In this document: piece after piece, positions 1-64,000 of the stretch
Layout: each line of letters begins with the position of its first letter
How positions within the stretch are numbered: the first letter of the stretch is position 1
Assembly (NCBI RefSeq): GCF_011046535.1
Contig: NZ_CP049257.1
Coordinates: 2,852,001-2,916,000, forward strand
Source of the DNA: Nocardioides anomalus
GTDB taxonomy: Bacteria > Actinomycetota > Actinomycetes > Propionibacteriales > Nocardioidaceae
Length of the DNA: 64,000 nt
Direction: 5' to 3'
Program-made: the position numbers and the translations under genes
The notes under the pieces: generated by a model
Told to the model about the DNA's origin: nothing
What the model saw: only the letters and a program-made list of their open reading frames with translations
Databases searched by the model: none

Positions 1-588
1 CTCGGCGCGCTCTTCTCGGGCATGGCGGCGTACTTCCTGGTCCTGGCCCTCTACCTCCAGGACACCCGCGGCCTGGGCGCGCTCGCCTCGGGCGCGGTCT
101 TCACCGCGGTCGCACTGCCCTACATGGCCGGCAGCCGCCAGGCCGGCGCCGTCCTGGGTCGTCTCGGGCCGCGCCTGGGCGTGGCGGCCGGCGCGCTCAC
201 CTTCGGGGCCGGCCACCTGTTGCTCCTGCTGGCCGCGGACGGCCCGCTCGCCGCCCTGGTGCCCGGGCTGGCGGTCGGGGGCGCCGGCATGGGCGTGGCG
301 CTCTCCGGGCTGGTCGGCGTGACCCTGGGCTCGGTGGCGCCCGCGCAGGCCGGCACGGTCTCGGCGACCTCGTCGACGGTCCAGCAGGTCGCCAACGCCC
401 TGGGCGTCGCCCTGGTCGGCATCGTCTTCTTCGCCCGGACGGGCCCGGCGGCGTTCGAGGCCGGCCTGGTCTACCTGGTGGTGACCACCCTGGCTGTGGC
501 CGCGGCCGCGGCGTTCCTGCCGGGCCGGCCGCGGACCGCGCCGGCTCAGCGGGCGGCGCTCGCCACCAGCTCGTCAGCCGCGGCGTAG
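1..588 (+). CDS. MFS transporter, C-terminal part (cut by window start)
   Basis: The reading frame is open from the first base and ends in TAG, so only the C-terminal ~195 residues are present. The visible part has about five or six hydrophobic segments rich in Ala, Leu, Val and Gly. A SATSSTVQQVANALG-type segment and the GLGALASGAVF stretch are typical of the DHA2 (EmrB/QacA, 14-TM) drug:H+ antiporters. It probably exports small molecules across the plasma membrane; the substrate cannot be told. Its last 43 bases overlap the end of the convergent meaB gene. Confidence 0.8.
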   Translation, partial: LGALFSGMAAYFLVLALYLQDTRGLGALASGAVFTAVALPYMAGSRQAGAVLGRLGPRLGVAAGALTFGAGHLLLLLAADGPLAALVPGLAVGGAGMGVALSGLVGVTLGSVAPAQAGTVSATSSTVQQVANALGVALVGIVFFARTGPAAFEAGLVYLVVTTLAVAAAAAFLPGRPRTAPAQRAALATSSSAAA

Positions 589-1508
589 GGGTCGGTGTCC
601 CCGGCCACGACGGCCTCGGCCAGCGCGTCGAGGTCGTCGTGCTGGAGCCCCTCCCACCGCTCGCGCAGCGCGGCGACGGCGATGGCCTCGATCTCCTCGC
701 GGGCCCGGCGGGTACGCCGCCGGGCCAGCTCGCCGGACTCCCCCAGCCACGCGCGGTGCCGGTCGAGCTCGGAGACGACCTCGTCGAGCCCGCGCCCGGA
801 CGGGGCCACGGTGAGCACGATGGGCGCCTTCCACGCCCCCTCGGGGCGCTCGCCCAGGGCGATCATCGAGCGCAGCTCGCGGCGGACCTGCTCGGCGCCG
901 TCACGGTCGGCCTTGTTGACGACGTAGACGTCGCCGATCTCCAGGATCCCGGCCTTGGCCGCCTGCACGCCGTCGCCGAGGCCGGGGGCCATGAGCACGA
1001 CGGTGGTGTCGGCCAGCCCGGCGATCTCCACCTCGCTCTGGCCTACCCCGACGGTCTCGACCAGGACCACGTCGCAGCCGGCCGCGTCGAGCACGCGGAG
1101 GGCCTGCGGGGTGCTCCAGGACAGGCCGCCGAGGTGCCCACGCGAGGCCATCGAGCGGATGTAGACACCCGGGTCGGTGGCGTGGTCCTGCATGCGCACC
1201 CGGTCACCGAGCAGCGCGCCACCGCTGAAGGGCGAGGACGGGTCCACCGCGAGCACGCCGACCCGCTTCCCGGCCGCGCGCAGCTCACCCACCAGGGCGT
1301 TGGTGGTCGTGGACTTGCCGACGCCGGGCGAGCCGGTGATGCCGACGACGTGCGCGTGGCCGGCGTGCGGCACCAGCGCCGCCATCACCTCGCGCAGCTG
1401 CGGCGAGCCGTCCTCGACCATCGAGACCAGTCGCGCGACCGCCCGCGGCTCACCGGCCCGGGCGCGCGCGACCAGGTCGCCGACGTCCTGGCTACTGCTG
1501 CGGGACAC
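546..1508 (-). CDS. meaB: Methylmalonyl-CoA mutase-associated GTPase MeaB (ArgK family)
   Basis: A 320-residue G3E P-loop GTPase that guards and reloads adenosylcobalamin-dependent acyl-CoA mutases. The P-loop GSPGVGKS is at residues 59-66, followed by [15 protein letters not shown], the ETVGVGQSE switch segment and the VNKAD base-recognition motif. Length is normal for the family. The start is GTG and overlaps the end of the upstream thiolase gene by 17 bp, so the two are translationally coupled. It sits with EMC-pathway genes and not beside the mutase, which is about 28 kb away; serving that ethylmalonyl-CoA mutase (and possibly a methylmalonyl-CoA mutase elsewhere) is inferred. Confidence 0.93.
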
Positions 1509-2688
1509 GCACGATGAGGGCGTCGCCCTGCCCGCCGCCGCCGCACAGCGCGGCCGCGCCGACGCCGCCGCCGCGGCGCTGGAGCTCCAGCGCGAGGTGC
1601 AGCACGACGCGGGTGCCGGACATGCCGACGGGGTGGCCGAGCGCGATGGCGCCGCCGTTGACGTTCACCTTGTCGTCGGGCAGCCCCAGCTCGCGGGCCG
1701 AGGAGATGCCCACGGCCGCGAAGGCCTCGTTGAACTCGACCAGGTCCAGGTCGGTGGGCTCGATGCCCTCCTTGCGGCAGGCCAGCGTCGTGGCGTTGGC
1801 CGGCTGCAGCTGCAGCGAGGTGTCGGGGCCGGCGACCATGCCGTGCGCGCCGATCTCGGCCAGCCACTCCAGGCCGAGCTCCTCGGCCTTGGCCTTGCTC
1901 ATCACGACCACGGCCGCGGCGCCGTCGGAGATCTGCGAGGACGAGCCCGCGGTGATGGTGCCGTCCTTGCTGAACGCCGGGCGCAGCTTGCCCAGCGACT
2001 CTGCGGTGGTGTCACCGCGCACGCCCTCGTCGGTGGTGACCATGACCGGGTCGCCCCTGCGCTGCGGCACCGGAACCGGGACCACCTCGTCGTCGAAGAC
2101 GCCGTTCTTCCACGCCTCGGCGGCCCGCACGTGCGAGCGGGCGGCGAACTCGTCCTGCTCCTCGCGGGTCAGGTTCTGCGCGGCGCCGTTGATCTCCTCG
2201 GTCAGCATGCCCATGGCCTGGGAGGTGACCTGGTCGAAGAGCGCGTCGTAGGCCATCGAGTCGACCAGCTTCACGTCGCCGAACTTGATGCCCTCGCGGG
2301 ACTTGGGCAGCAGGTGCGGCGCGTTGGTCATCGACTCCATGCCGCCGGCCACGACGACCTCGACCTCACCGGCGCGGATGAGCTGGTCGGCCATCGCGAT
2401 CGCGTTGAGGCCGGACAGGCACACCTTGTTGATGGTGATCGACGGGACGGTCATCGGGATACCGGCGGCGACCGCGGCGCCCCGGGCCGGGTTCTGCCCG
2501 GCGCCGGCCAGGATGACCTGGCCCATGATCACGTAGTCGACCTGCTCGGGCGCGACACCCGCCTTCTCGAGGGCGCCCTGGATGGCCACGCCGCCCAGGT
2601 CAGCCGCACTGAGGTCCTTCAGACCGCCCAGGAGCCGTCCGATCGGAGTGCGTGCGCCGGCGACGATGACGGACGGGTTCTCTGACAT
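1492..2688 (-). CDS. Acetyl-CoA C-acetyltransferase (thiolase)
   Basis: A 398-residue type II thiolase, normal length. It condenses two acetyl-CoA to acetoacetyl-CoA or runs in reverse in beta-oxidation. The nucleophile is Cys90 in [12 protein letters not shown], the catalytic His is in [11 protein letters not shown] and the second Cys is in [12 protein letters not shown] near the C terminus. The ATG start has a good GGAGG seven bases upstream. It is divergent from the epimerase gene and followed by meaB. Next to crotonyl-CoA carboxylase/reductase it most likely makes the first intermediate of the ethylmalonyl-CoA pathway, but a degradative role cannot be excluded. Confidence 0.93.
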
Positions 2689-2740
2689 GCGGTGACCTCC
2701 AGGACGTGACCAACGACTCTCCGGCGAGACTACTTCCGCG

Positions 2741-2757
2741 GTTAGGGATCTGTAACC
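2741..2757. promoter_or_regulatory. EMC-type 17-bp element between thiolase and epimerase genes
   Basis: The top strand reads GTTAGGGATCTGTAACC (reverse complement GGTTACAGATCCCTAAC). It ends at the base before the first epimerase ATG and lies 53 bp from the thiolase start, so one bound protein could control both genes. It matches the reductase site at 12 of 17 positions and is the weakest of the four sites. Confidence 0.5.
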
Positions 2758-3219
2758 ATGCCGGGCATGACCTCGGACACGTCAGCCCTCGACCCCGGTC
2801 TCTTCACCGCGATCGACCACGTCGGCATCGCGGTCGCGGACCTCGACGCGGCGATCGGGTTCTACTCCTCGACGTACGGCATGCGCCTGGTGCACCAGGA
2901 GGTCAACGAGGAGCAGGGCGTGCGCGAGGCGATGATGGCGGTCGGCGACTCGGGCTCCTGCATCCAGCTCCTGGCCCCGCTGAGCGAGGAGTCCACGATC
3001 GCCAAGTTCCTGGACCGCTCCGGCCCGGGCATCCAGCAGATGGCCTACCGCGTCACCGACGTCGACGCCGTCAGCGCGACCCTGCGCGAGCGCGGCCTGC
3101 GGCTGCTGTACGACGAGCCGCGGCGCGGCACCGCCGGCTCGCGGATCAACTTCGTGCACCCCAAGGACGCCGGCGGCGTCCTGGTCGAGCTCGTCGAGCC
3201 GGCCGCCACCCACCACTGA
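2758..3219 (+). CDS. mce: Methylmalonyl/ethylmalonyl-CoA epimerase
   Basis: A 153-residue vicinal-oxygen-chelate (glyoxalase fold) protein. The first beta-alpha-beta module starts at [13 protein letters not shown] and the second around [14 protein letters not shown]. Metal-ligand candidates are the His in DHVG, the Gln in CIQLLAP, the His in [10 protein letters not shown] and the Glu in VLVELVEP, as in methylmalonyl-CoA epimerases. It interconverts R and S forms of methylmalonyl- and ethylmalonyl-CoA. Two in-frame ATGs (2758 and 2767) are possible; neither has a convincing Shine-Dalgarno sequence. The crotonyl-CoA carboxylase/reductase gene follows 54 bp downstream but has its own promoter signal. 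Confidence 0.93.
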
Positions 3220-3249
3220 CGACCAGGTCACATTTCGCTCATCCCGACT

Positions 3250-3266
3250 GTTACTGAAGGGTAACC
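3250..3266. promoter_or_regulatory. EMC-type 17-bp element upstream of crotonyl-CoA carboxylase/reductase
   Basis: The top strand reads GTTACTGAAGGGTAACC, with perfect GTTAC/GTAAC arms around six bases. It overlaps the predicted -10 hexamer TAACCT (3262-3267), which is six bases before the ATG, so a bound protein would block the promoter. It resembles the elements at 2741, 23519 and 31857. Confidence 0.6.
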
Positions 3267-3273
3267 TCCGGCC

Positions 3274-4611
3274 ATGCAGCAGATCCTCGACGCCATCCTC
3301 GCTGGTGACACCGCCCCCGAGGAGTTCGCCCACCTCGACGTGCCGGAGTCCTACCGGGCCGCCCTGGTCCGCAAGGACGAGGTCGACATGTTCGAGGGCA
3401 TGGAGACCAAGGAGAAGGACCCCCGCAAGTCCCTCCACGTGGAGGACGTGCCGGTCCCCGAGCTCGGACCCGGCGAGGCCCTGGTCGCGGTGATGGCGTC
3501 GGCGATCAACTACAACACCGTCTGGACCTCGATCTTCGAGCCGGTCTCGACCTTCGGCTTCCTCGAACGCTACGGCCGGCTCTCCCCCCTCACGAAGCGG
3601 CACGACCTGCCCTACCACGTGGTCGGCTCCGACCTGGCCGGCGTCGTGCTCCGCGTCGGACCCGGCGTGACCAAGTGGAAGCCCGGCCAGGAGGTCGTCG
3701 CCCACTGCCTGAGCGTCGAGCTCGAGGACCACATGGGCCACGACGACACGATGCTCGACCCCCAGCAGCGGATCTGGGGCTTCGAGACCAACTTCGGCGG
3801 CCTCGCCGACGTGGCCCTGGTCAAGGCCAACCAGCTCATGCCCAAGCCCGACCACCTCACCTGGGAGGAGGCCGCCTCCCCCGGCCTGGTCAACTGCACG
3901 GCGTACCGCCAGCTGGTCAGCCACCACGGCGGTCAGATGAAGCAGGGCGACAACGTCCTCATCTGGGGGGCCAGCGGCGGCCTGGGCGGCTTCGCCACGC
4001 AGTACGCCCTCAACGGCGGCGCCACCCCGGTCTGCGTCGTCTCCTCCGAGGACAAGGCCGAGGTCTGCCGCTCCATGGGCGCCGAGCTCGTCATCAACCG
4101 CAACGAGGAGGGCTACCGGTTCTGGAAGGACGAGCGCACCCAGGACCCCAAGGAGTGGAAGCGCTTCGGCGCCCGGATCCGCGAGCTCACCGGCGGCGAG
4201 GACATCGACATCGTCTTCGAGCACCCCGGCCGTGAGACCTTCGGGGCGAGCGTCTACGTCACCCGCAAGGGCGGCACCATCACCACCTGCGCCTCGACCT
4301 CGGGCTACATGCACGAGTACGACAACCGCTACCTGTGGATGAACCTCAAGCGGATCATCTCCAGCCACTTCGCCAACTACCGCGAGTCGTGGGAGGCCAA
4401 CCGGCTGGTGGCCAAGGGCCGGATCCACCCGACCCTGTCCAGGAGCTACCCGTTGACCGAGGTCGGCCAGGCCACCCTCGACGTGCACCAGAACGCCCAC
4501 CAGGGCAAGGTCGGCGTGCTCTGCCTGGCCCCCGAGGAGGGGCTCGGCGTGCGCGACCCGGAGTTCCGGGCCCAGCACGAGGACGCGATCAACCGCTTCC
4601 GCGGGGTCTGA
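3274..4611 (+). CDS. ccrA: Crotonyl-CoA carboxylase/reductase
   Basis: A 445-residue medium-chain dehydrogenase/reductase that reduces crotonyl-CoA with NADPH and adds CO2 to give ethylmalonyl-CoA. The four CO2-binding residues known from the Kitasatospora enzyme fall at the same numbers: Asn81 (NYNTVW), Phe170-Glu171 (WGFETN) and His365 (ISSHFAN). The NADPH-binding turn is WGASGGLGG at 231-239. This separates it from non-carboxylating enoyl reductases. It is the key enzyme of the ethylmalonyl-CoA pathway for C2 assimilation, and it also supplies ethylmalonyl-CoA extender units in some actinobacteria. The ATG lies six bases after TAACCT, suggesting a leaderless mRNA. Confidence 0.96.
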   Translation: MQQILDAILAGDTAPEEFAHLDVPESYRAALVRKDEVDMFEGMETKEKDPRKSLHVEDVPVPELGPGEALVAVMASAINYNTVWTSIFEPVSTFGFLERYGRLSPLTKRHDLPYHVVGSDLAGVVLRVGPGVTKWKPGQEVVAHCLSVELEDHMGHDDTMLDPQQRIWGFETNFGGLADVALVKANQLMPKPDHLTWEEAASPGLVNCTAYRQLVSHHGGQMKQGDNVLIWGASGGLGGFATQYALNGGATPVCVVSSEDKAEVCRSMGAELVINRNEEGYRFWKDERTQDPKEWKRFGARIRELTGGEDIDIVFEHPGRETFGASVYVTRKGGTITTCASTSGYMHEYDNRYLWMNLKRIISSHFANYRESWEANRLVAKGRIHPTLSRSYPLTEVGQATLDVHQNAHQGKVGVLCLAPEEGLGVRDPEFRAQHEDAINRFRGV

Positions 4612-5188
4612 GCCCGGCCAGGGCCAGGTCCAGGCCCGCCTCGAGGTGGCCGGCGTCGCCGGTCGCCATCAGCACCTGGACGCCGCCCTGCACGGTGGCC
4701 ACCAGGGCGCGTGCGGCCGCGGCCGCGTCGACCTCGGGTGCCACCTCCCCCGCGGCCTGCATGGCCTCGACGCCGGTCCGGAGCGCGCCCTCCCACGCCG
4801 ACATCAGGGCGACCACCACGGCGTGCGAGCCCGGCGTCCCGGTGGCGACCTGGGTCATCACGGCGTGCAGGGGGCAGTCCGGTCCCTGCCGCACGTAGCG
4901 CGCCACGACCGCGTCGCGCCAGTCCTGCCACGCCGCCCAGGAGGTCAGGTCCGACAGGTGCGGCTCCTGGTCGCTCAGCACCCGGGCCGCCTCGAGCTCG
5001 GCCACGGCGAGCAGCAGCTCCTCGCGGCCACCGGGGAAGTAGTGGAACAGCTGGCCCTTGCTGGTGCGCGTGCGGGCCAGCACGTCGTCCAGCGTGGTGT
5101 GCACGATGCCCTCGGTCCGCAGCAGCTCGGCCGCACCGCTGACGATCCGCTCCCGGGTCGCCGCGCCCTTGGCACTCAGCCCCACCAC
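4589..5188 (-). CDS. TetR/AcrR family transcriptional regulator
   Basis: A protein of about 199 residues with an N-terminal helix-turn-helix: TRERIVSGAAELLRTEG, then TTLDDVLARTRTSKGQLFHYF, a classic TetR DNA-binding domain. A C-terminal ligand domain contains GPDCPLHAVMTQVA, as in the YcdC/LmrA-like branch. Two adjacent GTG codons (5188, 5185) are the likely starts; upstream in-frame sequence is antisense to the dehydrogenase. It is divergent from an SDR gene with a perfect palindrome between them, so it probably represses both. Its 3' end overlaps the end of ccrA by 23 bp, convergently. Confidence 0.88.
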   Translation of the reverse strand: MVGLSAKGAATRERIVSGAAELLRTEGIVHTTLDDVLARTRTSKGQLFHYFPGGREELLLAVAELEAARVLSDQEPHLSDLTSWAAWQDWRDAVVARYVRQGPDCPLHAVMTQVATGTPGSHAVVVALMSAWEGALRTGVEAMQAAGEVAPEVDAAAAARALVATVQGGVQVLMATGDAGHLEAGLDLALAGLRPRGSG

Positions 5189-5213
5189 GCCGTCGAGCCT
5201 GCCACCCGGATCC

Positions 5214-5229
5214 TGGACTTGGAAGTCCA
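5214..5229. promoter_or_regulatory. Probable TetR operator
   Basis: Perfect 7-2-7 palindrome TGGACTTGGAAGTCCA in the 66-bp gap between the divergent TetR and SDR genes. It contains TTGGAA (5219-5224), which lies exactly 17 bp before TAGCGT (5242-5247), a -10 located seven bases before the SDR ATG. The operator therefore covers the SDR -35 element. Confidence 0.65.
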
Positions 5230-5254
5230 ATTTCTGCTCCCTAGCGTCGCCGGC

Positions 5255-6016
5255 ATGGACACCCGACTGCAGGGCCGGACCGCACTGGTCACCGGCGCCA
5301 CCAGCAACATCGGGCGAGCGATCGCCCTCGCCTACGGCGCAGCCGGCGCCCACGTCGCGGTGAGCGGGCGCGACCCCGAGCGCGGCGCGGCCGTGATCGC
5401 GCAGGTGCGCGCGGCCGGCGGCCGCGCCGACTTCGTCCCCGCCGACCTCGACGGCAGCCCGGGGCGGTCCCGGGCCCTGGCCGACGCCGCGGTGGCCGCG
5501 CTCGGCCGCGTGGACGTGCTCGTCAACAACGCCGGGGTCTACCCGGCCGGCACCACCCTGACCACCGACGAGGAGACCTTCGACCGGATCTTCGCGGTCA
5601 ACGTCAAGGCGCCGTTCTTCCTCACCGCCGCCCTGGTCCCGGGCATGACCGAGCGCGGCGGCGGCGTGGTGGTCAACATCGGCTCCTGGATCGCGCGCCT
5701 GGGCGTGCCGGGCGGGTCGGCGTACTCCGCCTCGAAGGGGGCGGTGGAGACCCTCACCCGGGCCTGGTCGGCCGAGTTCGGTCCCGGCGGCGTCCGGGTC
5801 AACGCGGTCTCGCCGGGTGTGGTGGCCGACGCGGGCTCGGAGCTCGAGCGGCTGGCGGTCGGCATGATGCGTGGTACGCCGGCCGATGCGGTCGGGCGGC
5901 CCGAGGCGATCGCCGTGGCGGCGGTCTACCTCGCCTCGGACGACGCGGCGTTCGTGCACGGCACGGTGCTCGACGTGGACGGCGGGCGCACCGGCGTGGC
6001 GGTCGTCGCCTCCTGA
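5255..6016 (+). CDS. SDR family NAD(P)-dependent oxidoreductase
   Basis: A 253-residue classical short-chain dehydrogenase. The cofactor motif is TGATSNIG near residue 14, followed by the NNAG motif, the catalytic Ser in NIGSWIA and YSASK with catalytic Tyr and Lys. The C-terminal DVDGG motif is normal. The substrate is unknown. It is divergent from a TetR regulator, with an operator palindrome on its -35 element, so it is probably induced by the TetR ligand. The start is supported by a -10 seven bases upstream, suggesting a leaderless mRNA. Confidence 0.9.
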   Translation: MDTRLQGRTALVTGATSNIGRAIALAYGAAGAHVAVSGRDPERGAAVIAQVRAAGGRADFVPADLDGSPGRSRALADAAVAALGRVDVLVNNAGVYPAGTTLTTDEETFDRIFAVNVKAPFFLTAALVPGMTERGGGVVVNIGSWIARLGVPGGSAYSASKGAVETLTRAWSAEFGPGGVRVNAVSPGVVADAGSELERLAVGMMRGTPADAVGRPEAIAVAAVYLASDDAAFVHGTVLDVDGGRTGVAVVAS

Positions 6017-6120
6017 CCTCCCGCCTCACGCGACCCGCCAGACCGGGTGTGCCAAAGGCGGCCGGATCGTGGAGGATGGGCGGCGTCCGCTCGTCCCCAT
6101 GCGAAGGAGCTCGTCCCCCC

Positions 6121-7539
6121 ATGAGCAACCAGGACCAGGGTCTCTCGATCTTCGACAAGGCGCCGCGCGACCGGGCCACCGGTGACGTCGACGGCGAGAA
6201 GACGCAGGTGATCCCCGCCCTGCCGGCCGACGCCCAGGACGCGCAGGACGCCGAGGAGCTCGACGAGGACGAGGCCGTGGCGGAGGTGGCCGAGACCACG
6301 GACGACGCCGAAGCGGCCGAGGCCGGGGACGAGCAGCTCACGCTCGACGACGCGGCCGACAGCGAGGAGTCCGTGGCCGTGGCGACGCCCGCGTCCGCGC
6401 GGCCCGAGCAGACCCGCCAGGTCCCCAAGCGGCCGGTGTTGCCCCCGCCGCCCAGCGAGACGACGCCGTTCCCCCGCTCGGGCGCCCCGGTCGCCGCGAC
6501 TGCCGCGGCCCCGGCTCCCCAGCCGGCGGCCGCCCCCGTGCCGCCGCCCCCGCCGCTGCCCACGGTGCGCCGCAACGGCTACGACAAGGTCGCGGTGGAC
6601 GCGCGGCTGCGGCAGCTGGCCGGCGAGCAGGCCGACCTCCAGCAGCGCGTCGCCGCCGCGGAGGCCCGCACCGCCTCGCTCGACGCCGAGCTGGCCGAGG
6701 CCCGCCGGCAGGCCGAGGAGGCCTCCACCCCGTCGTACGCCGGACTGGGCGGCCGCGCCAGCGCGATGCTGCGCCTGGCCGAGGAGGAGGCCGCGGAGAT
6801 GCGCGCGGTGGCCCAGCGCGACGCCGACGAGATCCGCGAGCAGGCGGCCCGCGACGCCCAGGCCATCAAGGCCGACGCCTCGCGCGAGGCCGAGGAGCTG
6901 CGGGTCGTGCACACCAAGGAGCTCGACGACCACCGCTCCCGGGTGACGACCGAGGCCGAGCAGGAGCGCCAGCACGCCAAGGCCCAGGCCTCCGACCTGG
7001 TGGCCAGCGCCCAGCGCGAGGCCGACCAGCTCCGCCTGGCCGCCCAGCAGGAGACCACCGAGCTGCGCACCGGCACCCAGCGCGAGGCCGAGCAGGCCAA
7101 GGCCGCCGTGGACCGCGAGGTCCAGGAGGCCCGCCGCATGCTCGCCGTCGACAAGGAGCGCCTGGCGCGCGAGGCCGCCGAGCACCACACCAGCGCCCTG
7201 GCCGAGACCAAGCGGCTGGTCGAGGAGGCCGAGGCCCGGGCCACCCAGGCCGAGGAGCGCGCCCGCGAGGCGGTCACCCAGGCCACCGAGGCCCGCAGCG
7301 CCGCGCAGAGCGAGGCCGAGGGGATCCTGGTCCGCGCCCGCCGCGAGGCCGAGCAGATCGTCAAGGCCGCCACCACGCAGGCCGAGTCGGTCACCGCGAG
7401 CGGTGACGCCGAGCTCGAGCGCCAGGTCGCCGGACTGCGCGCCGAGGTCGACCGGCTGGCCAAGCGCCGCGACGCGATCACCGCCCAGCTGGCCTCCCTG
7501 CGCGACGTGGTGGCCGGCTTCGGCGACGACGACGCCTGA
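6121..7539 (+). CDS. DivIVA/Scy-like coiled-coil protein
   Basis: About 472 residues from ATG 6121, which has AAGGAG upstream; an earlier in-frame ATG at 6049 lacks this. Residues ~1-110 are acidic, residues ~110-150 are Pro/Ala-rich, and the remainder is an almost uninterrupted coiled coil of Ala, Glu, Arg and Gln heptads. The GYDKVAVDARLRQLA stretch resembles the N-terminal part of DivIVA domains, and GLGGRASAMLRLAEEEA is typical of actinobacterial DivIVA/Scy-like polarity proteins. A cytoskeletal or polar-growth scaffold role is inferred. It shares little with its neighbours. Confidence 0.75.
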   Translation: MSNQDQGLSIFDKAPRDRATGDVDGEKTQVIPALPADAQDAQDAEELDEDEAVAEVAETTDDAEAAEAGDEQLTLDDAADSEESVAVATPASARPEQTRQVPKRPVLPPPPSETTPFPRSGAPVAATAAAPAPQPAAAPVPPPPPLPTVRRNGYDKVAVDARLRQLAGEQADLQQRVAAAEARTASLDAELAEARRQAEEASTPSYAGLGGRASAMLRLAEEEAAEMRAVAQRDADEIREQAARDAQAIKADASREAEELRVVHTKELDDHRSRVTTEAEQERQHAKAQASDLVASAQREADQLRLAAQQETTELRTGTQREAEQAKAAVDREVQEARRMLAVDKERLAREAAEHHTSALAETKRLVEEAEARATQAEERAREAVTQATEARSAAQSEAEGILVRARREAEQIVKAATTQAESVTASGDAELERQVAGLRAEVDRLAKRRDAITAQLASLRDVVAGFGDDDA

Positions 7540-7586
7540 GCCGGGCCACGACCGGGCACTGGCAGGCGTGAGCAAGGACGTGGCGG

Positions 7587-8720
7587 ATGCGCCCGCGGAG
7601 GCCCGGGACCCGGGGACCGACGACGAGGGTGTCGAGGACCCCCCCGGAGGGCGACGCCGACGACTCGCGGCTCGGCCAGCCCGGCCCACCGCTGGACCAC
7701 CGTGCCCCGTTCTACATGGGCTTCGTCGGAGCCGTGGGCGCGCTGGTGGCCTACTGGCTGCTGACCAACATCGCCGCGATCGGCTCCACGCTGATCCTGA
7801 TCGTGGTCTCGCTGTTCCTGGCCGCAGGGCTCAACCCGGCCGTCACCTTCTTCGAGCGCCGTGGGCTGCGCCGCAGCTACGCCGTGGTCGTGGTCATCGC
7901 GGCCGTGCTGGTCGCGGTGGTCCTGTTCCTGGTCGCGATCGTCCCGGTCATCACCGACCAGGTGAAGTCGCTGACCGACCAGGCGCCGACGTGGTTCGAC
8001 CAGCTCCAGCAGAACCAGACGGTCAAGGACCTCGACGACGAGTACGACGTCATCGACAAGGCCCGCGACTACGTCACCGGCGGTGACTTCGTCAGCACCC
8101 TGTTCGGGGGCGCGATCGGCATCGGGCTGCGCGTGCTCAGCGCGCTGTTCAACGCCTTCATCATCCTGGTGCTGACGCTCTACTTCCTGTCCTCGCTCGA
8201 CACCACCAAGAAGGCGCTCTACCGGCTCGCCCCGGCCAGCCGCCGCGACCGGGTGAGCCGGCTGGGCAACCGGATCGTCGAGAGCGTCGGCGGCTACGTC
8301 TCCGGCGCGTTCATCGTCGCGATGTGCGCCGGGCTGTCGTCGCTGGTCTTCCTGTTCGCCGTGGGCCTGGGCAAGTACGCCGTCGCGCTGGCCTTCGTCG
8401 TGGCGCTGCTCGACGTGATCCCGATGATCGGAGCGACCATCGGCGCCGTCGTGGTCACCGCGATCGCGTTCGCCGAGGACCCCAAGACCGGCATCCTCTG
8501 CATCGTCTTCTACGTCGTCTACCAGCAGGTGGAGAACTACCTCATCTACCCACGGGTGATGTCGAAGTCGGTCGACGTGCCCGGCGCGGTCACCGTCATC
8601 GCCGCGCTCGTCGGTGCGGCGCTGCTCGGGGTCGTCGGCGCGCTGCTGGCCATCCCCACCGCGGCCGCCGTCCTCATGCTCACGCGCGAGGTGTTCGTGC
8701 GCCGCCAGGACGCCCGGTAG
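7587..8720 (+). CDS. AI-2E family transporter
   Basis: About 377 residues with roughly eight membrane segments. A hydrophobic pair follows FYMGFVGAVGALVAYWLL, a soluble loop spans DQVKSLTDQAPTWFDQ to DYVTGG, and the conserved C-terminal block is ALLDVIPMIGATIGAVVV, YQQVENYLIYPRVM and GALLAIPTAA, diagnostic of PF01594. Family members export autoinducer-2-like molecules or ions; the substrate here is unknown. The start is uncertain. ATG 7587 has AAGGA eight bases upstream, but GTG 7629 or ATG 7716 are also possible. A seven-C run at 7639-7645 separates this frame from an acidic N terminus in another frame starting at GTG 7568. Confidence 0.85.
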   Translation: MRPRRPGTRGPTTRVSRTPPEGDADDSRLGQPGPPLDHRAPFYMGFVGAVGALVAYWLLTNIAAIGSTLILIVVSLFLAAGLNPAVTFFERRGLRRSYAVVVVIAAVLVAVVLFLVAIVPVITDQVKSLTDQAPTWFDQLQQNQTVKDLDDEYDVIDKARDYVTGGDFVSTLFGGAIGIGLRVLSALFNAFIILVLTLYFLSSLDTTKKALYRLAPASRRDRVSRLGNRIVESVGGYVSGAFIVAMCAGLSSLVFLFAVGLGKYAVALAFVVALLDVIPMIGATIGAVVVTAIAFAEDPKTGILCIVFYVVYQQVENYLIYPRVMSKSVDVPGAVTVIAALVGAALLGVVGALLAIPTAAAVLMLTREVFVRRQDAR

Positions 8721-8742
8721 CAGGGGCCCGCGGGTAGCCGGG

Positions 8743-9198
8743 GTGGACGCGACCGTCGCCGTCGCCGCGCTCGGCTTCCTCTCGACCCTCCTCGCGGCGT
8801 ACCTCACCGCGCGCTGGCAGACCCGCGGCCTGGTCGAGACCGAGCTGGTGACCGCCAAGGTCGCGGCGTACGGCGACTGCGCGGAGGCCCTCTACGAGCT
8901 CGAGCGCGTCTCCTTCGACCGCGCGCTGCACAAGCCGACCGGCACGCCGGAGGACGACGCCGCCCGCGCCCAGGTGGTCTACGAGCACAACTCCAAGGCC
9001 CGTGCCGCCATCGGGCGGCTGGCCATCCTCAGTGACCGGGCCGACCTGTGGCAGCGGCTCACCGACGTGCGGCGCGAGATCCGCACCATGCACGACCGGC
9101 CCGAGGAGCTGCGCGGCGAGCACGACCGGCTGATGGCCGTGCTCGACGGGATCCTGAGCGACGTGCGCGACCGCTTCGACGACTTCCACGGCCGCTAG
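8743..9198 (+). CDS. Hypothetical membrane-anchored helical protein
   Basis: About 151 residues from GTG 8743. One N-terminal membrane segment (VAVAALGFLSTLLAAYLTARW) is followed by a charged, mostly helical cytoplasmic domain with no Cys. I do not recognise a named family. It follows the AI-2E transporter gene by 22 bp and precedes a DUF1905 gene by 11 bp, so the three may be co-transcribed. Codon use matches its neighbours. Confidence 0.7.
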   Translation: MDATVAVAALGFLSTLLAAYLTARWQTRGLVETELVTAKVAAYGDCAEALYELERVSFDRALHKPTGTPEDDAARAQVVYEHNSKARAAIGRLAILSDRADLWQRLTDVRREIRTMHDRPEELRGEHDRLMAVLDGILSDVRDRFDDFHGR

Positions 9199-9209
9199 GG
9201 AGCCCGCCC

Positions 9210-9497
9210 GTGCAGCTGGAGTTCACCGAGCGGGTCTTCGAGTGGCGCGGCCCCGCGCCGTACCACTTCGTGCGGGTGCCCGACGACGACGCCGCCGCCA
9301 TCGCCGACGTGGCCGGCGCGATCACCTACGGCTGGGGCATGGTCCCGGTGCAGGTGAGCGTCGGTGCGACCACCGTCTCCACGGCCCTCTGGCCCAAGGA
9401 CGGGTCGTACTACGTGCCCCTCAAGGACCGGCTGCGCGCGGCCGAGGGGTTCGGCCTCGGCGACGAGGTGACGGTCCGGCTCGGGCTCGACGTCTGA
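9210..9497 (+). CDS. DUF1905 domain-containing protein
   Basis: A 95-residue protein from GTG 9210. The FEWRGPAPYHFVRVP opening, the GWGMVPVQVSVG middle and the KDGSYYVPLKDRLRAAEG ending are the hallmarks of the DUF1905 beta-barrel fold. The function of this family is unknown. It is closely spaced after the membrane-anchored protein gene. Confidence 0.82.
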   Translation: MQLEFTERVFEWRGPAPYHFVRVPDDDAAAIADVAGAITYGWGMVPVQVSVGATTVSTALWPKDGSYYVPLKDRLRAAEGFGLGDEVTVRLGLDV

Positions 9498-9570
9498 GCC
9501 GGACGTGACCTGCGCGACCCCCCGGGTCGGGACACCCCCTGGGGCGGTCCGACGCCGAGGGGGGGCAGGT

Positions 9571-9576
9571 TAGGGT
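9571..9576 (+). promoter_or_regulatory. -10 element for the STAS gene (leaderless)
   Basis: TAGGGT lies exactly six bases before the GTG start at 9583, and no Shine-Dalgarno sequence is present. This is the usual arrangement of actinobacterial leaderless promoters. Confidence 0.45.
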
Positions 9577-9582
9577 GCCGCT

Positions 9583-9909
9583 GTGACCGCCCCAGAGTTC
9601 CAGGCTGAGTTCGACGAGGGACGGGGTCTGCTCGTCGTGCACGGAGAGCTGGACGAACCCGCCACCGTCGAGCTGCGTGACCAGCTGGGCAAGGTGACCA
9701 AGGAGTACACCCAGAGCCTCGGGCTCGACCTGGGCGACGTCACGTTCATGCCCAGCCCCGCGATCGGCGTGCTGGCCACCTCGCAGGCCAAGCTGCGCCG
9801 CAACGGCGGCGACCTCGTGCTCGTGGCCCCCGAGGGCACCATCGCCCAGCGCCTGCTGACCATCTGCGGCCTGGACCACGAGACCGAGTTCGGCGGCCTC
9901 ACCTCCTGA
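9583..9909 (+). CDS. STAS domain protein (anti-sigma factor antagonist-like)
   Basis: A 108-residue single STAS domain. The segment GLDLGDVTFMPSPAIGVLA aligns with the phosphorylation loop of SpoIIAA/RsbV, where the canonical sequence is DSSGL. Here it reads PSPAI, so one Ser remains and the usual second Ser/Thr is missing. It probably acts in a partner-switching circuit that controls a sigma factor, possibly without classical phosphorylation control. It is convergent with an anti-sigma HATPase gene 13 bp away. Confidence 0.85.
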   Translation: MTAPEFQAEFDEGRGLLVVHGELDEPATVELRDQLGKVTKEYTQSLGLDLGDVTFMPSPAIGVLATSQAKLRRNGGDLVLVAPEGTIAQRLLTICGLDHETEFGGLTS

Positions 9910-9922
9910 GCCGGCGTGGGCC

Positions 9923-10339
9923 CTAGCCGGCCCGTTCCGTCTCGGCGCCGTCCTCGACGGCGACCGGCCAGCGCAGGGGTACGACGGCGCGCACCACGGT
10001 GCCGTCGGAGCGGTCGACCGACCACGAGCTGGCCAGGGCGTCCACGATGGCCAGGCCGCGCCCGCGCGGGGCGTCGCGGTCCAGGTCCCCCATCCGGACC
10101 TCGCCGTCGGTGCCGCCGTCGGTGACCACGACGACGAGCTCGTCGCCGCGCACCTGGCAGTCCAGGCTGATCCGGCCGTCGCTCTCGGGCCGGCCGTGCA
10201 GGACGGCGTTGGCCACCAGCTCGTAGACCACCAGCGCCGCGTCGTGCCGCAGCTCGTCGGTGGTCTGGTGGTCGGCCAGCAGGTCGCGCACGGCGGCCCG
10301 GGCCAGCATCCCGGCCCCCGGGTCGTGGTTCAGCCGCAT
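9923..10339 (-). CDS. HATPase_c anti-sigma factor / serine kinase (RsbW-like)
   Basis: About 138 residues from ATG 10339, which has GGAG six bases upstream; the frame is open further upstream to 10468. It has the GHKL ATPase motifs: the N box in LVVYELVANAVLHG, G1 in VVVTDGG and G2 in PRGRGLAIVDAL. Such proteins bind a sigma factor or phosphorylate a STAS antagonist. The STAS gene 13 bp away, convergent, is the obvious candidate partner. No sigma factor gene lies in the window. Confidence 0.85.
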   Translation of the reverse strand: MRLNHDPGAGMLARAAVRDLLADHQTTDELRHDAALVVYELVANAVLHGRPESDGRISLDCQVRGDELVVVVTDGGTDGEVRMGDLDRDAPRGRGLAIVDALASSWSVDRSDGTVVRAVVPLRWPVAVEDGAETERAG

Positions 10340-10531
10340 GCTCCGCTCCAAGCGCGTCGGCGCGCCGTCACCGCTCTCCAACCGGCACCCCCCGATGCTC
10401 CCTCTGGTCGGACGGCGCGACTCTAGCGCGTCAGCCTCGGGCTGACACGGCGCCGGACCGACACCCATCCGGAGGAGTGGTACCCCACTCCCGCGGCGTG
10501 TGCTGCCACCCGGCCTGGGTACGGCTCAGCC

Positions 10532-10750
10532 ATGACCAGCGACCAGGGCGACACAGGACGGACCGGCCGGCTCGACGACGCCGAGGAGGAGCAGGAGCCC
10601 TCCTCGACGACCGAGGGCGCGGCCGCCGAGGGCCGCTACGACCCGGCTCAGGGCTCGCCCGCCGGCGAGCACCCGGTGGGCGAGAGCTTCCCGGACGAGG
10701 CCGTGCGCTACGACGAGGACGAGCGACCGCGCAGCGAGGGCGCGGAGTAG
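10532..10750 (+). CDS. Small acidic hypothetical protein
   Basis: A 72-residue ORF with no hydrophobic segment, rich in Glu, Asp, Gly, Ser and Pro (for example DDAEEEQEPSS and RYDEDERPRSEG). It is probably disordered and cytoplasmic. I do not recognise a family. It stands alone between the HATPase gene and the convergent EamA transporter. Its amino acid composition and compatible GC3 support coding. Confidence 0.5.
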   Translation: MTSDQGDTGRTGRLDDAEEEQEPSSTTEGAAAEGRYDPAQGSPAGEHPVGESFPDEAVRYDEDERPRSEGAE

Positions 10751-10753
10751 CGC

Positions 10754-11725
10754 TCAGGCGGGGACGGGCTCGGCCGTGACCACGGCCCGCTCCCCCAGCT
10801 TGACCGCGACGACACCGGCCAGGATCAGCAGGCCACCGAGCAGTTGGACCGCCCCCGGGAGCTCGTCGAGCAGCCACCAGGCCCAGCACACACTGGCCAG
10901 CACCTCGAGCAGGGCGACGAACGAGCCCAGCCGCGAGCCGAGCCGCCGGTTGGCCATCACGCCACTGACGTAGGCCACCGCCGCCGTGACCAGCCCGAGC
11001 AGCAGGACCGGGAGCCACCAGCCGACGGCCCGGTCGGCGTACGTCGCCGAGACGGTCGCGGCGCGCATGGGCAGCAGGCCGACCAGGGCGAGCGCGCCGA
11101 GCAGCACCGTGCCGACCAGGAGGCCGCCGGCGGCCAGCGAGAGCGGCGGCAGCCCGCCGTCCTCGCGGGCCGAGATCACGAAGTGCGACGCGCAGCCGAC
11201 CATGGCCCCGAGCGCCCACAGCACGCCGACCACGGAGAGCTCCGCGCCCGAGAGCAGGTCGAGGACCAGGACCAGCCCGAGCGCGGCCAGGCCGGCCCCG
11301 AGCAGGGTCAGCGGCCCGGGTCGCTGCCCGTGCCGCAGCCAGAGGTAGACCACCACGGCGGCCGGGGCGGTGTACTCGATGAGGATCGCGGGGCCGACCT
11401 GCATGTGCTGGATGGCCGAGAAGTAGCAGAACTGCGCACCCGCGACGGCCAGCGTGCCGTAGGCCAGCACGACCCGCGCGTTGCTGCGCAGCAGGTGCCA
11501 CCGCCCGCGCAGGGACGCCAGCCCGAAGGGCAGCAGGACCACCGCGGCGAGCCCGACCCGGACCAGGGTGACCGCGCCGGCGCTCCAGCCGGTGTCGAAC
11601 AGCCCGCGCGCCAACGCGCCCGACAGCCCGAAGCTCACCGCCGAGACGACCGCCAGGGCCATCCCGGCCCCGAGCCGTGAGGCCGGCGCCGCCGCCGGCG
11701 CCCTGTCATGAGTCACAGCCGTCAT
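10754..11725 (-). CDS. EamA/DMT-family transporter
   Basis: A 323-residue protein with ten hydrophobic segments in two EamA repeats: LAVVSAVSFGLSGALARGL opens the first, and VGVLWALGAMVGCASHFVI the second. Typical motifs are FCYFSAIQHMQVGPAILIEYTAPAAVVV and SFVALLEVLASVCWAWWLL. It probably exports metabolites; the substrate is unknown. The ATG at 11725 lies within the operator repeats shared with the divergent CGNR gene, so that regulator likely controls it. Confidence 0.88.
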   Translation of the reverse strand: MTAVTHDRAPAAAPASRLGAGMALAVVSAVSFGLSGALARGLFDTGWSAGAVTLVRVGLAAVVLLPFGLASLRGRWHLLRSNARVVLAYGTLAVAGAQFCYFSAIQHMQVGPAILIEYTAPAAVVVYLWLRHGQRPGPLTLLGAGLAALGLVLVLDLLSGAELSVVGVLWALGAMVGCASHFVISAREDGGLPPLSLAAGGLLVGTVLLGALALVGLLPMRAATVSATYADRAVGWWLPVLLLGLVTAAVAYVSGVMANRRLGSRLGSFVALLEVLASVCWAWWLLDELPGAVQLLGGLLILAGVVAVKLGERAVVTAEPVPA

Positions 11726-11783
11726 GACAGATGACACTACGAAGGAGTGCGGTAATCTGTCAACGTGCTTTTCACTCATGACA
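11703..11783. promoter_or_regulatory. Repeated TGTCATGA operators between EamA and CGNR genes
   Basis: A 9-bp inverted repeat CTGTCATGA (11703-11711) / TCATGACAG (11722-11730) spans the EamA start, and a third copy, TCATGACA (11776-11783), lies just inside the CGNR gene. The CGNR promoter, ATGACA (11731-11736), 16 bp, TAATCT (11753-11758), GTG 11765, lies between the copies. The layout suggests autoregulation plus control of the transporter. Confidence 0.6.
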
Positions 11784-12295
11784 CGGAGCTCGCCCTGAGC
11801 GCCGCGGTCACGCTGGCCAACAGCGCCCTGGAGCCGGACACCCTCACCGAGGTGGCCGACCTGGACCGGGTCTGGGACGACAACGGCTACACCGGCCGCC
11901 ACGAGCGCACCCGCGCGGAGCTCGAGTCGGTGCGAGCCGTCCGGGGGCGGCTGCGCGAGCTGCTCACCGCCGACGAGGAGCAGGCGGTGGCGCTGCTAAA
12001 CGCCATGCTGCACGAGGCCGACGCGGTCCCCCAGTTGGTCCGTCACGACGACCTGGGCTGGCACATCCACGCCATCGACCCCGACGCCCCGCTGGAGAAG
12101 CGGATCGTGGTGGAGACCGCGATGGCCATGGTCGACGTGCTGCGCGCCGAGGAGCTGTCCCGGCTCTCGGTGTGCGCCGACGACACCTGCGAGGGGGTCG
12201 TGCTCGACCTGTCCCGCAACCGCTCGAAGCGCTACTGCTCCACGACCTGCGGCAACCGCAACGCGGTCGCGGCCTACCGCGCGCGGCAGCGCTGA
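11765..12295 (+). CDS. CGNR zinc finger / ABATE domain regulator
   Basis: A 176-residue protein with an N-terminal ABATE-like domain (LFTHDTELALSAAVTLANS to about residue 115) and a C-terminal zinc finger. The finger has CADDTCEGVVLDLSRNRSK, then YCSTTCGNRNAVAAYR, containing the eponymous CGNR. Proteins of this type are stress- or ligand-linked DNA-binding regulators. The GTG start is six bases after a TAATCT -10, indicating a leaderless mRNA. It is divergent from the EamA transporter, with TGTCATGA repeats around both starts. The bound ligand is unknown. Confidence 0.88.
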   Translation: MLFTHDTELALSAAVTLANSALEPDTLTEVADLDRVWDDNGYTGRHERTRAELESVRAVRGRLRELLTADEEQAVALLNAMLHEADAVPQLVRHDDLGWHIHAIDPDAPLEKRIVVETAMAMVDVLRAEELSRLSVCADDTCEGVVLDLSRNRSKRYCSTTCGNRNAVAAYRARQR

Positions 12296-12317
12296 GGCCG
12301 CACGCGAGGATGGGGGC

Positions 12318-13394
12318 GTGACCGACCCCGCCGCTCCCCTCGACCTGCTCCGCGGCCCGGCGTGGTCCGACCGGATGGCCCTCGCGCCGCTGACCAACAA
12401 GCAGAGCGAGACCGACGGCACGCTGAGCGACGACGAGCGGCACTGGCTCGTCGCGCGCGCCCGCGGCGGGTTCGGCATGGTGCTCAGCTGCGCGACGTAC
12501 GTCGCCCCGGAGGGCCAGGCGTGGGACGGCCAGCTCGGCATCAGCGACGAGCGGCACAGGCCCGGCCTGGCCCGGCTGGCCGAGGAGCTGCGGGCCGAGG
12601 GCGCCGTGTCGTCGGTGCAGCTGCACCACGGCGGCCTGCGCGCCGACGCCGCGGTCTCCGGGCACAGGCTCGTCGCGCCGTGGACCGACGAGGCCAAGGG
12701 CGTGCGGGCACTGAGCACCGGCGAGGTGCACGCAGCCGTCGACGCGTTCGTGGCCGCGGCCGGGCGCGCCGAGCGGGCCGGCTTCGACGGCGTCGAGGTG
12801 CACGGCGCCCACGGCTACCTCATCGGCCAGTTCCTCGACGGCCGGCACAACCACCGCGAGGACGGCTACGGTGGCTCGGCCGAGGACCGCTCCCGGTTCC
12901 TGCTCGAGGTCCTCGAGGGCATCCGTCAGACCACCGGCCCGGCGTTCCAGCTCGGGCTGCGGCTCTCCCCCGAGCGCTTCGGCATCGACCTGGGTGAGGC
13001 GGCCGACCTGACCGCGACCGTGCTCGCCGGCGGCCACCTGGACTACCTCGACCTGTCGCTGTGGGACGTCCGCAAGCACCCGCACGGCCGGGAGGACGGG
13101 CCGCTGCTGCTGGAGCACTTCGCCGACCTGCCGCGCCACGGCGTCCGGCTGGGATACGCCGGCAAGGTGCTGTCCGGCCCGGACGTGACCTGGTGCCTGG
13201 ACCGCGGCGCCGACTTCGTGAGCATCGGCACCGGCGCGATCCTCCACCACGACTTCGCGCGGCGGGTGCTGGCCGACCCCGGCTTCGTCTCCACATCCCA
13301 GCCGGTCAGCCGGGAGCACCTCGAGGCCGAGCACGTCGGCCCGGCGTTCGTGGACTATCTGGCCACGAACTGGGACGACTTCGTCTCCCGCTGA
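12318..13394 (+). CDS. NADH:flavin oxidoreductase (Old Yellow Enzyme family)
   Basis: A 358-residue FMN TIM barrel. APLTNKQSETDG is at the N terminus, VQLHHGGL follows, and the family motif GFDGVEVHGAHGYLIGQFLDGRHNHR is followed by DGYGGSAEDRSRFLLEV. The phosphate-binding part is near FVSIGTGAILHHDFARR. It likely reduces activated alkenes with NAD(P)H; the physiological substrate is unknown. The GTG start is preceded six bases upstream by GAGGAT. It follows the CGNR gene by 22 bp and could share its transcript. Confidence 0.92.
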   Translation: MTDPAAPLDLLRGPAWSDRMALAPLTNKQSETDGTLSDDERHWLVARARGGFGMVLSCATYVAPEGQAWDGQLGISDERHRPGLARLAEELRAEGAVSSVQLHHGGLRADAAVSGHRLVAPWTDEAKGVRALSTGEVHAAVDAFVAAAGRAERAGFDGVEVHGAHGYLIGQFLDGRHNHREDGYGGSAEDRSRFLLEVLEGIRQTTGPAFQLGLRLSPERFGIDLGEAADLTATVLAGGHLDYLDLSLWDVRKHPHGREDGPLLLEHFADLPRHGVRLGYAGKVLSGPDVTWCLDRGADFVSIGTGAILHHDFARRVLADPGFVSTSQPVSREHLEAEHVGPAFVDYLATNWDDFVSR

Positions 13395-13406
13395 CCCGCG
13401 ACCCGC

Positions 13407-14192
13407 TCAGTCGACGAAGCGCTTGAGCACCTCGACGAAGACCTCGGGCTGCTCGCTGTGCACCCAGTGCCCGGCGCCCTTGATCCGCACCCGGCGGTTG
13501 TGCGGGAACCACCGGTCCATCGCCGCCACGTAGTCGGCGTGGGTGTAGTCCGACTCCGCGCCACCGATCCACAGCACCGGTCCGGCGTACGGCGCGGTGC
13601 CGGACAGCCGGTCCTCGGGCCAGTCGGTGATCCGGTCCAGGTCGCGGGCCAGCAGGTCGAGGTGGAGGTACCACCGCCAGCCGTCGCCCTCCCGGCGCAG
13701 GCTCTGCAGCAGGAAGCCGCGCACGGTCGGGTTGGGCACCGCCTCACGCAGGGCGTGGTCCGCCTCGCCCCGCGAGGCCAGGGTGTCCAGGTCGATGGCC
13801 CGCATGGCGCGCAGGTAGCCCTCGAACTCCGCCGAGTGGTCGTAGGGCACCGGCGAGACGTCCACGACCGCGAGCCGCTCGACCAGCTGGGGGTGGCGCA
13901 GGGCGACCAGCATGGAGATCTTGCCGCCCATGGAGTGCCCGACCAGCGCGACCGGGTCGTCGGTGCTCAGCAGGTCGGCGACCTGGTCGGCGGCCGCGAG
14001 GTAGTCGAACCGATCGCTCCACGGCGACTGCCCGTGGTCGGGCATGTCCACCAGCGTGACGCGGTGCCGCTCGGCCAGCACCTTGCCGATCCCGGTGAAG
14101 TTGCGGCCCTGCCCGAAGAGCCCGTGGCAGAAGACGACCCGGCTGCCGGCGTCGCCGAGCTCGAGGGTGTGCAGGGGGTCGTTCAGCACCAC
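13407..14192 (-). CDS. Alpha/beta hydrolase (YbfF-like esterase family)
   Basis: About 261 residues from paired GTG codons (14192/14189). The oxyanion motif is FCHGLFGQGRNF, the nucleophile elbow is GHSMGG, an Asp is in VLWIGGAESDYTHADY and the catalytic His is in KGAGHWVHSEQP. The substrate is unknown; relatives hydrolyse short-chain or acyl thioesters. Its start overlaps the stop of the GH114-like gene by 7-10 bp, so it is the last gene of a three-gene operon. Confidence 0.9.
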   Translation of the reverse strand: MVLNDPLHTLELGDAGSRVVFCHGLFGQGRNFTGIGKVLAERHRVTLVDMPDHGQSPWSDRFDYLAAADQVADLLSTDDPVALVGHSMGGKISMLVALRHPQLVERLAVVDVSPVPYDHSAEFEGYLRAMRAIDLDTLASRGEADHALREAVPNPTVRGFLLQSLRREGDGWRWYLHLDLLARDLDRITDWPEDRLSGTAPYAGPVLWIGGAESDYTHADYVAAMDRWFPHNRRVRIKGAGHWVHSEQPEVFVEVLKRFVD

Positions 14193-14914
14193 GCGTGGAC
14201 CCCGGTGGGCGTGAGGTCGCGGTCGCGGAGCACGACGGCGTGCGTCGTGCCGTACGCCGCGCAGGTGCGCTCGAAGTCGCGCCGGCGGTACTCGACCATC
14301 AGCACCTGGTCGCCGTAGTCGTCGACGTAGTCGCCGCACTCGTCGTAGCGCCCGCACTCCTCGGCGACCGCGAAGTCGTAGCCCACACGGGTGCCGTCCC
14401 AGCCGGCCAGGTTCTTCTGGCCCGCGGCCAGCCCGGCCCGGTGCGCGCCCTGGACGAGCAGCGCGGCGTACGCCGTGGCCTGGCGGCGCTTCAGCAGGCC
14501 GTCGCTGCGGGTGAAGGAGTCGAGGTTGTCGTACTCCACGCCCTGGTAGCCGTCGGCCGCGCAGCCTCGCGTCCAGCCCCCGACGATGCGGGCCAGGGCC
14601 TTGCGCTTCGCCGGCGTGCGCAGGTCGAGCAGCTGCTCGCCCCAGGCCTCGTCGACCACCGGGGTGCCGTCGGCGTGGCGCAGCACCAGGCCGGGGTGCC
14701 GGCGCCAGAACCGCTGCGCGTCCGGCTGGGTCTGGAAGCCGTTGACGTAGCAGACGTCGTAGACCCCCGGCGCGGGCGGCTCGGTGCGGTCGCGCACCAC
14801 GATGCCGACGTTCGCGGCGGGCGCCGCCGCCCCGCCGAGCTGGTAGTCGACGTCGGTGCCCGTGGGCAGGGCGGTCACCGCGACGGCCAGCAGACCGACG
14901 AGCGCCGCGATCAA
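14183..14914 (-). CDS. Secreted GH114-like TIM-barrel glycosidase
   Basis: A 243-residue protein with an N-terminal hydrophobic signal segment (IAALVGLLAVAVTALPTG). It then has the features of the glycoside-hydrolase family 114 (endo alpha-1,4 polygalactosaminidase) barrel: DVDYQLGG at the start, VCYVNGFQTQPD, WGEQLLDLRTPAKR and GYQGVEYDNLDSF with the likely acidic catalytic residue. A role on an extracellular galactosamine-containing polymer is inferred from the family. It overlaps the upstream gene by ATGA (4 bp) and the downstream hydrolase gene by 7-10 bp. Confidence 0.78.
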   Translation of the reverse strand: MIAALVGLLAVAVTALPTGTDVDYQLGGAAAPAANVGIVVRDRTEPPAPGVYDVCYVNGFQTQPDAQRFWRRHPGLVLRHADGTPVVDEAWGEQLLDLRTPAKRKALARIVGGWTRGCAADGYQGVEYDNLDSFTRSDGLLKRRQATAYAALLVQGAHRAGLAAGQKNLAGWDGTRVGYDFAVAEECGRYDECGDYVDDYGDQVLMVEYRRRDFERTCAAYGTTHAVVLRDRDLTPTGVHAWC

Positions 14915-15735
14915 AAGTCGAAGCCCCCGAAGTCACCGCCGCCGAAGTCCCCGCCACCGCCGAAGTCGCCCCCGCCGGCGTCCCCGCCGCCGCCACCGTC
15001 GCCGCCACCGTCGCCGGAGTCGCCGCCGTCCTGGTAGCCCTGGTCGTAGCCCTGGTCGTAGCCGCCGTCACCCCAGCCGCCGCCGAGCATGGAGCCGACG
15101 AACAGGCCGGTGAACAGCATCGGCATGCCGGCGCCGAAGTAGCCCGCGGCGTACGGCGAGTAGGCCGGCCCGGCCTCGTAGTAGGGCATCCGCTGGGCGC
15201 CCACCATGACCTGCCGGCTGTCCGGCTCCGCGCCCGCGTGGACCCGCTGCGCGTCGAGCGCGCACGCCGGGACCTGGCGCGGCGCCCCGCCCGGGGGCGT
15301 CCAGTCCACGTCCTCCACCGACAGCCCGTGGCGGGGGTCGAAGAAGCACGGCGCGCGCCGGGTCGGCAGCGGCTCCCCCGCCACCCGTGCCCGCACGCAC
15401 GCCATCGCGTAGCGCCCGTCCTCGAGGATCTCGGTCACGTGCCGGACCTCCTCGGGCTGCTCGATCCGGGTGACCGCCACCTTGGCCGACTCGTAGGCGT
15501 CCAACGCCCGCTGGTAGTCCGAGCGCGCGCCCGTGTCCAGCGCCCGCCCGCTCAGCTCGAGGTCGAGCTCCTGCAGCTCGGTCCCCAGCGCGGTGACGTC
15601 CTCGTCGGCCAGCTGGCGCACGGGCTCGAGCTCGGCGCGCTTGGCCTCGAGCTGGCGCTCCTGGTTGCGGCGACCGGCCACGAAGATGACCGCGCCCAGC
15701 ACGACGACGACGAGCAGGACGATGAACCACTCCAT
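14911..15735 (-). CDS. Membrane protein with glycine-rich C terminus
   Basis: A 274-residue protein. One N-terminal membrane segment (WFIVLLVVVVLGAVIFVAG) is followed by a coiled-coil-like region (residues ~25-100), a middle domain with PCFFDPRHGLSVEDVDW, a short hydrophobic stretch (MPMLFTGLFVGSMLG) and a ~55-residue tail of Gly, Asp, Tyr and Gln ending GGDFGGFDF. I recognise no named family; the tail resembles that of TPM/YgcG-like surface proteins. It leads an operon with the GH114-like and hydrolase genes. TACGCT (15742-15747) lies six bases before the ATG. Confidence 0.8.
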   Translation of the reverse strand: MEWFIVLLVVVVLGAVIFVAGRRNQERQLEAKRAELEPVRQLADEDVTALGTELQELDLELSGRALDTGARSDYQRALDAYESAKVAVTRIEQPEEVRHVTEILEDGRYAMACVRARVAGEPLPTRRAPCFFDPRHGLSVEDVDWTPPGGAPRQVPACALDAQRVHAGAEPDSRQVMVGAQRMPYYEAGPAYSPYAAGYFGAGMPMLFTGLFVGSMLGGGWGDGGYDQGYDQGYQDGGDSGDGGGDGGGGGDAGGGDFGGGGDFGGGDFGGFDF

Positions 15736-15741
15736 GGTCCG

Positions 15742-15751
15742 AGCGTACGGT
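15742..15751. promoter_or_regulatory. Overlapping divergent -10 elements
   Basis: AGCGTACGGT holds TACGGT on the top strand, six bases before the DinB ATG (15758), and TACGCT on the bottom strand, six bases before the ATG at 15735. The two -10 hexamers share the bases CGTA/TACG, so initiation on one strand should exclude the other. Both transcripts would be leaderless. Confidence 0.5.
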
Positions 15752-15757
15752 GACGCC

Positions 15758-16210
15758 ATGACCGCCCCTGGCTGGAACGCGCTCCTCCTGGACCAGCTCA
15801 CCTGGCACTGGGAGTACCAGCTGCGCCCGCGCCTGGACGGGCTGAGTGACGCCGAGCTGCACTGGGAGCCCGGCGGTGACGTCACCACGATCTCCTGGCG
15901 GCTCGACCACGTCACCTACGCCCTGGCCGACCGCAGCGCCCGCCACTTCGGCCGTGCTGCGGTGGCGGAGGCCGACTACCCGTTCGGCACCACCGCCGCC
16001 GCGGCCCTGGACCGCCTGGACGAGGAGTACGAGACCTGGACCACCGGGGTCCGCGACCTCGGCGAGGACGGGCTCCTGACGCCCTGCGGTCCGGCCGAGG
16101 GGCCGTGGTCGGACGCGCCGAAGGCCGCGATCGTGACCCACATCCACCGGGAGGTCATCCACCACGGCGCCGAGGTCGCCCTCCTGCGCGACCTCTACGC
16201 GACGCGCTAG
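15758..16210 (+). CDS. DinB family protein
   Basis: A 150-residue four-helix-bundle protein. LLLDQLTWHWEYQLRPRLDGLSD opens, a His (TISWRLDHVTYALADR) is in the middle, and HIHREVIHHGAEVALLRDLY closes, giving the typical three-His metal site of DinB/YfiT-like proteins. Several relatives act as thiol transferases or are damage-inducible; the role here is unknown. Its TAG stop shares bases with the stop codon of the convergent LLM oxidoreductase gene (CTAG). Confidence 0.88.
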   Translation: MTAPGWNALLLDQLTWHWEYQLRPRLDGLSDAELHWEPGGDVTTISWRLDHVTYALADRSARHFGRAAVAEADYPFGTTAAAALDRLDEEYETWTTGVRDLGEDGLLTPCGPAEGPWSDAPKAAIVTHIHREVIHHGAEVALLRDLYATR

Positions 16211-17280
16211 AAGTCGGCGGGCTGCACGCCGAGCAGCTCGCGCACCCGCGGCACGACCTGGGTGCCGTAGAGCCGGATCGACTCCAGCCGCTGCTCGTGC
16301 GGCAGCGCGCCGACGGCGTACTTGAGCTGGAAGCGCGAGAGGCCCAGGGTCCGCATCGCCCACGCGATCTTCTGGGCCACCGTCTCGGGCGAGCCCACGA
16401 AGATCGAGCCGGTCGGCCCGGCGTTGGCGTCGAACTGCTCGCGCGTGTAGGCGCCCCAGCCGCGCTCGCGGCCGATCCGGGTGAACGACTCGGCCTGGTG
16501 CGGGAACATCTGCTCGCGCGCCTCCTCGTCGGTGGCGGCGACGTGGCCCGGGCTGTGCATCGACACGGGGCGGCTCGGGTGGCCGTAGTGCTCGAGCGCG
16601 CGGTGGTGGAGGTCGACCAGCGGGGCGAACTGCTCGGGTGAGCCGCCGATGACGGCGACGACGAGCGGCAGGCCGTACGACGCGGCGCGGACCACGGACT
16701 CCGGGGTGCCGCCGACGCCGACCCACAGCGCCAGCCCGTCCTCGGTCTTGGGGAACAGCTCGACGCCCTCCAGCGGCGGGCGCACCGTGCCCTGCCAGCT
16801 GACGGGCTTCTCCTCCAGGAGGGCGACCAGCAGCTCGAGCTTCTCGGAGAACAGCACCTCGTACTGCTCCAGGGGCAGCCCGAAGAGCGGGAAGGACTCG
16901 GTGAACGAGCCACGCCCGGCGGTGATCTCGGCCCGGCCGCGCGAGACGGCGTCGAGGGTGGCGAACCGCTCGAAGACGCGGACCGGCTCCTCGGAGCTGA
17001 GCACCGTCACCGAGGTGCCGAGCTGGATCCGGCGGGTGCGACCGGCGATGGCCGCGAGCAGCACGTCGGGCGCGCTGATCGAGAAGTCGGCGCGGTGGTG
17101 CTCGCCGGCGCCGAAGAAGTCCAGGCCGACCTCCTCGGCCAGCACCGCCTCCTCGACCACCTGCCGCAGCGCCACCGCGTGGTGCACGGGGTCGCCGTCC
17201 GCGGTGCGCTCCAGGTCGCCGAAGGTGTCCAGGCCGAAGGTGGGCGCGTGCGGGGTGCCCAGGCGGGCGTCGTTCACCAC
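16207..17280 (-). CDS. LLM class flavin-dependent oxidoreductase
   Basis: A 357-residue luciferase-like TIM barrel. It has GLDFFGAGEHHRADFSISAP, then LGTSVTVLSSEEPVRVFERFATLDAVSRGRAE, the signature of bacterial luciferase family proteins, and the GRGSFTESFPLFG segment that binds flavin phosphate. It uses FMNH2 or F420; which one cannot be told. The GTG start is supported by TACCAT seven bases upstream and is divergent from the aldo/keto reductase gene. Confidence 0.92.
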   Translation of the reverse strand: MVNDARLGTPHAPTFGLDTFGDLERTADGDPVHHAVALRQVVEEAVLAEEVGLDFFGAGEHHRADFSISAPDVLLAAIAGRTRRIQLGTSVTVLSSEEPVRVFERFATLDAVSRGRAEITAGRGSFTESFPLFGLPLEQYEVLFSEKLELLVALLEEKPVSWQGTVRPPLEGVELFPKTEDGLALWVGVGGTPESVVRAASYGLPLVVAVIGGSPEQFAPLVDLHHRALEHYGHPSRPVSMHSPGHVAATDEEAREQMFPHQAESFTRIGRERGWGAYTREQFDANAGPTGSIFVGSPETVAQKIAWAMRTLGLSRFQLKYAVGALPHEQRLESIRLYGTQVVPRVRELLGVQPADF

Positions 17281-17356
17281 GCCGACGATGGTAGGTGGCC
17301 GAGGGTGGGACCGACCCTCCTACCCGCGGGGCCCACGCGCGGGGCAGGCTGGGGTC

Positions 17357-18223
17357 ATGACCAACCAGGAACTGCCCGGCGGCACCTACCACCTCGGCGA
17401 CCTCGAGGTGACCCGGATGGGGTACGGCGCGATGCAGCTCGCCGGCCCGCACGTGTTCGGACCGCCGAAGGACCGCGACGAGGCGGTCGCCGTGCTGCGC
17501 GAGGTCGTCGAGCTGGGCATCAACCACATCGACACCTCGGACTACTACGGCCCCTACGTGACCAACGAGATCATCCGCGAGGCGCTCGCGCCGTACCCCG
17601 ACGGCCTGGTCCTGGTGACCAAGGTCGGCGCCTACCGCGACGACGAGGGCAACTGGCCCGAGGCCCGCGAGCCGGAGCAGCTCAAGCAGCAGGTCCGCGA
17701 CAACCTCGAGCGCCTGGGCCTCGAGGCGATGGACGTGGTGAACATCCGGATGGGCGACTTCGACACCCCGCGAGCGGGCACGGTCGCCCCGCAGGTCGAG
17801 GCCCTGGCCGAGCTCCAGCAGGAGGGTCTGGTCAAGCACATCGGGCTCAGCACCGTGAACGCCGGGCAGGTCGCCGAGGCCCAGGCCATCGCGCCGGTGG
17901 CGTGCGTGCAGAACATGTACAACATCGCCCACCGCGAGGACGACGCGCTGGTCGACAGCCTGGCCGAGCAGGGCATCGCCTACGTGCCGTACTTCCCGCT
18001 CGGCGGCTTCAACCCGCTGCAGTCCGAGGGCCTGGACCGGGTGGCCGCGCGCCTGGACGCCACGCCGCTGGCCGTGGCCCTGGCCTGGCTGCTCCAGCGC
18101 TCACCCAACATCCTGCTCATCCCGGGCACGTCCTCGCGGGCCCACCTGCGCGAGAACGTCGCCGGCGCGGGCCTGCACCTGCCCGAGGACGCGGTGGCCG
18201 AGCTGGACGCCCTCGGGCGCTAG
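17357..18223 (+). CDS. Aldo/keto reductase family oxidoreductase
   Basis: A 288-residue (beta/alpha)8 NADPH-dependent reductase. MGYGAMQLAGPHVFGPP, then GINHIDTSDYYGPYVTNEIIREAL holds the catalytic Asp and Tyr, VLVTKVG holds the Lys, and IPGTSSRAHLRENVAGAG forms the NADPH phosphate site. At the usual catalytic His position the sequence reads VVNIRMGDF, so His is replaced by Asn. This occurs in several bacterial AKR branches. The substrate is unknown. Confidence 0.92.
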   Translation: MTNQELPGGTYHLGDLEVTRMGYGAMQLAGPHVFGPPKDRDEAVAVLREVVELGINHIDTSDYYGPYVTNEIIREALAPYPDGLVLVTKVGAYRDDEGNWPEAREPEQLKQQVRDNLERLGLEAMDVVNIRMGDFDTPRAGTVAPQVEALAELQQEGLVKHIGLSTVNAGQVAEAQAIAPVACVQNMYNIAHREDDALVDSLAEQGIAYVPYFPLGGFNPLQSEGLDRVAARLDATPLAVALAWLLQRSPNILLIPGTSSRAHLRENVAGAGLHLPEDAVAELDALGR

Positions 18224-18227
18224 GCGA

Positions 18228-19709
18228 TCAGGCCGGGGCCGGCTCCTTGGCCGGCCCCGAGCTGTCGGCGTCGTCGTCGGCCGTCAGCGGCTGGGCGATG
18301 CTCTCCAGCGACTGGCCCTCGGCCTTGACGCCCAGGACGGCCTCGGTGATCCCGCCGATCACCATCAGCGCGGCGCCGACGTAGTAGCCGATCGCGATGG
18401 TGCCGATGTCGCCGCTGGCGGTGCCCCGGTCGATGAGCCAGCCGAAGAACAGCGGGCCGGAGATGCCGCCGGCCGCGGTGCCGATGGCGTAGAAGAACGC
18501 GATGCACAGCGCGCGGGTCTCCATCGGGAAGACCTCGCTCGCGGTGAGGTACGCCGCGCTCGCGCCGGCCGAGGCCATGAAGAAGATGATCGAGCCCATC
18601 AGGGTCAGCGTGACCGCGCTGAAGCTGCCGAGGAACACACCGGTGACCGCGAGCAGCACGCCCGATGCGACGTAGGTGCCGGTGATCATGGTGACCCGGC
18701 CCAGGGAGTCGAACAGCCGGCTCAGGGCCAGGGCGCCGATGAAGTTGCTGGCCGCGAAGACCGCGATGTACCAGCCGGTCTGCTTGACGTCGAGGAACGT
18801 GCTGAGGGTGTCGCCGTAGGTGAAGAAGAACGCGTTGTAGAGGAACGCCTGGCCCACGAACAGCGAGAAGCACAGCACCGTGCGCTTGGGGTAGAGCGTG
18901 AACACGGTCTTGGCGATGAGCGGGATGCCGATGGTCTTGCGCTGTCGGATGGTGATCGTGTCGGAGACGTCGCCCAGCTGCTCGCCGCTCTCGTCGGCGA
19001 CCGTGCGCTCGATGTCGCGCACGATCTTCTCCGCCTCCTCCTCGCGACCGTGGATGAACAGCCAGCGCGGGCTCTCCGGGACGTTGCGGCGCACCAGCAG
19101 GATGCCGACGGCCAGCACCGCGCCGAGACCGAACGCGAGGCGCCAGCCCCACGCCTGGTCGATGACCGTCGGGTCGAGCAGCGGGATGGTGAGCAGCGCG
19201 CCACCGGCGGCGCCCACCCAGAACGAGCCGTTGATGGCCACGTCGACGCGGCCGCGGTACTTGGCCGGGATGAGCTCGTCGATGGCGGAGTTGATCGCCG
19301 CGTACTCGCCGCCGATCCCCGTGCCGGTGAGGAACCGGGCGGCGAAGTACCACGCCGGGTTCATCGAGAACGCCGTCAGCACGGTCGCCACGGTGTAGAC
19401 GCCGAGGGAGACCATGAACAGCTTCTTGCGGCCCAGCCGGTCGGTGAGCTGACCGAAGAACAGGGCCCCGACGCACGCACCCGCCACGTACGCCGCCCCG
19501 GCGAAGCCGACCTGGAAGCTGCTCATGCCGAGCCCGTCGCCGTCCGGCTTGAGCGCGTCCGACATCGAGCCGACGATGGTGACCTCGAGACCGTCGAGGA
19601 TCCACACGGTGCCGAGCCCGATCACCACCAGCCAGTGCCACCGCGCCCACGGCAGCCGGTCGAGCCGGGCCGGGATGTCGGTGGTGATGCGCCCTGTCTC
19701 CACGCTCAT
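18228..19709 (-). CDS. MFS transporter, sugar-porter/metabolite:H+ symporter type
   Basis: A 493-residue protein with 12 predicted membrane segments. The loop 2-3 motif GQLTDRLGRKKLF, the GIGGEYAAINSAIDELIPAKYRGR segment and PESPRWLFIHGREEEAEKI are typical of the sugar-porter and related metabolite:H+ symporters. A long central cytoplasmic loop and an acidic C terminus are present. The substrate is unknown. It is convergent with the aldo/keto reductase gene, 4 bp apart, and divergent from the SRPBCC gene. Confidence 0.9.
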   Translation of the reverse strand: MSVETGRITTDIPARLDRLPWARWHWLVVIGLGTVWILDGLEVTIVGSMSDALKPDGDGLGMSSFQVGFAGAAYVAGACVGALFFGQLTDRLGRKKLFMVSLGVYTVATVLTAFSMNPAWYFAARFLTGTGIGGEYAAINSAIDELIPAKYRGRVDVAINGSFWVGAAGGALLTIPLLDPTVIDQAWGWRLAFGLGAVLAVGILLVRRNVPESPRWLFIHGREEEAEKIVRDIERTVADESGEQLGDVSDTITIRQRKTIGIPLIAKTVFTLYPKRTVLCFSLFVGQAFLYNAFFFTYGDTLSTFLDVKQTGWYIAVFAASNFIGALALSRLFDSLGRVTMITGTYVASGVLLAVTGVFLGSFSAVTLTLMGSIIFFMASAGASAAYLTASEVFPMETRALCIAFFYAIGTAAGGISGPLFFGWLIDRGTASGDIGTIAIGYYVGAALMVIGGITEAVLGVKAEGQSLESIAQPLTADDDADSSGPAKEPAPA

Positions 19710-19741
19710 GCCGCGATCGGTACCCCTGAGAGGATCGTCAC

Positions 19742-20224
19742 ATGTCCGAGTCCCAGCGCCTCCAGACCGACCGGGTCGTGGCCGCTCCGGCCCCCGAGAT
19801 CTTCGCCCTGCTGTGCGACCCGCAGGGCCACGTGGCCATCGACTCCTCCGGGATGCTCCAGGACGCCACGGGCGCGCCGGTCGCCGCCGTGGGCGACACC
19901 TTCGTGGTGCACATGGACCGCGAGTCGCTGGGCGACGTCCCCGAGATGGGGAAGTACGACGTCACGGTGGTCATCGAGGCCTTCGAGCCGGACCGCGAGA
20001 TCGCCTGGTCCATCGTCGGCACGATCAAGCCGCCCATCGGCCACGTCTACGGCTACCGGCTCGAGCCGCTCGAGGACGGCGGCACCCGCGTGACGTCCTA
20101 CTACGACTGGTCCGCGGCTCGCCCGGAGTGGCAGGCGGTCTTCCCCGTGATCTCCGAGCACGCCCTGCGCGGCACCCTCGGCATCCTGGACCGCACCGTG
20201 CGCCGCGGCTACGGCCGCGGCTGA
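19742..20224 (+). CDS. SRPBCC family protein
   Basis: A 160-residue START/Bet v 1-like fold: RVVAAPAPEIFALLCDPQGHVAIDSSG opens, EAFEPDREIAWSIVG is in the middle and GGTRVTSYYDWSA precedes the long C-terminal helix. Such proteins bind hydrophobic ligands or act as polyketide cyclase-like enzymes. No ligand can be inferred. Its TGA stop overlaps the ATG of the next gene by one base (TGATG), giving translational coupling. Confidence 0.88.
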   Translation: MSESQRLQTDRVVAAPAPEIFALLCDPQGHVAIDSSGMLQDATGAPVAAVGDTFVVHMDRESLGDVPEMGKYDVTVVIEAFEPDREIAWSIVGTIKPPIGHVYGYRLEPLEDGGTRVTSYYDWSAARPEWQAVFPVISEHALRGTLGILDRTVRRGYGRG

Positions 20225-21099
20225 TGCGGGTCCAGGTCGTCTCCGCCACGCCCCTGCGCTTCGACGACGGCAGCCCGGTCCGCGCGGCCTCCGGCATCAC
20301 GGCGTACGACGGGGGCTGGCTGGTGGTCCAGGACGACGCCACCCACGCCTGCCTGTGGCGCGACGGCCGCGGGGAGCGGCGCCGGCTGCTGGCACCGGTG
20401 CAGGGCCACGACGTCTTCGGCGAGTCGGCCGGGACGAAGGCGCTCAAGCCGGACCTCGAGGCGTGCGTGGCGCTGCCCGACGGGCGCACGCTCGTCCTCG
20501 GCTCGGGCTCGACGCCGGCCCGGATGCGCTCGGTGCTGCTCTCCCCCGAGTCGGTCCGCGTCGCGGCGCTGGGCCCGGTCCTCGCCCGGGTGGCCGAGGC
20601 GCTCGAGGTCGGGCCGGACCGGCTCAACCTCGAGGGGGCGTGCGTGGTCAGGGACCGGCTGCGGTGGTTCCAGCGCGGTCTGCCCGTGGCCGGCGTCCCG
20701 AGCGCGAGCGTGGACCTGCCGCTCGGGGCGTTCCTGGACGCCGTCTCCGGCCAGGACGCGGCGGTCCACGTGGGAGGGGTGCTGCGCTACGACCTGGGCG
20801 CGGTGGCCGGCGTACCCCTGGCCGTGACCGACGCCGTCACCCGGCCCGACGGCACGGTGCTGGTCAGCGCGGTGGCCGAGGACAGCGCGTCGACGTACGA
20901 CGACGGGCCGCTGGCCGGCTCGGCGCTCGCGGTGCTGGACGGCGAGGAGGTCGTGGAGCGGGTCGAGCTGCCGCCGGTCGACGGCGCCCCGGCCAAGGTC
21001 GAGGGCCTGGCCCTGGACGGCGACGACCTGGTGGCGGTGGTCGACGCCGACGACCCGCGGTTGGCCTCGCTGCTGCTGCGGCTCGCGGTGATCTCCTAG
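20224..21099 (+). CDS. Hypothetical protein, possibly beta-propeller (DUF6929-like)
   Basis: A 291-residue protein without signal peptide or membrane segment. It has repeated beta-strand patterns such as ITAYDGGWLVVQDDATHACLW, DGRTLVLGSGSTPARMRSVLL and LNLEGACVVRDRLRWFQRG. These resemble a propeller-like family of unknown function. That assignment is tentative. It is coupled to the SRPBCC gene by a one-base overlap. Its TAG stop shares bases with the stop of the convergent peptidoglycan-binding protein gene. Confidence 0.75.
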   Translation: MRVQVVSATPLRFDDGSPVRAASGITAYDGGWLVVQDDATHACLWRDGRGERRRLLAPVQGHDVFGESAGTKALKPDLEACVALPDGRTLVLGSGSTPARMRSVLLSPESVRVAALGPVLARVAEALEVGPDRLNLEGACVVRDRLRWFQRGLPVAGVPSASVDLPLGAFLDAVSGQDAAVHVGGVLRYDLGAVAGVPLAVTDAVTRPDGTVLVSAVAEDSASTYDDGPLAGSALAVLDGEEVVERVELPPVDGAPAKVEGLALDGDDLVAVVDADDPRLASLLLRLAVIS

Positions 21100-21662
21100 T
21101 AGTAGTCGCCGCCGACCAGGAAGTAGCGCGTGGCGCGGTCGGTGCGGCCCGTCGGGCGCACGTCGTGCTGACGCTGGTAGTCCCGGAGCGCCGCGGTGGT
21201 CTGCGGGCCGAAGACGCCGTCCACCACGACCGTGAGCCCCCACGCGCGCAGGGCCCGCTGGAGGGTGCGCACCGCCGGACCGCGGTCGCCCTGCGCCAGG
21301 GTGCGGTGCGGCAGCTGGAGCCCGTAGAGCTGGTGCCAGAACAGTGGGGTGATCCGGTAGGGGTGCGGCGGCTGGCCCTCCCGGCCGCCGATCAGCGGGG
21401 CCAGCGCCTTCTTGGTCTCGGGGCCGTAGTAGCCGTCCACGGTGACCGGCCCGAAGCCGAGGTCGTTGATCGCGCACTGCAGGGTGCGGACCGCCTCGGA
21501 CCGGTCGCCCGGGTCGAGCTGGGGGTAGGCCGGCAGCGTGCGCCGGCACTGCGCGGCGGCCGGCGCCTGCGCGTCGGCCACCTCGGGCGCGGCCAGCGCC
21601 ACCGGGACGGCCAAGGCCAGGGGCAGCAGGGCGACGGTCAGCTTGCGGAGCACGGTGCTCAT
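21096..21662 (-). CDS. Secreted peptidoglycan-binding domain protein
   Basis: A 188-residue protein. The signal peptide (LTVALLPLALAVPVALAAP) is followed by two PG_binding_1 repeats: LDPGDRSEAVRTLQCAINDLG...VDGYYGPETKKAL and LAQGDRGPAVRTLQRALRAWG...VDGVFGPQTTAALRDYQ. It probably attaches to the cell wall. No catalytic domain is visible. Transcribed alone; the adjacent dehydrogenase gene upstream is in the same direction, 44 bp away. Confidence 0.9.
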   Translation of the reverse strand: MSTVLRKLTVALLPLALAVPVALAAPEVADAQAPAAAQCRRTLPAYPQLDPGDRSEAVRTLQCAINDLGFGPVTVDGYYGPETKKALAPLIGGREGQPPHPYRITPLFWHQLYGLQLPHRTLAQGDRGPAVRTLQRALRAWGLTVVVDGVFGPQTTAALRDYQRQHDVRPTGRTDRATRYFLVGGDYY

Positions 21663-21706
21663 GGTCCTGCGACGCGGCCCGCGCGTCGAGAGTTGCCTCC
21701 CGGTGG

Positions 21707-23506
21707 TCAGCGGCTGGAGTAGTCGCGGAAGCCGCGCTTGGTCTTGCGGCCGAGGTAGCCGGCTGTGACCAGGTGCTCCAGCAGCGGTGCCGGCGCGAAG
21801 CCGGGCTCGCGGAACTCCAGGTAGAGCTCGCGCTGGATGGCCAGCGACACGTCGTTCCCGACCACGTCGAGCAGCTCGAAGGGCCCCATGGGCAGCGCGC
21901 AGCCCTGCTTCATCGCGGTGTCGATGTCGTCGGCGGTGGCGTAGTGCGCCTCGAGCATCCGGACCGCGTCGTTGAGGTAGGGGAACAGCAGCGCGTTGAC
22001 GATGAAGCCGGCCCGGTCGGTGCACGAGACCGGGACCTTGCCGATCGCCTCGCACAGCGCCCGGGTCGTCTCGGTGACGTCCTCGTCGGTCATCACCGTG
22101 GAGACCACCTCGACCAGCTTCATCACGGGCGCGGGGTTGAAGAAGTGCATGCCCACGACGTGCTGCGGCCGCTCGGTGGCCCGGGCCAGCTCGATGACCG
22201 GCAGGCTGGACGTCGTCGTCGCGAGGATCGCGCCCGGCTTGCAGATGTCGTCGAGGTTGCCGAACAGGGTCCGCTTGATCGCGAGGTCCTCGGCGATCGC
22301 CTCGACCACGAGGTCGACGTCCTGGAGGTCGTCCAGGCTGAGGGTGCCGGTGACCCGCGCGAGCAGCGCGGTCTTGTCGTCCTCGGTGGCCCGGCCGCGC
22401 CCGATCTGCTTGTCGAGGTTCCTGTTGATCTGGGCGACCACGCCGTCGACCTTGTCCTGGCTGCGCCCGACGTACCGCACGTCGTACCCGGCCTTGGCGA
22501 AGACCTCGACGATCCCGCCGGCCATGGTGCCGGTGCCGACCACCCCGACCCGCTTGACGCCGTGCCGCAGCTGCGGCCGGTCGTCGGCGCCCGGGGTGAG
22601 GTCGTCGACGACCGTGCGCGGGCTGTCCGGGCCGTCGTAGGTGTAGAAGCCGCGGCCGGTCTTGCGACCGAGCATGCCCGCGGTGACCATCTGCTTGAGG
22701 ATCGGGCTGGGCGCGTGGAGCCGGTCGCGGCCCTGGCGGTACATCGTCTCGAGGATCTCATAAGCCGTGTCCAGCCCGATCAGGTCGAGCAGCTGGAGCG
22801 GGCCCATCGGGTAGCCGCAGCCGAAGCGCATGGCGGCGTCGATGTCCTCACGGGAGGCGTACTTGCCCTCGAACATCGACACCGCGTGGTTGAGGTAGCC
22901 GAACAGCAGCGTGTTGGCGATGAAGCCGGCCTTGTCGCCGCACACCACCGGGTGCTTGCCGACCTGGCGGACCAGCGCGGTGACGTCGTCGAGCACGCGC
23001 GGCTCGGTGACGACCGTGCGCACGATCTCGACCAGGTCCTGCACCGGCGCCGGGTTGAAGAAGTGGACGCCCACCACGCGGCCCGGGTGGGCGTTGGCCG
23101 TGGAGATCTCGGTGACGCTGAGGCTCGAGGTGTTGGTGGCCAGCACCGCCTCGGGCGCCACGACCGCCTCGAGCTCGGCGAAGATGGCCTTCTTGGTCTC
23201 CAGCGACTCGACCACCGCCTCGACCACGAAGTCCGCCTCGCGCAGGTCCTCGAGGTGGGTGCTGAAGCTGATCCGGCCGAGCAGCTCGGCCTGCTCCTCC
23301 TCGCTGAGCTTGCCGCGAGAGACCGCCCGGGCCGTGGAGTTCTCCAGGTGCTGGCGCCCGCGGGCCAGGCCCTCGTCGTTCAGCTCGACGCCGACGACCG
23401 AGAAGCCGTTGCGCGCGAACACCTCGGCGATCCCGGCCCCCATGGTCCCGAGGCCGACGACGCCGATGGTCTGGAAGGTCCGGGTGTCCGAGGCCTGCTC
23501 CGTCAT
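21707..23506 (-). CDS. Tandem-duplicated 3-hydroxybutyryl-CoA dehydrogenase
   Basis: A 599-residue protein made of two complete 3-hydroxyacyl-CoA dehydrogenase units of ~290 residues. Unit 1 begins GVVGLGTMGAGIAEVF and has GVHFFNPAPVQDLVE with the catalytic His, DKAGFIANTLL and MGPLQLLDLIGLD. Unit 2 repeats these as GVVGTGTMAGGIVEVF, GMHFFNPAPVMKLVE, DRAGFIVNALL and MGPFELLDVVGND. Both keep the catalytic His; unit 2 has Ala for one Gly of its nucleotide loop. It likely interconverts acetoacetyl-CoA and 3-hydroxybutyryl-CoA. TATGGT (23513-23518) lies six bases before the ATG, and the EMC element follows it. Confidence 0.92.
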   Translation of the reverse strand: MTEQASDTRTFQTIGVVGLGTMGAGIAEVFARNGFSVVGVELNDEGLARGRQHLENSTARAVSRGKLSEEEQAELLGRISFSTHLEDLREADFVVEAVVESLETKKAIFAELEAVVAPEAVLATNTSSLSVTEISTANAHPGRVVGVHFFNPAPVQDLVEIVRTVVTEPRVLDDVTALVRQVGKHPVVCGDKAGFIANTLLFGYLNHAVSMFEGKYASREDIDAAMRFGCGYPMGPLQLLDLIGLDTAYEILETMYRQGRDRLHAPSPILKQMVTAGMLGRKTGRGFYTYDGPDSPRTVVDDLTPGADDRPQLRHGVKRVGVVGTGTMAGGIVEVFAKAGYDVRYVGRSQDKVDGVVAQINRNLDKQIGRGRATEDDKTALLARVTGTLSLDDLQDVDLVVEAIAEDLAIKRTLFGNLDDICKPGAILATTTSSLPVIELARATERPQHVVGMHFFNPAPVMKLVEVVSTVMTDEDVTETTRALCEAIGKVPVSCTDRAGFIVNALLFPYLNDAVRMLEAHYATADDIDTAMKQGCALPMGPFELLDVVGNDVSLAIQRELYLEFREPGFAPAPLLEHLVTAGYLGRKTKRGFRDYSSR

Positions 23507-23518
23507 GCGCCGACCATA

Positions 23519-23535
23519 GTGACCGACGAGTAACA
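23519..23535. promoter_or_regulatory. EMC-type 17-bp element upstream of the dehydrogenase
   Basis: The bottom strand reads TGTTACTCGTCGGTCAC. It directly abuts the predicted -10 TATGGT (23513-23518) of the dehydrogenase gene and so covers the -10/-35 spacer. It matches the mutase-gene element (31857-31873) at 15 of 17 positions. Confidence 0.6.
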
Positions 23536-23537
23536 TG

Positions 23538-24080
23538 TCAGCCGAGTGCGATGTCCATCACGCACCGCGCGCCGTTGACGTCGAGGCGCAGGTCGCGCTC
23601 CTTCTCGCGGAGGCGCCGCTGGAACGGCGCCTGCTCGGCGTCCGGGACCTCCCGGAACCCCAGGCTCTCGTAGTACGGGCCGTTCCACGGCACGTCGCGG
23701 TAGGTGCACAGGCTCAGCCGCGCGAAGCCCCGGCTCCGCGCCTCGGTCTCGGCCGCCTCGACCAGCGCCCGGCCCAGGCCCCGGCGCTGGTGCTCGGGCC
23801 GCACCGAGAGCTGCTCCAGGTGCGCGTGGCCCTCGATCTCCAGCACGTGCGCGAAGCCCACCGGCCGCTCCTGCCCCACGACCAGGACGAAGCCCGGCTG
23901 CCGGGCCCGCCAGCGGCCGTCGCTCGCCGGTGACAGCAGCACCGGCTCCACCGCCGGGCCGAAGTGGTCGGCGTACTGCTGGGCGCCGGAGTCCTCGACC
24001 GCCGCCAAGTGGTGCAGGTCCTCGGCCGTCGCGGGCCGCACCCGATGAGTCGCGTCCTCCGCGCCGGTCTGGCCGTCCAT
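23538..24080 (-). CDS. GNAT family N-acetyltransferase
   Basis: A 180-residue protein. [20 protein letters not shown] opens, and the acetyl-CoA binding block is [25 protein letters not shown] (Q/RxxGxG/A motif QRRGLG). The closing strand is [13 protein letters not shown]. The acceptor substrate is unknown. The ATG lies in the palindrome CATG, shared with the ATG of the divergent SMP-30-like gene. No intergenic space is left. Confidence 0.88.
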
Positions 24081-24861
24081 GGTGGAGATCTTCGCGCGCG
24101 ACCTGCGGATGGGCGAGTCGGCCCGGTGGCGCGACGGCCGGTTCTGGATGTGCGACTGGCTGGCCGGCGAGGTGCTGTCCTTCGCGTCGGACGGCGAGCG
24201 CACCGTCGAGGCCCGCTTCTCGGGGCTCCCCGCTTCGATCGACTGGCTCCCGGACGGGCGGAGGGTGCTGACCACGCCGGACGGCGTCCTCGTGGACGGC
24301 GAGGCCTACGCCGACGGCGGCTTCAACGAGGTCGTGGTCGACCGCTGGGGCCGTTGCTGGGTCGACATGCCGGGGTCGATGCCGTGGGAGGAGCGCAGGC
24401 CCGGCGTGGTCGCCGTCGTGCACCCCGACGGCGCCACCGAGGTCGTCGACGACGACGTGTGGTTCCCCAACGGCATGGCGATCATCGACGAGACCACGCT
24501 GGTCGTGGCCGAGTCGCACGCCGACCGCCTCACCGCCTGGACCATCGGTCCCGACGGCCGCGCCACCGACCGCCGTACGTGGGCCGCCCTGCCCGAGGGC
24601 TCCGCGCCCGACGGCATCTGCGCCGACGCCTCGGGCGCGGTCTGGTTCGCCTCCGTGCCGCTCCAGGCCTGCGTCCGCGTCGCGTCCGGCGGCGCCGAGC
24701 TGGAGCGCGTCGAGGTGGACCGCGGCGCCTTCTCGTGCGTCCTCGGCGGCGACGACGGGCACACGCTGTACGTCGTGGCGAACCGCTACGGCCAGGAGGG
24801 CGCCAGCGACGGTGTGGTGCTGACCGAGCGCGTGTCGGTGCCCGCGGCCGGTCCCGGGTAG
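24079..24861 (+). CDS. SMP-30/gluconolactonase-like family protein
   Basis: A 260-residue six-bladed beta-propeller: [19 protein letters not shown] opens, [20 protein letters not shown] follows, and the metal site is [15 protein letters not shown] with Asn. It closes with [18 protein letters not shown]. Relatives are Ca2+- or Zn2+-dependent lactonases, for example gluconolactonase. The substrate is unknown. The start overlaps the start of the divergent GNAT gene at CATG. Confidence 0.88.
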
Positions 24862-24872
24862 ATTCGCCCCCC

Positions 24873-25556
24873 GTGAGGTTGGTCGTCGCGCGCTGCCAGG
24901 TCGACTACGCCGGGCGGCTGACCGCCCACCTGCCGATGGCGAACCGCGTGCTCATGATCAAGGCCGACGGCTCGGTGCTCGTGCACTCCGACGGCGGCTC
25001 CTACAAGCCGCTGAACTGGATGAGCCCGCCGTGCTCCGTGCGCGAGGGCACCACCGACGACGGCCAGCTCGAGTGGACGGTGACCGGCAAAGACGGCGAC
25101 ACGCTGCGCATCCTGCTCGAGGACGTCCAGCACGACTCCTCCCACGAGCTGGGCGTCGACCCCGGCCTGCAGAAGGACGGCGTCGAGAAGCACCTCCAGG
25201 AGCTCCTGGCCGAGCACCCCACCACCCTCAGCGCCGGCCTGACGCTCGTACGCCGCGAGTACCCCACCGCCATCGGCCCGGTCGACCTCATGTGCCGCGA
25301 CGCCGACGGCCTCTCGGTCGCCGTCGAGATCAAGCGCCGCGGCGAGATCGACGGCGTCGAGCAGCTCACCCGCTACCTCGAGCTCCTCAACCGCGAGCCC
25401 CGCCTCACCGCCAAGGGCCCCGTCCGCGGCATCTTCGCCGCCCAGCTCATCAAGCCCCAGGCCCGCGTCCTCGCCGAGGACCGCGGCATCGCCTGCGCGG
25501 TCGTCGACTACGACGGCCTGCGCGGGATGGACGACCCCGAGCACCGGCTCTTCTGA
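24873..25556 (+). CDS. nucS: Mismatch-specific endonuclease NucS
   Basis: A 227-residue NucS/EndoMS, the noncanonical mismatch repair nuclease of actinobacteria and archaea. The N-terminal DNA-binding/dimerisation domain includes [20 protein letters not shown]. The C-terminal RecB-like nuclease domain has Asp138 (GPVDLM) and Glu152-x-Lys154 (VEIKRRG), the catalytic triad. The C terminus DPEHRLF resembles the beta-clamp-binding tail of the family. It starts at GTG 24873, eight bases after TAGATT. It makes double-strand cuts at G-T, G-G and T-T mismatches in characterised relatives. Confidence 0.95.
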
Positions 25557-25560
25557 GCCG

Positions 25561-26094
25561 TCAGCGGTCCTGGGCATCGAGCCAGGCGCGCGCCGCCGCC
25601 CGTGGGTCGGGCCGGCGGTCGAAGCGTCGCCGGGCGACCTTGCCGAGGCTCTCGACGGCACACGCCATCGTGTCGCCGTCGGTGCCGTCGTCCCGGACGA
25701 GCGCGGCCAGAGCGGGTACGGCCTTGCGGCTCCCCAGGGCGCCGAGCGCCAGCACGATCGCGTCGGTCGACTCGTGGTCGGCCTGCCGCGGCAACGCCGC
25801 GACGAGCCCGTCGACGAACGTCGGGTCGGCGTGCCCCAGCCAGGCGAGGACGCCGGCGGCGTCCGCCACGGAGTCCGGGTCCCGACTGGCCAGCATCGAT
25901 CCGAGGAACGGCAGGGACTCCCTCCCTCGGGCGATGAGCCCCCACGAGGCCGTGGCCCGCGCACGGAAGTCGCCGTCGCGAAGAGCGTCGAGGTGCTGCT
26001 GGTGGTACGACGCAGCGGGATCCGTGAGCTGCGTCAGGTCCGGGACCCCGCGGGAGTTCTCAGGGCGGTCGGCCCGCCGACTCCAGCGCGACAC
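25561..26094 (-). CDS. HEAT-repeat domain protein
   Basis: About 177 residues built of short helical repeats (DGDFRARATASWGLIARGRESLP, DSVADAAGVLAWLGHADPT, DAIVLALGALGSRKAVPAL, TMACAVESLGKVAR), a HEAT/armadillo-like solenoid used for protein-protein contacts. The function is unknown. GTG 26094 is chosen because TAGGCT (26102-26107) lies seven bases upstream; the frame is open further but would be antisense to the DUF952 gene. It is convergent with nucS, 4 bp apart. Confidence 0.72.
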   Translation of the reverse strand: MSRWSRRADRPENSRGVPDLTQLTDPAASYHQQHLDALRDGDFRARATASWGLIARGRESLPFLGSMLASRDPDSVADAAGVLAWLGHADPTFVDGLVAALPRQADHESTDAIVLALGALGSRKAVPALAALVRDDGTDGDTMACAVESLGKVARRRFDRRPDPRAAARAWLDAQDR

Positions 26095-26129
26095 ACGACG
26101 CAGCCTAGGCCGCCTGCCACGATGACCCC

Positions 26130-26444
26130 GTGCTGATCTACCACCTGGCCACCCAGTCGGACTGGGACGAGGCCCAGCGCACCGGCGCCTACACCACCAG
26201 CACCCGCGGCGTGAGCCTCGAGCAGGAGGGCTTCCTGCACGCCAGCCGCGCGGACCAGTGGGAGTTCGTGCGCGAGCGCTACTACGCCGACGTCGAGGAG
26301 CCGCTGCTGCTCCTCGAGATCGACACCGACCTCCTCGACGTCCCGTGGCGCGAGGACCCGGTCGGCGACGACACGTTCCCGCACGTCTACGGCCCACTCC
26401 ACCCGAGCGCGGTCACCCACGCGAGGCTGCTCAGCGGCAGCTGA
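26130..26444 (+). CDS. DUF952 domain-containing protein
   Basis: A 104-residue protein. LIYHLATQSDWDEAQRTGAY opens, GFLHASRADQWEFV follows and FPHVYGPLHPSAVTHAR closes, the pattern of DUF952, whose fold resembles ADP-ribosyl-binding proteins; function unknown. The GTG start is six bases after CACGAT. Its 3' end overlaps the end of the convergent sulfatase gene by 14 bp. Confidence 0.9.
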   Translation: MLIYHLATQSDWDEAQRTGAYTTSTRGVSLEQEGFLHASRADQWEFVRERYYADVEEPLLLLEIDTDLLDVPWREDPVGDDTFPHVYGPLHPSAVTHARLLSGS

Positions 26445-28065
26445 CGCCCGAGCAGTCGACGAGCCGGTCGAGGGCGGCGCGGAGGGTGTCCACGGCCTGG
26501 CGGCCCCGCGGCGACATGGCGCGGTACGACGCCTCGTCGTCCGCCAGCAGGTTGTCGAGCTCGTACGGGTCCTTGTTGAGGTCGTAGAGCTCCTCGTGCG
26601 GCAGGTGCGTGTAGCGGATCAGCTTGTAGCGCCCGTTGGTCACACCCGTGAAGTCGTTGAGCTCGCTGGAGCGCGAGGACGGCAGCAGGGTCTCGGGGAC
26701 CTCCTCGATGCCGCCGGTGGGCGTGGCGTTGTCGGGCGTGAGCGCCCGACCCAGGAGGTAGTAGCGACGAGCCAACGGCGGCCCGCCGCGCAGCCGGTCG
26801 AGCAGCGAGAGCCCGTCGACGGTGGCGGGGGCGGTGGCGCCGGTCATGGCCGCGATCGTGGGCGCGATGTCGATGTTGCCGCTCACGTCGTCGTACGTCG
26901 ACCCGGCGGGGATGCCGGGCCCGCGCACGTAGAACGGCACGCGGACGTCGGTCTGGAACTGGGTGTACTTGCCGATCTCGCGACGGTGGTTGCCCATGTG
27001 GTAGCCGTTGTCGCTGGTGAAGATGATGTAGGTGTCGTCCAGCGCGTCCTGGTCGGCCAGCGCCTGGACCAGCCGGGCCACGTTCTGGTCGAGGACCTGC
27101 ACCGAGCGCACCCGCTTGCGGAACGTCTCATCGATGAGCGCCTCGTCCGCGGCGGTCAGCGGGCGGCGCTGGCGGGTGAGCCCGAACTTGTCGGAGGTGT
27201 CGCCCTCGTCGAAGTCCGGCGTGCGCGGGTAGGTCACGTCGGCGAAGGAGCCGGCCAGCGAGTCGGGGAAGGCGTACGGCGTGTGCGGCGAGTACGACGC
27301 GTAGTAGAGGAACTGCCCGCCGTCGGCGAAGTCGAAGCCGTCGGTGGCCCCGTTGACCAGCGACAGCGCGCGCTCGCCGAGGAACGAGTCGAGGTAGTCG
27401 GTGTGGAACTGCGGGTCGATCTGCCCGTCGACGTTGAGCTTGTAGTGGTCCTGTGCGTAGGCGTTGCCCTGCACCGGCGAGGCCCACGACGCCCAGCCCG
27501 GCGGCACGTAGGCGCGGAGGGCGTCCTTCTCCTCGTCGCTCAGGTGGGCTCCGGGGTGGAAGGGGTACTCGTTGAAGTACTTGCCCAGCAGCGCGTTGCG
27601 GTAGCCCGCCTGCTGCAGCCAGACCGGCAGGTCGTCGTCCTGCTCGGTCTGCTTCCACCGCTCGTAGCCGCCCTCGGGCCACACGTTGCCGATCACGCCG
27701 TGGTTGTGCGCGTAGAGCCCGGACAGGATCGACGCCCGTGACGGGCAGCAGCTGGACTGCTCGACGTAGAAGTTCGTCAGCTCCGCGCCCTGGTCCTTGA
27801 TCAGCCGGTTGACGTTGGGCATGTACGGCATCAGCGACGTGTCGAGGTCGTCGGTCAGGATGACGACGACGTTCGGCTTCGGCTGCGGCGCCGGGCTCGG
27901 CGCGGAGGGCGTGCCGGGCTCGTCGGGGCGGTCCGCGCCGGAGGCCAGCGAGGCGTCCTCGGGGCTCCGCTCGGTGGCGGAGCCGGCGTCGTGCAGCCCC
28001 AGGCCGGCCAGCGCGAAGACCGCGCACACCGCCACCACGAGGGCGACCAGACGGGACCGAGACAC
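26431..28065 (-). CDS. Secreted sulfatase (N-acetylglucosamine-6-sulfatase-like)
   Basis: A 544-residue type I sulfatase. The signal segment is LVALVVAVCAVFALAGLGL. A low-complexity Pro/Ser linker (~residues 30-64) leads to NVVVILTDDLD with metal-binding Asp residues. SCCPSRASIL (Cys106-x-Pro-Ser-Arg110) carries the cysteine converted to formylglycine by FGE or anSME. IIFTSDNGYHMGNHR and GIPAGSTYDDVSGNIDIAPT are typical late motifs. It likely removes sulfate from glycans outside the cell. No FGE gene is in the window. GTG start with TACCCT seven bases upstream. Confidence 0.92.
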   Translation of the reverse strand: MSRSRLVALVVAVCAVFALAGLGLHDAGSATERSPEDASLASGADRPDEPGTPSAPSPAPQPKPNVVVILTDDLDTSLMPYMPNVNRLIKDQGAELTNFYVEQSSCCPSRASILSGLYAHNHGVIGNVWPEGGYERWKQTEQDDDLPVWLQQAGYRNALLGKYFNEYPFHPGAHLSDEEKDALRAYVPPGWASWASPVQGNAYAQDHYKLNVDGQIDPQFHTDYLDSFLGERALSLVNGATDGFDFADGGQFLYYASYSPHTPYAFPDSLAGSFADVTYPRTPDFDEGDTSDKFGLTRQRRPLTAADEALIDETFRKRVRSVQVLDQNVARLVQALADQDALDDTYIIFTSDNGYHMGNHRREIGKYTQFQTDVRVPFYVRGPGIPAGSTYDDVSGNIDIAPTIAAMTGATAPATVDGLSLLDRLRGGPPLARRYYLLGRALTPDNATPTGGIEEVPETLLPSSRSSELNDFTGVTNGRYKLIRYTHLPHEELYDLNKDPYELDNLLADDEASYRAMSPRGRQAVDTLRAALDRLVDCSGVSCR

Positions 28066-28102
28066 CCGGCTGAGGGTACCGGCGCCGCCGGGGCCGCCCC
28101 AA

Positions 28103-29026
28103 TCAGGCCAGGAGCCCCGCGACCTCGTCCGCGCAGCCCCAGCTGAGGGTCACGCCGGCCCCGCCGTGCCCGTAGCAGTGCACCACGTCGCCGACCCGCT
28201 CCAAGCGCACCTCGGGCCGGCCCGGACGCAGCCCGACCTTGTGCCCGAGCACCTCGGCGCCGGCCAGCTCGGGCACCAGCCGCAGCGCCCGTCGCAGGAT
28301 CGCCGAGGCCACCTCCGGCGAGGGCGTGCGGCTCCACTCCCCCTCGACGTCGGTGCCGCCGACGACCACGTCGCGCGAGCGCGGCACGACGTACGTCGGG
28401 CTGCCGGCGGTCCCGGGGTCGAGCCACCAGCGCGCGAGGCCCACCTGCTCGACCAGCACCACCTGGCCCTGGACCGGGTGCACCGAGGGGTCGGCGGCCA
28501 GGTGCTTGGCGCCGATCCCGGCGCAGTCCACGACCGCGTCCGCGCCACCCGCACCGGCGGCGGGCAGGGCCTGGAGGTTGAGCCGGGTCACCGAGCCGCC
28601 CAGCTCCAGCACCCGCGCGGCCAGCCACGCCAGGTAGACCGGCATCTCCACCACCGGCGCCGTGAAGCTCCACCCGCCGTCGTACCCGGCCGGCACCTCG
28701 AGCGTCTCGCGCAGGTCCGGCACCGCCGCGGCCCACCACGGCCGGCTCCCGCGCGAGGCGACGACCTCGGTGCCCACCTGCATCCGCACGCCGGACCGCG
28801 GGTCCGCGGCCAGGTCGGCGAACGCGGCGTACGTCGTGGTGCACCAGCCGAGCACGCGGTCCTCGGGCCAGGCGCGGTAGGGGTACCAGATCGCCGCGGC
28901 CACCGCCGACGTCGTCTCCCGCGGCAGGTCGCGGGCCAGCACGTCGACGCGGTGCCCGGCCTCGAGCAGCCGCACCGCGCACGACAGCCCGAGGACGCCG
29001 GCGCCGACGACCACCACCCTGCCCAC
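28103..29026 (-). CDS. FAD-dependent D-amino-acid oxidase-like oxidoreductase
   Basis: A 307-residue protein with the FAD-binding VVVGAGVLGLSCAVRLLEAGH motif at its N terminus. Later it has VNCAG-like VVDCAGIGAKHLA and YVVPRSRDVVVGGTDVEGEWSR. It ends with HCYGHGGAGVTLSWGCADEVAGLL, the C-terminal FAD site of D-amino-acid/D-aspartate oxidases. It probably oxidises D-amino acids to 2-oxoacids with H2O2. GTG start, TAGGTT (29034-29039) seven bases upstream. Confidence 0.9.
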   Translation of the reverse strand: MGRVVVVGAGVLGLSCAVRLLEAGHRVDVLARDLPRETTSAVAAAIWYPYRAWPEDRVLGWCTTTYAAFADLAADPRSGVRMQVGTEVVASRGSRPWWAAAVPDLRETLEVPAGYDGGWSFTAPVVEMPVYLAWLAARVLELGGSVTRLNLQALPAAGAGGADAVVDCAGIGAKHLAADPSVHPVQGQVVLVEQVGLARWWLDPGTAGSPTYVVPRSRDVVVGGTDVEGEWSRTPSPEVASAILRRALRLVPELAGAEVLGHKVGLRPGRPEVRLERVGDVVHCYGHGGAGVTLSWGCADEVAGLLA

Positions 29027-29041
29027 GGGCAGGAACCTACG

Positions 29042-29566
29042 TCAGGCGCCGGCCACCCGGGGAGCGGTCGGGTCGGCGGACTCGCCGCCGGCCTCGCGGG
29101 CGACGTACTCCTCGATGTCCTCGACGTCGTCCTGGTTGCGGGTGACGACCGCGAGCAGGTCGGTCATGGTGGCGACCTCCTCGACCTGCTCCTTGATGAA
29201 CCACTGCAGGAACTGCTCGCTGGCGAAGTCGAACTCCTCGCGCGCGATCCGCAGCAGCCCGTTGATCTGCTCGGTGACCCGCTTCTCCTGCTCCAGGGCC
29301 AGCGCGACGGGGGCGACGACGTCGGGGAACAGCGACTGCGGCGACTCCACGCCGGGGATGGTCACCGGCGCGTCGGTGTCCAGGAGGTACTGCACCATCA
29401 TCATCGCGTGGTCGCGCTCCTCGAGCGCCTGACCGTAGAAGAACGCCGCCATCCGCGGCATCGTCTCGGCGTCGTAGTGGACGGCGCAGGCGAGGTACTG
29501 GTTGTGCGCGGCCAGCTCGTTGCCGATCTGGGCGTTGAGCGCCTCGATGAAGCGTTGCGCGGGCAC
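29042..29566 (-). CDS. Ferritin
   Basis: A 174-residue ferritin-like four-helix protein. The ferroxidase ligands are Glu17 in QIGNELAAHNQYLA, Glu50 and His53 in ALEERDHAMMM and a Glu in LALEQEKRVTEQINGLL. There is no Met suggesting a haem ligand pattern of bacterioferritin, so it is likely a non-haem ferritin close to mycobacterial BfrB. It stores iron as a ferric mineral. GTG start with AGGAG well spaced. It lies 22 bp downstream of a Cys-rich small gene whose promoter has an IdeR box. Confidence 0.92.
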   Translation of the reverse strand: MPAQRFIEALNAQIGNELAAHNQYLACAVHYDAETMPRMAAFFYGQALEERDHAMMMVQYLLDTDAPVTIPGVESPQSLFPDVVAPVALALEQEKRVTEQINGLLRIAREEFDFASEQFLQWFIKEQVEEVATMTDLLAVVTRNQDDVEDIEEYVAREAGGESADPTAPRVAGA

Positions 29567-29588
29567 GGGAGTCTCCTGGGGTCGGGGC

Positions 29589-29777
29589 TCAGGCGGCCTT
29601 GCGCAGCCGCTTCTTGGTCACCTTCTTGCCGTCGACGCGCACGAGCTTGCGTCGCTTGACGGTATACCCCGAGGGCAGGCTGCCCTCCTTGAGCATGCGC
29701 AGGGGGCACCGGCTGCACTTGGTTCTCGACTCGCAGCACTCCGTCTTGGGGAGCTTCTGCACCTTGGCCTTGCCCAC
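29589..29777 (-). CDS. Small Cys-rich basic protein, candidate ferritin partner
   Basis: A 62-residue protein with Cys14, Cys15, Cys21 and Cys24 (ECCESRTKCSRCPLR) and a strongly basic C-terminal half (VKRRKLVRVDGKKVTKKRLRKAA in part). Four closely spaced Cys could hold an iron-sulfur cluster or zinc. I do not recognise a named function. It precedes the ferritin gene by 22 bp in the same direction. The GTG start lies seven bases after a TAGGCT -10 that is part of an iron box. By size, Cys content, charge and position it resembles bacterioferritin-associated ferredoxin (Bfd), though the Cys spacing differs. Confidence 0.78.
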   Translation of the reverse strand: MGKAKVQKLPKTECCESRTKCSRCPLRMLKEGSLPSGYTVKRRKLVRVDGKKVTKKRLRKAA

Positions 29778-29796
29778 GAAGGGCAGCCTAACCTAA
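29778..29796 (-). promoter_or_regulatory. DtxR/IdeR-type iron box
   Basis: The bottom strand reads TTAGGTTAGGCTGCCCTTC. It matches the established DtxR/IdeR consensus (TTAGGTTAGGCTAACCTAA) at 15 of 19 positions, including the first 12 in a row. It contains the predicted -10 TAGGCT and ends at the base before the GTG start, so bound Fe-IdeR should block transcription of the Cys-rich and ferritin genes. Confidence 0.78.
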
Positions 29797-29803
29797 AGAC
29801 CAG

Positions 29804-31837
29804 TCAGACCGGCAGCCCGTTCGCCTTCCGGATCACGTCGACGATGCCGCCCATGATCTCGGTCAGCCCGAAGTCCTTCGGCGTGTAGACCGCGGCCACC
29901 CCGGCCTCGGTCAGCCGGCGGGCGTCGGAGTCCGGGATGATCCCGCCGACGATGACGGGCACGTCGAGCCCCTGCTCGCGCAACCCGTCCAGCACCGCCG
30001 GCACCAGCTCCATGTGCGAGCCGGACAGGATGGACAGCCCGACGCAGTGCACGTCCTCGGCCACCGCGGCCGCCACGATCTGCTCCGGGGTGAGCCGGAT
30101 GCCCTGGTAGACGACCTCGAAGCCGGCGTCGCGGGCGCGCACGGCCACCTGCTCGGCGCCGTTCGAGTGGCCGTCGAGCCCGGGCTTGCCGACCAGCAGC
30201 CGGAGCCGGCCGCCGAGCTCCTCGCCGGTCTCCTTGACCTTGCGGCGCACCGCGGCGAGCTCCTCGCCGGCCTCGCCCACCGACGAGGCGACACCCACTG
30301 CGCCGGAGACGCCGGTCGGGGCGCGGAACTCGCCGAAGACCTCGCGCAGGGTGCCGGCCCACTCCCCCGTCGTCGCCCCGGCCCGCGCCGCGGCGAGGGT
30401 GGCGGTCATCAGGTTGGTCTCGGTCTTGGCGTCCTCGGCCAGCTGCCTCAGCGCCGCCTCGACCTCGGCCGGGTCGCGCTGGGCCTTCCACGCCTCCACG
30501 CTGGCCAGCGCCGAGCGCTCGGCCTCGGGGTCGGCGGCCTGGATCGCCGTGTCGAGGTCGGCGGTCAGCGGCGAGGGCTCGGTGGTCTCGAAGCGGTTGA
30601 CGCCGACGATGATCTCCTCGCCGGACTCGATGCGCGCGCGCCGGGCGGCGTGCGAGCTGACCAGCGCCTCCTTCATGTAGCCGGACTCGACCGCGGCGAT
30701 CGCGCCGCCCAGGGCCTGGACCCGGTCGATCTCCTCCCGGGCGCTGGCCACCAGCTCGGCGACCTTGGCCTCGACGACGGTGGAGCCGTCGAACAGGTCG
30801 TCGTACTCCAGCAGGTCGGACTCGAAGGCCAGCACCTGCTGCAGCCGCAGCGACCACTGCTGGTCCCACGGCCGGGGCAGCCCGAGGGCCTCGTTCCACG
30901 CCGGCAGCTGCACGGCGCGCGCCCGCGCGTTCTTGGACAGCGTCACGCCGAGCATCTCGAGCACGATGCGCTGGACGTTGTTCTCGGGCTGCGCCTCGGT
31001 CAGGCCGAGGGAGTTGACCTGCACGCCGTACCGGAAGCGGCGCATCTTGGGGTCCTGCACGCCGTACCGCTCACGGGTGATCTGGTCCCACAGCTCGACG
31101 AAGGCGCGCATCTTGCACAGCTCCTCGACGAACCGCACGCCGGCGTTGACGAAGAACGAGATCCGGCCGACGACCTTGTCGAAGTCCTCGTCGGAGACCT
31201 GGCCGGAGCCCTTGACCGTGTCGAGGACCGCGATCGCGGTGCACAGCGCGTAGGCCAGCTCCTGGGTCGGCGTGGCCCCGGCCTCCTGCAGGTGGTAGCT
31301 GCAGATGTTGATCGGGTTCCACTTCGGGATCTGGTGGACGGTGTAGGAGATGACGTCGCTGATCAGCCGCAACGAGTGCTCGGGCGGGAAGACGTAGGTC
31401 CCGCGCGAGAGGTACTCCTTGATGATGTCGTTCTGGGTCGTCCCGGCCAGCTGGGCCGCGACCTCCTCCGGCGACAGGTCCGGGTTCTGCTCCTCGGCGG
31501 CGACCTGGTAGAGCGCCAGCAGCCACATGGCCGGGGCGTTGATGGTCATCGAGGTGTTCATCTCGACGAGCGGGATGTCGGCGAACAGCTTGCGCATCTC
31601 ACCCAGGTGCGGCACCGGCACGCCGACCTTGCCGACCTCACCGCGGGCCAGCGGCGAGTCCGGGTCGTAGCCGGTCTGCGTGGGCAGGTCGAAGGCCACC
31701 GACAGGCCGGTCTGACCCTTGGCCAGGTTGCCGCGGTACAGCGCGTTGGACGCCTCCGCGGTCGAGTGCCCGGCGTAGGTCCGCATCACCCACGGCCGGT
31801 CCTTGGTGGGCCGGGTGGCCCGGTCCTGGTCGCTCAT
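29804..31837 (-). CDS. meaA: Ethylmalonyl-CoA mutase
   Basis: A 677-residue adenosylcobalamin-dependent acyl-CoA mutase in one chain. The N-terminal substrate barrel starts MRTYAGHSTAEASNALYR and has GLSVAFDLPTQTGYDPD. The C-terminal B12 domain has the DxHxxG motif as GLDGHSNGAEQ, with lower ligand His557. The SNGAEQ form and the ~680-residue length fit ethylmalonyl-CoA mutase (MeaA/Ecm), not methylmalonyl-CoA mutase. It converts ethylmalonyl-CoA to methylsuccinyl-CoA. TACCCT (31844-31849) is six bases before the ATG, and the EMC element lies just upstream. Confidence 0.93.
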   Translation of the reverse strand: MSDQDRATRPTKDRPWVMRTYAGHSTAEASNALYRGNLAKGQTGLSVAFDLPTQTGYDPDSPLARGEVGKVGVPVPHLGEMRKLFADIPLVEMNTSMTINAPAMWLLALYQVAAEEQNPDLSPEEVAAQLAGTTQNDIIKEYLSRGTYVFPPEHSLRLISDVISYTVHQIPKWNPINICSYHLQEAGATPTQELAYALCTAIAVLDTVKGSGQVSDEDFDKVVGRISFFVNAGVRFVEELCKMRAFVELWDQITRERYGVQDPKMRRFRYGVQVNSLGLTEAQPENNVQRIVLEMLGVTLSKNARARAVQLPAWNEALGLPRPWDQQWSLRLQQVLAFESDLLEYDDLFDGSTVVEAKVAELVASAREEIDRVQALGGAIAAVESGYMKEALVSSHAARRARIESGEEIIVGVNRFETTEPSPLTADLDTAIQAADPEAERSALASVEAWKAQRDPAEVEAALRQLAEDAKTETNLMTATLAAARAGATTGEWAGTLREVFGEFRAPTGVSGAVGVASSVGEAGEELAAVRRKVKETGEELGGRLRLLVGKPGLDGHSNGAEQVAVRARDAGFEVVYQGIRLTPEQIVAAAVAEDVHCVGLSILSGSHMELVPAVLDGLREQGLDVPVIVGGIIPDSDARRLTEAGVAAVYTPKDFGLTEIMGGIVDVIRKANGLPV

Positions 31838-31856
31838 CCCCCGAGGGTAGGGCGGT

Positions 31857-31873
31857 GGTTACTCGTCAGTCAC
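31857..31873. promoter_or_regulatory. EMC-type 17-bp element upstream of ethylmalonyl-CoA mutase
   Basis: The top strand reads GGTTACTCGTCAGTCAC. It lies 8-24 bp upstream of the predicted -10 of the mutase gene, over the spacer/-35 region. It matches the reductase element (3250-3266) at 14 of 17 and the dehydrogenase element at 15 of 17. Confidence 0.6.
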
Positions 31874-31890
31874 CGCCTGCGACGTGTGGG

Positions 31891-32223
31891 TTATCCGACA
31901 CCCTCGGCCGGTGTCACCTCGACGATCCGGGCCAGGTGGCTCAGGTGCAGCATGCGCCGCACGGCGGGCGACGGCTGGCGCAGCGTGAGGTGGTGGCCGT
32001 CGCGCACCGCCTGCACCGTGGCCGCCGCCAGCACCCGCAGCGCGGTCACGTCGGCGCTCTCCACGCCGCTCAGGTCGATGGCCACCTCGTCGTAGCTGAG
32101 CAGCAGGTCGCGCACCGCGGTGCGCACCTCCATGGTGCTCCGCACGTCGAGGTCGCCGGACAGGACGAGGACGGGTCCGTCGCTCATGATGTCCACCGGC
32201 TGCTCCAGGGTGTCCGAGGTCAC
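31891..32223 (-). CDS. STAS domain protein (anti-sigma factor antagonist-like)
   Basis: About 110 residues from GTG 32223, or 98 from ATG 32187. Single STAS domain: PVLVLSGDLDVRSTMEVRTAV, then AIDLSGVESADVTALRVLAAA. The phospho-loop reads DVTAL in place of DSSGL, keeping a Thr at the phosphorylatable position. It is likely part of a sigma-factor partner-switching circuit. It is a single gene between the mutase gene and a membrane protein gene, both in the same direction. Confidence 0.85.
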   Translation of the reverse strand: MTSDTLEQPVDIMSDGPVLVLSGDLDVRSTMEVRTAVRDLLLSYDEVAIDLSGVESADVTALRVLAAATVQAVRDGHHLTLRQPSPAVRRMLHLSHLARIVEVTPAEGVG

Positions 32224-32227
32224 ACCA

Positions 32228-32812
32228 CTATGACGCCGCAGGGGGCCCCGAGGTTGCTCGACGCGCGGTCACGAGTGCTGTGGCAGCCGATCCTGCGCCC
32301 AGCAGGGCCATCCCGAGCACACCCTTCGGGGCGAAGATGTGGTCGGCGTGCACCAGCAGCGCCCCCGGCACCAGCAGCAGCACCGGCCAGGCCCGCCACC
32401 GCACCAGCAGGTCCACGGTCAGCAGCGCGCAGCACACCACCAGGCACACCGAGCCGACCTCCCCGAGCGGCGTACCGATGCGGAAGAGCAGTCGCACCGC
32501 GTCGGGCCGCGGCACCCCCGGCCCCAGCTCGTGCGTCACGTAGCCGGCGGCGATCCCGCTGATCACGTCCAGCGCCGTGTAGAACGTCGCGTACCCGTAC
32601 GCCGCCAGCCGGACCAGCCACGACAGCGCGTCGCGACGACCGCGCACCAGCTCGGCCAGCGCCCACCCCACCAGCGGGAAGACCAGCAGCCCCGGCAGGT
32701 GCAGGGCGTACCACCGCATCGACGTGTCGTAGGTCAGGTGGTGCGGGTGGAAGAGCCCCGCCAGCGCGAGGGCCAGGCCCGGGACGCCGAGGAGGAAGGG
32801 ATGCCGGGGCAC
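32228..32812 (-). CDS. Hypothetical polytopic membrane protein
   Basis: About 194 residues from GTG 32812 with five or six hydrophobic segments (LLGVPGLALALAGLF, LPGLLVFPLVGWALAELV, AYGYATFYTALDVISGIAAGY, VGSVCLVVCCALLTVDLLV, WPVLLLVPGALLV). A His-rich spot FHPHHLTYD follows the first. I recognise no family. It is divergent from the cobalamin adenosyltransferase gene, with 18 bp between the starts. The next gene in the same direction (STAS) begins 4 bp before its stop. Confidence 0.7.
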   Translation of the reverse strand: MPRHPFLLGVPGLALALAGLFHPHHLTYDTSMRWYALHLPGLLVFPLVGWALAELVRGRRDALSWLVRLAAYGYATFYTALDVISGIAAGYVTHELGPGVPRPDAVRLLFRIGTPLGEVGSVCLVVCCALLTVDLLVRWRAWPVLLLVPGALLVHADHIFAPKGVLGMALLGAGSAATALVTARRATSGPPAAS

Positions 32813-32830
32813 GGCTACTACTGTGCGCCC

Positions 32831-33409
32831 ATGGTCAACCTCACGCGGATCTACACCCGGACCGGCGACGCCGGGGAGACCCGCCTGGGCGACAACTCGG
32901 TCGCCTCCAAGAACGACCCCCGCCTGCACGCCTACGCCGACGTCGACGAGGCCAACGCCCACCTCGGCCTCGCCGTCGCCCTCGGCGGCCTGGACCCCGA
33001 CGTCACCGACGTGGTCGTGCACGTGCAGAACGACCTCTTCGACGTCGGCGCCGACCTCTGCACCCCCGTCGTCCCCGAGCCGGAGTACGCGCCCCTGCGC
33101 GTCGAGCAGGACTACGTCGACCGCCTCGAGCGCTGGTGCGACACCTACAACGAGCACCTCGAGCCGCTGCGGAGCTTCATCCTCTCCGGCGGCACCCCCG
33201 GCTCCGCCCACCTGCACGTCGCCCGCACCGTCGTGCGCCGCGCCGAGCGCTCGGCCTGGGCCGCCTTCGAGGTCTACGAGGACTCGATGAGCCCGCTGGC
33301 GATGAGGTACCTCAACCGGCTCTCCGACCTGTTGTTCATCCTCGCGCGGTACTCGAACCGTGCGGCAGGGGATGTGTTGTGGGTGCCGGGTGGGGAGAGG
33401 TCTTCTTAG
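32831..33409 (+). CDS. ATP:cob(I)alamin adenosyltransferase (PduO type)
   Basis: A 192-residue PduO-type adenosyltransferase. The N-terminal ATP-binding motif is IYTRTGDAGETRLGD, followed by YADVDEANAHLGLAVAL, HVQNDLFDVGADLCTP, the RxxCRRAER-like ARTVVRRAERSAW and LNRLSDLLFILAR. It makes adenosylcobalamin, the cofactor of the nearby ethylmalonyl-CoA mutase. TACTGT (32819-32824) is six bases before the ATG, indicating a leaderless mRNA. No cobalamin riboswitch is visible upstream; only 18 bp separate it from the divergent gene. Confidence 0.94.
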   Translation: MVNLTRIYTRTGDAGETRLGDNSVASKNDPRLHAYADVDEANAHLGLAVALGGLDPDVTDVVVHVQNDLFDVGADLCTPVVPEPEYAPLRVEQDYVDRLERWCDTYNEHLEPLRSFILSGGTPGSAHLHVARTVVRRAERSAWAAFEVYEDSMSPLAMRYLNRLSDLLFILARYSNRAAGDVLWVPGGERSS

Positions 33410-33450
33410 GGGTCTGGGTGCTGGGTCTCGTGGTGCGGGCTCTCGGGTCC

Positions 33451-33633
33451 GGCCGCCTGTGGACTGACCCGGCCCCCGCCTGACCGCAGCCCCTCACCGA
33501 ACGCAACCGACGCCGTGTTGCACGCGACTGCTCCCAGCCCTCTTACGTCTCGTGTGCGTGCCCCACGCCGCGGGTCTAGCGTTCGGCGAGGGGGCTGCGG
33601 TCCGGCGGGGGCCGGGTCAGCCCACAGGCGGCC
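33451..33633. repeat. Long-arm inverted repeat IR-1
   Basis: Left arm 33451-33504 and right arm 33579-33633 are reverse complements except for three substitutions and one single-base indel. The spacer is 74 bases. The arm begins GGCCGCCTGTGG and ends CCGAACGC. As RNA it would form a ~54-bp stem, far longer than a normal terminator. Confidence 0.85.
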
Positions 33634-33717
33634 TGGTTTGGCGGCGGCACCCTCGCCTCCGCCTTCACCTGGGTGGGGTGGGGGCGGTGCGGGTTGCCGC
33701 GGCCGGCGCCGCCGAGA

Positions 33718-33793
33718 ACTTGTAACGCGCAGTTATGGGATCTTCCGACCCGTTGCAACGGGTCGGAAGATCCGATAACTGAGCGTTACAAGT
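33718..33793. repeat. 76-bp near-perfect palindrome IR-2
   Basis: Two 38-base arms meet with no loop at GTTG|CAAC (33755/33756). 36 of 38 positions pair; the mismatches are 33729/33782 and 33737/33774. The outer ends are ACTTGTAACG and CGTTACAAGT. Each arm contains GGATCTTCCGACCCGTTG or a near copy. Confidence 0.9.
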
Positions 33794-33815
33794 GCGTGGA
33801 GGCGGACCGCAGCGT

Positions 33816-33859
33816 GGCCGCCAGAGGCGGCCGCGCATTGCGAGCGGGGCTTGCCCCGC
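33816..33859. repeat. Two short GC hairpins IR-3
   Basis: GGCCGCC-AGA-GGCGGCC (33816-33832) and GCGGGGC-TT-GCCCCGC (33844-33859) are two adjacent perfect 7-bp stems with tiny loops. Neither is followed by a T-run. Confidence 0.7.
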
Positions 33860-33878
33860 CCTTGAGCGCTTCTTACCG

Positions 33879-33980
33879 CCCCGACCGGGTCCCGCTGTCA
33901 AGGACGAATCACTCGGGCCGAAGGCCCCCGCCGTTCGCCGCTTGCGGCGCCGAAGGCGTCCTTGACAGCGGGAGTCGGGG
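33879..33980. repeat. Branched inverted repeat IR-4
   Basis: A perfect 16-bp stem joins 33891-33906 (starts CCCGCTGTCAAGG) to 33957-33972. Outside it, CCCCGAC (33879-33885) pairs with GTCGGGG (33974-33980). Inside the 50-base loop are two perfect hairpins, GGGCC-GAA-GGCCC (33915-33927) and CGCCGC-TT-GCGGCG (33936-33949). The whole would fold as a multibranched, cloverleaf-like structure. Confidence 0.8.
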
Positions 33981-34059
33981 TGGTGAGCGCGCGGCCGCAA
34001 CGCAATTGATCACACCAACAAGCAAGAAGCGCCGACGGGGAGGCGAGATCCGAGGGCCT

Positions 34060-34377
34060 TCAGAGCAGCAACAGCACGCCGGTCACCAGCAGTGCGGCGA
34101 CGCCGAGGAGGCCGCAGCCGAGCACGACGTAGGTCTGAGCACGCTCCCGGAAGGCCGAGGCGGAGGGTCGGAGCTCGTCGGCGGGGACCGCTTCGGGCAT
34201 GACCAGCGTCTCCACGGCCGAGCGGGCGGCGGCCAGGCGGGCGTCGACCTTGGCCGCGACGGTGCCGGCCGGCGCGGGCGCCGCGGAGTCGAGCTGGCGG
34301 CCCGCCCAGAGCAGGCGGGAGCCGGTGTAGAGCAGGGCGAGCAGGACGACGGCACCGAGGACGAGGAGGGGGATCAC
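34060..34377 (-). CDS. Small membrane protein, unknown function
   Basis: A 105-residue protein with membrane segments at both ends (IPLLVLGAVVLLALLYTG and YVVLGCGLLGVAALLVTGVLLLL) joined by a soluble helical loop with AAKVDARLAAARSAVETLV. GTG start. I recognise no family. It follows the MFS gene in the same direction, 51 bp after its stop. Confidence 0.72.
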   Translation of the reverse strand: MIPLLVLGAVVLLALLYTGSRLLWAGRQLDSAAPAPAGTVAAKVDARLAAARSAVETLVMPEAVPADELRPSASAFRERAQTYVVLGCGLLGVAALLVTGVLLLL

Positions 34378-34428
34378 CCGCCCACGGTGCCCAGATCGGC
34401 TGGGGCGTTCAAGGCGGAGCGCCGAGGC

Positions 34429-35583
34429 TCAGGCAGAGGTGGCCGAGGTCACGGCGGGCGTGCGGGAGGCGAAGACGGTGAGGGCCGCGGGGAGCATCAG
34501 GAAGGCCACGGCGAGGAGCGCGTCGAGGGTGCCGACGTGGTCGCCCAGCCAGCCCAGGAGCGGGGGGCCGCCGAGGAAGGCGCCGTAGCCGATGGTGGAG
34601 ACGACCGAGACGCGGGCGGCGGCGCGGGTGGGGTCGTCGGCGGCGGCGGACATGCCGACGGGGAAGCCGAGGGCGGCGCCGAGGCCCCACACCAGGATGC
34701 CGAGGCCGACGACGACGGGGTGCGAGCCCAGGACGACGAGCAGGATGCCGGCGGCCGCGGCGACGGTGGTGACCCAGAGGACGGGCGCGCGACCCCAGCG
34801 GTCCAGGACGACGGGGCCGGTGAGGCGGCCGACGGTCATGGCGCACACGAAGAGCGCGTAGCCGCTGACGCCGACCCAGTGGGCCACGTCGTAGCCGTCG
34901 ATGAGGGCCAGGGAGAGCCAGTCGTTGGCCGTGCCCTCGACGACGGCGAAGGCCAGCACCATCACGCCGATTGCCAGCACCCGCGGCTCGCGCCAGGCGG
35001 AGAGGCCGCGCTCGGTGGGGGCGCTCTCGAGCGCGGGCAGGAAGGAGCCGGTGCCGCGCGAGACCGCGACGCCGGCCACGACGGAGAGCACGCCGAGGTG
35101 GACCGGGAGCGGCACGTGCAGCGCGGCGGCCGGTACGCCGACGGCAGCGCCGGCGATCGAGCCGAAGGACCAGGCCGCGTGGAAGCGGGGCATGATCGAG
35201 CGGCGCAGCCCGCGCTCGACTTCGGCGCCCTCGACGTTCATGGCCACGTCCCACACGCCGGTGCCGATGCCGAAGACGAACAGGCCGGCTCCGGCCAGCG
35301 GGACCGAGCCCAGGGCCGCGCCGGTGCCGCCGACGATGAGCCCGATGCCGTCGGCGACCACGCCGAGGCGGACCACCCAGCCGGCGGAGTGGCGGTGGAT
35401 GAGGAAGCCGGCCGAGGGCAGGGCCAGCACCGAGCCGAACGCGATGCACAGCAGCAGCAGCCCGAGCGCGCCGTTGCCGAGGTCGAGGCCCGAGCGCAGG
35501 TCGGGCACGCGCGCGACCAGCGAGGCCATGAGCAGGCCGTTGAGCGCGAAGACGAGGACGACGGCGTTCCGGGCGGCCAGCAC
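34429..35583 (-). CDS. MFS transporter
   Basis: A 384-residue protein with 12 predicted membrane segments. It has ALNGLLMASLVARVPDLRSGL, then LFVFGIGTGVWDVAMNVEG and RSIMPRFHAAWSFGSIAGA, the pattern of the short YbjJ/FucP-like MFS group. The substrate is unknown. GTG start. It lies 23 bp downstream of the DUF2550 gene that ends the ATP synthase cluster and may be read from the same transcript. Confidence 0.88.
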   Translation of the reverse strand: MLAARNAVVLVFALNGLLMASLVARVPDLRSGLDLGNGALGLLLLCIAFGSVLALPSAGFLIHRHSAGWVVRLGVVADGIGLIVGGTGAALGSVPLAGAGLFVFGIGTGVWDVAMNVEGAEVERGLRRSIMPRFHAAWSFGSIAGAAVGVPAAALHVPLPVHLGVLSVVAGVAVSRGTGSFLPALESAPTERGLSAWREPRVLAIGVMVLAFAVVEGTANDWLSLALIDGYDVAHWVGVSGYALFVCAMTVGRLTGPVVLDRWGRAPVLWVTTVAAAAGILLVVLGSHPVVVGLGILVWGLGAALGFPVGMSAAADDPTRAAARVSVVSTIGYGAFLGGPPLLGWLGDHVGTLDALLAVAFLMLPAALTVFASRTPAVTSATSA

Positions 35584-35606
35584 GTGGGCGGGTGGGGCAG
35601 CGGGGC

Positions 35607-36050
35607 TCAGCGCGACCAGTCCGTCCCGGGCGGCCGGGCCTCGAGCCAGGCCTGGAAGCCGGTGAGCGAGGCGCGGCTCATGGCCAGCTCGACCGGCCCC
35701 TCGGGCGAGGTGCAGTCGACGACGACGTGGTCGGGGTAGAGCACGGTCCGCTCCACCCCCTCCGGGTCACGTACGTCGTCGTAGGTCAGCGCCGCGCGGT
35801 GCCACGCGCACTTCGGGCGCGGGGACAGCGTGAAGATGCGGAACCACTGCAGGTCCTCGCCGGAGTAGCGGCCCAGGCCCAGGAGCCAGCCGCGGCCGGG
35901 CTCCTGGCCCGGCCGCATGCGGTGACTCAGCTCGAAGGTGCCCCCGTTCCGGGCCAGCACCCTTCGGCGCACGACGAGCGCGAGACCGTAGAGCAGGACG
36001 AGGAGCACCACGAGGCCGGCTGCGTCCAGCAGCTCCAACCAGAGCGGCAC
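35607..36050 (-). CDS. DUF2550 domain-containing protein
   Basis: A 147-residue protein with one N-terminal membrane segment (LLDAAGLVVLLVLLYGLAL), then the DUF2550 body: GRGWLLGLGRYSGEDLQWFRIFTLSPRPKCAWHRAAL and CTSPEGPVELAMSRASLTGFQAWLEARP. This family is found directly after atpC in many actinobacteria, as here (48 bp). The function is unknown. Confidence 0.92.
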   Translation of the reverse strand: MPLWLELLDAAGLVVLLVLLYGLALVVRRRVLARNGGTFELSHRMRPGQEPGRGWLLGLGRYSGEDLQWFRIFTLSPRPKCAWHRAALTYDDVRDPEGVERTVLYPDHVVVDCTSPEGPVELAMSRASLTGFQAWLEARPPGTDWSR

Positions 36051-36098
36051 TCCCCCATCCTTCCAGCCCAGCCCAGCACGGGGCCGGGGACTCCCCCG

Positions 36099-36497
36099 CT
36101 AGGAGGAGCTCGAGTCCTTCTCCACCAGGCGCAGGCGGGCCTCGGCGAGCCGAACCGCCCGCTCCTGCTGTTCGCCGCCGTCGCCGGACCGGGCCTCCTC
36201 GAGCTGCGAGCGCGCCTCGTTGACGTCGACCTCGCTCGCCAGCTCGACCCGCTCGGCCAGGATCGACACCCGGTCGTGCGCGACCGAGAGGAACCCGCCG
36301 TCGGTCACCGCGAAGACGGACTCGCCGTCCTCCGGGGTGATCTCGACGATCGCCTCGGCCAGGACCGAGAGGACCGGTGAGTGGCCCCGGAGGATGCCGA
36401 TGTCACCGTCGACGGTCTTGGCCGAGACCATGGTCGCCGTGCCGGACCAGACGGTCCGGTCGGCGGCCACCAGCTCGACCGTGAGTGCGTCAGCCAT
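36099..36497 (-). CDS. atpC: F1Fo ATP synthase subunit epsilon
   Basis: A 132-residue central-stalk subunit. The N-terminal beta-sandwich has VELVAADRTVWSGTATMVSAKTVDGDIGILRGHSPVLSVL, and a C-terminal helical hairpin carries the VNEARSQLEEARSG segment. It couples rotation to catalysis and can inhibit ATP hydrolysis. Last structural gene of the atp operon, 15 bp after atpD. Confidence 0.97.
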   Translation of the reverse strand: MADALTVELVAADRTVWSGTATMVSAKTVDGDIGILRGHSPVLSVLAEAIVEITPEDGESVFAVTDGGFLSVAHDRVSILAERVELASEVDVNEARSQLEEARSGDGGEQQERAVRLAEARLRLVEKDSSSS

Positions 36498-36512
36498 GTC
36501 TCAGCAGCCCGA

Positions 36513-37988
<1,476 letters not shown>

Positions 37989-38903
37989 CTACTGGGCTTC
38001 TGCCTGGGCGTCCGCGAGCGCGTTCACGCCGCCGACGATCTCGCTGATCTCCTGGGTGATGCCGGCCTGACGGGCCTGGTTGGCCACCCGGGTGTACTTC
38101 TTGATGAGCTCGTCGGCGTTGTCGGTCGCCGACTTCATCGCCTTCTGGCGGGCCGCGAGCTCGGACGCCGCGGCCTGGAGCAGCGCGTAGAAGATCCGGC
38201 TCTGGACGTACTGCGGGAGCAGCGCGTCCAGCACCGCCTCCGCCGACGGCTCGAACTCGTAGAGCGGGAGGATCTCGTCGGCGGCGGGCTTCTCCTCGCC
38301 CTCCACCACCTCCAGCGGCAGCAGCCGCAGCGAGGTGGGCTCCTGGGTCAGCATCGACCGGAACCGCGTGTAGACGATGTGCACCTCGTCGACGTCACCC
38401 TCCTCGCCCGGGTCCTTGACGAAGGACTCGATGAGGGTCCGGCCGATCTCGGCGGCCACGTCGTACGACGGCTGGTCGCTGAAGCCGGTCCAGGACTGCA
38501 CGATCGGCCGCTGGCGGAACCGGTAGTACGCCTCGCCCTTGCGGCCGGTGATGTAGGTGTCGATCTCCTTGCCCTCCGAGCGCAGCCGCTCGTTGAGCCG
38601 CTCGGCCTCCTTGAGCACGCTGGAGGAGTAGGCGCCGGCGAGCCCGCGGTCGCTGGTGATGACCAGCACCGCCGCGCGCTTGGGGTCCTCCTCCTCCTTG
38701 GTCAGGGGATGGTTGGCGTTGGAGAACGTCGCCACCGCCGAGACCGCACGGGTCAGCTCACGGGCGTACGGCGCGGCCGCCTGAGCCCGCTGCTGCGCCT
38801 TGATGATCCGGGACGCAGCGATGAGCTCCATGGCGCGCGTGATCTTCTTCATCGACTCGGTCGACCTGATCCGCGCGCGGTACTCACGCAGCGAGAGAGC
38901 CAT
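37989..38903 (-). CDS. atpG: F1Fo ATP synthase subunit gamma
   Basis: A 304-residue rotor shaft. The N-terminal helix [32 protein letters not shown] and C-terminal helix [42 protein letters not shown] form the coiled coil. A Rossmann-like middle holds [21 protein letters not shown]. The internal acidic stretch [14 protein letters not shown] is an actinobacterial variation. It lies 6 bp after atpA. Confidence 0.97.
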
Positions 38904-38909
38904 GTGCCG

Positions 38910-40553
<1,644 letters not shown>

Positions 40554-40597
40554 GTTCCTGCCTCTTCCCTTGGGGTGTTCGTTCAGGTCTGGGTGGG

Positions 40598-41401
40598 TCA
40601 GCCGGCCAGTCGCCGGCGGGCGTCGTCGAGCCGGTTGGCCACGGTGCCGTCGATGACGTCGTCACCGATCTCGACCCGCAGGCCGCCGATCAGCTCGGGG
40701 TCGACGACCACGTGCAGCTGGATGTCGCGGGCGTACTGCTTCTTCAGTGCCGCGACCAGCCGCTGCTGCTCGTCAGCGGTGAGCTCCCGCGCGGTGTGCA
40801 CGGTGGCGACACCCTCGTCGAGCGCCTCGGCCGCGAGGTCGAGGTACTCCTGGAGGGCGCTCTCGACGGTACCGCGCCCGCGGGTCACGGCCTGACCGAC
40901 GAGCACCTCGGTCGCCGGCAGCGTCTTGCCGCCGAGCAGGCCGAGCAGCAGCGCGCTGCGGTCGGCCGCCGAGCGCGAGTGGTCCGACAGCGCACCCCGC
41001 AGCGCCACGTCGTGGGCCACGATCTGCTTGACCGAGAAGAGCTCGTCGCCGACCTGGTTGCCCTGGGCGCCGGCCGAGCGGACGGTGGCGGCCACCGCCA
41101 CCTGCTCGAGCGCGTCGGGCAGGTCGTTGCCGGAGATCCAGCGCCGGCTGGCCGCGTCCGCGACCAGCGCCAGGGCCGGTTCGTCGAGGGCGTTGCCGAA
41201 CACCGCCCGGGCGAGCCCGGACTTGGCCTCGGGCTCGACCGAGCTGTCGGTCATGGCCCGCCGCAGGGCCGCGTCGCGGCGCACCACGTCGGCCACGCCG
41301 AACAGCTGGCTGCCCAGGGTCGCCGCGTCCGCGAGCGTGCGCGTCCCGGTGGCCTGCTGGCTCAGCTCGGCCAGCGCGTCGGCTGAGGCTCCGCGCAGCA
41401 T
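40598..41401 (-). CDS. atpH: F1Fo ATP synthase subunit delta
   Basis: A 267-residue stator subunit, longer than the ~180 residues of E. coli but like other actinobacterial delta chains, where an N-terminal helical part is extended. C-terminal block: [44 protein letters not shown]. It links the b subunits to alpha3beta3. Start and atpF stop overlap by one base. Confidence 0.96.
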
Positions 41402-41991
41402 CAGGACGGCGCCCCGTTCCGCGCCGCCTTGCTGGTCTCGAGGGACTCGAGGTCGGCCAGGAAGCGGTCGACCACGCGACCGCTGCGCTCGTCGTCCTCC
41501 AGCGCCTCACCGACGATGCGGCCGGCCAGCGAGGTCGCCAGCGTGCCGACCTCGGCCCGCAGCGAGGTCAGGGCCTGCTGACGCTCGGCGGCGATCTGCG
41601 CCTGCGCCTGCTCCTTGATCCGCTGCTGCTCGGCCTGGGCCTGCTGCTTGGCCTCCTCGATGATCTGCTTGCCCTGCTCGTGGGCCTCCTCGCGGATGCG
41701 GGCGGCCTCCTTGCGGGCGTCGGCGATCTGGGCCTTGAACTCCGCCTCGGCCGAGTTCGCGTCCTTCTTGGCCTGCTCGGCCTCGGCGAACTCCTGCCGG
41801 ATGGCCTCCTGCCGCGCCGTCATCGCCTTGTTGATCGGCGGGATGACGTACTTGGTCAGGATGAAGAACACGAGCGCGAACGCAGCGAGCTCGACGAAGA
41901 ACGTCGCGTTCGGCACGAGGAAGTTGCTCTCCGTGCCGCCGCCACCGTCTTCGGCAGCGCTCACGACGAGCGCGGTGGTGAGGCTGTGCAT
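41401..41991 (-). CDS. atpF: F1Fo ATP synthase subunit b
   Basis: A 196-residue peripheral stalk subunit. One membrane segment (FVELAAFALVFFILTKYVI) is followed by PPINKAMTARQEAIRQEFAEAEQAKKDAN and a long coiled coil of Ala, Glu, Gln and Arg (IIEEAKQQAQAEQQRIKEQAQAQIAAERQQAL). It anchors delta to the a subunit. Overlaps atpH by one base. Confidence 0.97.
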   Translation of the reverse strand: MHSLTTALVVSAAEDGGGGTESNFLVPNATFFVELAAFALVFFILTKYVIPPINKAMTARQEAIRQEFAEAEQAKKDANSAEAEFKAQIADARKEAARIREEAHEQGKQIIEEAKQQAQAEQQRIKEQAQAQIAAERQQALTSLRAEVGTLATSLAGRIVGEALEDDERSGRVVDRFLADLESLETSKAARNGAPS

Positions 41992-42034
41992 CTGATGTCC
42001 TTCGGACTAGGGGTGGTTCAGCGGTGACGCGGGC

Positions 42035-42331
<297 letters not shown>

Positions 42332-42360
42332 TTACCTCTGGTGCGGTCCGGACCGGTCGG

Positions 42361-43239
42361 TCAGGACGCGGGAACGGGGGTCTTCTCCGCCGACTTGGCG
42401 TCGTGGCCGTGCTCCTCGGCGTGGTCGTCGCCGTGACCGGCACCGGCCATGGCGAAGTAGAGCACGGTCAGCAGGGCGAAGATGAAGGCCTGGATGCCGC
42501 CGATCGCCATGTCGAACAGCTTCCAGATCAGGTTCGGCGCCCACAGCACGTAGACCGGGAGCAGACCGATCAGCGCCAGCATGATGCCACCGGCGAAGAT
42601 GTTGCCGAAGAGTCGAAGCGCCAGGGTGACCGGCTTGATGAGCTCTTCGAGGATGTTGAGCGGCGCGAGCAGCGGGCCGTTGGCGAAGAAGTGGCCGAAG
42701 TAGCCCCGCGCGCCCTGCTGGCGGATGCCGTAGACCCAGACGCTGACCATGGTGAGCAGCGCGAGCGCGTAGGTCAGGTTGGTGTCGGCCGTCGGCGCCG
42801 GCGTCAGGTGCGTGTCGTGGTTGAGCTCGGTCGGCAGCAGCTCGAGCCAGTTGGCGAACAGGATGAAGAAGAACAGTGAGATCGCCAGCGGGGTGACGTA
42901 GGGGTGCACCTTGCCGAGGTTGTCCGCGACCTGCTCGTTGACCTGCTTGACGATCGCCTCCCAGAACAGCTGGAGCTTGGTGGGGACGTGGTCGTCGGGG
43001 TTGCGGGTCAGCGCGCGCTTGGCCAGGAAGCCGAGGAGCAGCACCGCGACGCCGGCGATGGCCGTCGTCCAGATCGTGTCGAGGTTGAAGGTCATGAAGC
43101 CGCGGCCGGCCGTGACGTGGTGCCCGATCTCGATCTCGGTGTTGCGCTTCTCGTCCGAGGTGAGGTTGAGGACGGTGCCGGTCGCCAGCGCCGCCACGAA
43201 CACCACGAGGCTCGCGATGCTGAGGTTACGCAGGGTCAT
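42361..43239 (-). CDS. atpB: F1Fo ATP synthase subunit a
   Basis: A 292-residue membrane protein forming the proton half-channels. The essential Arg is in VTLALRLFGNIFAGGIMLALIG, and the conserved Gln region is near FDMAIGGIQAFIFALLTVLYFAMA. A His/Asp/Glu-rich C-terminal tail (GHGDDHAEEHGHD) is unusual in charge density. Its start overlaps the atpI gene end by 14 bp. Confidence 0.97.
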   Translation of the reverse strand: MTLRNLSIASLVVFVAALATGTVLNLTSDEKRNTEIEIGHHVTAGRGFMTFNLDTIWTTAIAGVAVLLLGFLAKRALTRNPDDHVPTKLQLFWEAIVKQVNEQVADNLGKVHPYVTPLAISLFFFILFANWLELLPTELNHDTHLTPAPTADTNLTYALALLTMVSVWVYGIRQQGARGYFGHFFANGPLLAPLNILEELIKPVTLALRLFGNIFAGGIMLALIGLLPVYVLWAPNLIWKLFDMAIGGIQAFIFALLTVLYFAMAGAGHGDDHAEEHGHDAKSAEKTPVPAS

Positions 43240-43723
43240 CGCTCTTCAGCTCCTTCAGGAGGGTCAGGCTGGTCATCATCAGGGCGATCAGCCGGAACAC
43301 GGCCAGGCCCAGCAGCACGCCGATGCCGTCGGGCCACATCAGCACGGCGGCGCCCACGGCCACCACCGAGAGCAGCGCGAGGCGGGAGATCGTGGAGCGG
43401 ATCATCTGGCCCCGGCTCGGGTTCGAGCCGTTGGTGATGATCCGCAGCAGCCAGAACTCGGTGGCCAGGTGGTTGAGCAGGCCCAGCGCGACACCGATGG
43501 CCAGGGCGCCGGCGAGGCGCCACTCCCCCAGCTGGCCGATGATCCAGTACGACGCGACGGCCAGGCACAGGGCCACGGCGATGGTCTTGCGCTGGTCGCG
43601 CAGCACCCGGCCGACGGTGGCGCGGCCCTGGGGCAGCGCGGGCGCGGGTGCGTCCGAGGCGGCCTGCGGCTGCGCGAGGTCCTGGTCCTGCTGCGGCTCC
43701 TGCTCGAGGCGCTGCTCGGTCAT
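43226..43723 (-). CDS. ATP synthase-associated protein AtpI-like
   Basis: A 165-residue protein from ATG 43723. An acidic, Gln-rich N terminus of ~40 residues precedes four hydrophobic segments (TIAVALCLAVASYWII, RLAGALAIGVALGLLNHLATEFWLL, LALLSVVAVGAAVLMW, IGVLLGLAVFRLIALMM), typical of AtpI-like proteins upstream of atpB that help assemble the c ring. It overlaps atpB by 14 bp. Confidence 0.85.
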   Translation of the reverse strand: MTEQRLEQEPQQDQDLAQPQAASDAPAPALPQGRATVGRVLRDQRKTIAVALCLAVASYWIIGQLGEWRLAGALAIGVALGLLNHLATEFWLLRIITNGSNPSRGQMIRSTISRLALLSVVAVGAAVLMWPDGIGVLLGLAVFRLIALMMTSLTLLKELKSDDPA

Positions 43724-43765
43724 GCGGCCACCTCGATCCGGCTCTGGTCCTGGCACGACGGGGCG

Positions 43766-43978
43766 TCAGCGCGACGCGGCGCGGACGCGCACGGCGAAAC
43801 CGAGCGCACCGAGCGCCATCCCGAGGAAGACACCGACGACCGTGAACGCCGGGCTCGTGCCCGCAGCGCTGTCGATCCAGAGGCCGAGCAGCGTGCCGAC
43901 CACGATCGCACCGACGAGGAGGCCTCCGAGACCGATGAGGTCACGGCCACTGAGGCCGTCGCCGGAGGCTGCATCCAC
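43766..43978 (-). CDS. AtpZ/AtpI family protein
   Basis: A 70-residue protein with two membrane segments, DLIGLGGLLVGAIVVGTLLGLWIDSAAGTSP and FTVVGVFLGMALGALGFAVRV. The GxxLGxWIDxxxGTxP pattern is the AtpZ/AtpI signature. It probably aids ATP synthase assembly or Mg2+ supply. First gene of the atp operon, GTG start. Confidence 0.88.
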   Translation of the reverse strand: MDAASGDGLSGRDLIGLGGLLVGAIVVGTLLGLWIDSAAGTSPAFTVVGVFLGMALGALGFAVRVRAASR

Positions 43979-44086
43979 GCCGCGAACCTAACACGGCGCG
44001 CCCCTGCCCCGATCGGGTGAAGAGGGGCAGTCGTCATCGTCGGCGGCCGTCCTGGTCGAGGGTGGAACTGAGAGCGTCCTGAGTGC

Positions 44087-44104
44087 TTGTGAAAACTAGC
44101 ACAA
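44087..44104 (-). promoter_or_regulatory. Probable atp operon promoter/operator
   Basis: In the 164-bp gap before the atp operon, an AT-rich spot carries TTGTG-N8-CACAA (44087-44104). Inside it the bottom strand has TAGTTT (44093-44098), a possible -10. A 7-bp hairpin CTGCCCC/GGGGCAG (44004-44030) lies further down in the leader. The -35 is not obvious. Confidence 0.35.
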
Positions 44105-44142
44105 AGTCCCCGTGCGCTTGGAACCGGGGTCGGCCTACCCTC

Positions 44143-45282
44143 TCAGTCCCGCTCGGCCGCCTGCAAGCGGGGGCCACGCAGCCGCGGCAGGAGGAAGGTC
44201 AGCACGATCGTCACCAGCGTCCCGGCCAGGAGGGCGGCGACCACCCACATGCCGCTGTAAAGGCTGGCCAGCACGGTGCCGAAGGCCACCAGCCCGGCCC
44301 ACAGCCACATGATCAGCACCGCGCGGCGCTGGCTGTGGCCGATCTCGAGCATCCGGTGGTGCAGGTGCTGCTTGTCCGCCGCCATCGGCGAGCGCCCGGC
44401 CCGGGTGCGGCGCACCACGGCCAGGATCAGGTCGGCCAGCGGCACGATGAGCAGCGAGACCGGGAGCAGCACCGGCAGCAGGGTGGGCAGCAGGCTGGCC
44501 GACGAGCCGCCGCCGCCCTTGCTGAGCTGGTCGGGCGAGAACTGGCCCGAGAGCGTGACCGCGCTGGCCGAGAGGACCAGCCCGATGAGCATCGACCCGC
44601 TGTCGCCCATGAACAGCCGCGCCGGGTGGAAGTTGTGGACCAGGAACCCGGCGCAGGCCCCGGCCAGCGCGACGCTGAGGAACGCCGCGGTGGTGGCCCG
44701 CTCGGTGCCGTTGGCCACGGTCAGGGAGTAGCAGAAGACGAAGAAGGCCAGCGCGCCGATGCCGACCACCCCGGCGGCCAGCCCGTCGAGGCCGTCGACG
44801 AAGTTGACCGCGTTCATCGTCGCCACGACCAGGAGCCCGGCCAGCAGCTGCCCCTGCGCGTTGTCGACGGAGTAGACCTGGCCCTGGGCGTCGGTGAAGA
44901 ACACGAACTGGATGCCGAAGGCGACCAGGAACCCCGCGGCCAGGACCTGCCCGCCCAGCTTGGTCAGCGCGTCGAGCTCGAACAGGTCGTCGAGCACGCC
45001 CACCGCGCAGATGAGGCAGCCCGCGATGAGCACGATCCCCGCGTCGCGGAAGACGAAGGGGCCGCTGAGGGAGAGGAACGGGAGCTCGCGGGCCACGAGG
45101 TACGCCGCGACCAGGCCGCCGAGCATGGCCAGGCCCCCGAGGTACGGGATCGGCTCGTCGTGCACGTCACGGTCGCGGACCCGGGCCACCGCGCCGGAGC
45201 GCAGGGCGATCTCGCGGGCGATGACCGTGAGCAGGTAGGTGACCGCGAAGGCCACCAGGAAGACGAGGACGTACTCCCTCAC
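44143..45282 (-). CDS. WecA/TagO-like undecaprenyl-phosphate phosphosugar transferase
   Basis: A 379-residue protein with about 11 membrane segments of the MraY/WecA family. The motifs are [30 protein letters not shown] (DDxxD-like), [15 protein letters not shown] with the catalytic Asp, [16 protein letters not shown], and the sugar-recognition [14 protein letters not shown]. It starts polymer synthesis (arabinogalactan linker, teichoic acid or similar) by adding GlcNAc-1-P to the lipid carrier. GTG start, 4-bp GTGA overlap with tsaC. Confidence 0.92.
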
Positions 45283-46013
45283 TCCGCCGGGCTCTCCCCG
45301 CCGGCGGGCTCGTCCTCCTGGTCGGGGCCGTCCGGCGCCGCCGCGGCGTCCGGATCCGGCAGGGGGTGGCCGAGCGGCTCGAGGACCTCGTTGAGCCGGG
45401 CCACGCTGATCGCGCCGACCCGCAGGACGCGGCCCGGGGTGGTGGTGGCGTCGACGATCGTGGAGGCCTCGCCGCCGGGCGACGTACCGCCGTCGACGAA
45501 GATGTCGACGTCGTCGCCGAGCATCTCCTCCGCCTGATCGACGTCGGTGGCGGCCGGGCGGCCGGTCAGGTTGGCCGAGCTGACCGCGAGCGGCCCGGTG
45601 CGGTTGAGCACCTCGAGCGCCACGTCGTGGTCGGGCATCCGGACCGCGACCGTGCCGCGGGTGTCGCCGAGGTCCCACTGGAGCGAGGTGTGGGCGTGGC
45701 AGACCAGGGTGAGCGCCCCGGGCCAGAACTCCTCGACCAGGCGCCGGGCCCAGGCCGGCACCTTGACGGCGAGGGCGTCGAGCGTGGTGGGCGCCGAGAC
45801 GAGCACCGGCGGCGGCATGTCGCGGCCGCGGCCCTTGCTGTCGAGCAGCTCCTGCACGGCGTCCTTGTCGAAGGCGTCGGCGGCCAGGCCGTAGACGGTG
45901 TCGGTGGGCAGCACGACGAGCTCGCCACGCTGGATGGCGAGGCTCGCGGCCTCGACCGCGGCCTCGCGCTCCTCGTCGGTGGAGGTCGGGTAGCGCTGGG
46001 GCACGGAGGTCAT
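45279..46013 (-). CDS. tsaC: L-threonylcarbamoyladenylate synthase (Sua5/YrdC)
   Basis: A 244-residue YrdC-fold enzyme that makes threonylcarbamoyl-AMP for t6A37 in ANN-decoding tRNAs. Motifs: [33 protein letters not shown], the strand [12 protein letters not shown] and [14 protein letters not shown]. The C-terminal ~35 residues are acidic, low-complexity ([17 protein letters not shown]). It overlaps prmC and the downstream wecA-like gene by 4 bp each. Confidence 0.95.
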
Positions 46014-46843
46014 GGTGCCAGTCGCGCGGTGGTGAAGCGCGCACGGCCCGCGAGGTCGGTGTGGTCGCGGACCTCGCTCCACCGACCCGTGGCGGTCAGG
46101 ACGGCGGGCACCGCCTCGCCCTGGACGTCGGCGTGCTCGACCCCGAGCACGCCCCCGGGCCGCAGCAGCAGGGCCGCGCGGACGGCCAGTCGGCGGATGG
46201 CGTCGAGGCCGTCGTCGCCGGAGAACAGCGCCAGGTGCGGGTCGTGGTCGCGGGCCTCGGGCGCCACGGACTCCCAGGCCTCCAGCGGGACGTACGGCGG
46301 GTTGCAGACCACCACGTCGACGCCGCCGAGCAGGTCGTCGAAGGCCGTGAAGGCGTCCCCGAGCCGCAGGTCGACACCGGTGCCGGCCAGGTTGCGGGCG
46401 GCGTAGGCGTGCGCGGCCTCGTCGAGCTCGACGGCGTGCACCTCGACGTCGGGCGCCTCGTCCGCGACCGCCTTGGCGATGGCGCCCGAGCCCGTGCAGA
46501 GGTCGACCAGCACGCCGCCGTCCGGGGCCTGCTCGATGGCCCACCCGGCCAGCAGCTCGGTCTCGGGTCGGGGCGTGAACACGCCGGGACCGACCTCGAG
46601 CCGCACGTGCCGGAACCACGCCTCGCCCGTCAGGTGCTGCAGGGGCTCGCGGAGGGCCCGGCGCTCCAGCAGCCCGTCGTACGCCGCGAGCTCGCGTTCG
46701 CCCACCTCGTCCAGCAGGAACAACCGCCCCCGCGCGACGCCGACCACGTGCGCGAGGAGCTCCTCGGCGTCGTGCCGGGGGCTCGGCACGCCGGCGGCCT
46801 CCAGCCGCGCGGTCGCCGCGCCCAGCAGCGCCCGGGGCCTCAC
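46010..46843 (-). CDS. prmC: Peptide chain release factor N5-glutamine methyltransferase
   Basis: A 277-residue SAM-dependent methyltransferase that modifies the Gln of the GGQ motif in RF1/RF2. The SAM site is [16 protein letters not shown], and the catalytic NPPY is at 181-184. The N-terminal helical domain binds the release factor. Start overlaps prfA stop by GTGA (4 bp), coupling enzyme to its substrate. Confidence 0.96.
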
Positions 46844-47913
46844 TGCTCGAGGGCCGCCAGCCGGTCGGCGAGGTCCATCTCCAGGCAGGATTCGAGGACG
46901 GGCTGGAGGTCGCCGTCCAGGACCTGGTCGAGGTTGTAGGACTTGTAGCCGGTGCGGTGGTCGGAGATGCGGTTCTCCGGGTAGTTGTAGGTGCGGATCC
47001 GCTCGGAGCGGTCCACGGTGCGCACCTGGCTGCGGCGGGCGTCGCTGGCGGCCGCGTCGGCCTCCTCCTGCGCCGCGACCAGGAGCCGGGCGCGCAGGAT
47101 GCGCAGGGCCTGCTCCTTGTTCTGCAGCTGCGACTTCTCGTTCTGGCAGCTGACCACGATGCCGGTGGGCAGGTGGGTGATGCGGACCGCGGAGTCGGTG
47201 GTGTTGACGCTCTGGCCGCCGGGGCCGCTGGAGCGGAAGACGTCGATGCGCAGGTCGTTGTCGTTGACCTCCACGTCGACCTGCTCGGCCTCGGGCAGCA
47301 CCAGGACGCCGGCCGCGCTGGTGTGCACCCGCCCCTGGGACTCGGTCACCGGGACCCGCTGGACGCGGTGCACGCCGCCCTCGAACTTGAGCAGGCCGTA
47401 CGGCGCCTCGCCCGGCTCGGTGGCGCCCTTGGCCTTGACCGCGACGGTCACGGACTTGTAGCCGCCCAGGTCGGACTCGGCCGCGTCGAGGAGCTCGACC
47501 TTCCAGCCGCGGCGCTCGGCGTACCGGGAGTACATGCGCAGCAGGTCGCCGGCGAACAGCGCCGACTCCTCCCCGCCCTCACCGGACTTCACCTCGAGGA
47601 TGGCGTCCTTGTCGTCGGCCGGGTCGCGCGGGACCAGGAGCAGCCGGAGCTTCTCCTCCGCCTCGTGACGGCGCTGGCCGAGGGTCTCGACCTCCTCGGC
47701 GAAGGCCTCGTCCTCCTTGGCCAGCTCACGGGCGGCCTCGACGTCACCGCCGAGGCTGTCCCACTCGTGCTTGGCGGCGAGGATGCGACTCAGCTCGGCG
47801 TAGCGCTGGTTGAGCCGCTTGGCCAGGCGCGCGTCGGCGTGCGTCTCCGGCGCGGCCAGCTGCTTCTCCAGCTCGCCGTGCTCGGCTGCCATCGTGTCGA
47901 CCGCCTCGAACAC
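46840..47913 (-). CDS. prfA: Peptide chain release factor 1
   Basis: A 357-residue class I release factor. The codon-recognition PxT motif is PVT (188-190), which reads UAA/UAG, and the GGQ catalytic motif is at 232-234 ([16 protein letters not shown]). GTG 47913 has AGGAGG at proper distance. In-frame sequence upstream lies within a terminator stem and is not coding. Confidence 0.97.
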
Positions 47914-47964
47914 CGGGACCTCCTCTCGCCGTACGGGTGGGTGGTGGAACAGGGGGTGAAATCG

Positions 47965-48006
47965 CCAGCGCCGACCCACGCCCTGACGGGCACGGGTCGG
48001 CGCTGG
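47965..48006 (-). terminator. Terminator between rpmE and prfA
   Basis: A perfect 13-bp stem CCAGCGCCGACCC / GGGTCGGCGCTGG with inner GCCC/GGGC pairing, lying 8 bp after the rpmE stop. On the bottom strand it is followed by CGATTTCACC, a weak U-run. Confidence 0.7.
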
Positions 48007-48013
48007 GGGGAAG

Positions 48014-48256
48014 CTACTTGCTGTCGGCCGCCGCTGCGTCCTTCTTCTGGGCCGCCTTGGCGTAGCGAGCCTCGAAGCGGGCCACGCGGCCGCCGGTGTC
48101 GAGGATCTTCTGCTTGCCCGTGTAGAACGGGTGGCACTGCGAGCAGACGTCGGCGTGGATCGCGCCGTTCTTCGCGGTGCTGCGCGTGGTGAACGACGCG
48201 CCGCAGGTGCAGGTGACCTGGGTGTCGTGGTAGTCCGGGTGGATGTCGGCCTTCAT
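48014..48256 (-). CDS. rpmE: 50S ribosomal protein L31
   Basis: An 80-residue L31 with four Cys (VTCTCGASF and [14 protein letters not shown]), the zinc-binding form. The C-terminal extension ([14 protein letters not shown]) is Lys/Ala-rich. Canonical place between rho and prfA. A possible promoter with TAGCAT on the bottom strand lies near 48324-48329, leaving a ~65-base leader. Confidence 0.97.
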
Positions 48257-48382
48257 GGTGTCCTCTCTCGGCGCCCCGGGTCGTCAGCGCGGGACGCGCG
48301 ACGTGAACCGGAGCCAGCAGTACATGCTAGGCAACGCCGCACCCACCCGTCACATTCCCGCCGACCGGGAGCCCCGCGAGGC

Positions 48383-48757
48383 TCAGACGGCGGCGCGGGC
48401 GAGCAGGGCCTCGACGCGCGAGGCGAGGTCCTTGGGGCTGAACGGCTTGGTGATGTAGTCGTCGGCACCGGAGTCGTAGCCGGTCTGCACGTCGGACTGC
48501 TGGGCGCGGGCGGTCAGCAGGATGACCGGGATGTCCTTGAGCGCCGGGTTGCTGCGGATCTCGCGGACCGCCTCGAGGCCGGTGAGCCCCGGCATCATCA
48601 CGTCGAGGACCGCGAGGTCCGGGTGGGTGTCGCGGCAGGCGTCGACCGCGGCGCTGCCGTCGGCCACGGTGACGATCTGGTGACCGAGGGTGGCGAGCTT
48701 GAACTCCACGAGATCGCGGATGTCCACGTCGTCGTCAGCCACCACGATGAGCGCCAC
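48383..48757 (-). CDS. Single-domain response regulator
   Basis: A 124-residue CheY-like receiver with no output domain. The acidic pocket is DDDVDIRD, the phosphoacceptor Asp is in DLAVLDVMMPGLTG, the Thr is in VILLTARAQ and the Lys is in YITKPFSPKDLASRV. GTG 48757 has GAAGGAG five bases upstream. It stands alone between rho and rpmE, a place normally empty in this gene order. The kinase partner is unknown. Confidence 0.92.
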   Translation of the reverse strand: MALIVVADDDVDIRDLVEFKLATLGHQIVTVADGSAAVDACRDTHPDLAVLDVMMPGLTGLEAVREIRSNPALKDIPVILLTARAQQSDVQTGYDSGADDYITKPFSPKDLASRVEALLARAAV

Positions 48758-48852
48758 AGATGCTCCTTCTCCCCCGTCGGTCGCTGTCGAGTATCGACGC
48801 ATCCGCACACCCCGCGCAGCCAAACGCCGAGGAAGTCGCGATCCGGCCCCGA

Positions 48853-48906
48853 GACCACCCGATCGGGTCCCCGGCACCGGGCCGGGGACCCTCCGAACGG
48901 GTGGTC
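48853..48906 (-). terminator. Composite terminator after rho
   Basis: The inner perfect 11-bp stem GGGTCCCCGGC-ACCGG-GCCGGGGACCC (48865-48891) is enclosed by an outer 9-bp stem GACCACCCG (48853-48861)/CGGGTGGTC (48898-48906). It lies 15 bp beyond the rho stop. No U-run follows. Confidence 0.6.
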
Positions 48907-48921
48907 CGGACGACGTGCCGG

Positions 48922-50811
48922 CTAGACGGAGGCCAGCAGCTCGTCGTTGGAGCCCGTCCTGGCGATCCGGTCGAGCAGCTCGCGCAGCGCCTCCTCGGGC
49001 GTCTTCGCGGCCAGCCGGGTGCGCAGCCGGTCCAGCGCCGCCGCCCGGGTGCCGAGCAGCGCCGCCTCGTGCCGGGTGCCGGACTGCGCCAGGTCCACGG
49101 CCGGGAAGACCCGGGCCTCGGCCAGGTCGCCGCTGAGCCGCAGCAGGAGGTTCTCGGTGCCGGTGAGCTCCTCGACCAGCAGCTCGTCGACCGCCGAGCC
49201 GCTGTCGACCAGCGCGGTGGCCAGGACAGTCAGCGAGCCGCCGTCCTCGAGGGTGCGGGCGGCGCCGAAGAAGCGCTTGGTCGGGTACAGCGACGCCGCG
49301 TCCACGCCGCCGGCCAGGGTGCGGCCCCCGGTCGAGGCGGTGAGGTTGTACGCGCGGCCGAGCCGGGTCAGCCCGTCCAGCAGCACGACCACGTCGTGGC
49401 CGAGCTCGACGAGCCGCTTGGCCCGCTCGATGGCCAGCTCGGCGACCGTGGTGTGGTCGGCCGGCGGGCGGTCGAACGTCGAGGCGATGACCTCGCCCTT
49501 GACGCTGCGCTGGAAGTCGGTGACCTCCTCGGGCCGCTCGTCGACGAGCACGACCATCAGGTGCGCCTCGGGGCTGTTGGCGGTCACGGCCGCGGCGACG
49601 GCCTGCAGGATCGTCGTCCGGCCCGAGCGCGCCGGCGCCACGATCAGCCCGCGCTGGCCCTTGCCCACCGGCGCGGCCAGGTCGAGCACCCGGCCGACCA
49701 CGTCGTCCGCGCCCGTCTCCAGCCGCAGCCGCTCGCGCGGGTGCACCGGCGTCGCGGTGGTGAAGTCGACGCGGTTCTTGGCCGCGTCGGGGTCCGCGCC
49801 GTTGACCGCGTCGATGCGGACCATCGGGTTGAACTTCTCCTTGCGCTCCCCCTCGCGCGGCTGGCGCACCTGGCCCACGACCGCGTCGCCCCGGCGCAGG
49901 CCGTAGCGGCGCACCATCGACAGCGAGAGGTACACGTCGTCGACGCCCGGCAGGTAGCCGCTGGTCCGCACGAACGCGTAGTTGTCGAGCACGTCGAGGA
50001 TCCCCGCCGCCGGCACCAGGACGTCGTCGTCGAGGATCGTGGTGTCCGGCTCGCTGCGGCTCCCGGGCTGGCGGGTGCGGTCGCGGTCGCGGCCCCGGCG
50101 GCGCCGGCTGCGGCGCCCGCCCTCGCCGTCCTCGTCGTCCGCGTCGACCGGCTCCGGCTCGCGCTGGGACTGCTGCGGCTGGTTGCGCTGCTGGTCCCGC
50201 TGCTGGTCCCGCTGCTGCTGGCCGTCGCGCTGCTGGTCCCGCTGCTGGTCCCGCTGCTGCTGGCCGTCGCGCTGCTGGTCCCGCTGCTGGTTGCCCTGCT
50301 GGTTGCCCTGCTGGTCCCGCTGCGGGCGGCTCTGCTGGCGGTCGCGCTGGGCCTGCTGGTCGCGCTGGGCCTGCTGGTCCTTCTGCTGATCCTTCTGCTG
50401 GTCCTTCTGCTGGTCCCGCTGCCGCTCCTGGCGCTCGGGCTGCCGCTCCTGGCGCTCCTGCCGCTCCTGGCGCTCCTGCCGCTCCTGGCGCTCCTGCCGC
50501 TCCGGCTGCCGCTCGGGCTGGCGCTCCCGGCGCTCGGGCTGGGGCTCGGCCTTGACCTCGGCGCGACGCGGCTGCTCGCGCGTCTCGGTGGGCAGCGCCG
50601 GCTGGGCCTGGGCGGCCTTGATGGCGTCGACGAGCTGGGCCTTCTTCATCGACCCGGAGCCCTTGATGCCGAGGCCGCCGGCCATCGACTTCAGGTCGGC
50701 GAGCAGCATGCCGCCCAGGCCGCCGCTCTTCTTGGCCGCCTTCTTCACCGGCTTCTCAGCGCTGGGCTGGGCGGCGGGGGCGGCGGTGGTCTCGTTGTCT
50801 GCTTCGGTCAC
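48922..50811 (-). CDS. rho: Transcription termination factor Rho, divergent P-loop
   Basis: A 629-residue Rho versus 419 in E. coli. The N-terminal SAP-like helices contain LADLKSMAGGLGIKGSG. A Gln/Arg/Asp-rich insertion spans ~residues 90-215. Then come the RNA-binding domain (DNYAFVRTSGYLPGVDDVYLS) and the ATPase. Walker A reads VAPARSGRTT: Lys181 and Lys184 of E. coli are both Arg here (Arg395, Arg398). Walker B (VVVLLDGLTRLGR), the Q-loop LAGGVDAASLYPTKRF and the Arg finger QSGTRHEA are kept. Start is GTG 50811, with AAGGA eight bases upstream. Whether it can hydrolyse ATP normally is in question. Confidence 0.9.
   Translation of the reverse strand: MTEADNETTAAPAAQPSAEKPVKKAAKKSGGLGGMLLADLKSMAGGLGIKGSGSMKKAQLVDAIKAAQAQPALPTETREQPRRAEVKAEPQPERRERQPERQPERQERQERQERQERQERQERQPERQERQRDQQKDQQKDQQKDQQAQRDQQAQRDRQQSRPQRDQQGNQQGNQQRDQQRDGQQQRDQQRDQQRDGQQQRDQQRDQQRNQPQQSQREPEPVDADDEDGEGGRRSRRRRGRDRDRTRQPGSRSEPDTTILDDDVLVPAAGILDVLDNYAFVRTSGYLPGVDDVYLSLSMVRRYGLRRGDAVVGQVRQPREGERKEKFNPMVRIDAVNGADPDAAKNRVDFTTATPVHPRERLRLETGADDVVGRVLDLAAPVGKGQRGLIVAPARSGRTTILQAVAAAVTANSPEAHLMVVLVDERPEEVTDFQRSVKGEVIASTFDRPPADHTTVAELAIERAKRLVELGHDVVVLLDGLTRLGRAYNLTASTGGRTLAGGVDAASLYPTKRFFGAARTLEDGGSLTVLATALVDSGSAVDELLVEELTGTENLLLRLSGDLAEARVFPAVDLAQSGTRHEAALLGTRAAALDRLRTRLAAKTPEEALRELLDRIARTGSNDELLASV
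50163..50540. repeat. Low-complexity repeat inside rho
   Basis: About 375 bp of imperfect 6-, 9- and 15-bp tandem units (CTGCTGGTCCCGCTG and CTCCTGCCGCTCCTGGCG variants) that encode runs such as QRDQQRDQQRDGQQQ and ERQERQERQ. The array is prone to length change by slippage. It codes a long disordered polar segment. Confidence 0.85.
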
Positions 50812-50925
50812 GGTGGTCCTTCGCTGTGCCGGCGCAACCTGCACGACAGGGGCCGGCACGAGAGTGGAAGTGGTGCACCTCAGATGCGGTGCCGCGCCGA
50901 CAGATCCGGCGCTGGGCCGAACATA

Positions 50926-51822
50926 TCAGGACGGTTCGACCCGGGCGCCGTCGGCGCTGACCGGCAGCCGGAGGTGGCGCCAGCCGTCCGGGGCGTACGC
51001 CGCGAGGTCGGCCCCGGCGCCGTCCTCCCCCGCCACCAGCACGAGCACCGTCGGCCCGGCGCCGGACACCACGGCGGCGTGGCCGTCGGCGCGCAGCCGG
51101 TCGACCAGGTCGAGGGAGGCGGGCATGGCGGGGCGGCGGTACTCCTGGTGCAGCCGGTCGCGGGTGGCCCGCCACAGCTGGTCGGTCCGGCCGGCGAGGG
51201 CGGCCACGAGCAGGGCGGCGGCGCCGGCGTCGGCCGCGGCGTCGGCGTGCGGGACGCTCGCCGGCAACAGCCCGCGCGCGACCTCGGTCGACAGGGGCTC
51301 GGGCGGCAGGAACACGACGGCGGAGACCTGCGGGTCCACGGGCGAGCCGACGGCGTACAGCTCGCCGCGCTCGTCGGTCCCGGACAGCACGAACCCGCCG
51401 TGCAGCGCCGGCGCCACGTTGTCGGGGTGGCCCTCCTGGTCGACGGCCAGCGCCAGGAGGTCGTCGTCGGACAGGCGCTCGGGCCCGGACACCACGAGCG
51501 CGCGGGCGAGCACCAGGCCGCCGACGATCGCGGCCGAGGACGAGCCGAGGCCGCGGGCGTGCGGGATGGCGTTGCGGCACGACAGCCGCAGTCCGGAGGG
51601 CCGTTCGCCGAGGGCGTCGAAGGCCAGCCGCATGGCCCGCAGGACCAGGTGGGTCTCGTCCAGCGGCACCGACCCGGCGCCCTCCCCCACGACGTCCACC
51701 CCGATGCCGGTGTCGGTCAGCTCGCCCTCGAGCTCGTCGCGCAGGCCCAGGGCCAGGCCCAGGCAGTCGAAGCCCGGACCGAGGTTGGCGGAGGTGGCGG
51801 GGACCGTGACCCGGACGCTCAC
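50926..51822 (-). CDS. thrB: Homoserine kinase
   Basis: A 298-residue GHMP kinase. The substrate loop is [15 protein letters not shown], the ATP loop is [18 protein letters not shown] and the late motif is [13 protein letters not shown]. It makes O-phosphohomoserine for threonine synthase. GTG start overlapping thrC by 4 bp; last gene of the argS-lysA-hom-thrC-thrB operon. Confidence 0.96.
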
Positions 51823-52895
51823 GCGAGCCCGGCGGCCTCCGCCGCCGCGGTCACGTCGGCGTCGACCACCGACTCGACCATCGGCCCGAACCCCTCGAGC
51901 GCCGTGACCGTGTCCTTGAGCCCGTGGCCGGTGACGGTCACGACGACCGTGCTGCCGGCGTAGGAGTCCCCCGCGGCCACGTCGGCCAGCAGGCCCGCGA
52001 CGCCGGCCGCGGAGGCGGGCTCCACGAACACGCCGTCGTGGCCGGCCAGGTCGCGCTGGGCGGCCAGGATCTGGTCGTCACTCAGCGCCCGGAACCGGCC
52101 GCCGGACTCGTGGGCGGCGACCTCGGCCAGCTTCCACGAGGCCGGGTTGCCGATCCGGATCGCGGTGGCCCTGGTCTCGGGGTCGGGGAACGGCTCGCCG
52201 GTCACCAGCGGCGACGCGCCCTCGGCCTGGAAGCCGTGCATGCGCGGGCGGCGGGTGGCCTCGCCGAGCTCGAGGTACTGCGTGTAGCCGAGCCAGTACG
52301 CCGAGATGTTGCCGGCGTTGCCGACCGGCAGCAGGTGGTAGTCCGGGGCGTCGCCGAGGAAGTCCACGATCTCGAACGCCGCGGTCTTCTGCCCCTCGAG
52401 GCGGACGGGGTTCACCGAGTTCACGAGGGCGACGGGGTACTCCCACGCGAGGCCCTTGGCCAGCCCCAGGCAGTCGTCGAAGTTGCCGCGGACCATGATC
52501 ACGCGGGCGCCGTGCAGGATCGCCTGGGCCATCTTGCCGGCCGCGATCTTGCCCTCGGGGACCAGGACGAGCGGGGTGAGCCCGGCCTTCGCGGCGTACG
52601 CCGCCATGGACGCGCTGGTGTTGCCTGTGGAGGCGCACACCACGGCCTCGGCCCCCTCGTGCACCGCGACCGAGATCGCGGCGGTCATGCCACGGTCCTT
52701 GAACGAGCCGGTCGGGTTGTCGCCCTCGACCTTGAGCCAGACGTCCGCGCCGCTGTGCCCGGACAGCCACTCGGAGTGCACCAGCGGGGTGCCCCCCTCG
52801 CGCAGCGTGACCGCGGCGACGCCGTCGGGGAGGTCGAGGAGGTCGCGGTACTCCTCGACGACCCCGCGCCACTGGTGGGTGCGCCCGGTGCTCAC
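51819..52895 (-). CDS. thrC: Threonine synthase
   Basis: A 358-residue PLP enzyme of fold type II, short bacterial/actinobacterial form. The PLP lysine is Lys66 in [10 protein letters not shown], and phosphate binding is by [15 protein letters not shown]. It converts O-phosphohomoserine to threonine. GTG start overlapping hom by 4 bp. Confidence 0.96.
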
Positions 52896-54181
52896 TCCTC
52901 GCCGCCTTCCACGCGCATCACCGAGGTGACCTCGCGGACGATGTCCATGCCGCGCAGGTGCTCCACGGTCGCGGCCAGCGCGGCGTCGGTGGCGCTGTGG
53001 CTGACCACGACCAGCTGGGCGTCGTCGTCGCGGCCCTCCTGGCGCACGGTCTGGATGGAGACGCCGTGCTCGGCGAAGGCCTGGGCGACGGTGGCCAGCA
53101 CACCGGCCTTGTCGTCGACGTCGATGGCCACGTGGTAGCGCGTCGTGGTCTCGCCCATGGGCAGCACCGCGCGGTCGGCGTACGCCGACTCGCCGGCGCC
53201 GCGCTTGTCGGCCAGCACGTTGCGGGCCACCGTGACCAGGTCGCCGAGGACCGCGGAGGCCGTGGGCGCGCCGCCGGCGCCGGGGCCGTAGAACATGAGC
53301 TGGCCCGCCGCCTGGGACTCCACGAAGACGGCGTTGTAGGCCTCGCGGACCGAGGCCAGCGGGTGGCTGCGCGGGATCATCGCCGGGTGCACGCGGACGG
53401 CGACCGCGTCGTCCTTCAGCTCGCAGATCGCGAGCAGCTTGACCACCGAGCCCATGTCGCGCGCGGACTGCACGTCGGCCGCGGTGACCTCCGAGATGCC
53501 CTCGCGGTGCACGTCGGAGGCGGTGACGCGGGAGTGGAAGGCCAGCGAGGCCAGGATCGCGGCCTTGGCCGCGGCGTCGAAGCCCTCGACGTCGGCGGTG
53601 GGGTCGGCCTCGGCGTACCCGAGCTCCTGGGCCTCCTCCAGCGCCTCGGCGAAGCCGGCGCCGGAGCTGTCCATCTTGTCCAGGATGAAGTTGGTGGTGC
53701 CGTTCACGATGCCGAGGACCCGGGTCACGGTGTCGCCGGCCAGCGACTCGCGCAGCGGCCGGATGATCGGGATCGCACCCGCCACGGCGGCCTCGAAGTA
53801 GAGGTCGCGGCCGGCCTTCTCGGCCGCCTCGTAGAGGGTCGGGCCGTCCTCGGCCAGCAGCGCCTTGTTGGCGGTTACCACGCTGGCGCCGTTCTCGAGC
53901 GCCGAGAGGATGAGCGAGCGCGCCGGCTCGATGCCGCCGATGACCTCGATCACCAGGTCGACGTCGTCGCGGGCCACCAGCCCCTGGGCGTCGGTGGTGA
54001 GCAGCCCCTCGGGCACGTCGACCTCGCGGGCCGCGTCGAGGCGGCGTACGGCGACCCCGACCAGCTCCAGCGGCGCACCGACCCGGGCGGCCAGGTCCCC
54101 GGCCTGCTCCTGCAGCAGGCGCACGACCTGCGAGCCGACCGAGCCGCAGCCCAGCACGGCGACCTTCAGCGGTGTGCTCAC
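52892..54181 (-). CDS. hom: Homoserine dehydrogenase
   Basis: A 429-residue enzyme. The NAD(P) site is [15 protein letters not shown], the catalytic region is [14 protein letters not shown] and a Lys follows [14 protein letters not shown]-terminal ACT domain ([25 protein letters not shown]) suggests feedback inhibition by threonine. GTG start, 4-bp overlap with lysA. Confidence 0.97.
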
Positions 54182-55584
54182 GCGTCGATCCCTACATCAG
54201 TGGACAGGAGGTCGTCCAACGTCTCCCGGCGCACGACGACCCGGGAGACGCCGTCACGGACCGCCACGACCGGCGGGCGCAGGAGGTGGTTGTAGTTGGA
54301 GGCCATGGAGCGGCAGTAGGCGCCCGTGCCGGGTACGGCCACCAGGTCGCCGGGGCGCACGTCGCCGGGGAGGAACTCGTCCTTGACCACCACGTCGCCG
54401 GCCTCGCAGTGCTTGCCGACCAGCCGGCTGAGCACGGGCGCCGCGTCGGAGCTCCGGCTGGCCAGCGTGCAGGAGTAGTCGGCGTCGTACAGCGCGGTGC
54501 GGATGTTGTCGCTCATGCCGCCGTCCACGCTGACGTAGGAGCGCGAGGAGCCGCCGTCGAGCGCGACCTCCTTGACCGTGCCGACCTCGTAGACCGTGCA
54601 CACCGCCGGGCCGACGATGGAGCGGCCGGGCTCGATGGACAGGTGCGGCTCGGGGATGCCGAGGGCGCGGCACTCGTGCTCGACGATCGTGGTCATCTCC
54701 GTGGCCAGCTGCGCGGGGTCCGAGGGGTCGTCCTGGGTCGTGTAGGCGATGCCGAAGCCGCCGCCGAGGTCCATCTCGGGCAGCTCCACGCCGAGCTCGT
54801 CGGACACGCGGGCGTGCAGGGCGAGCACCCGTCGGGCGGCCACCTCGAAGCCGGCGGAGTCGAAGATCTGGCTGCCGATGTGGCTGTGCAGGCCGCGCAG
54901 CTCGAGGCTCTCGGCCGCGAGCACGCGCTGCACGGCGTCGTACGCCGCGCCGTTGGTGATCGAGAAGCCGAACTTCTGGTCCTCGTGGGCCGTGGCGATG
55001 TACTCGTGGGTGTGCGCCTCGACGCCGGCCGTCACGCGCACGAGCACCGGCTGGGTCCGCCCGAGCTCCCGCGCCACCTCGGCCAGCCGCTCGATCTCGT
55101 GGAAGGAGTCCACGATGATGCGCCCGACCCCGAGCTCGACCGCGCGCTCGAGCTCGGCCGGCGACTTGTTGTTGCCGTGGAAGCCGACCCGCGCCATCGG
55201 GAAGCCGGCCCGCTCGGCCACCGCCAGCTCGCCGCCGCTGCAGACGTCGAGGCTGAGCCCCTCCTCGGCCACCCACCGGGCCACCGTCGTGCAGAGGAAC
55301 GCCTTGCCGGCGTAGAAGACGTCGTAGGTGCGGAACGCGTCGCGGAAGGCCCGGGCACGGGCGCGGAAGTCGGCCTCGTCGAGGACGTACGCCGGCGAGC
55401 CGTGCTCGCGCACCAGGTCGGTCAGCGCGACGCCGCCGACGTGCAGGACGCCGGCCTCCTTGGACGCGGTCTGCGACCACAGCGGCTCGACGAGGGCGTT
55501 GGCATCGCCGGGCGTGCGCAGCCACGCGGGCGCCCGGAGCGCCCCGGAGGCGTGCGCCCAGCCCGCCTCGTGGGTGGTGCTCAC
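54178..55584 (-). CDS. lysA: Diaminopimelate decarboxylase
   Basis: A 468-residue fold type III PLP enzyme making lysine from meso-DAP. The PLP lysine is Lys94 (VFYAGKAF), [10 protein letters not shown] follows, the glycine loop is [11 protein letters not shown], and [10 protein letters not shown] and the catalytic [18 protein letters not shown] motifs are present. GTG start with a 4-bp overlap with argS. Confidence 0.97.
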
Positions 55585-57236
55585 ATCCGCTCCGGCGCGC
55601 TCACGCCGAGCAGGCCCAGGCCGTTGGCCAGCACGGTGCGGGTCGCCGCGACCAGCACGAGCCGGGCGCGGTGCAGGTCGGTCGGCTCCTCGTCGCCCAT
55701 CGGCAGCACCCGGCAGTTGTCGTAGAAGCGGTGGTAGGAGCCCGCGAGGTCCTCGAGGTAGCGCGCGATCCGGTGCGGCTCGCGCAGCTGGCAGGCCGTC
55801 TCCACCACGCGCGGGAACTCCGCGAGGGCCCGCAGCAGCTCGCCCTCCTTCTCGTGGGTGAGCAACTCCGGGTGCGACTCCGGCGCCAGGCCGAGCGCCG
55901 CGGCGTTCTCGAGCAGGGAGGAGTTGCGGGAGTGGGCGTACTGCACGTAGTAGACCGGGTTGTCGCTCGAGGCCTTCGCCCACAGGTCGAGGTCCAGGTC
56001 GATCGTGGAGTCGCTGGTGTAGCGGGCCAGCGCGTAGCGGGCCGCGTCCACGCCGATGGCCTCGACCAGGTCGTCGATGGTGATGACCGTCCCGGCCCGC
56101 TTGGACATCCGCAGGGGCTCGCCGTCGCGCAGCAGGTTGACCAGCTGGCCGATGAGGATCTCGAGGTTGACGCCCGGCTGGTCGCCGAACGCCGCGCACA
56201 TGGCCATCATCCGGCCGACGTACCCGTGGTGGTCCGCGCCCAGCATGATGAAGCAGCGGTCGAAGCCGCGCTCGCGCTTGTCGAGGTAGTAGGCCAGGTC
56301 GCCGGAGAGGTACGCCGGCTGCCCGTTGCTCCGGACGATGACCCGGTCCTTGTCGTCACCGAACCTCTCGGTGGCCAGCCACAGCGCGCCGTCGGCCTCG
56401 TAGGTGTTGCCCAGCGCCCGCAGCCGCTCGATGGCCCGGTCGACGGCGCCGCTCTTGTGCAGGTCGTCCTCGTGGAAGAAGACGTCGAAGCTCACCCGGA
56501 AGTCGATGAGGCTCTGCTTGACCTCCGCGAACATCATCTCGACGCCCTCGTTGCGGAAGACCTCCTGCGCCTGCTCGTCGGGCAGGTCGAGGACGTCGGG
56601 GCGCTTGGCGATGACTGCCTGGGCGATCTCGCTGATGTAGTCGCCGCCGTAGCCGTCCTCCGGCGCCGGCAGCCCCTTGGCGTTGGCCAGCAGCGAGGAG
56701 CTGAACCGGTCGATCTGGGCGCCGTGGTCGTTGAAGTAGTACTCCCGCGTCACCGCCGCGCCGCAGAACTCGAAGACCCGGCCCAGCGCGTCGCCCACCG
56801 CCGCCCACCGGACGCCGCCGATGTGCAGCGGGCCCGTGGGGTTGGCGCTGACGAACTCGAGGTTGATGTTCTCCCCCGCCATCGACTCGCTGGCGCCGTA
56901 CCGCGCACCCGCCGCCACGACCTGCTCGGCCACCACGCCCTGCGCGCCGGCCTCGACGTGGATGTTGAGGAAGCCAGGGCCCGCGATGTCGACGCCGGCC
57001 ACGCCCGCCACCTGCCGCAGCCGCTCCTGCACCAGCGTGGCCAGGTCGCGCGGGTTCATGCCCGCCTTCTTGCCCAGCTGCAGCGCGACGTTGGTCGCGT
57101 AGTCGCCGTGCTCCCGCACCCGGGGTCGCTCCACCGTCACCGCACTCGGCACACCGTCCGGCAGGGTGAGCACACCCTCGCCGGACAGCGTCGCCAGCAC
57201 GTCGACGATCGCGGCGGACAGCTGCTCGGGAGTCAC
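55581..57236 (-). CDS. argS: Arginyl-tRNA synthetase
   Basis: A 551-residue class I synthetase. The N-terminal Add-1 domain recognises the tRNA D loop. The HIGH-type motif is HIGG at 138-141 ([21 protein letters not shown]). The KMSKS-type motif is RMSKRAGT, and the C-terminal DALR anticodon-binding domain begins near [18 protein letters not shown] start. A tRNA-Arg gene lies divergently 83 bp upstream. First gene of a five-gene overlapping operon. Confidence 0.97.
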
Positions 57237-57319
57237 CGGCCAAGCCTATCGGCGCCCCCGCGCCCACCCCGCACCAGTTTCTCCGCGCGGACAGCCGCCC
57301 GGTATGGTTCCGAACCTGA

Positions 57320-57391
57320 GCCCCCGTAGCTCAGGGGATAGAGCACCGCCCTCCGGAGGCGGGAGCGTAGGTTCGAATCCTACCGGGGGTA
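57320..57391 (+). tRNA. tRNA-Arg (anticodon CCG)
   Basis: A full cloverleaf: acceptor GCCCCCG/CGGGGGT (G1-U72 wobble), D stem GCTC/GAGC, anticodon stem CCGCC/GGCGG with loop CTCCGGA (anticodon CCG, reads CGG), variable loop GAGC and T stem GTAGG/CCTAC with loop TTCGAAT. CCA is not encoded. A -10-like TATGGT lies 12 bases upstream (57303-57308). Confidence 0.96.
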
Positions 57392-57440
57392 CACACTCGC
57401 TCCGCTCGCTCGCGGCACCCCCGTCCGGGTCCGCCGCCAT

Positions 57441-57459
57441 GCTCCCGCCTCCGGAGGGC
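57441..57459 (-). repeat. Inverted copy of the tRNA-Arg anticodon region
   Basis: These 19 bases are the exact reverse complement of tRNA positions 57348-57366 (3' part of the anticodon 5' stem, loop, 3' stem and variable loop). The copy lies 50 bases downstream of the tRNA end. No direct repeat of the tRNA 3' end is seen, so it is not a standard attachment site. Confidence 0.8.
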
Positions 57460-57520
57460 AGCGCTCGAACCGGTCTGTGTCGTCCGGCGGGGTGCCGCCG
57501 CTCTGGCGAGGGCCGGGCGG

Positions 57521-58045
57521 TCAGGCGGCGCGCGTCGCGTGCCGGGACGCCTGGAGCAGCAGCGCGGCGAGGGCACCGCAGGCCTCGACGACGACCGAGG
57601 CGTCGCGGCCGCCGTGGTCGGCGACCTCGAAGAGCGCGGCGCCGCAGTGCCGGTAGGCCGGGTCCATGGCCGGGCCGGACGGTCCGGCGAGGAGCTGGTG
57701 GAGGCGGCGGTGACCGGCGTCGAGGAGGACGGCGACCTCCATGCGGCGGGCGGGGGTGACGGCGACGCGGTCGTCGGCGGCGACGACGTGGCGGGCGAGC
57801 TGGTCGACGAGGTCGCCGACGCGGCGGATGTCGTCGACGAACTGGAGCTGGTCGTTGAGCTGGGGCGCGGGCACCCAGGGGTGCGAGCGGAGGTCGTCGC
57901 CGGCGGTGGCGACCAGCCGGCGGCGGGTGGCCGAGCCCTTGAGCACCTCGCGGGCCCGCGGGACGTCGTCGTCGAGGACGGCGTGGAGGACGTCGCAGAA
58001 GGCGGCCGAGGTGGTGCGGAGCAGGGCGTCGAGGTCGGCGGTCAT
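57521..58045 (-). CDS. PhoU-like helical protein
   Basis: A 174-residue protein from ATG 58045, all helical: TADLDALLRTTSAAFCDVLHAVLDDDVPRAREVLKGS, then LQFVDDIRRVGDLVDQLARHVV. The second segment has the ExxxDxxxxIxDxxExI-like pattern of PhoU domains in the form DDIRRVGDLVDQLA. A role in phosphate control or metal binding is only a guess. It is divergent from the STAS gene. Confidence 0.65.
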   Translation of the reverse strand: MTADLDALLRTTSAAFCDVLHAVLDDDVPRAREVLKGSATRRRLVATAGDDLRSHPWVPAPQLNDQLQFVDDIRRVGDLVDQLARHVVAADDRVAVTPARRMEVAVLLDAGHRRLHQLLAGPSGPAMDPAYRHCGAALFEVADHGGRDASVVVEACGALAALLLQASRHATRAA

Positions 58046-58281
58046 GTGCACACCACGATGCTGCGCCGGGCGGGGCGGCGGCGGGGCCGCGCTGACGCTT
58101 CCTTGAGGGCGCGGGCGTGCGGGCTGACGCAGCACTGACGGCACGGGACGTGGCGCGAGGCACAGCGTCGCTGATGAGCGCGGGGAGGCCCGGATCTGAG
58201 AGGCTGAGCCCTACCGAGGCCGCTGCTCCCGCTCGGGGTGAGCAAGACCCGACACCCACTGCGCGTCTGGACCCCTGCCCC
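58046..58281. other. Divergent intergenic region between PhoU-like and STAS genes
   Basis: 236 bp that must hold promoters for both genes. I see a direct GCTGACGC repeat (58090 and 58121 areas) and no strong -10/-35 pair or hairpin. Confidence 0.4.
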
Positions 58282-58659
58282 ATGAGCACCCCTGCGCCGC
58301 CTCCCGGCGACGACACACCGACCGCCCGCCTCGAGCAGCACGCGGGCGTGGACGTCGTCGTGGCGACCGGCGACCTGGACATCTACAGCGTCATGGCGTT
58401 CCGTGACGTGGTGGCGATGGCGGTCCTGTCGCTGCGCCCGTACGTGCTCGTCGACCTCACCGCGGTCGGGTTCCTCGACTCGACCGGGATCGCGGCGCTC
58501 GTCTCGTCGCGGCGGCGGCTGCAGGCGCGTGAGGCCGAGCTCGGCCTGGTCGCCGGGCGGGGCGCGGCGCTGCAGGTGCTGAAGATGGTGGGCCTGGACC
58601 AGGTGCTGCGGATCTGGCCGACGCTGGACGACGCGCTGGCCGAGGTGGGCGTGGCCTAG
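58282..58659 (+). CDS. STAS domain protein (anti-sigma factor antagonist)
   Basis: A 125-residue protein. A Pro-rich leader of ~18 residues is followed by a single STAS domain with the canonical phospho-loop VGFLDSTGIAALVSS; the Thr of DSTGI is the expected phosphorylation site. GRGAALQVLKMVGLDQVLRIW closes the domain. It is the most canonical of the three STAS proteins in the window. No kinase or sigma gene adjoins it. Confidence 0.9.
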   Translation: MSTPAPPPGDDTPTARLEQHAGVDVVVATGDLDIYSVMAFRDVVAMAVLSLRPYVLVDLTAVGFLDSTGIAALVSSRRRLQAREAELGLVAGRGAALQVLKMVGLDQVLRIWPTLDDALAEVGVA

Positions 58660-58814
58660 GTCATGCCCCTCGCGGGGACCGGTGGGAACCCGTCACACGC
58701 CTCGTCCGTTGGCCGCGGTGTGAGGTCTCGTCGCAAGCGATCGCGCCACCGAAGTCCCTGCCCTCCCACCACCGCGCCGCACACCGGCGCCCGTGAGGTC
58801 GGGAGGAGCGCACG
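58660..58814. other. Leader region before the CNNM gene pair
   Basis: 155 bp without a gene. GGGAGG is present just before the GTG start (58801-58806). No hairpin of note. Confidence 0.4.
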
Positions 58815-60137
58815 GTGAGTGAGTGGGTGCTGCTCGGGGTCGGACTGCTGCTGACCGTCGGCACCGGGCTGTTCGTGGCCTCGGAGTTCGCGCTGGTCAA
58901 CCTGGACCGGCACGAGATCGAGCAGCGGCAGGCCCGCGGGGAGCGCGGGCTGGGTACGACGATCGGCGCGCTGCGGCGCACGTCGACGCACCTGTCCAGC
59001 GCACAGCTGGGCATCACGCTGACGACGCTGCTGACGGGCTACACCTTCGAGCCGGCGGTGAGCAGCCTGCTCGAGGACCCGCTGGCCGGCGTCGGGCTGG
59101 AGGGCGGCGCCGCGCGGGCGGTGAGCGCCGTGGTCGGCGTGGTGCTGGCGACCCTGCTGTCGATGATCCTGGGCGAGCTGGTCCCGAAGAACTTCGCGCT
59201 CGCCGTACCCCGGCAGACCGCGCGGCTGGTCGTGCCGTTCCAGGTGGCGTTCACCGCGGTGTTCCGGCCCGTCGTGGCGCTGCTCAACGGCACCGCCAAC
59301 CGGGTGATCCGGTCCTTCGGGGTCGAGCCGCAGGAGGAGCTGTCGGGCGCGCGGTCGGCCGAGGAGCTGACCTTCCTGGTCCGGCGCTCCGCGCAGGCCG
59401 GGTTGCTCGAGGAGCACGATGCGGACCTGCTGGACCGCACGCTGCGGTTCTCGGCCCTCGACGCGGCCGACGTGATGACGCCGCGGGTGCGGATGTCGAG
59501 CGTGCCGAGCACGGCCACCGCCGCGGACGTGGTGCGCCAGAGCCTGGCCAGCGGCCACTCGCGGCTGCCGGTCGTCGGCGACGGTCCGGACGACGTGCTC
59601 GGCGTGGTGCACGTGAAGCAGGCGTGGACCGCCGCGCCCTCCGCGGCCGTCACCGACCTGATGACCGAGCCGGTGCGCACCGGCGAGACCGCCGGCGTGG
59701 ACACGCTGCTCGGCACCCTGCGCGGCAGCGGCCTGCAGCTGGCCGTGGTCACCGACGAGCACGGCGGCACCGCCGGCATCGTCACCCTGGAGGACCTGGT
59801 CGAGGAGCTGGTCGGCGAGCTCGAGGACGAGTTCGACCGGACCCGCTCGGACGTCGTGCGGCGCGGGCGCAGCGCCGTCTTCGACGCCTCCCTCCGGCCC
59901 GACGAGGTGCTCGACCGCGCCGGCGTCGCCGTACCCGACTCCGAGGAGTGGGAGACCGTGGCCGGCTACGTGCTCGACCAGCTCGAGCGCGTCCCCGAGC
60001 CCGGCGACGAGGTGAGCCTGCCCGACGGCGGGACGCTGCGCGTCGAGCACGTGGACGGCGCGCGGATCACGCGGCTGCGCCACCAGCCCGCACCCGTGGC
60101 ACCGCTGACCGCGCAGGAGGTGACGCCCCGTGGCTGA
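58815..60137 (+). CDS. CNNM/hemolysin C-type membrane protein with CBS domains
   Basis: A 440-residue protein. The DUF21 membrane domain has 3-4 segments (LGVGLLLTVGTGLFVASEFALVNLDRHEIEQR, GEL VPKNFALAVP), then two CBS motifs (MTPRVRMSSVPSTATAADVV; TDLMTEPVRTGETAGVDTLL). VVTDEHGGTAGIVTLEDLVEELVGELEDEFD and a C-terminal CorC_HlyC domain follow. Relatives are Mg2+/Co2+ transporters or regulators. Its end overlaps the next gene by 8 bp. Confidence 0.93.
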   Translation: MSEWVLLGVGLLLTVGTGLFVASEFALVNLDRHEIEQRQARGERGLGTTIGALRRTSTHLSSAQLGITLTTLLTGYTFEPAVSSLLEDPLAGVGLEGGAARAVSAVVGVVLATLLSMILGELVPKNFALAVPRQTARLVVPFQVAFTAVFRPVVALLNGTANRVIRSFGVEPQEELSGARSAEELTFLVRRSAQAGLLEEHDADLLDRTLRFSALDAADVMTPRVRMSSVPSTATAADVVRQSLASGHSRLPVVGDGPDDVLGVVHVKQAWTAAPSAAVTDLMTEPVRTGETAGVDTLLGTLRGSGLQLAVVTDEHGGTAGIVTLEDLVEELVGELEDEFDRTRSDVVRRGRSAVFDASLRPDEVLDRAGVAVPDSEEWETVAGYVLDQLERVPEPGDEVSLPDGGTLRVEHVDGARITRLRHQPAPVAPLTAQEVTPRG

Positions 60138-61164
60138 GTACCTCCCCGGCCTGGTCTGGCTCGTCGTCCTGCTCGTCGGCAACGCGTTCTTCGTGGGCGC
60201 GGAGTTCGCCGTCGTGTCCGCGCGCCGTTCCCAGATCGAGCCGCGCGCGGCCGAGGGCAGCCGCGCCGCGAAGACCACGCTCTACGCGATGGAGCACGCC
60301 ACGCTCATGCTGGCCACCAGCCAGCTCGGCATCACGGTCTGCTCGCTGCTGATCCTCACCGTCTCCGAGCCGGCCATCCACCACCTGCTCGAGATCCCGC
60401 TGGGTGCCACCGGCCTCAGCGCCGACCTCATCAGCGTGGTGGCCTTCGCCGTCGCGCTGCTGCTGGTGACGTTCCTGCACGTGGTCTTCGGCGAGATGGT
60501 GCCCAAGAACACCGCCTTCTCCGTCCCCGACCGCGCCGCCCTGGTGCTGGCGCCGCCGCTGGTCCTGGTCTCGCGGATCTTCGGCTGGCTCATCCGCGCG
60601 CTCAACGCCGTCGCGAACGCCGTGCTCCGCCTCTTCCACGTCCAGCCCGTCGACGAGGCCGCGAGCACCTTCACGCTCGAGGAGGTCGCCGGCATCGTCG
60701 AGCACTCCCGCCGCGAAGGCACGCTCGCCGACACCGCCGGCACCCTCGCCGGCGCCTTCGAGTTCACCGACAAGACCGTCGCCGACGAGGAGGTCCCCCT
60801 CGCCGACGTCGTGCTCCTCCCCCACGCCGCCACCCCGCGCGACGTCCGCGACGCCACCCTGCGCCACGGCTACTCGCGCTACGTCGTCCCCGACCGCAGC
60901 GGCGAGCCCTCGGGCTACCTCCACGTCAAGGACGTCATGGACCTCGACGCCCTCGACGAGCCGGTCCCCGCCAAGCGCGTGCGCCGCCTCGTCGCGCTGC
61001 CTGCGGGGGCCGAGCTCGAGGACGCCGTACGCCGGATGCGTCAGCACGGTGACCAGCTGGCGCGGGTGGTCGATGCCGACGGGCGGACGACCGGGCTGCT
61101 GTTCCTGGAGGACGTGCTCGAGGTGCTGGTCGGCGAGGTCGAGGACGTCACCAGCGTGCGCTGA
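60130..61164 (+). CDS. CNNM/hemolysin C-type membrane protein, shorter paralog
   Basis: A 344-residue partner with the same DUF21 domain (LVVLLVGNAFFVGAEFAVVSARRSQIEPRA, FGEMVPKNTAFSVP) and a CBS pair (YSRYVVPDRSGEPSGYLHVKDVMDLD; RTTGLLFLEDVLEVLVGEVEDV). It stops there, so the CorC_HlyC domain of its neighbour is missing. Such long-short pairs are common and may form heterodimers. GTG start, 8-bp overlap. Confidence 0.92.
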   Translation: MAEYLPGLVWLVVLLVGNAFFVGAEFAVVSARRSQIEPRAAEGSRAAKTTLYAMEHATLMLATSQLGITVCSLLILTVSEPAIHHLLEIPLGATGLSADLISVVAFAVALLLVTFLHVVFGEMVPKNTAFSVPDRAALVLAPPLVLVSRIFGWLIRALNAVANAVLRLFHVQPVDEAASTFTLEEVAGIVEHSRREGTLADTAGTLAGAFEFTDKTVADEEVPLADVVLLPHAATPRDVRDATLRHGYSRYVVPDRSGEPSGYLHVKDVMDLDALDEPVPAKRVRRLVALPAGAELEDAVRRMRQHGDQLARVVDADGRTTGLLFLEDVLEVLVGEVEDVTSVR

Positions 61165-61238
61165 CGGGCGGACCAGACCGCCCGCGCACCCGCGGGTGGT
61201 CCCTCGCCGTTCGCCGACGTGCGCCGTGGTGTCCGCCC

Positions 61239-61244
61239 TACGGT
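61239..61244 (+). promoter_or_regulatory. -10 element of the NERD gene (leaderless)
   Basis: TACGGT lies six bases before GTG 61251 with no Shine-Dalgarno sequence. Confidence 0.4.
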
Positions 61245-61250
61245 CCCGGC

Positions 61251-61919
61251 GTGGACCTGGAGGACGACCGCGGCCGCGCGGGTGGCTCGGCGCGGCGCGA
61301 GCACGAGCGGCGCCGCGCGCTGCGTGAGGAGCGGGTCCGTGCGCGGCACCCGCGCCTCGGCGGCGCGCTGCTCGCGATGACCGGCGAGCCGACGACCACC
61401 GCGGTGTGGGAGACCGGGGCCGTCGGCGAGGAGGCGGTGGGCCGGCGCCTCGACGCCGTGGCCGGACCCCGCCTCGCCGTCCTGCACGACCGGCGGATCC
61501 GCGGCACCCGGGCGAACATCGACCACCTGGTGGTGACGTCGAGCGCCGTGTGGGTCGTGGACAGCAAGCGGTACCGCAACCGCCGTCCGACGATGCGCGC
61601 CGAGGGCGGGCTGCTCCGACCACGCGTGGAGAGGTTGTTCGTCGGTGGTCGCGACCGCACCGCCCTCGTCGAGGGGGTGCTGCGGCAGGTCGAGCGCGTG
61701 TCCGGCACGGTCGGCCCGGAGGTGCCGGTGCGTGCCGCCCTGTGCTTCGTGGACGCGGACTGGCCCGTCATCGGCGGTCACCTCGCCGTCCGCGGCGTGC
61801 GGGTGGTGTGGCCCAGACGACTGGTCAAGGAGATCACGGCCCAGGACGCGCAAGGCATGGACGTCGGTGCCGTCGCGACCGAGCTCGCGGCGGCGTTCCC
61901 GCCGCACGCAGCCCGCTGA
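61251..61919 (+). CDS. Nuclease-related (NERD) domain protein
   Basis: A 222-residue protein. A basic N-terminal region (RREHERRRALREERVRARHP) is followed by a NERD core: GAVGEEAVGRRLDAVAG, then NIDHLVVTSSAVWVVDSKRYRNRRP, where Asp and the VVDSKRY Asp-x-Lys fit the RecB-like nuclease triad. DNA processing is inferred from the family. GTG start six bases after a TACGGT. Confidence 0.85.
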   Translation: MDLEDDRGRAGGSARREHERRRALREERVRARHPRLGGALLAMTGEPTTTAVWETGAVGEEAVGRRLDAVAGPRLAVLHDRRIRGTRANIDHLVVTSSAVWVVDSKRYRNRRPTMRAEGGLLRPRVERLFVGGRDRTALVEGVLRQVERVSGTVGPEVPVRAALCFVDADWPVIGGHLAVRGVRVVWPRRLVKEITAQDAQGMDVGAVATELAAAFPPHAAR

Positions 61920-61952
61920 GGTGCGCGAGGCGGTCTGAGTAGGTTCGGGCTC

Positions 61953-62366
61953 GTGAGCACGTCGTCCCCCTGGCGCGCGCCGGTGCGCCGTCGTTGGCTG
62001 ATCGTGGGGTCGCTGGCCGGGCTGTGCGTCCTGACCGCGGGCGCGGGGGCGGGGGCGGCGCTGGAGTCCGACACCGTGGGCAGCTTCGGGCAGGGGCTGC
62101 TGTGGGCGGTGACGCTGATGACGACGGCGGGGTTCCTGCACGGGCCGCCGGAGACGGTGGCGGGGTCGTTCGTGGCGGTGGCGCTGATGGTGACGGGGTT
62201 CCTGCTGCTGTCCCTGGCCAGCGCGGCGCTGGCGGCGGTGTTCATCCGCGAGGACGTGCAGTCCAGCGAGCGGCTGGAGGAGCGGCGCGACGACGAGCTG
62301 CTGCGGCGGCTCGAGGAGATCTCGGCGCGGCTGGCGGCGCTGGAGCAGGCTCAGCGGGAGCGCTGA
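61953..62366 (+). CDS. Two-TM channel-like membrane protein with altered filter
   Basis: A 137-residue protein. TM1 (RWLIVGSLAGLCVLTAGAGA) is followed by a pore-helix-like GLLWAVTLMTTAGFLHGPPETVAGS, TM2 (VAVALMVTGFLLLSLASAALAAVFI) and a charged coiled coil (ERLEERRDDELLRRLEEISARLAALEQ). The layout is that of a KcsA-like Ion_trans_2 channel, but the TVGYG filter reads TAGFLHG, so K+ selectivity is doubtful. The GTG start is preceded by TAGGTT (61940-61945), indicating a leaderless mRNA. Its end overlaps the convergent GNAT gene by 16 bp. Confidence 0.75.
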   Translation: MSTSSPWRAPVRRRWLIVGSLAGLCVLTAGAGAGAALESDTVGSFGQGLLWAVTLMTTAGFLHGPPETVAGSFVAVALMVTGFLLLSLASAALAAVFIREDVQSSERLEERRDDELLRRLEEISARLAALEQAQRER

Positions 62367-62830
62367 GCGTCGTCCAGCCGCATCCACCAGTACGCCGTGG
62401 GCTGGCCGGCGTTCCAGGCGGCCTCGTCCTCGGCGGCGACGCGGGCGAAGCCGATCGAGCGGTAGCACGCCTGGGCCACGACGTTGTCGGGGTGCACGCG
62501 CAGGAACACGGCGCGCTCGGGCGGGACCGTCGCGGCCAGCGCCCGACCGACGTGGGCGCCGAGCCCGCGGCCGCACAGCGCCGGGTCGACGACCAGGTGG
62601 GCGAGCTCGGCCTCGTCGCCGTCGGGCTCGAGCCAGACCTCGCCGTAGGCGACCGGCACCGAGTCCTCGCCGAGCAGCAGGTGCCCGCTGATGTCCGGGT
62701 CGTCCAGCCAGCCCGCGACCACCTCGGGGGCGGTGCGCCCGACGGGCACCCACTCCGCGGAGTACGGCGACGCGCCGCACCAGCCGACCACCAGCGGAGC
62801 GCAGTCGGCGGCGAAGGGGACCAGCGTCAC
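62351..62830 (-). CDS. GNAT family N-acetyltransferase
   Basis: A 159-residue protein from GTG 62830, in 4-bp GTGA overlap with the upstream acyltransferase gene. The acetyl-CoA site is AHLVVDPALCGRGLGAHVGRALAA (GRGLGAHVG), followed by VHPDNVVAQACYRSIGF. The acceptor is unknown; the N-terminal SGHLLLGEDSVPVAYGEVWLE strand set is typical. Confidence 0.88.
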   Translation of the reverse strand: MTLVPFAADCAPLVVGWCGASPYSAEWVPVGRTAPEVVAGWLDDPDISGHLLLGEDSVPVAYGEVWLEPDGDEAELAHLVVDPALCGRGLGAHVGRALAATVPPERAVFLRVHPDNVVAQACYRSIGFARVAAEDEAAWNAGQPTAYWWMRLDDAQRSR

Positions 62831-64000
62831 GTGAGTCCCATGGCGCTCGCGAGCTCGTCGGCCAGCGAGGCGGCGTACACGGTGGTCAGGTGGCCGCGGT
62901 CGCGGTAGGGCAGGGTGTCGCCGACGACGGCCGGGCACTGGCCGTCCCAGCACACCCAGGGCGTGGAGTCGACGACCTCGGTGCCGGTGGCCTGGGCGGC
63001 CGCGACCGAGAGGTCGGCGTCCTCGGTGGAGGCCGGCAGCGGCTTGAACAGGCAGTCACCCAGGTCGTTGCCCTTCTTGGTCAGGCACTCGTCGGGCAGG
63101 TCGGTGGACTTCGGCACGTCGCGGATCAGCACGGTCCGGTCCGCGGTGGTCTCCAGCCGGTCGAACAGGTCCTCGTAGCCGGCCTGCACCGCCCCGGGGA
63201 TGCCGGCCTTGGGGATCCGGGTGCCGTCGGAGTCGTAGAGGACGGGGTTGGGTCCGGACGAGGCCACCACGACCAGCGACGGGTGCAGCTCCTCGATCTG
63301 CGAGAGCGCCCAGGTGCGGAAGTCGTCGCACTGCGGCCACGCGGGTGAGCCGGGGACGAGCTCGCCGACGGTGACGAGGGTGGCGGCGCAGTTGGGCTTG
63401 ACGAAGTAGTAGGTCTGGTAGCCGAGCTGCTGCCCGATCTCGTCGAAGGCCGGGATCCACATGCGCGCGTGGGAGTTGCCGAAGACCACGATGGTGCGGT
63501 CCGCGGAGGTGTCGCCCCGCGGGCACAGCTGGCGCGAGTCGGCCTCGTAGTCGCACTCCCCCACGTCCGGCTCGTCGTCGCGCACGGTGAGCAGGTCCGG
63601 CTTCAGGTCGGAGGGGATGGCCATGTGGTGGCGCGCGGCGATGACCGAGGCCTGGACGAGCGCGACGGTCTTGTCCTTCGACAGGTCGAAGGACCCGGGG
63701 TCCTTGACCCCGAAGTTCGACAGCGTCACCGGCGGGTTGTCCTCGAAGGCACCGGTGGAGTACTCGCTGTACCAGTTGGCCCCCAGCGCACCGACCACGA
63801 CGAGCGCGACGGCGCCCGGGTAGAGCGCCAGCGCGCGCCGGGTCGGGAAGCGCCGCGACGAGCGGAACGGCTGCTCGACGAAGCGGTAGGTCAGCGCGGA
63901 CAGCACGAACACCGCCGCCACGCACAGCAGCGTGCGCCAGAGGCCGAGCGGGTCCACCTTGCGCGTGGCGATGATGAGCACCGGCCAGTGCCAGAGGTAG
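62827..64000 (-). CDS. Acyltransferase-3/SGNH protein (cut by window end)
   Basis: The C-terminal ~390 residues of an OafA/YrhL-like O-acyltransferase; the frame is open to the window edge. The visible start YLWHWPVLIIA is the conserved last membrane motif of the acyltransferase-3 domain, with YRFVEQPFR ending it. The SGNH domain follows: VVFGNSHARMWIPAFDE (nucleophile Ser), CAATLVTVGELVPG, and the closing YRDRGHLTTVYA with Asp and His. It probably acetylates cell-surface glycans. Confidence 0.92.
   Translation of the reverse strand, partial: YLWHWPVLIIATRKVDPLGLWRTLLCVAAVFVLSALTYRFVEQPFRSSRRFPTRRALALYPGAVALVVVGALGANWYSEYSTGAFEDNPPVTLSNFGVKDPGSFDLSKDKTVALVQASVIAARHHMAIPSDLKPDLLTVRDDEPDVGECDYEADSRQLCPRGDTSADRTIVVFGNSHARMWIPAFDEIGQQLGYQTYYFVKPNCAATLVTVGELVPGSPAWPQCDDFRTWALSQIEELHPSLVVVASSGPNPVLYDSDGTRIPKAGIPGAVQAGYEDLFDRLETTADRTVLIRDVPKSTDLPDECLTKKGNDLGDCLFKPLPASTEDADLSVAAAQATGTEVVDSTPWVCWDGQCPAVVGDTLPYRDRGHLTTVYAASLADELASAMGLT

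Follow-up and report, generated by a model that had tools for sequence, protein, structure and literature searches.

The window, a 64-kb stretch of the Nocardioides anomalus genome, carries genes of the ethylmalonyl-CoA (EMC) pathway at scattered positions (Table 1). Upstream of ccr, a thiolase gene diverges from a gene for a glyoxalase-fold protein, which we read as methylmalonyl/ethylmalonyl-CoA epimerase, a name taken from its context. Farther along lie hbd, whose start we set at the ATG following the operator dyad, and a B12-dependent mutase gene that we read as ethylmalonyl-CoA mutase (ecm). Orthologs of ccr were present in 29 of 39 relatives and outgroups, and ecm was found in all 31 genomes of the genus (31/31).

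Table 1. Genes and putative operator dyads in the 64-kb window
Feature	Position	Strand	Sequence	Remarks
Thiolase gene	1492..2688	-		Pfam PF00108/PF02803
Weak operator-like dyad	2741-2756	none	GTTAGGGATCTGTAAC	Thiolase/epimerase intergenic region; 13.7 bits
Glyoxalase-fold gene	2758..3219	+		Pfam PF13669; start may be a later ATG
Putative ccr operator dyad	3250-3265	none	GTTACTGAAGGGTAAC	Overlaps -10-like TAACCT; 22.4 bits
ccr, crotonyl-CoA carboxylase/reductase	3274..4611	+		Pfam ADH domains
hbd, two-domain 3-hydroxyacyl-CoA dehydrogenase	21707..23506	-		Pfam PF02737/PF00725
Putative hbd operator dyad	23519-23534		GTGACCGACGAGTAAC (+ strand; reverse, GTTACTCGTCGGTCAC)	Abuts TATGGT; 20.4 bits
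B12-dependent mutase gene	29804..31837	-		Pfam PF01642/PF02310
Putative ecm operator dyad	31858-31873	none	GTTACTCGTCAGTCAC	Upstream of TACCCT; 21.4 bits

A preliminary description of this DNA had claimed four related 17-mers at the EMC genes, and a check of the sequence located all of them in place. Pairwise identities among the ccr, hbd, and ecm 17-mers (12, 14, and 15 of 17) fell within the range of 12 to 15 given there. The 17-mer at 2741 matches those of ccr, hbd, and ecm at 12, 10, and 11 of 17 positions, respectively, and is a much weaker site. Each is a copy of one 16-bp palindrome, GTTAC-YSRYSR-GTAAC. With at most one mismatch, GTTACNNNNNNGTNAC gave 11 strand-matches in the window, compared with a mean of 3.1 and a maximum of 8 in 100 shuffles. 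We also scored the window with a matrix that contained no window sequence and was built on 14 sites from other actinobacterial families; the test is not fully independent, because the consensus that collected the 14 sites was derived from Nocardioides sites. The matrix ranked the four sites as window positions 1 to 4, with the fifth position at 8.6 bits. Three window sites scored at least 16 bits and four at least 13 bits, against Markov means of 0.04 (maximum of 1 in 300 windows) and 0.14 (maximum of 2). Four also scored at least 10 bits, against a Markov mean of 0.92, but this cut alone cannot tell the window sites from chance because the Markov maximum was likewise 4. We conclude that the observation of four shared sites holds.

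The preliminary description had offered conservation upstream of orthologs as the test of its own claim, and such conservation was found at ccr, ecm, hbd, and the thiolase/epimerase pair. The palindrome lies upstream of ccr in 52 of 59 named Nocardioidaceae loci, of ecm in 24 of 30 relatives, and of hbd in 11 of 22. The promoter sets comprised 30 of 31 matches for ecm (one had no locus) and 22 of 23 matches for hbd (a partial second copy, L408, was left out); a further ccr set, apart from the 59 named loci, comprised 29 of 30 loci (a split gene, L059, was left out). For the thiolase/epimerase intergenic region, counted in the 47 of 80 loci in which the divergent pair was found, 18 of the 47 relatives had a site of at least 10 bits, compared with 0.50 expected. 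None of 17 Streptomyces ccr loci carried the palindrome. Its occurrence as such is class-wide. In 53 of 55 ccr sites, the right half of the palindrome supplies the -10 hexamer. The ccr dyad of the window overlaps a -10-like hexamer and the hbd dyad abuts one, a geometry that supports the earlier suggestion of repressor-like placement; the ecm and hbd dyads of the window do not include the hexamer.

Across the N. anomalus genome, TTACYSRNSRGTMA with at most one mismatch had 32 plus 35 matches, compared with 6 plus 10 for a reversed control. Three of its eight mismatch-free places are the ccr, hbd, and ecm sites. A looser pattern, with 291 places per strand against 93 for its control, was too loose for use. 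We examined 45 of the 48 places outside the window, with genes called by a crude GC-based caller; 23 were intergenic and 22 were inside genes. Twenty proteins encoded downstream of sites were scanned, and 9 of them read as lipid or acyl-CoA genes. The others had no clear link (LCP, permease, AllH-type, LuxR, LysR, ArsA-type, primase, solute-binding, beta-helix, PHP, and LLM oxidoreductase proteins), and the sites beside these may be due to chance. Genes of beta-oxidation and lipid uptake also carry the palindrome, as do FadE5-type genes in Mycobacteriaceae-type genomes, and several catabolic promoters have two dyads 23 to 26 bp apart. FadE5, EtfD, ChoD, AceE, FabG4, and FadA2 are assigned names, some of them model names, and the functions are putative. 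The earlier proposal of a single regulon for C2 assimilation therefore stands as regards a palindrome shared by scattered EMC genes, but not as regards C2 alone, since beta-oxidation and lipid-uptake genes share the site. The regulon looks like one for fatty-acid catabolism, of which the EMC genes are one part.

We surveyed TetR proteins for the regulator. The preliminary description had seen no obvious candidate adjacent to the sites. A TetR gene does adjoin ccr (about 4589-5200), but we rejected it because it faces an SDR gene with a different dyad, TGGACTT-GG-AAGTCCA (5214-5229), between them. A second TetR protein, L142, encoded beside FabG4/FadA2, was at first favored as FdmR by its position and was rejected because, among 30 genomes, it occurs in the home family only and is no close relative of the FdmR-like protein of mycobacteria. 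Two more, L136 and L137, had best promoter scores of 8.0 and -3.0 bits and a patchy occurrence. When up to 89 other loci with a site were searched for TetR genes, none turned up.

The most likely regulator, judging from sequence, is the TetR protein FasR, which N. anomalus encodes about 140 kb outside the window. Its recognition helix, RAGVSKPVLYQHF, is identical to that of Mycobacterium tuberculosis FasR, its best structure match is 6o6p (E value, 4.5e-53; 91 of 194 residues identical), and four of five tunnel/spine residues are identical. The oligonucleotide of the published FasR-DNA crystal holds the core of the palindrome at 11 of 12 positions, a match equaled by 38 of 20,000 shuffles. This core of FasR-bound DNA, TAC-N6-GTA with a YSRYSR interior, recurs strongly at ccr, hbd, and ecm and weakly at 2741. 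In Mycobacteriaceae-type genomes, the FAS-I upstream region holds a perfect TACYSRYSRGTA core in 5 of 5 cases (a raw count).

Among fasR promoters of distant lineages, 14 of 30 and 9 of 21 had a site of at least 10 bits, where 0.35 and 0.28 were expected, so that about half of those tested had none at this threshold. The first set was drawn from 41 matches, of which the 30 with a locus were used; the second excluded the genomes of the first. The fasR promoter of N. anomalus itself reached only 8.2 bits at best and so lacks the palindrome, a trait that we did not find as a published definition of FasR. Sites were present in three of three promoters of the paralog FdmR and in 1 of 57 promoters of other N. 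anomalus TetR genes, that of an AccR-like protein; this promoter table omits two of the 60 TetR genes (one at 1817610 and the one in the window). FasR was found in all 16 palindrome-positive genomes tested. Having FasR does not, however, imply having the regulon, because the protein is also encoded by 12 of 14 genomes that lack the strict palindrome. A literature search found no paper tying FasR to the EMC pathway.

We consider it probable that the sites are FasR operators at which FasR blocks EMC and catabolic genes until acyl-CoA releases it. A FasR dimer would sit on GTTAC-N6-GTAAC dyads overlapping or abutting the -10 region and would block ccr, hbd, and ecm, the beta-oxidation and lipid-uptake genes, and probably thiolase/epimerase. 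During fatty-acid use, long-chain acyl-CoA would rise and FasR would leave the DNA, so that genes producing and genes assimilating acetyl-CoA would switch on together. We infer binding, repression, and inducer in N. anomalus from the sites and their conservation, the promoter geometry, the gene set, the FasR helix and tunnel, and the motif in FasR-bound DNA and fasR promoters, all of which are matters of sequence. The arrangement suggests that this bacterium runs acetyl-CoA assimilation and fat-breakdown genes together. If this is true, the regulator of the Nocardioidaceae EMC pathway could be named and its inducer put to the test, and ccr would respond to fatty acids, which is relevant to soil bacteria living on oils and sterols. 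The DNA of the FasR crystal and an orphan mycobacterial lipid motif would form one operator family, and a lipid-breakdown regulon would be predictable in many Actinomycetia by sequence alone. More tentatively, and with the odds somewhat against it, FasR may be an ancestral master switch for fatty-acid breakdown in actinobacteria that also took over the EMC genes in Nocardioidaceae, a duplication in Mycobacteriaceae having yielded FasR for synthesis and FdmR for breakdown with the same palindrome. Long-chain acyl-CoA, rather than acetate or EMC intermediates, would then gate acetyl-CoA assimilation in Nocardioidaceae.

It is unlikely that the sites instead belong to a TetR repressor of short-chain acyl-CoA metabolism of the AccR/BkaR/PccD type. 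The AccR-type motif given in the passages of PMC10933834, GTTAA-N6-TTAAC, matches the palindrome in length and spacing, the promoter of the AccR-like TetR protein L132 of N. anomalus (so assigned by sequence reading) carries GTTAGTCGCCGCTAAC, the ccr site of N. hwasunensis is GTTAGTGACCGCTAAC, and one half-site at 2741 reads GTTAG. However, nearly all ccr sites read C at position 5 and G at position 12, not A/G and T/C; the FasR oligonucleotide has TAC, and fasR promoters hold the C/G form. Streptomyces, moreover, has an AccR, yet its ccr loci lack the site. We give an equally low probability to another regulator, of the TetR or another family, that binds the palindrome in Nocardioides while FasR merely has a similar motif. 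Related TetR proteins share half-sites, as FdmR and FasR apparently share the palindrome; a survey of TetR proteins leaves other families as possible binders; and the FabG4/FadA2 genes beside L142 carry a site. Against this, the 57 other TetR promoters yielded the one AccR-like site, and L142, among 30 genomes, occurred in the home family only, while the palindrome is class-wide. That the repeat is a promoter element (an extended -10 with an upstream sigma-factor box) rather than an operator is very improbable: the -10-like hexamer has a fixed place at ccr, but the left half and inner letters are symmetric and conserved, the ecm and hbd hexamers lie outside the dyad, and some promoters have paired dyads. 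Chance resemblance can be practically dismissed, since the window, genome, ortholog, and class-level counts all exceed their controls and the orthologs are conserved, even though one-mismatch forms also fall inside genes.

Returning to FasR operators as the preferred reading, we compared them with known systems. Two regulators resemble the proposed one in controlling acetyl-CoA assimilation genes: CcrR of Methylobacterium, named in a title as a TetR protein that activates an EMC gene, and RamB of Paracoccus, which the passages of PMC10370305 describe as responding to EMC intermediates. The RamB/ScfR pattern given there, a pair of nearly identical boxes separated by an 18-bp spacer, differs from the single 16-bp dyads of the window. 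AccR of Streptomyces avermitilis (PMC10933834, in part) shares a 16-bp dyad, a TetR repressor, and acyl-CoA genes, but its site differs at letters 5 and 12, where the three strong window sites have C and G. The orphan mycobacterial palindrome TAC-N6-GTA upstream of Rv3229c, Rv3230c, and Rv2524c shares the core and the association with fatty-acid genes, whereas the passages of PMC3388012 name neither a regulator nor EMC genes. FdmR (Rv0238), described in the passages available as a long-chain acyl-CoA-responsive repressor of fatty-acid degradation that regulates fadE5, is similar in target type (FadE5-type genes), repressor logic, and likeness to FasR. Those passages describe no EMC genes, whereas the Nocardioides palindrome set includes them. 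A comparison of the FdmR-like protein with 58 N. anomalus TetR proteins revealed no FdmR ortholog; FasR came closest, at 30%. M. tuberculosis FasR, of the TetR family, is in the passages of PMC7382501 a fas-acpS activator whose release is triggered by acyl-CoA with chains of at least C16. Recognition helix, tunnel residues, and bound-DNA core are the same in N. anomalus. Its activation of the fas promoter counts against reading FasR as a repressor, and it serves fatty-acid synthesis, whereas in Nocardioides the sites are at catabolic and EMC promoters; there, repression would be expected because the site lies over the -10.

The preliminary description placed four related 17-mers at genes of the ethylmalonyl-CoA (EMC) pathway, and all four sequences were confirmed at their positions in the window. 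Their common form is one 16-bp inverted repeat, GTTAC-YSRYSR-GTAAC, which is strong at the genes for crotonyl-CoA carboxylase/reductase (ccr), two-domain 3-hydroxyacyl-CoA dehydrogenase (hbd), and ethylmalonyl-CoA mutase (ecm) and weak at the thiolase/epimerase genes. We scanned the window with a matrix of 14 sites from other actinobacterial families. The four top-scoring positions were exactly these sites (22.4, 21.4, 20.4, and 13.7 bits; the next scored 8.6). Three positions reached at least 16 bits, compared with a mean of 0.04 in Markov windows, and four reached at least 10 bits, compared with 0.92; because the matrix sites were collected with a Nocardioides-derived consensus, this test is strong but not blind.

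Coordinates of the features discussed (window positions unless marked)
Feature	Position	Strand
Dyad at thiolase/epimerase	2741	
Dyad at ccr	3250	
Dyad at hbd	23519	
Dyad at ecm	31858	
MeaB-type mutase chaperone gene	546-1508	-
TetR gene adjoining ccr	about 4589-5200	-
Separate dyad TGGACTT-GG-AAGTCCA	5214-5229	
SDR gene	start 5255	+
N. anomalus fasR (outside the window)	3056136 (genome)	
ccr of genus genome G023 (locus L059)	C1:2413802-2415137	

Conservation of the 17-mers upstream of orthologs, on which the preliminary description staked its reading, was found at ccr and ecm and was partial at hbd and thiolase/epimerase. TTACYSRNSRGTAA occurs without mismatch in 51 of 59 genus genomes (control, 2). 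Against shuffle controls, which leave shared ancestry within the genus in place, 17 of 29 ccr upstream regions scored at least 16 bits (0 expected; other-family matrix), and a matrix made from ccr sites only gave at least 10 bits at ecm in 24/30 loci (0.28 expected) and at hbd in 11/22 (0.23 expected); the divergent thiolase/epimerase region reached this score in 18/47 (0.50 expected). Among named loci, ccr sites of at least 10 bits were present in 52 of 59 Nocardioidaceae entries and 3 of 4 Aeromicrobium-type entries; none of the 17 Streptomyces ccr loci among L468-L498 had one. Streptomyces-type genomes do encode a FasR ortholog, and its own promoter, unlike their ccr, carries a site. Among named relatives, ccr is up to 92% identical (N. 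halotolerans), and the unusual GTTAG half at thiolase/epimerase recurs in that species. In two relatives, sites lie at the mesaconyl-CoA hydratase gene (PF19315) and at a nearby acyl-CoA dehydrogenase gene, perhaps that of methylsuccinyl-CoA dehydrogenase; transhydrogenase and succinate dehydrogenase genes of relatives also bear sites. The ccr of G023 seems to be split across two reading frames.

Three of the sites had been described as overlapping or adjoining a predicted -10 element, as a repressor site would, and this was borne out at ccr and hbd. A TANNNT hexamer starts precisely at site offset 12 in 53 of 55 ccr sites; therefore, one stretch of DNA serves as both right half-site and -10 element. 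At the ccr of the window, the site continues into TAACCT, with ATG six bases on, and we infer leaderless transcription; the hbd site adjoins TATGGT, and the ecm site precedes TACCCT. Such placement is the geometry expected of a repressor. The MeaB-type gene is codirectional with the thiolase gene, which it follows with an overlap at the thiolase end, and may therefore share the 2741 promoter. The TetR gene adjoining ccr faces the SDR gene across a separate dyad, and the two probably form a local repressor pair.

The N. anomalus genome (5.12 Mb, single contig) contains 32 + 35 matches to TTACYSRNSRGTMA with at most one mismatch, compared with 6 + 10 for the reversed control; many of these are probably due to chance. 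Perfect matches occur at 8 places, 3 of them inside the window. We examined 45 of the 48 places outside the window, and 23 were intergenic, mostly <100 nt from a start as called by our own, crude gene caller. By our reading, 9 of 20 scanned downstream proteins are lipid or acyl-CoA proteins: a FadD11-like ligase, a FabG4-like reductase and FadA2-like thiolase with one common site, two acyl-CoA dehydrogenases, an MlaF-like transporter ATPase, a LipQ-like esterase, an SDR fusion protein, and a DUF4442 protein. The remainder of the 20 had no evident lipid link.

Across the class, we counted RTTACYSRYSRGTAAY without mismatch in 140 of 296 genomes (control, 9), including 27/27 of family f7, read as Mycobacteriaceae from gene content, and 0/13 of family f34. 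In distant families, the genes downstream of sites, named beyond their Pfam domains by our own reading, include those for FadE5-type dehydrogenases, ETF, an EtfD-like iron-sulfur protein, and FadA-type thiolases. Two dyads spaced 23-26 bp apart occur at FadE5-type, EtfD-like, and some other promoters (loci L277-L279, L284, L291, L292, L249, L252, and L262), which suggests paired binding. A 952-aa gene (L192, genome G001), read from its sequence alone as pyruvate dehydrogenase E1, also has a perfect palindrome at its start. Judged by the distant-family genes, the element is a mark of fatty-acid catabolism, of which the EMC genes would be one branch of targets in Nocardioidaceae. Of the proposed single regulon for C2 assimilation, the shared site at EMC genes stands; its restriction to C2 does not, because fatty-acid catabolism genes carry the site.

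No regulator had been named; we now propose FasR, a TetR-family protein that is encoded away from these genes. Three lines point to it as the putative dyad binder: the crystal oligonucleotide, fasR promoters, and the N. anomalus ortholog. The M. tuberculosis FasR-DNA crystal oligonucleotide (PMC7382501) contains TACTGGCGAGTT, which matches 11 of 12 core positions (38 of 20000 shuffles reach this). At least one perfect core lies upstream of FAS-I in 5/5 Mycobacteriaceae-type genomes, a count without shuffle comparison, and a segment parallel to the oligonucleotide in three of the five. Promoters of fasR across many families scored at least 10 bits in 14/30 and 9/21 cases (0.35 and 0.28 expected), as did 3/3 promoters of FdmR-like genes (0.15 expected). 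The class-wide fasR and fas results are independent of genus-level shared ancestry. In N. anomalus FasR, the RAGVSKPVLYQHF recognition helix is identical to that of M. tuberculosis FasR, as are 4 of 5 acyl-tunnel/spine residues (numbering offset our own). Its own promoter has a poor site (8.2 bits). Our survey covered the TetR family (60 genes, 58 promoters scored); among the other 57 promoters, 1 reached at least 10 bits, that of an AccR-like gene, whose site has other letters at positions 5 and 12. The N. hwasunensis ccr upstream region (L453) reads GTTAGTGACCGCTAAC, with AccR-like letters at these positions, a possible switch of regulator. FasR was present in 16/16 palindrome-positive genomes tested and also in 12/14 negative ones; therefore, having FasR is not enough to predict the regulon.

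In the most likely scheme, FasR dimers on the dyads would hold EMC, beta-oxidation, and lipid-uptake promoters shut, and long-chain acyl-CoA from lipid use would loosen FasR, opening those promoters together. We infer the inducer and the sign of regulation from site position and from M. tuberculosis FasR biochemistry. At fas, FasR has been described as an activator, and sites further upstream may work in that way too.

In a Mycobacteriaceae-type genome, a FasR-like TetR gene lies near FabG4, FadA2, and FadE5 genes, and the FadE5 gene bears the palindrome. By M. tuberculosis gene order, this TetR is probably FdmR, a FasR paralog. Two papers identify FdmR as Rv0238 (PMC12403877) and place fadE5 under its regulation (PMC9262360). 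The FasR of Streptomyces coelicolor is, according to PMC5541348, a MabR-type protein, distinct from the TetR FasR. Among the matches listed in the open-licence literature, at the level of titles and abstract openings, none linked FasR to the EMC pathway, which does not prove that there is no such link. An orphan TAC-N6-GTA palindrome has been described in mycobacteria before Rv2524c and desaturase genes (PMC3388012), and its core is the same as that of the Nocardioides dyad.
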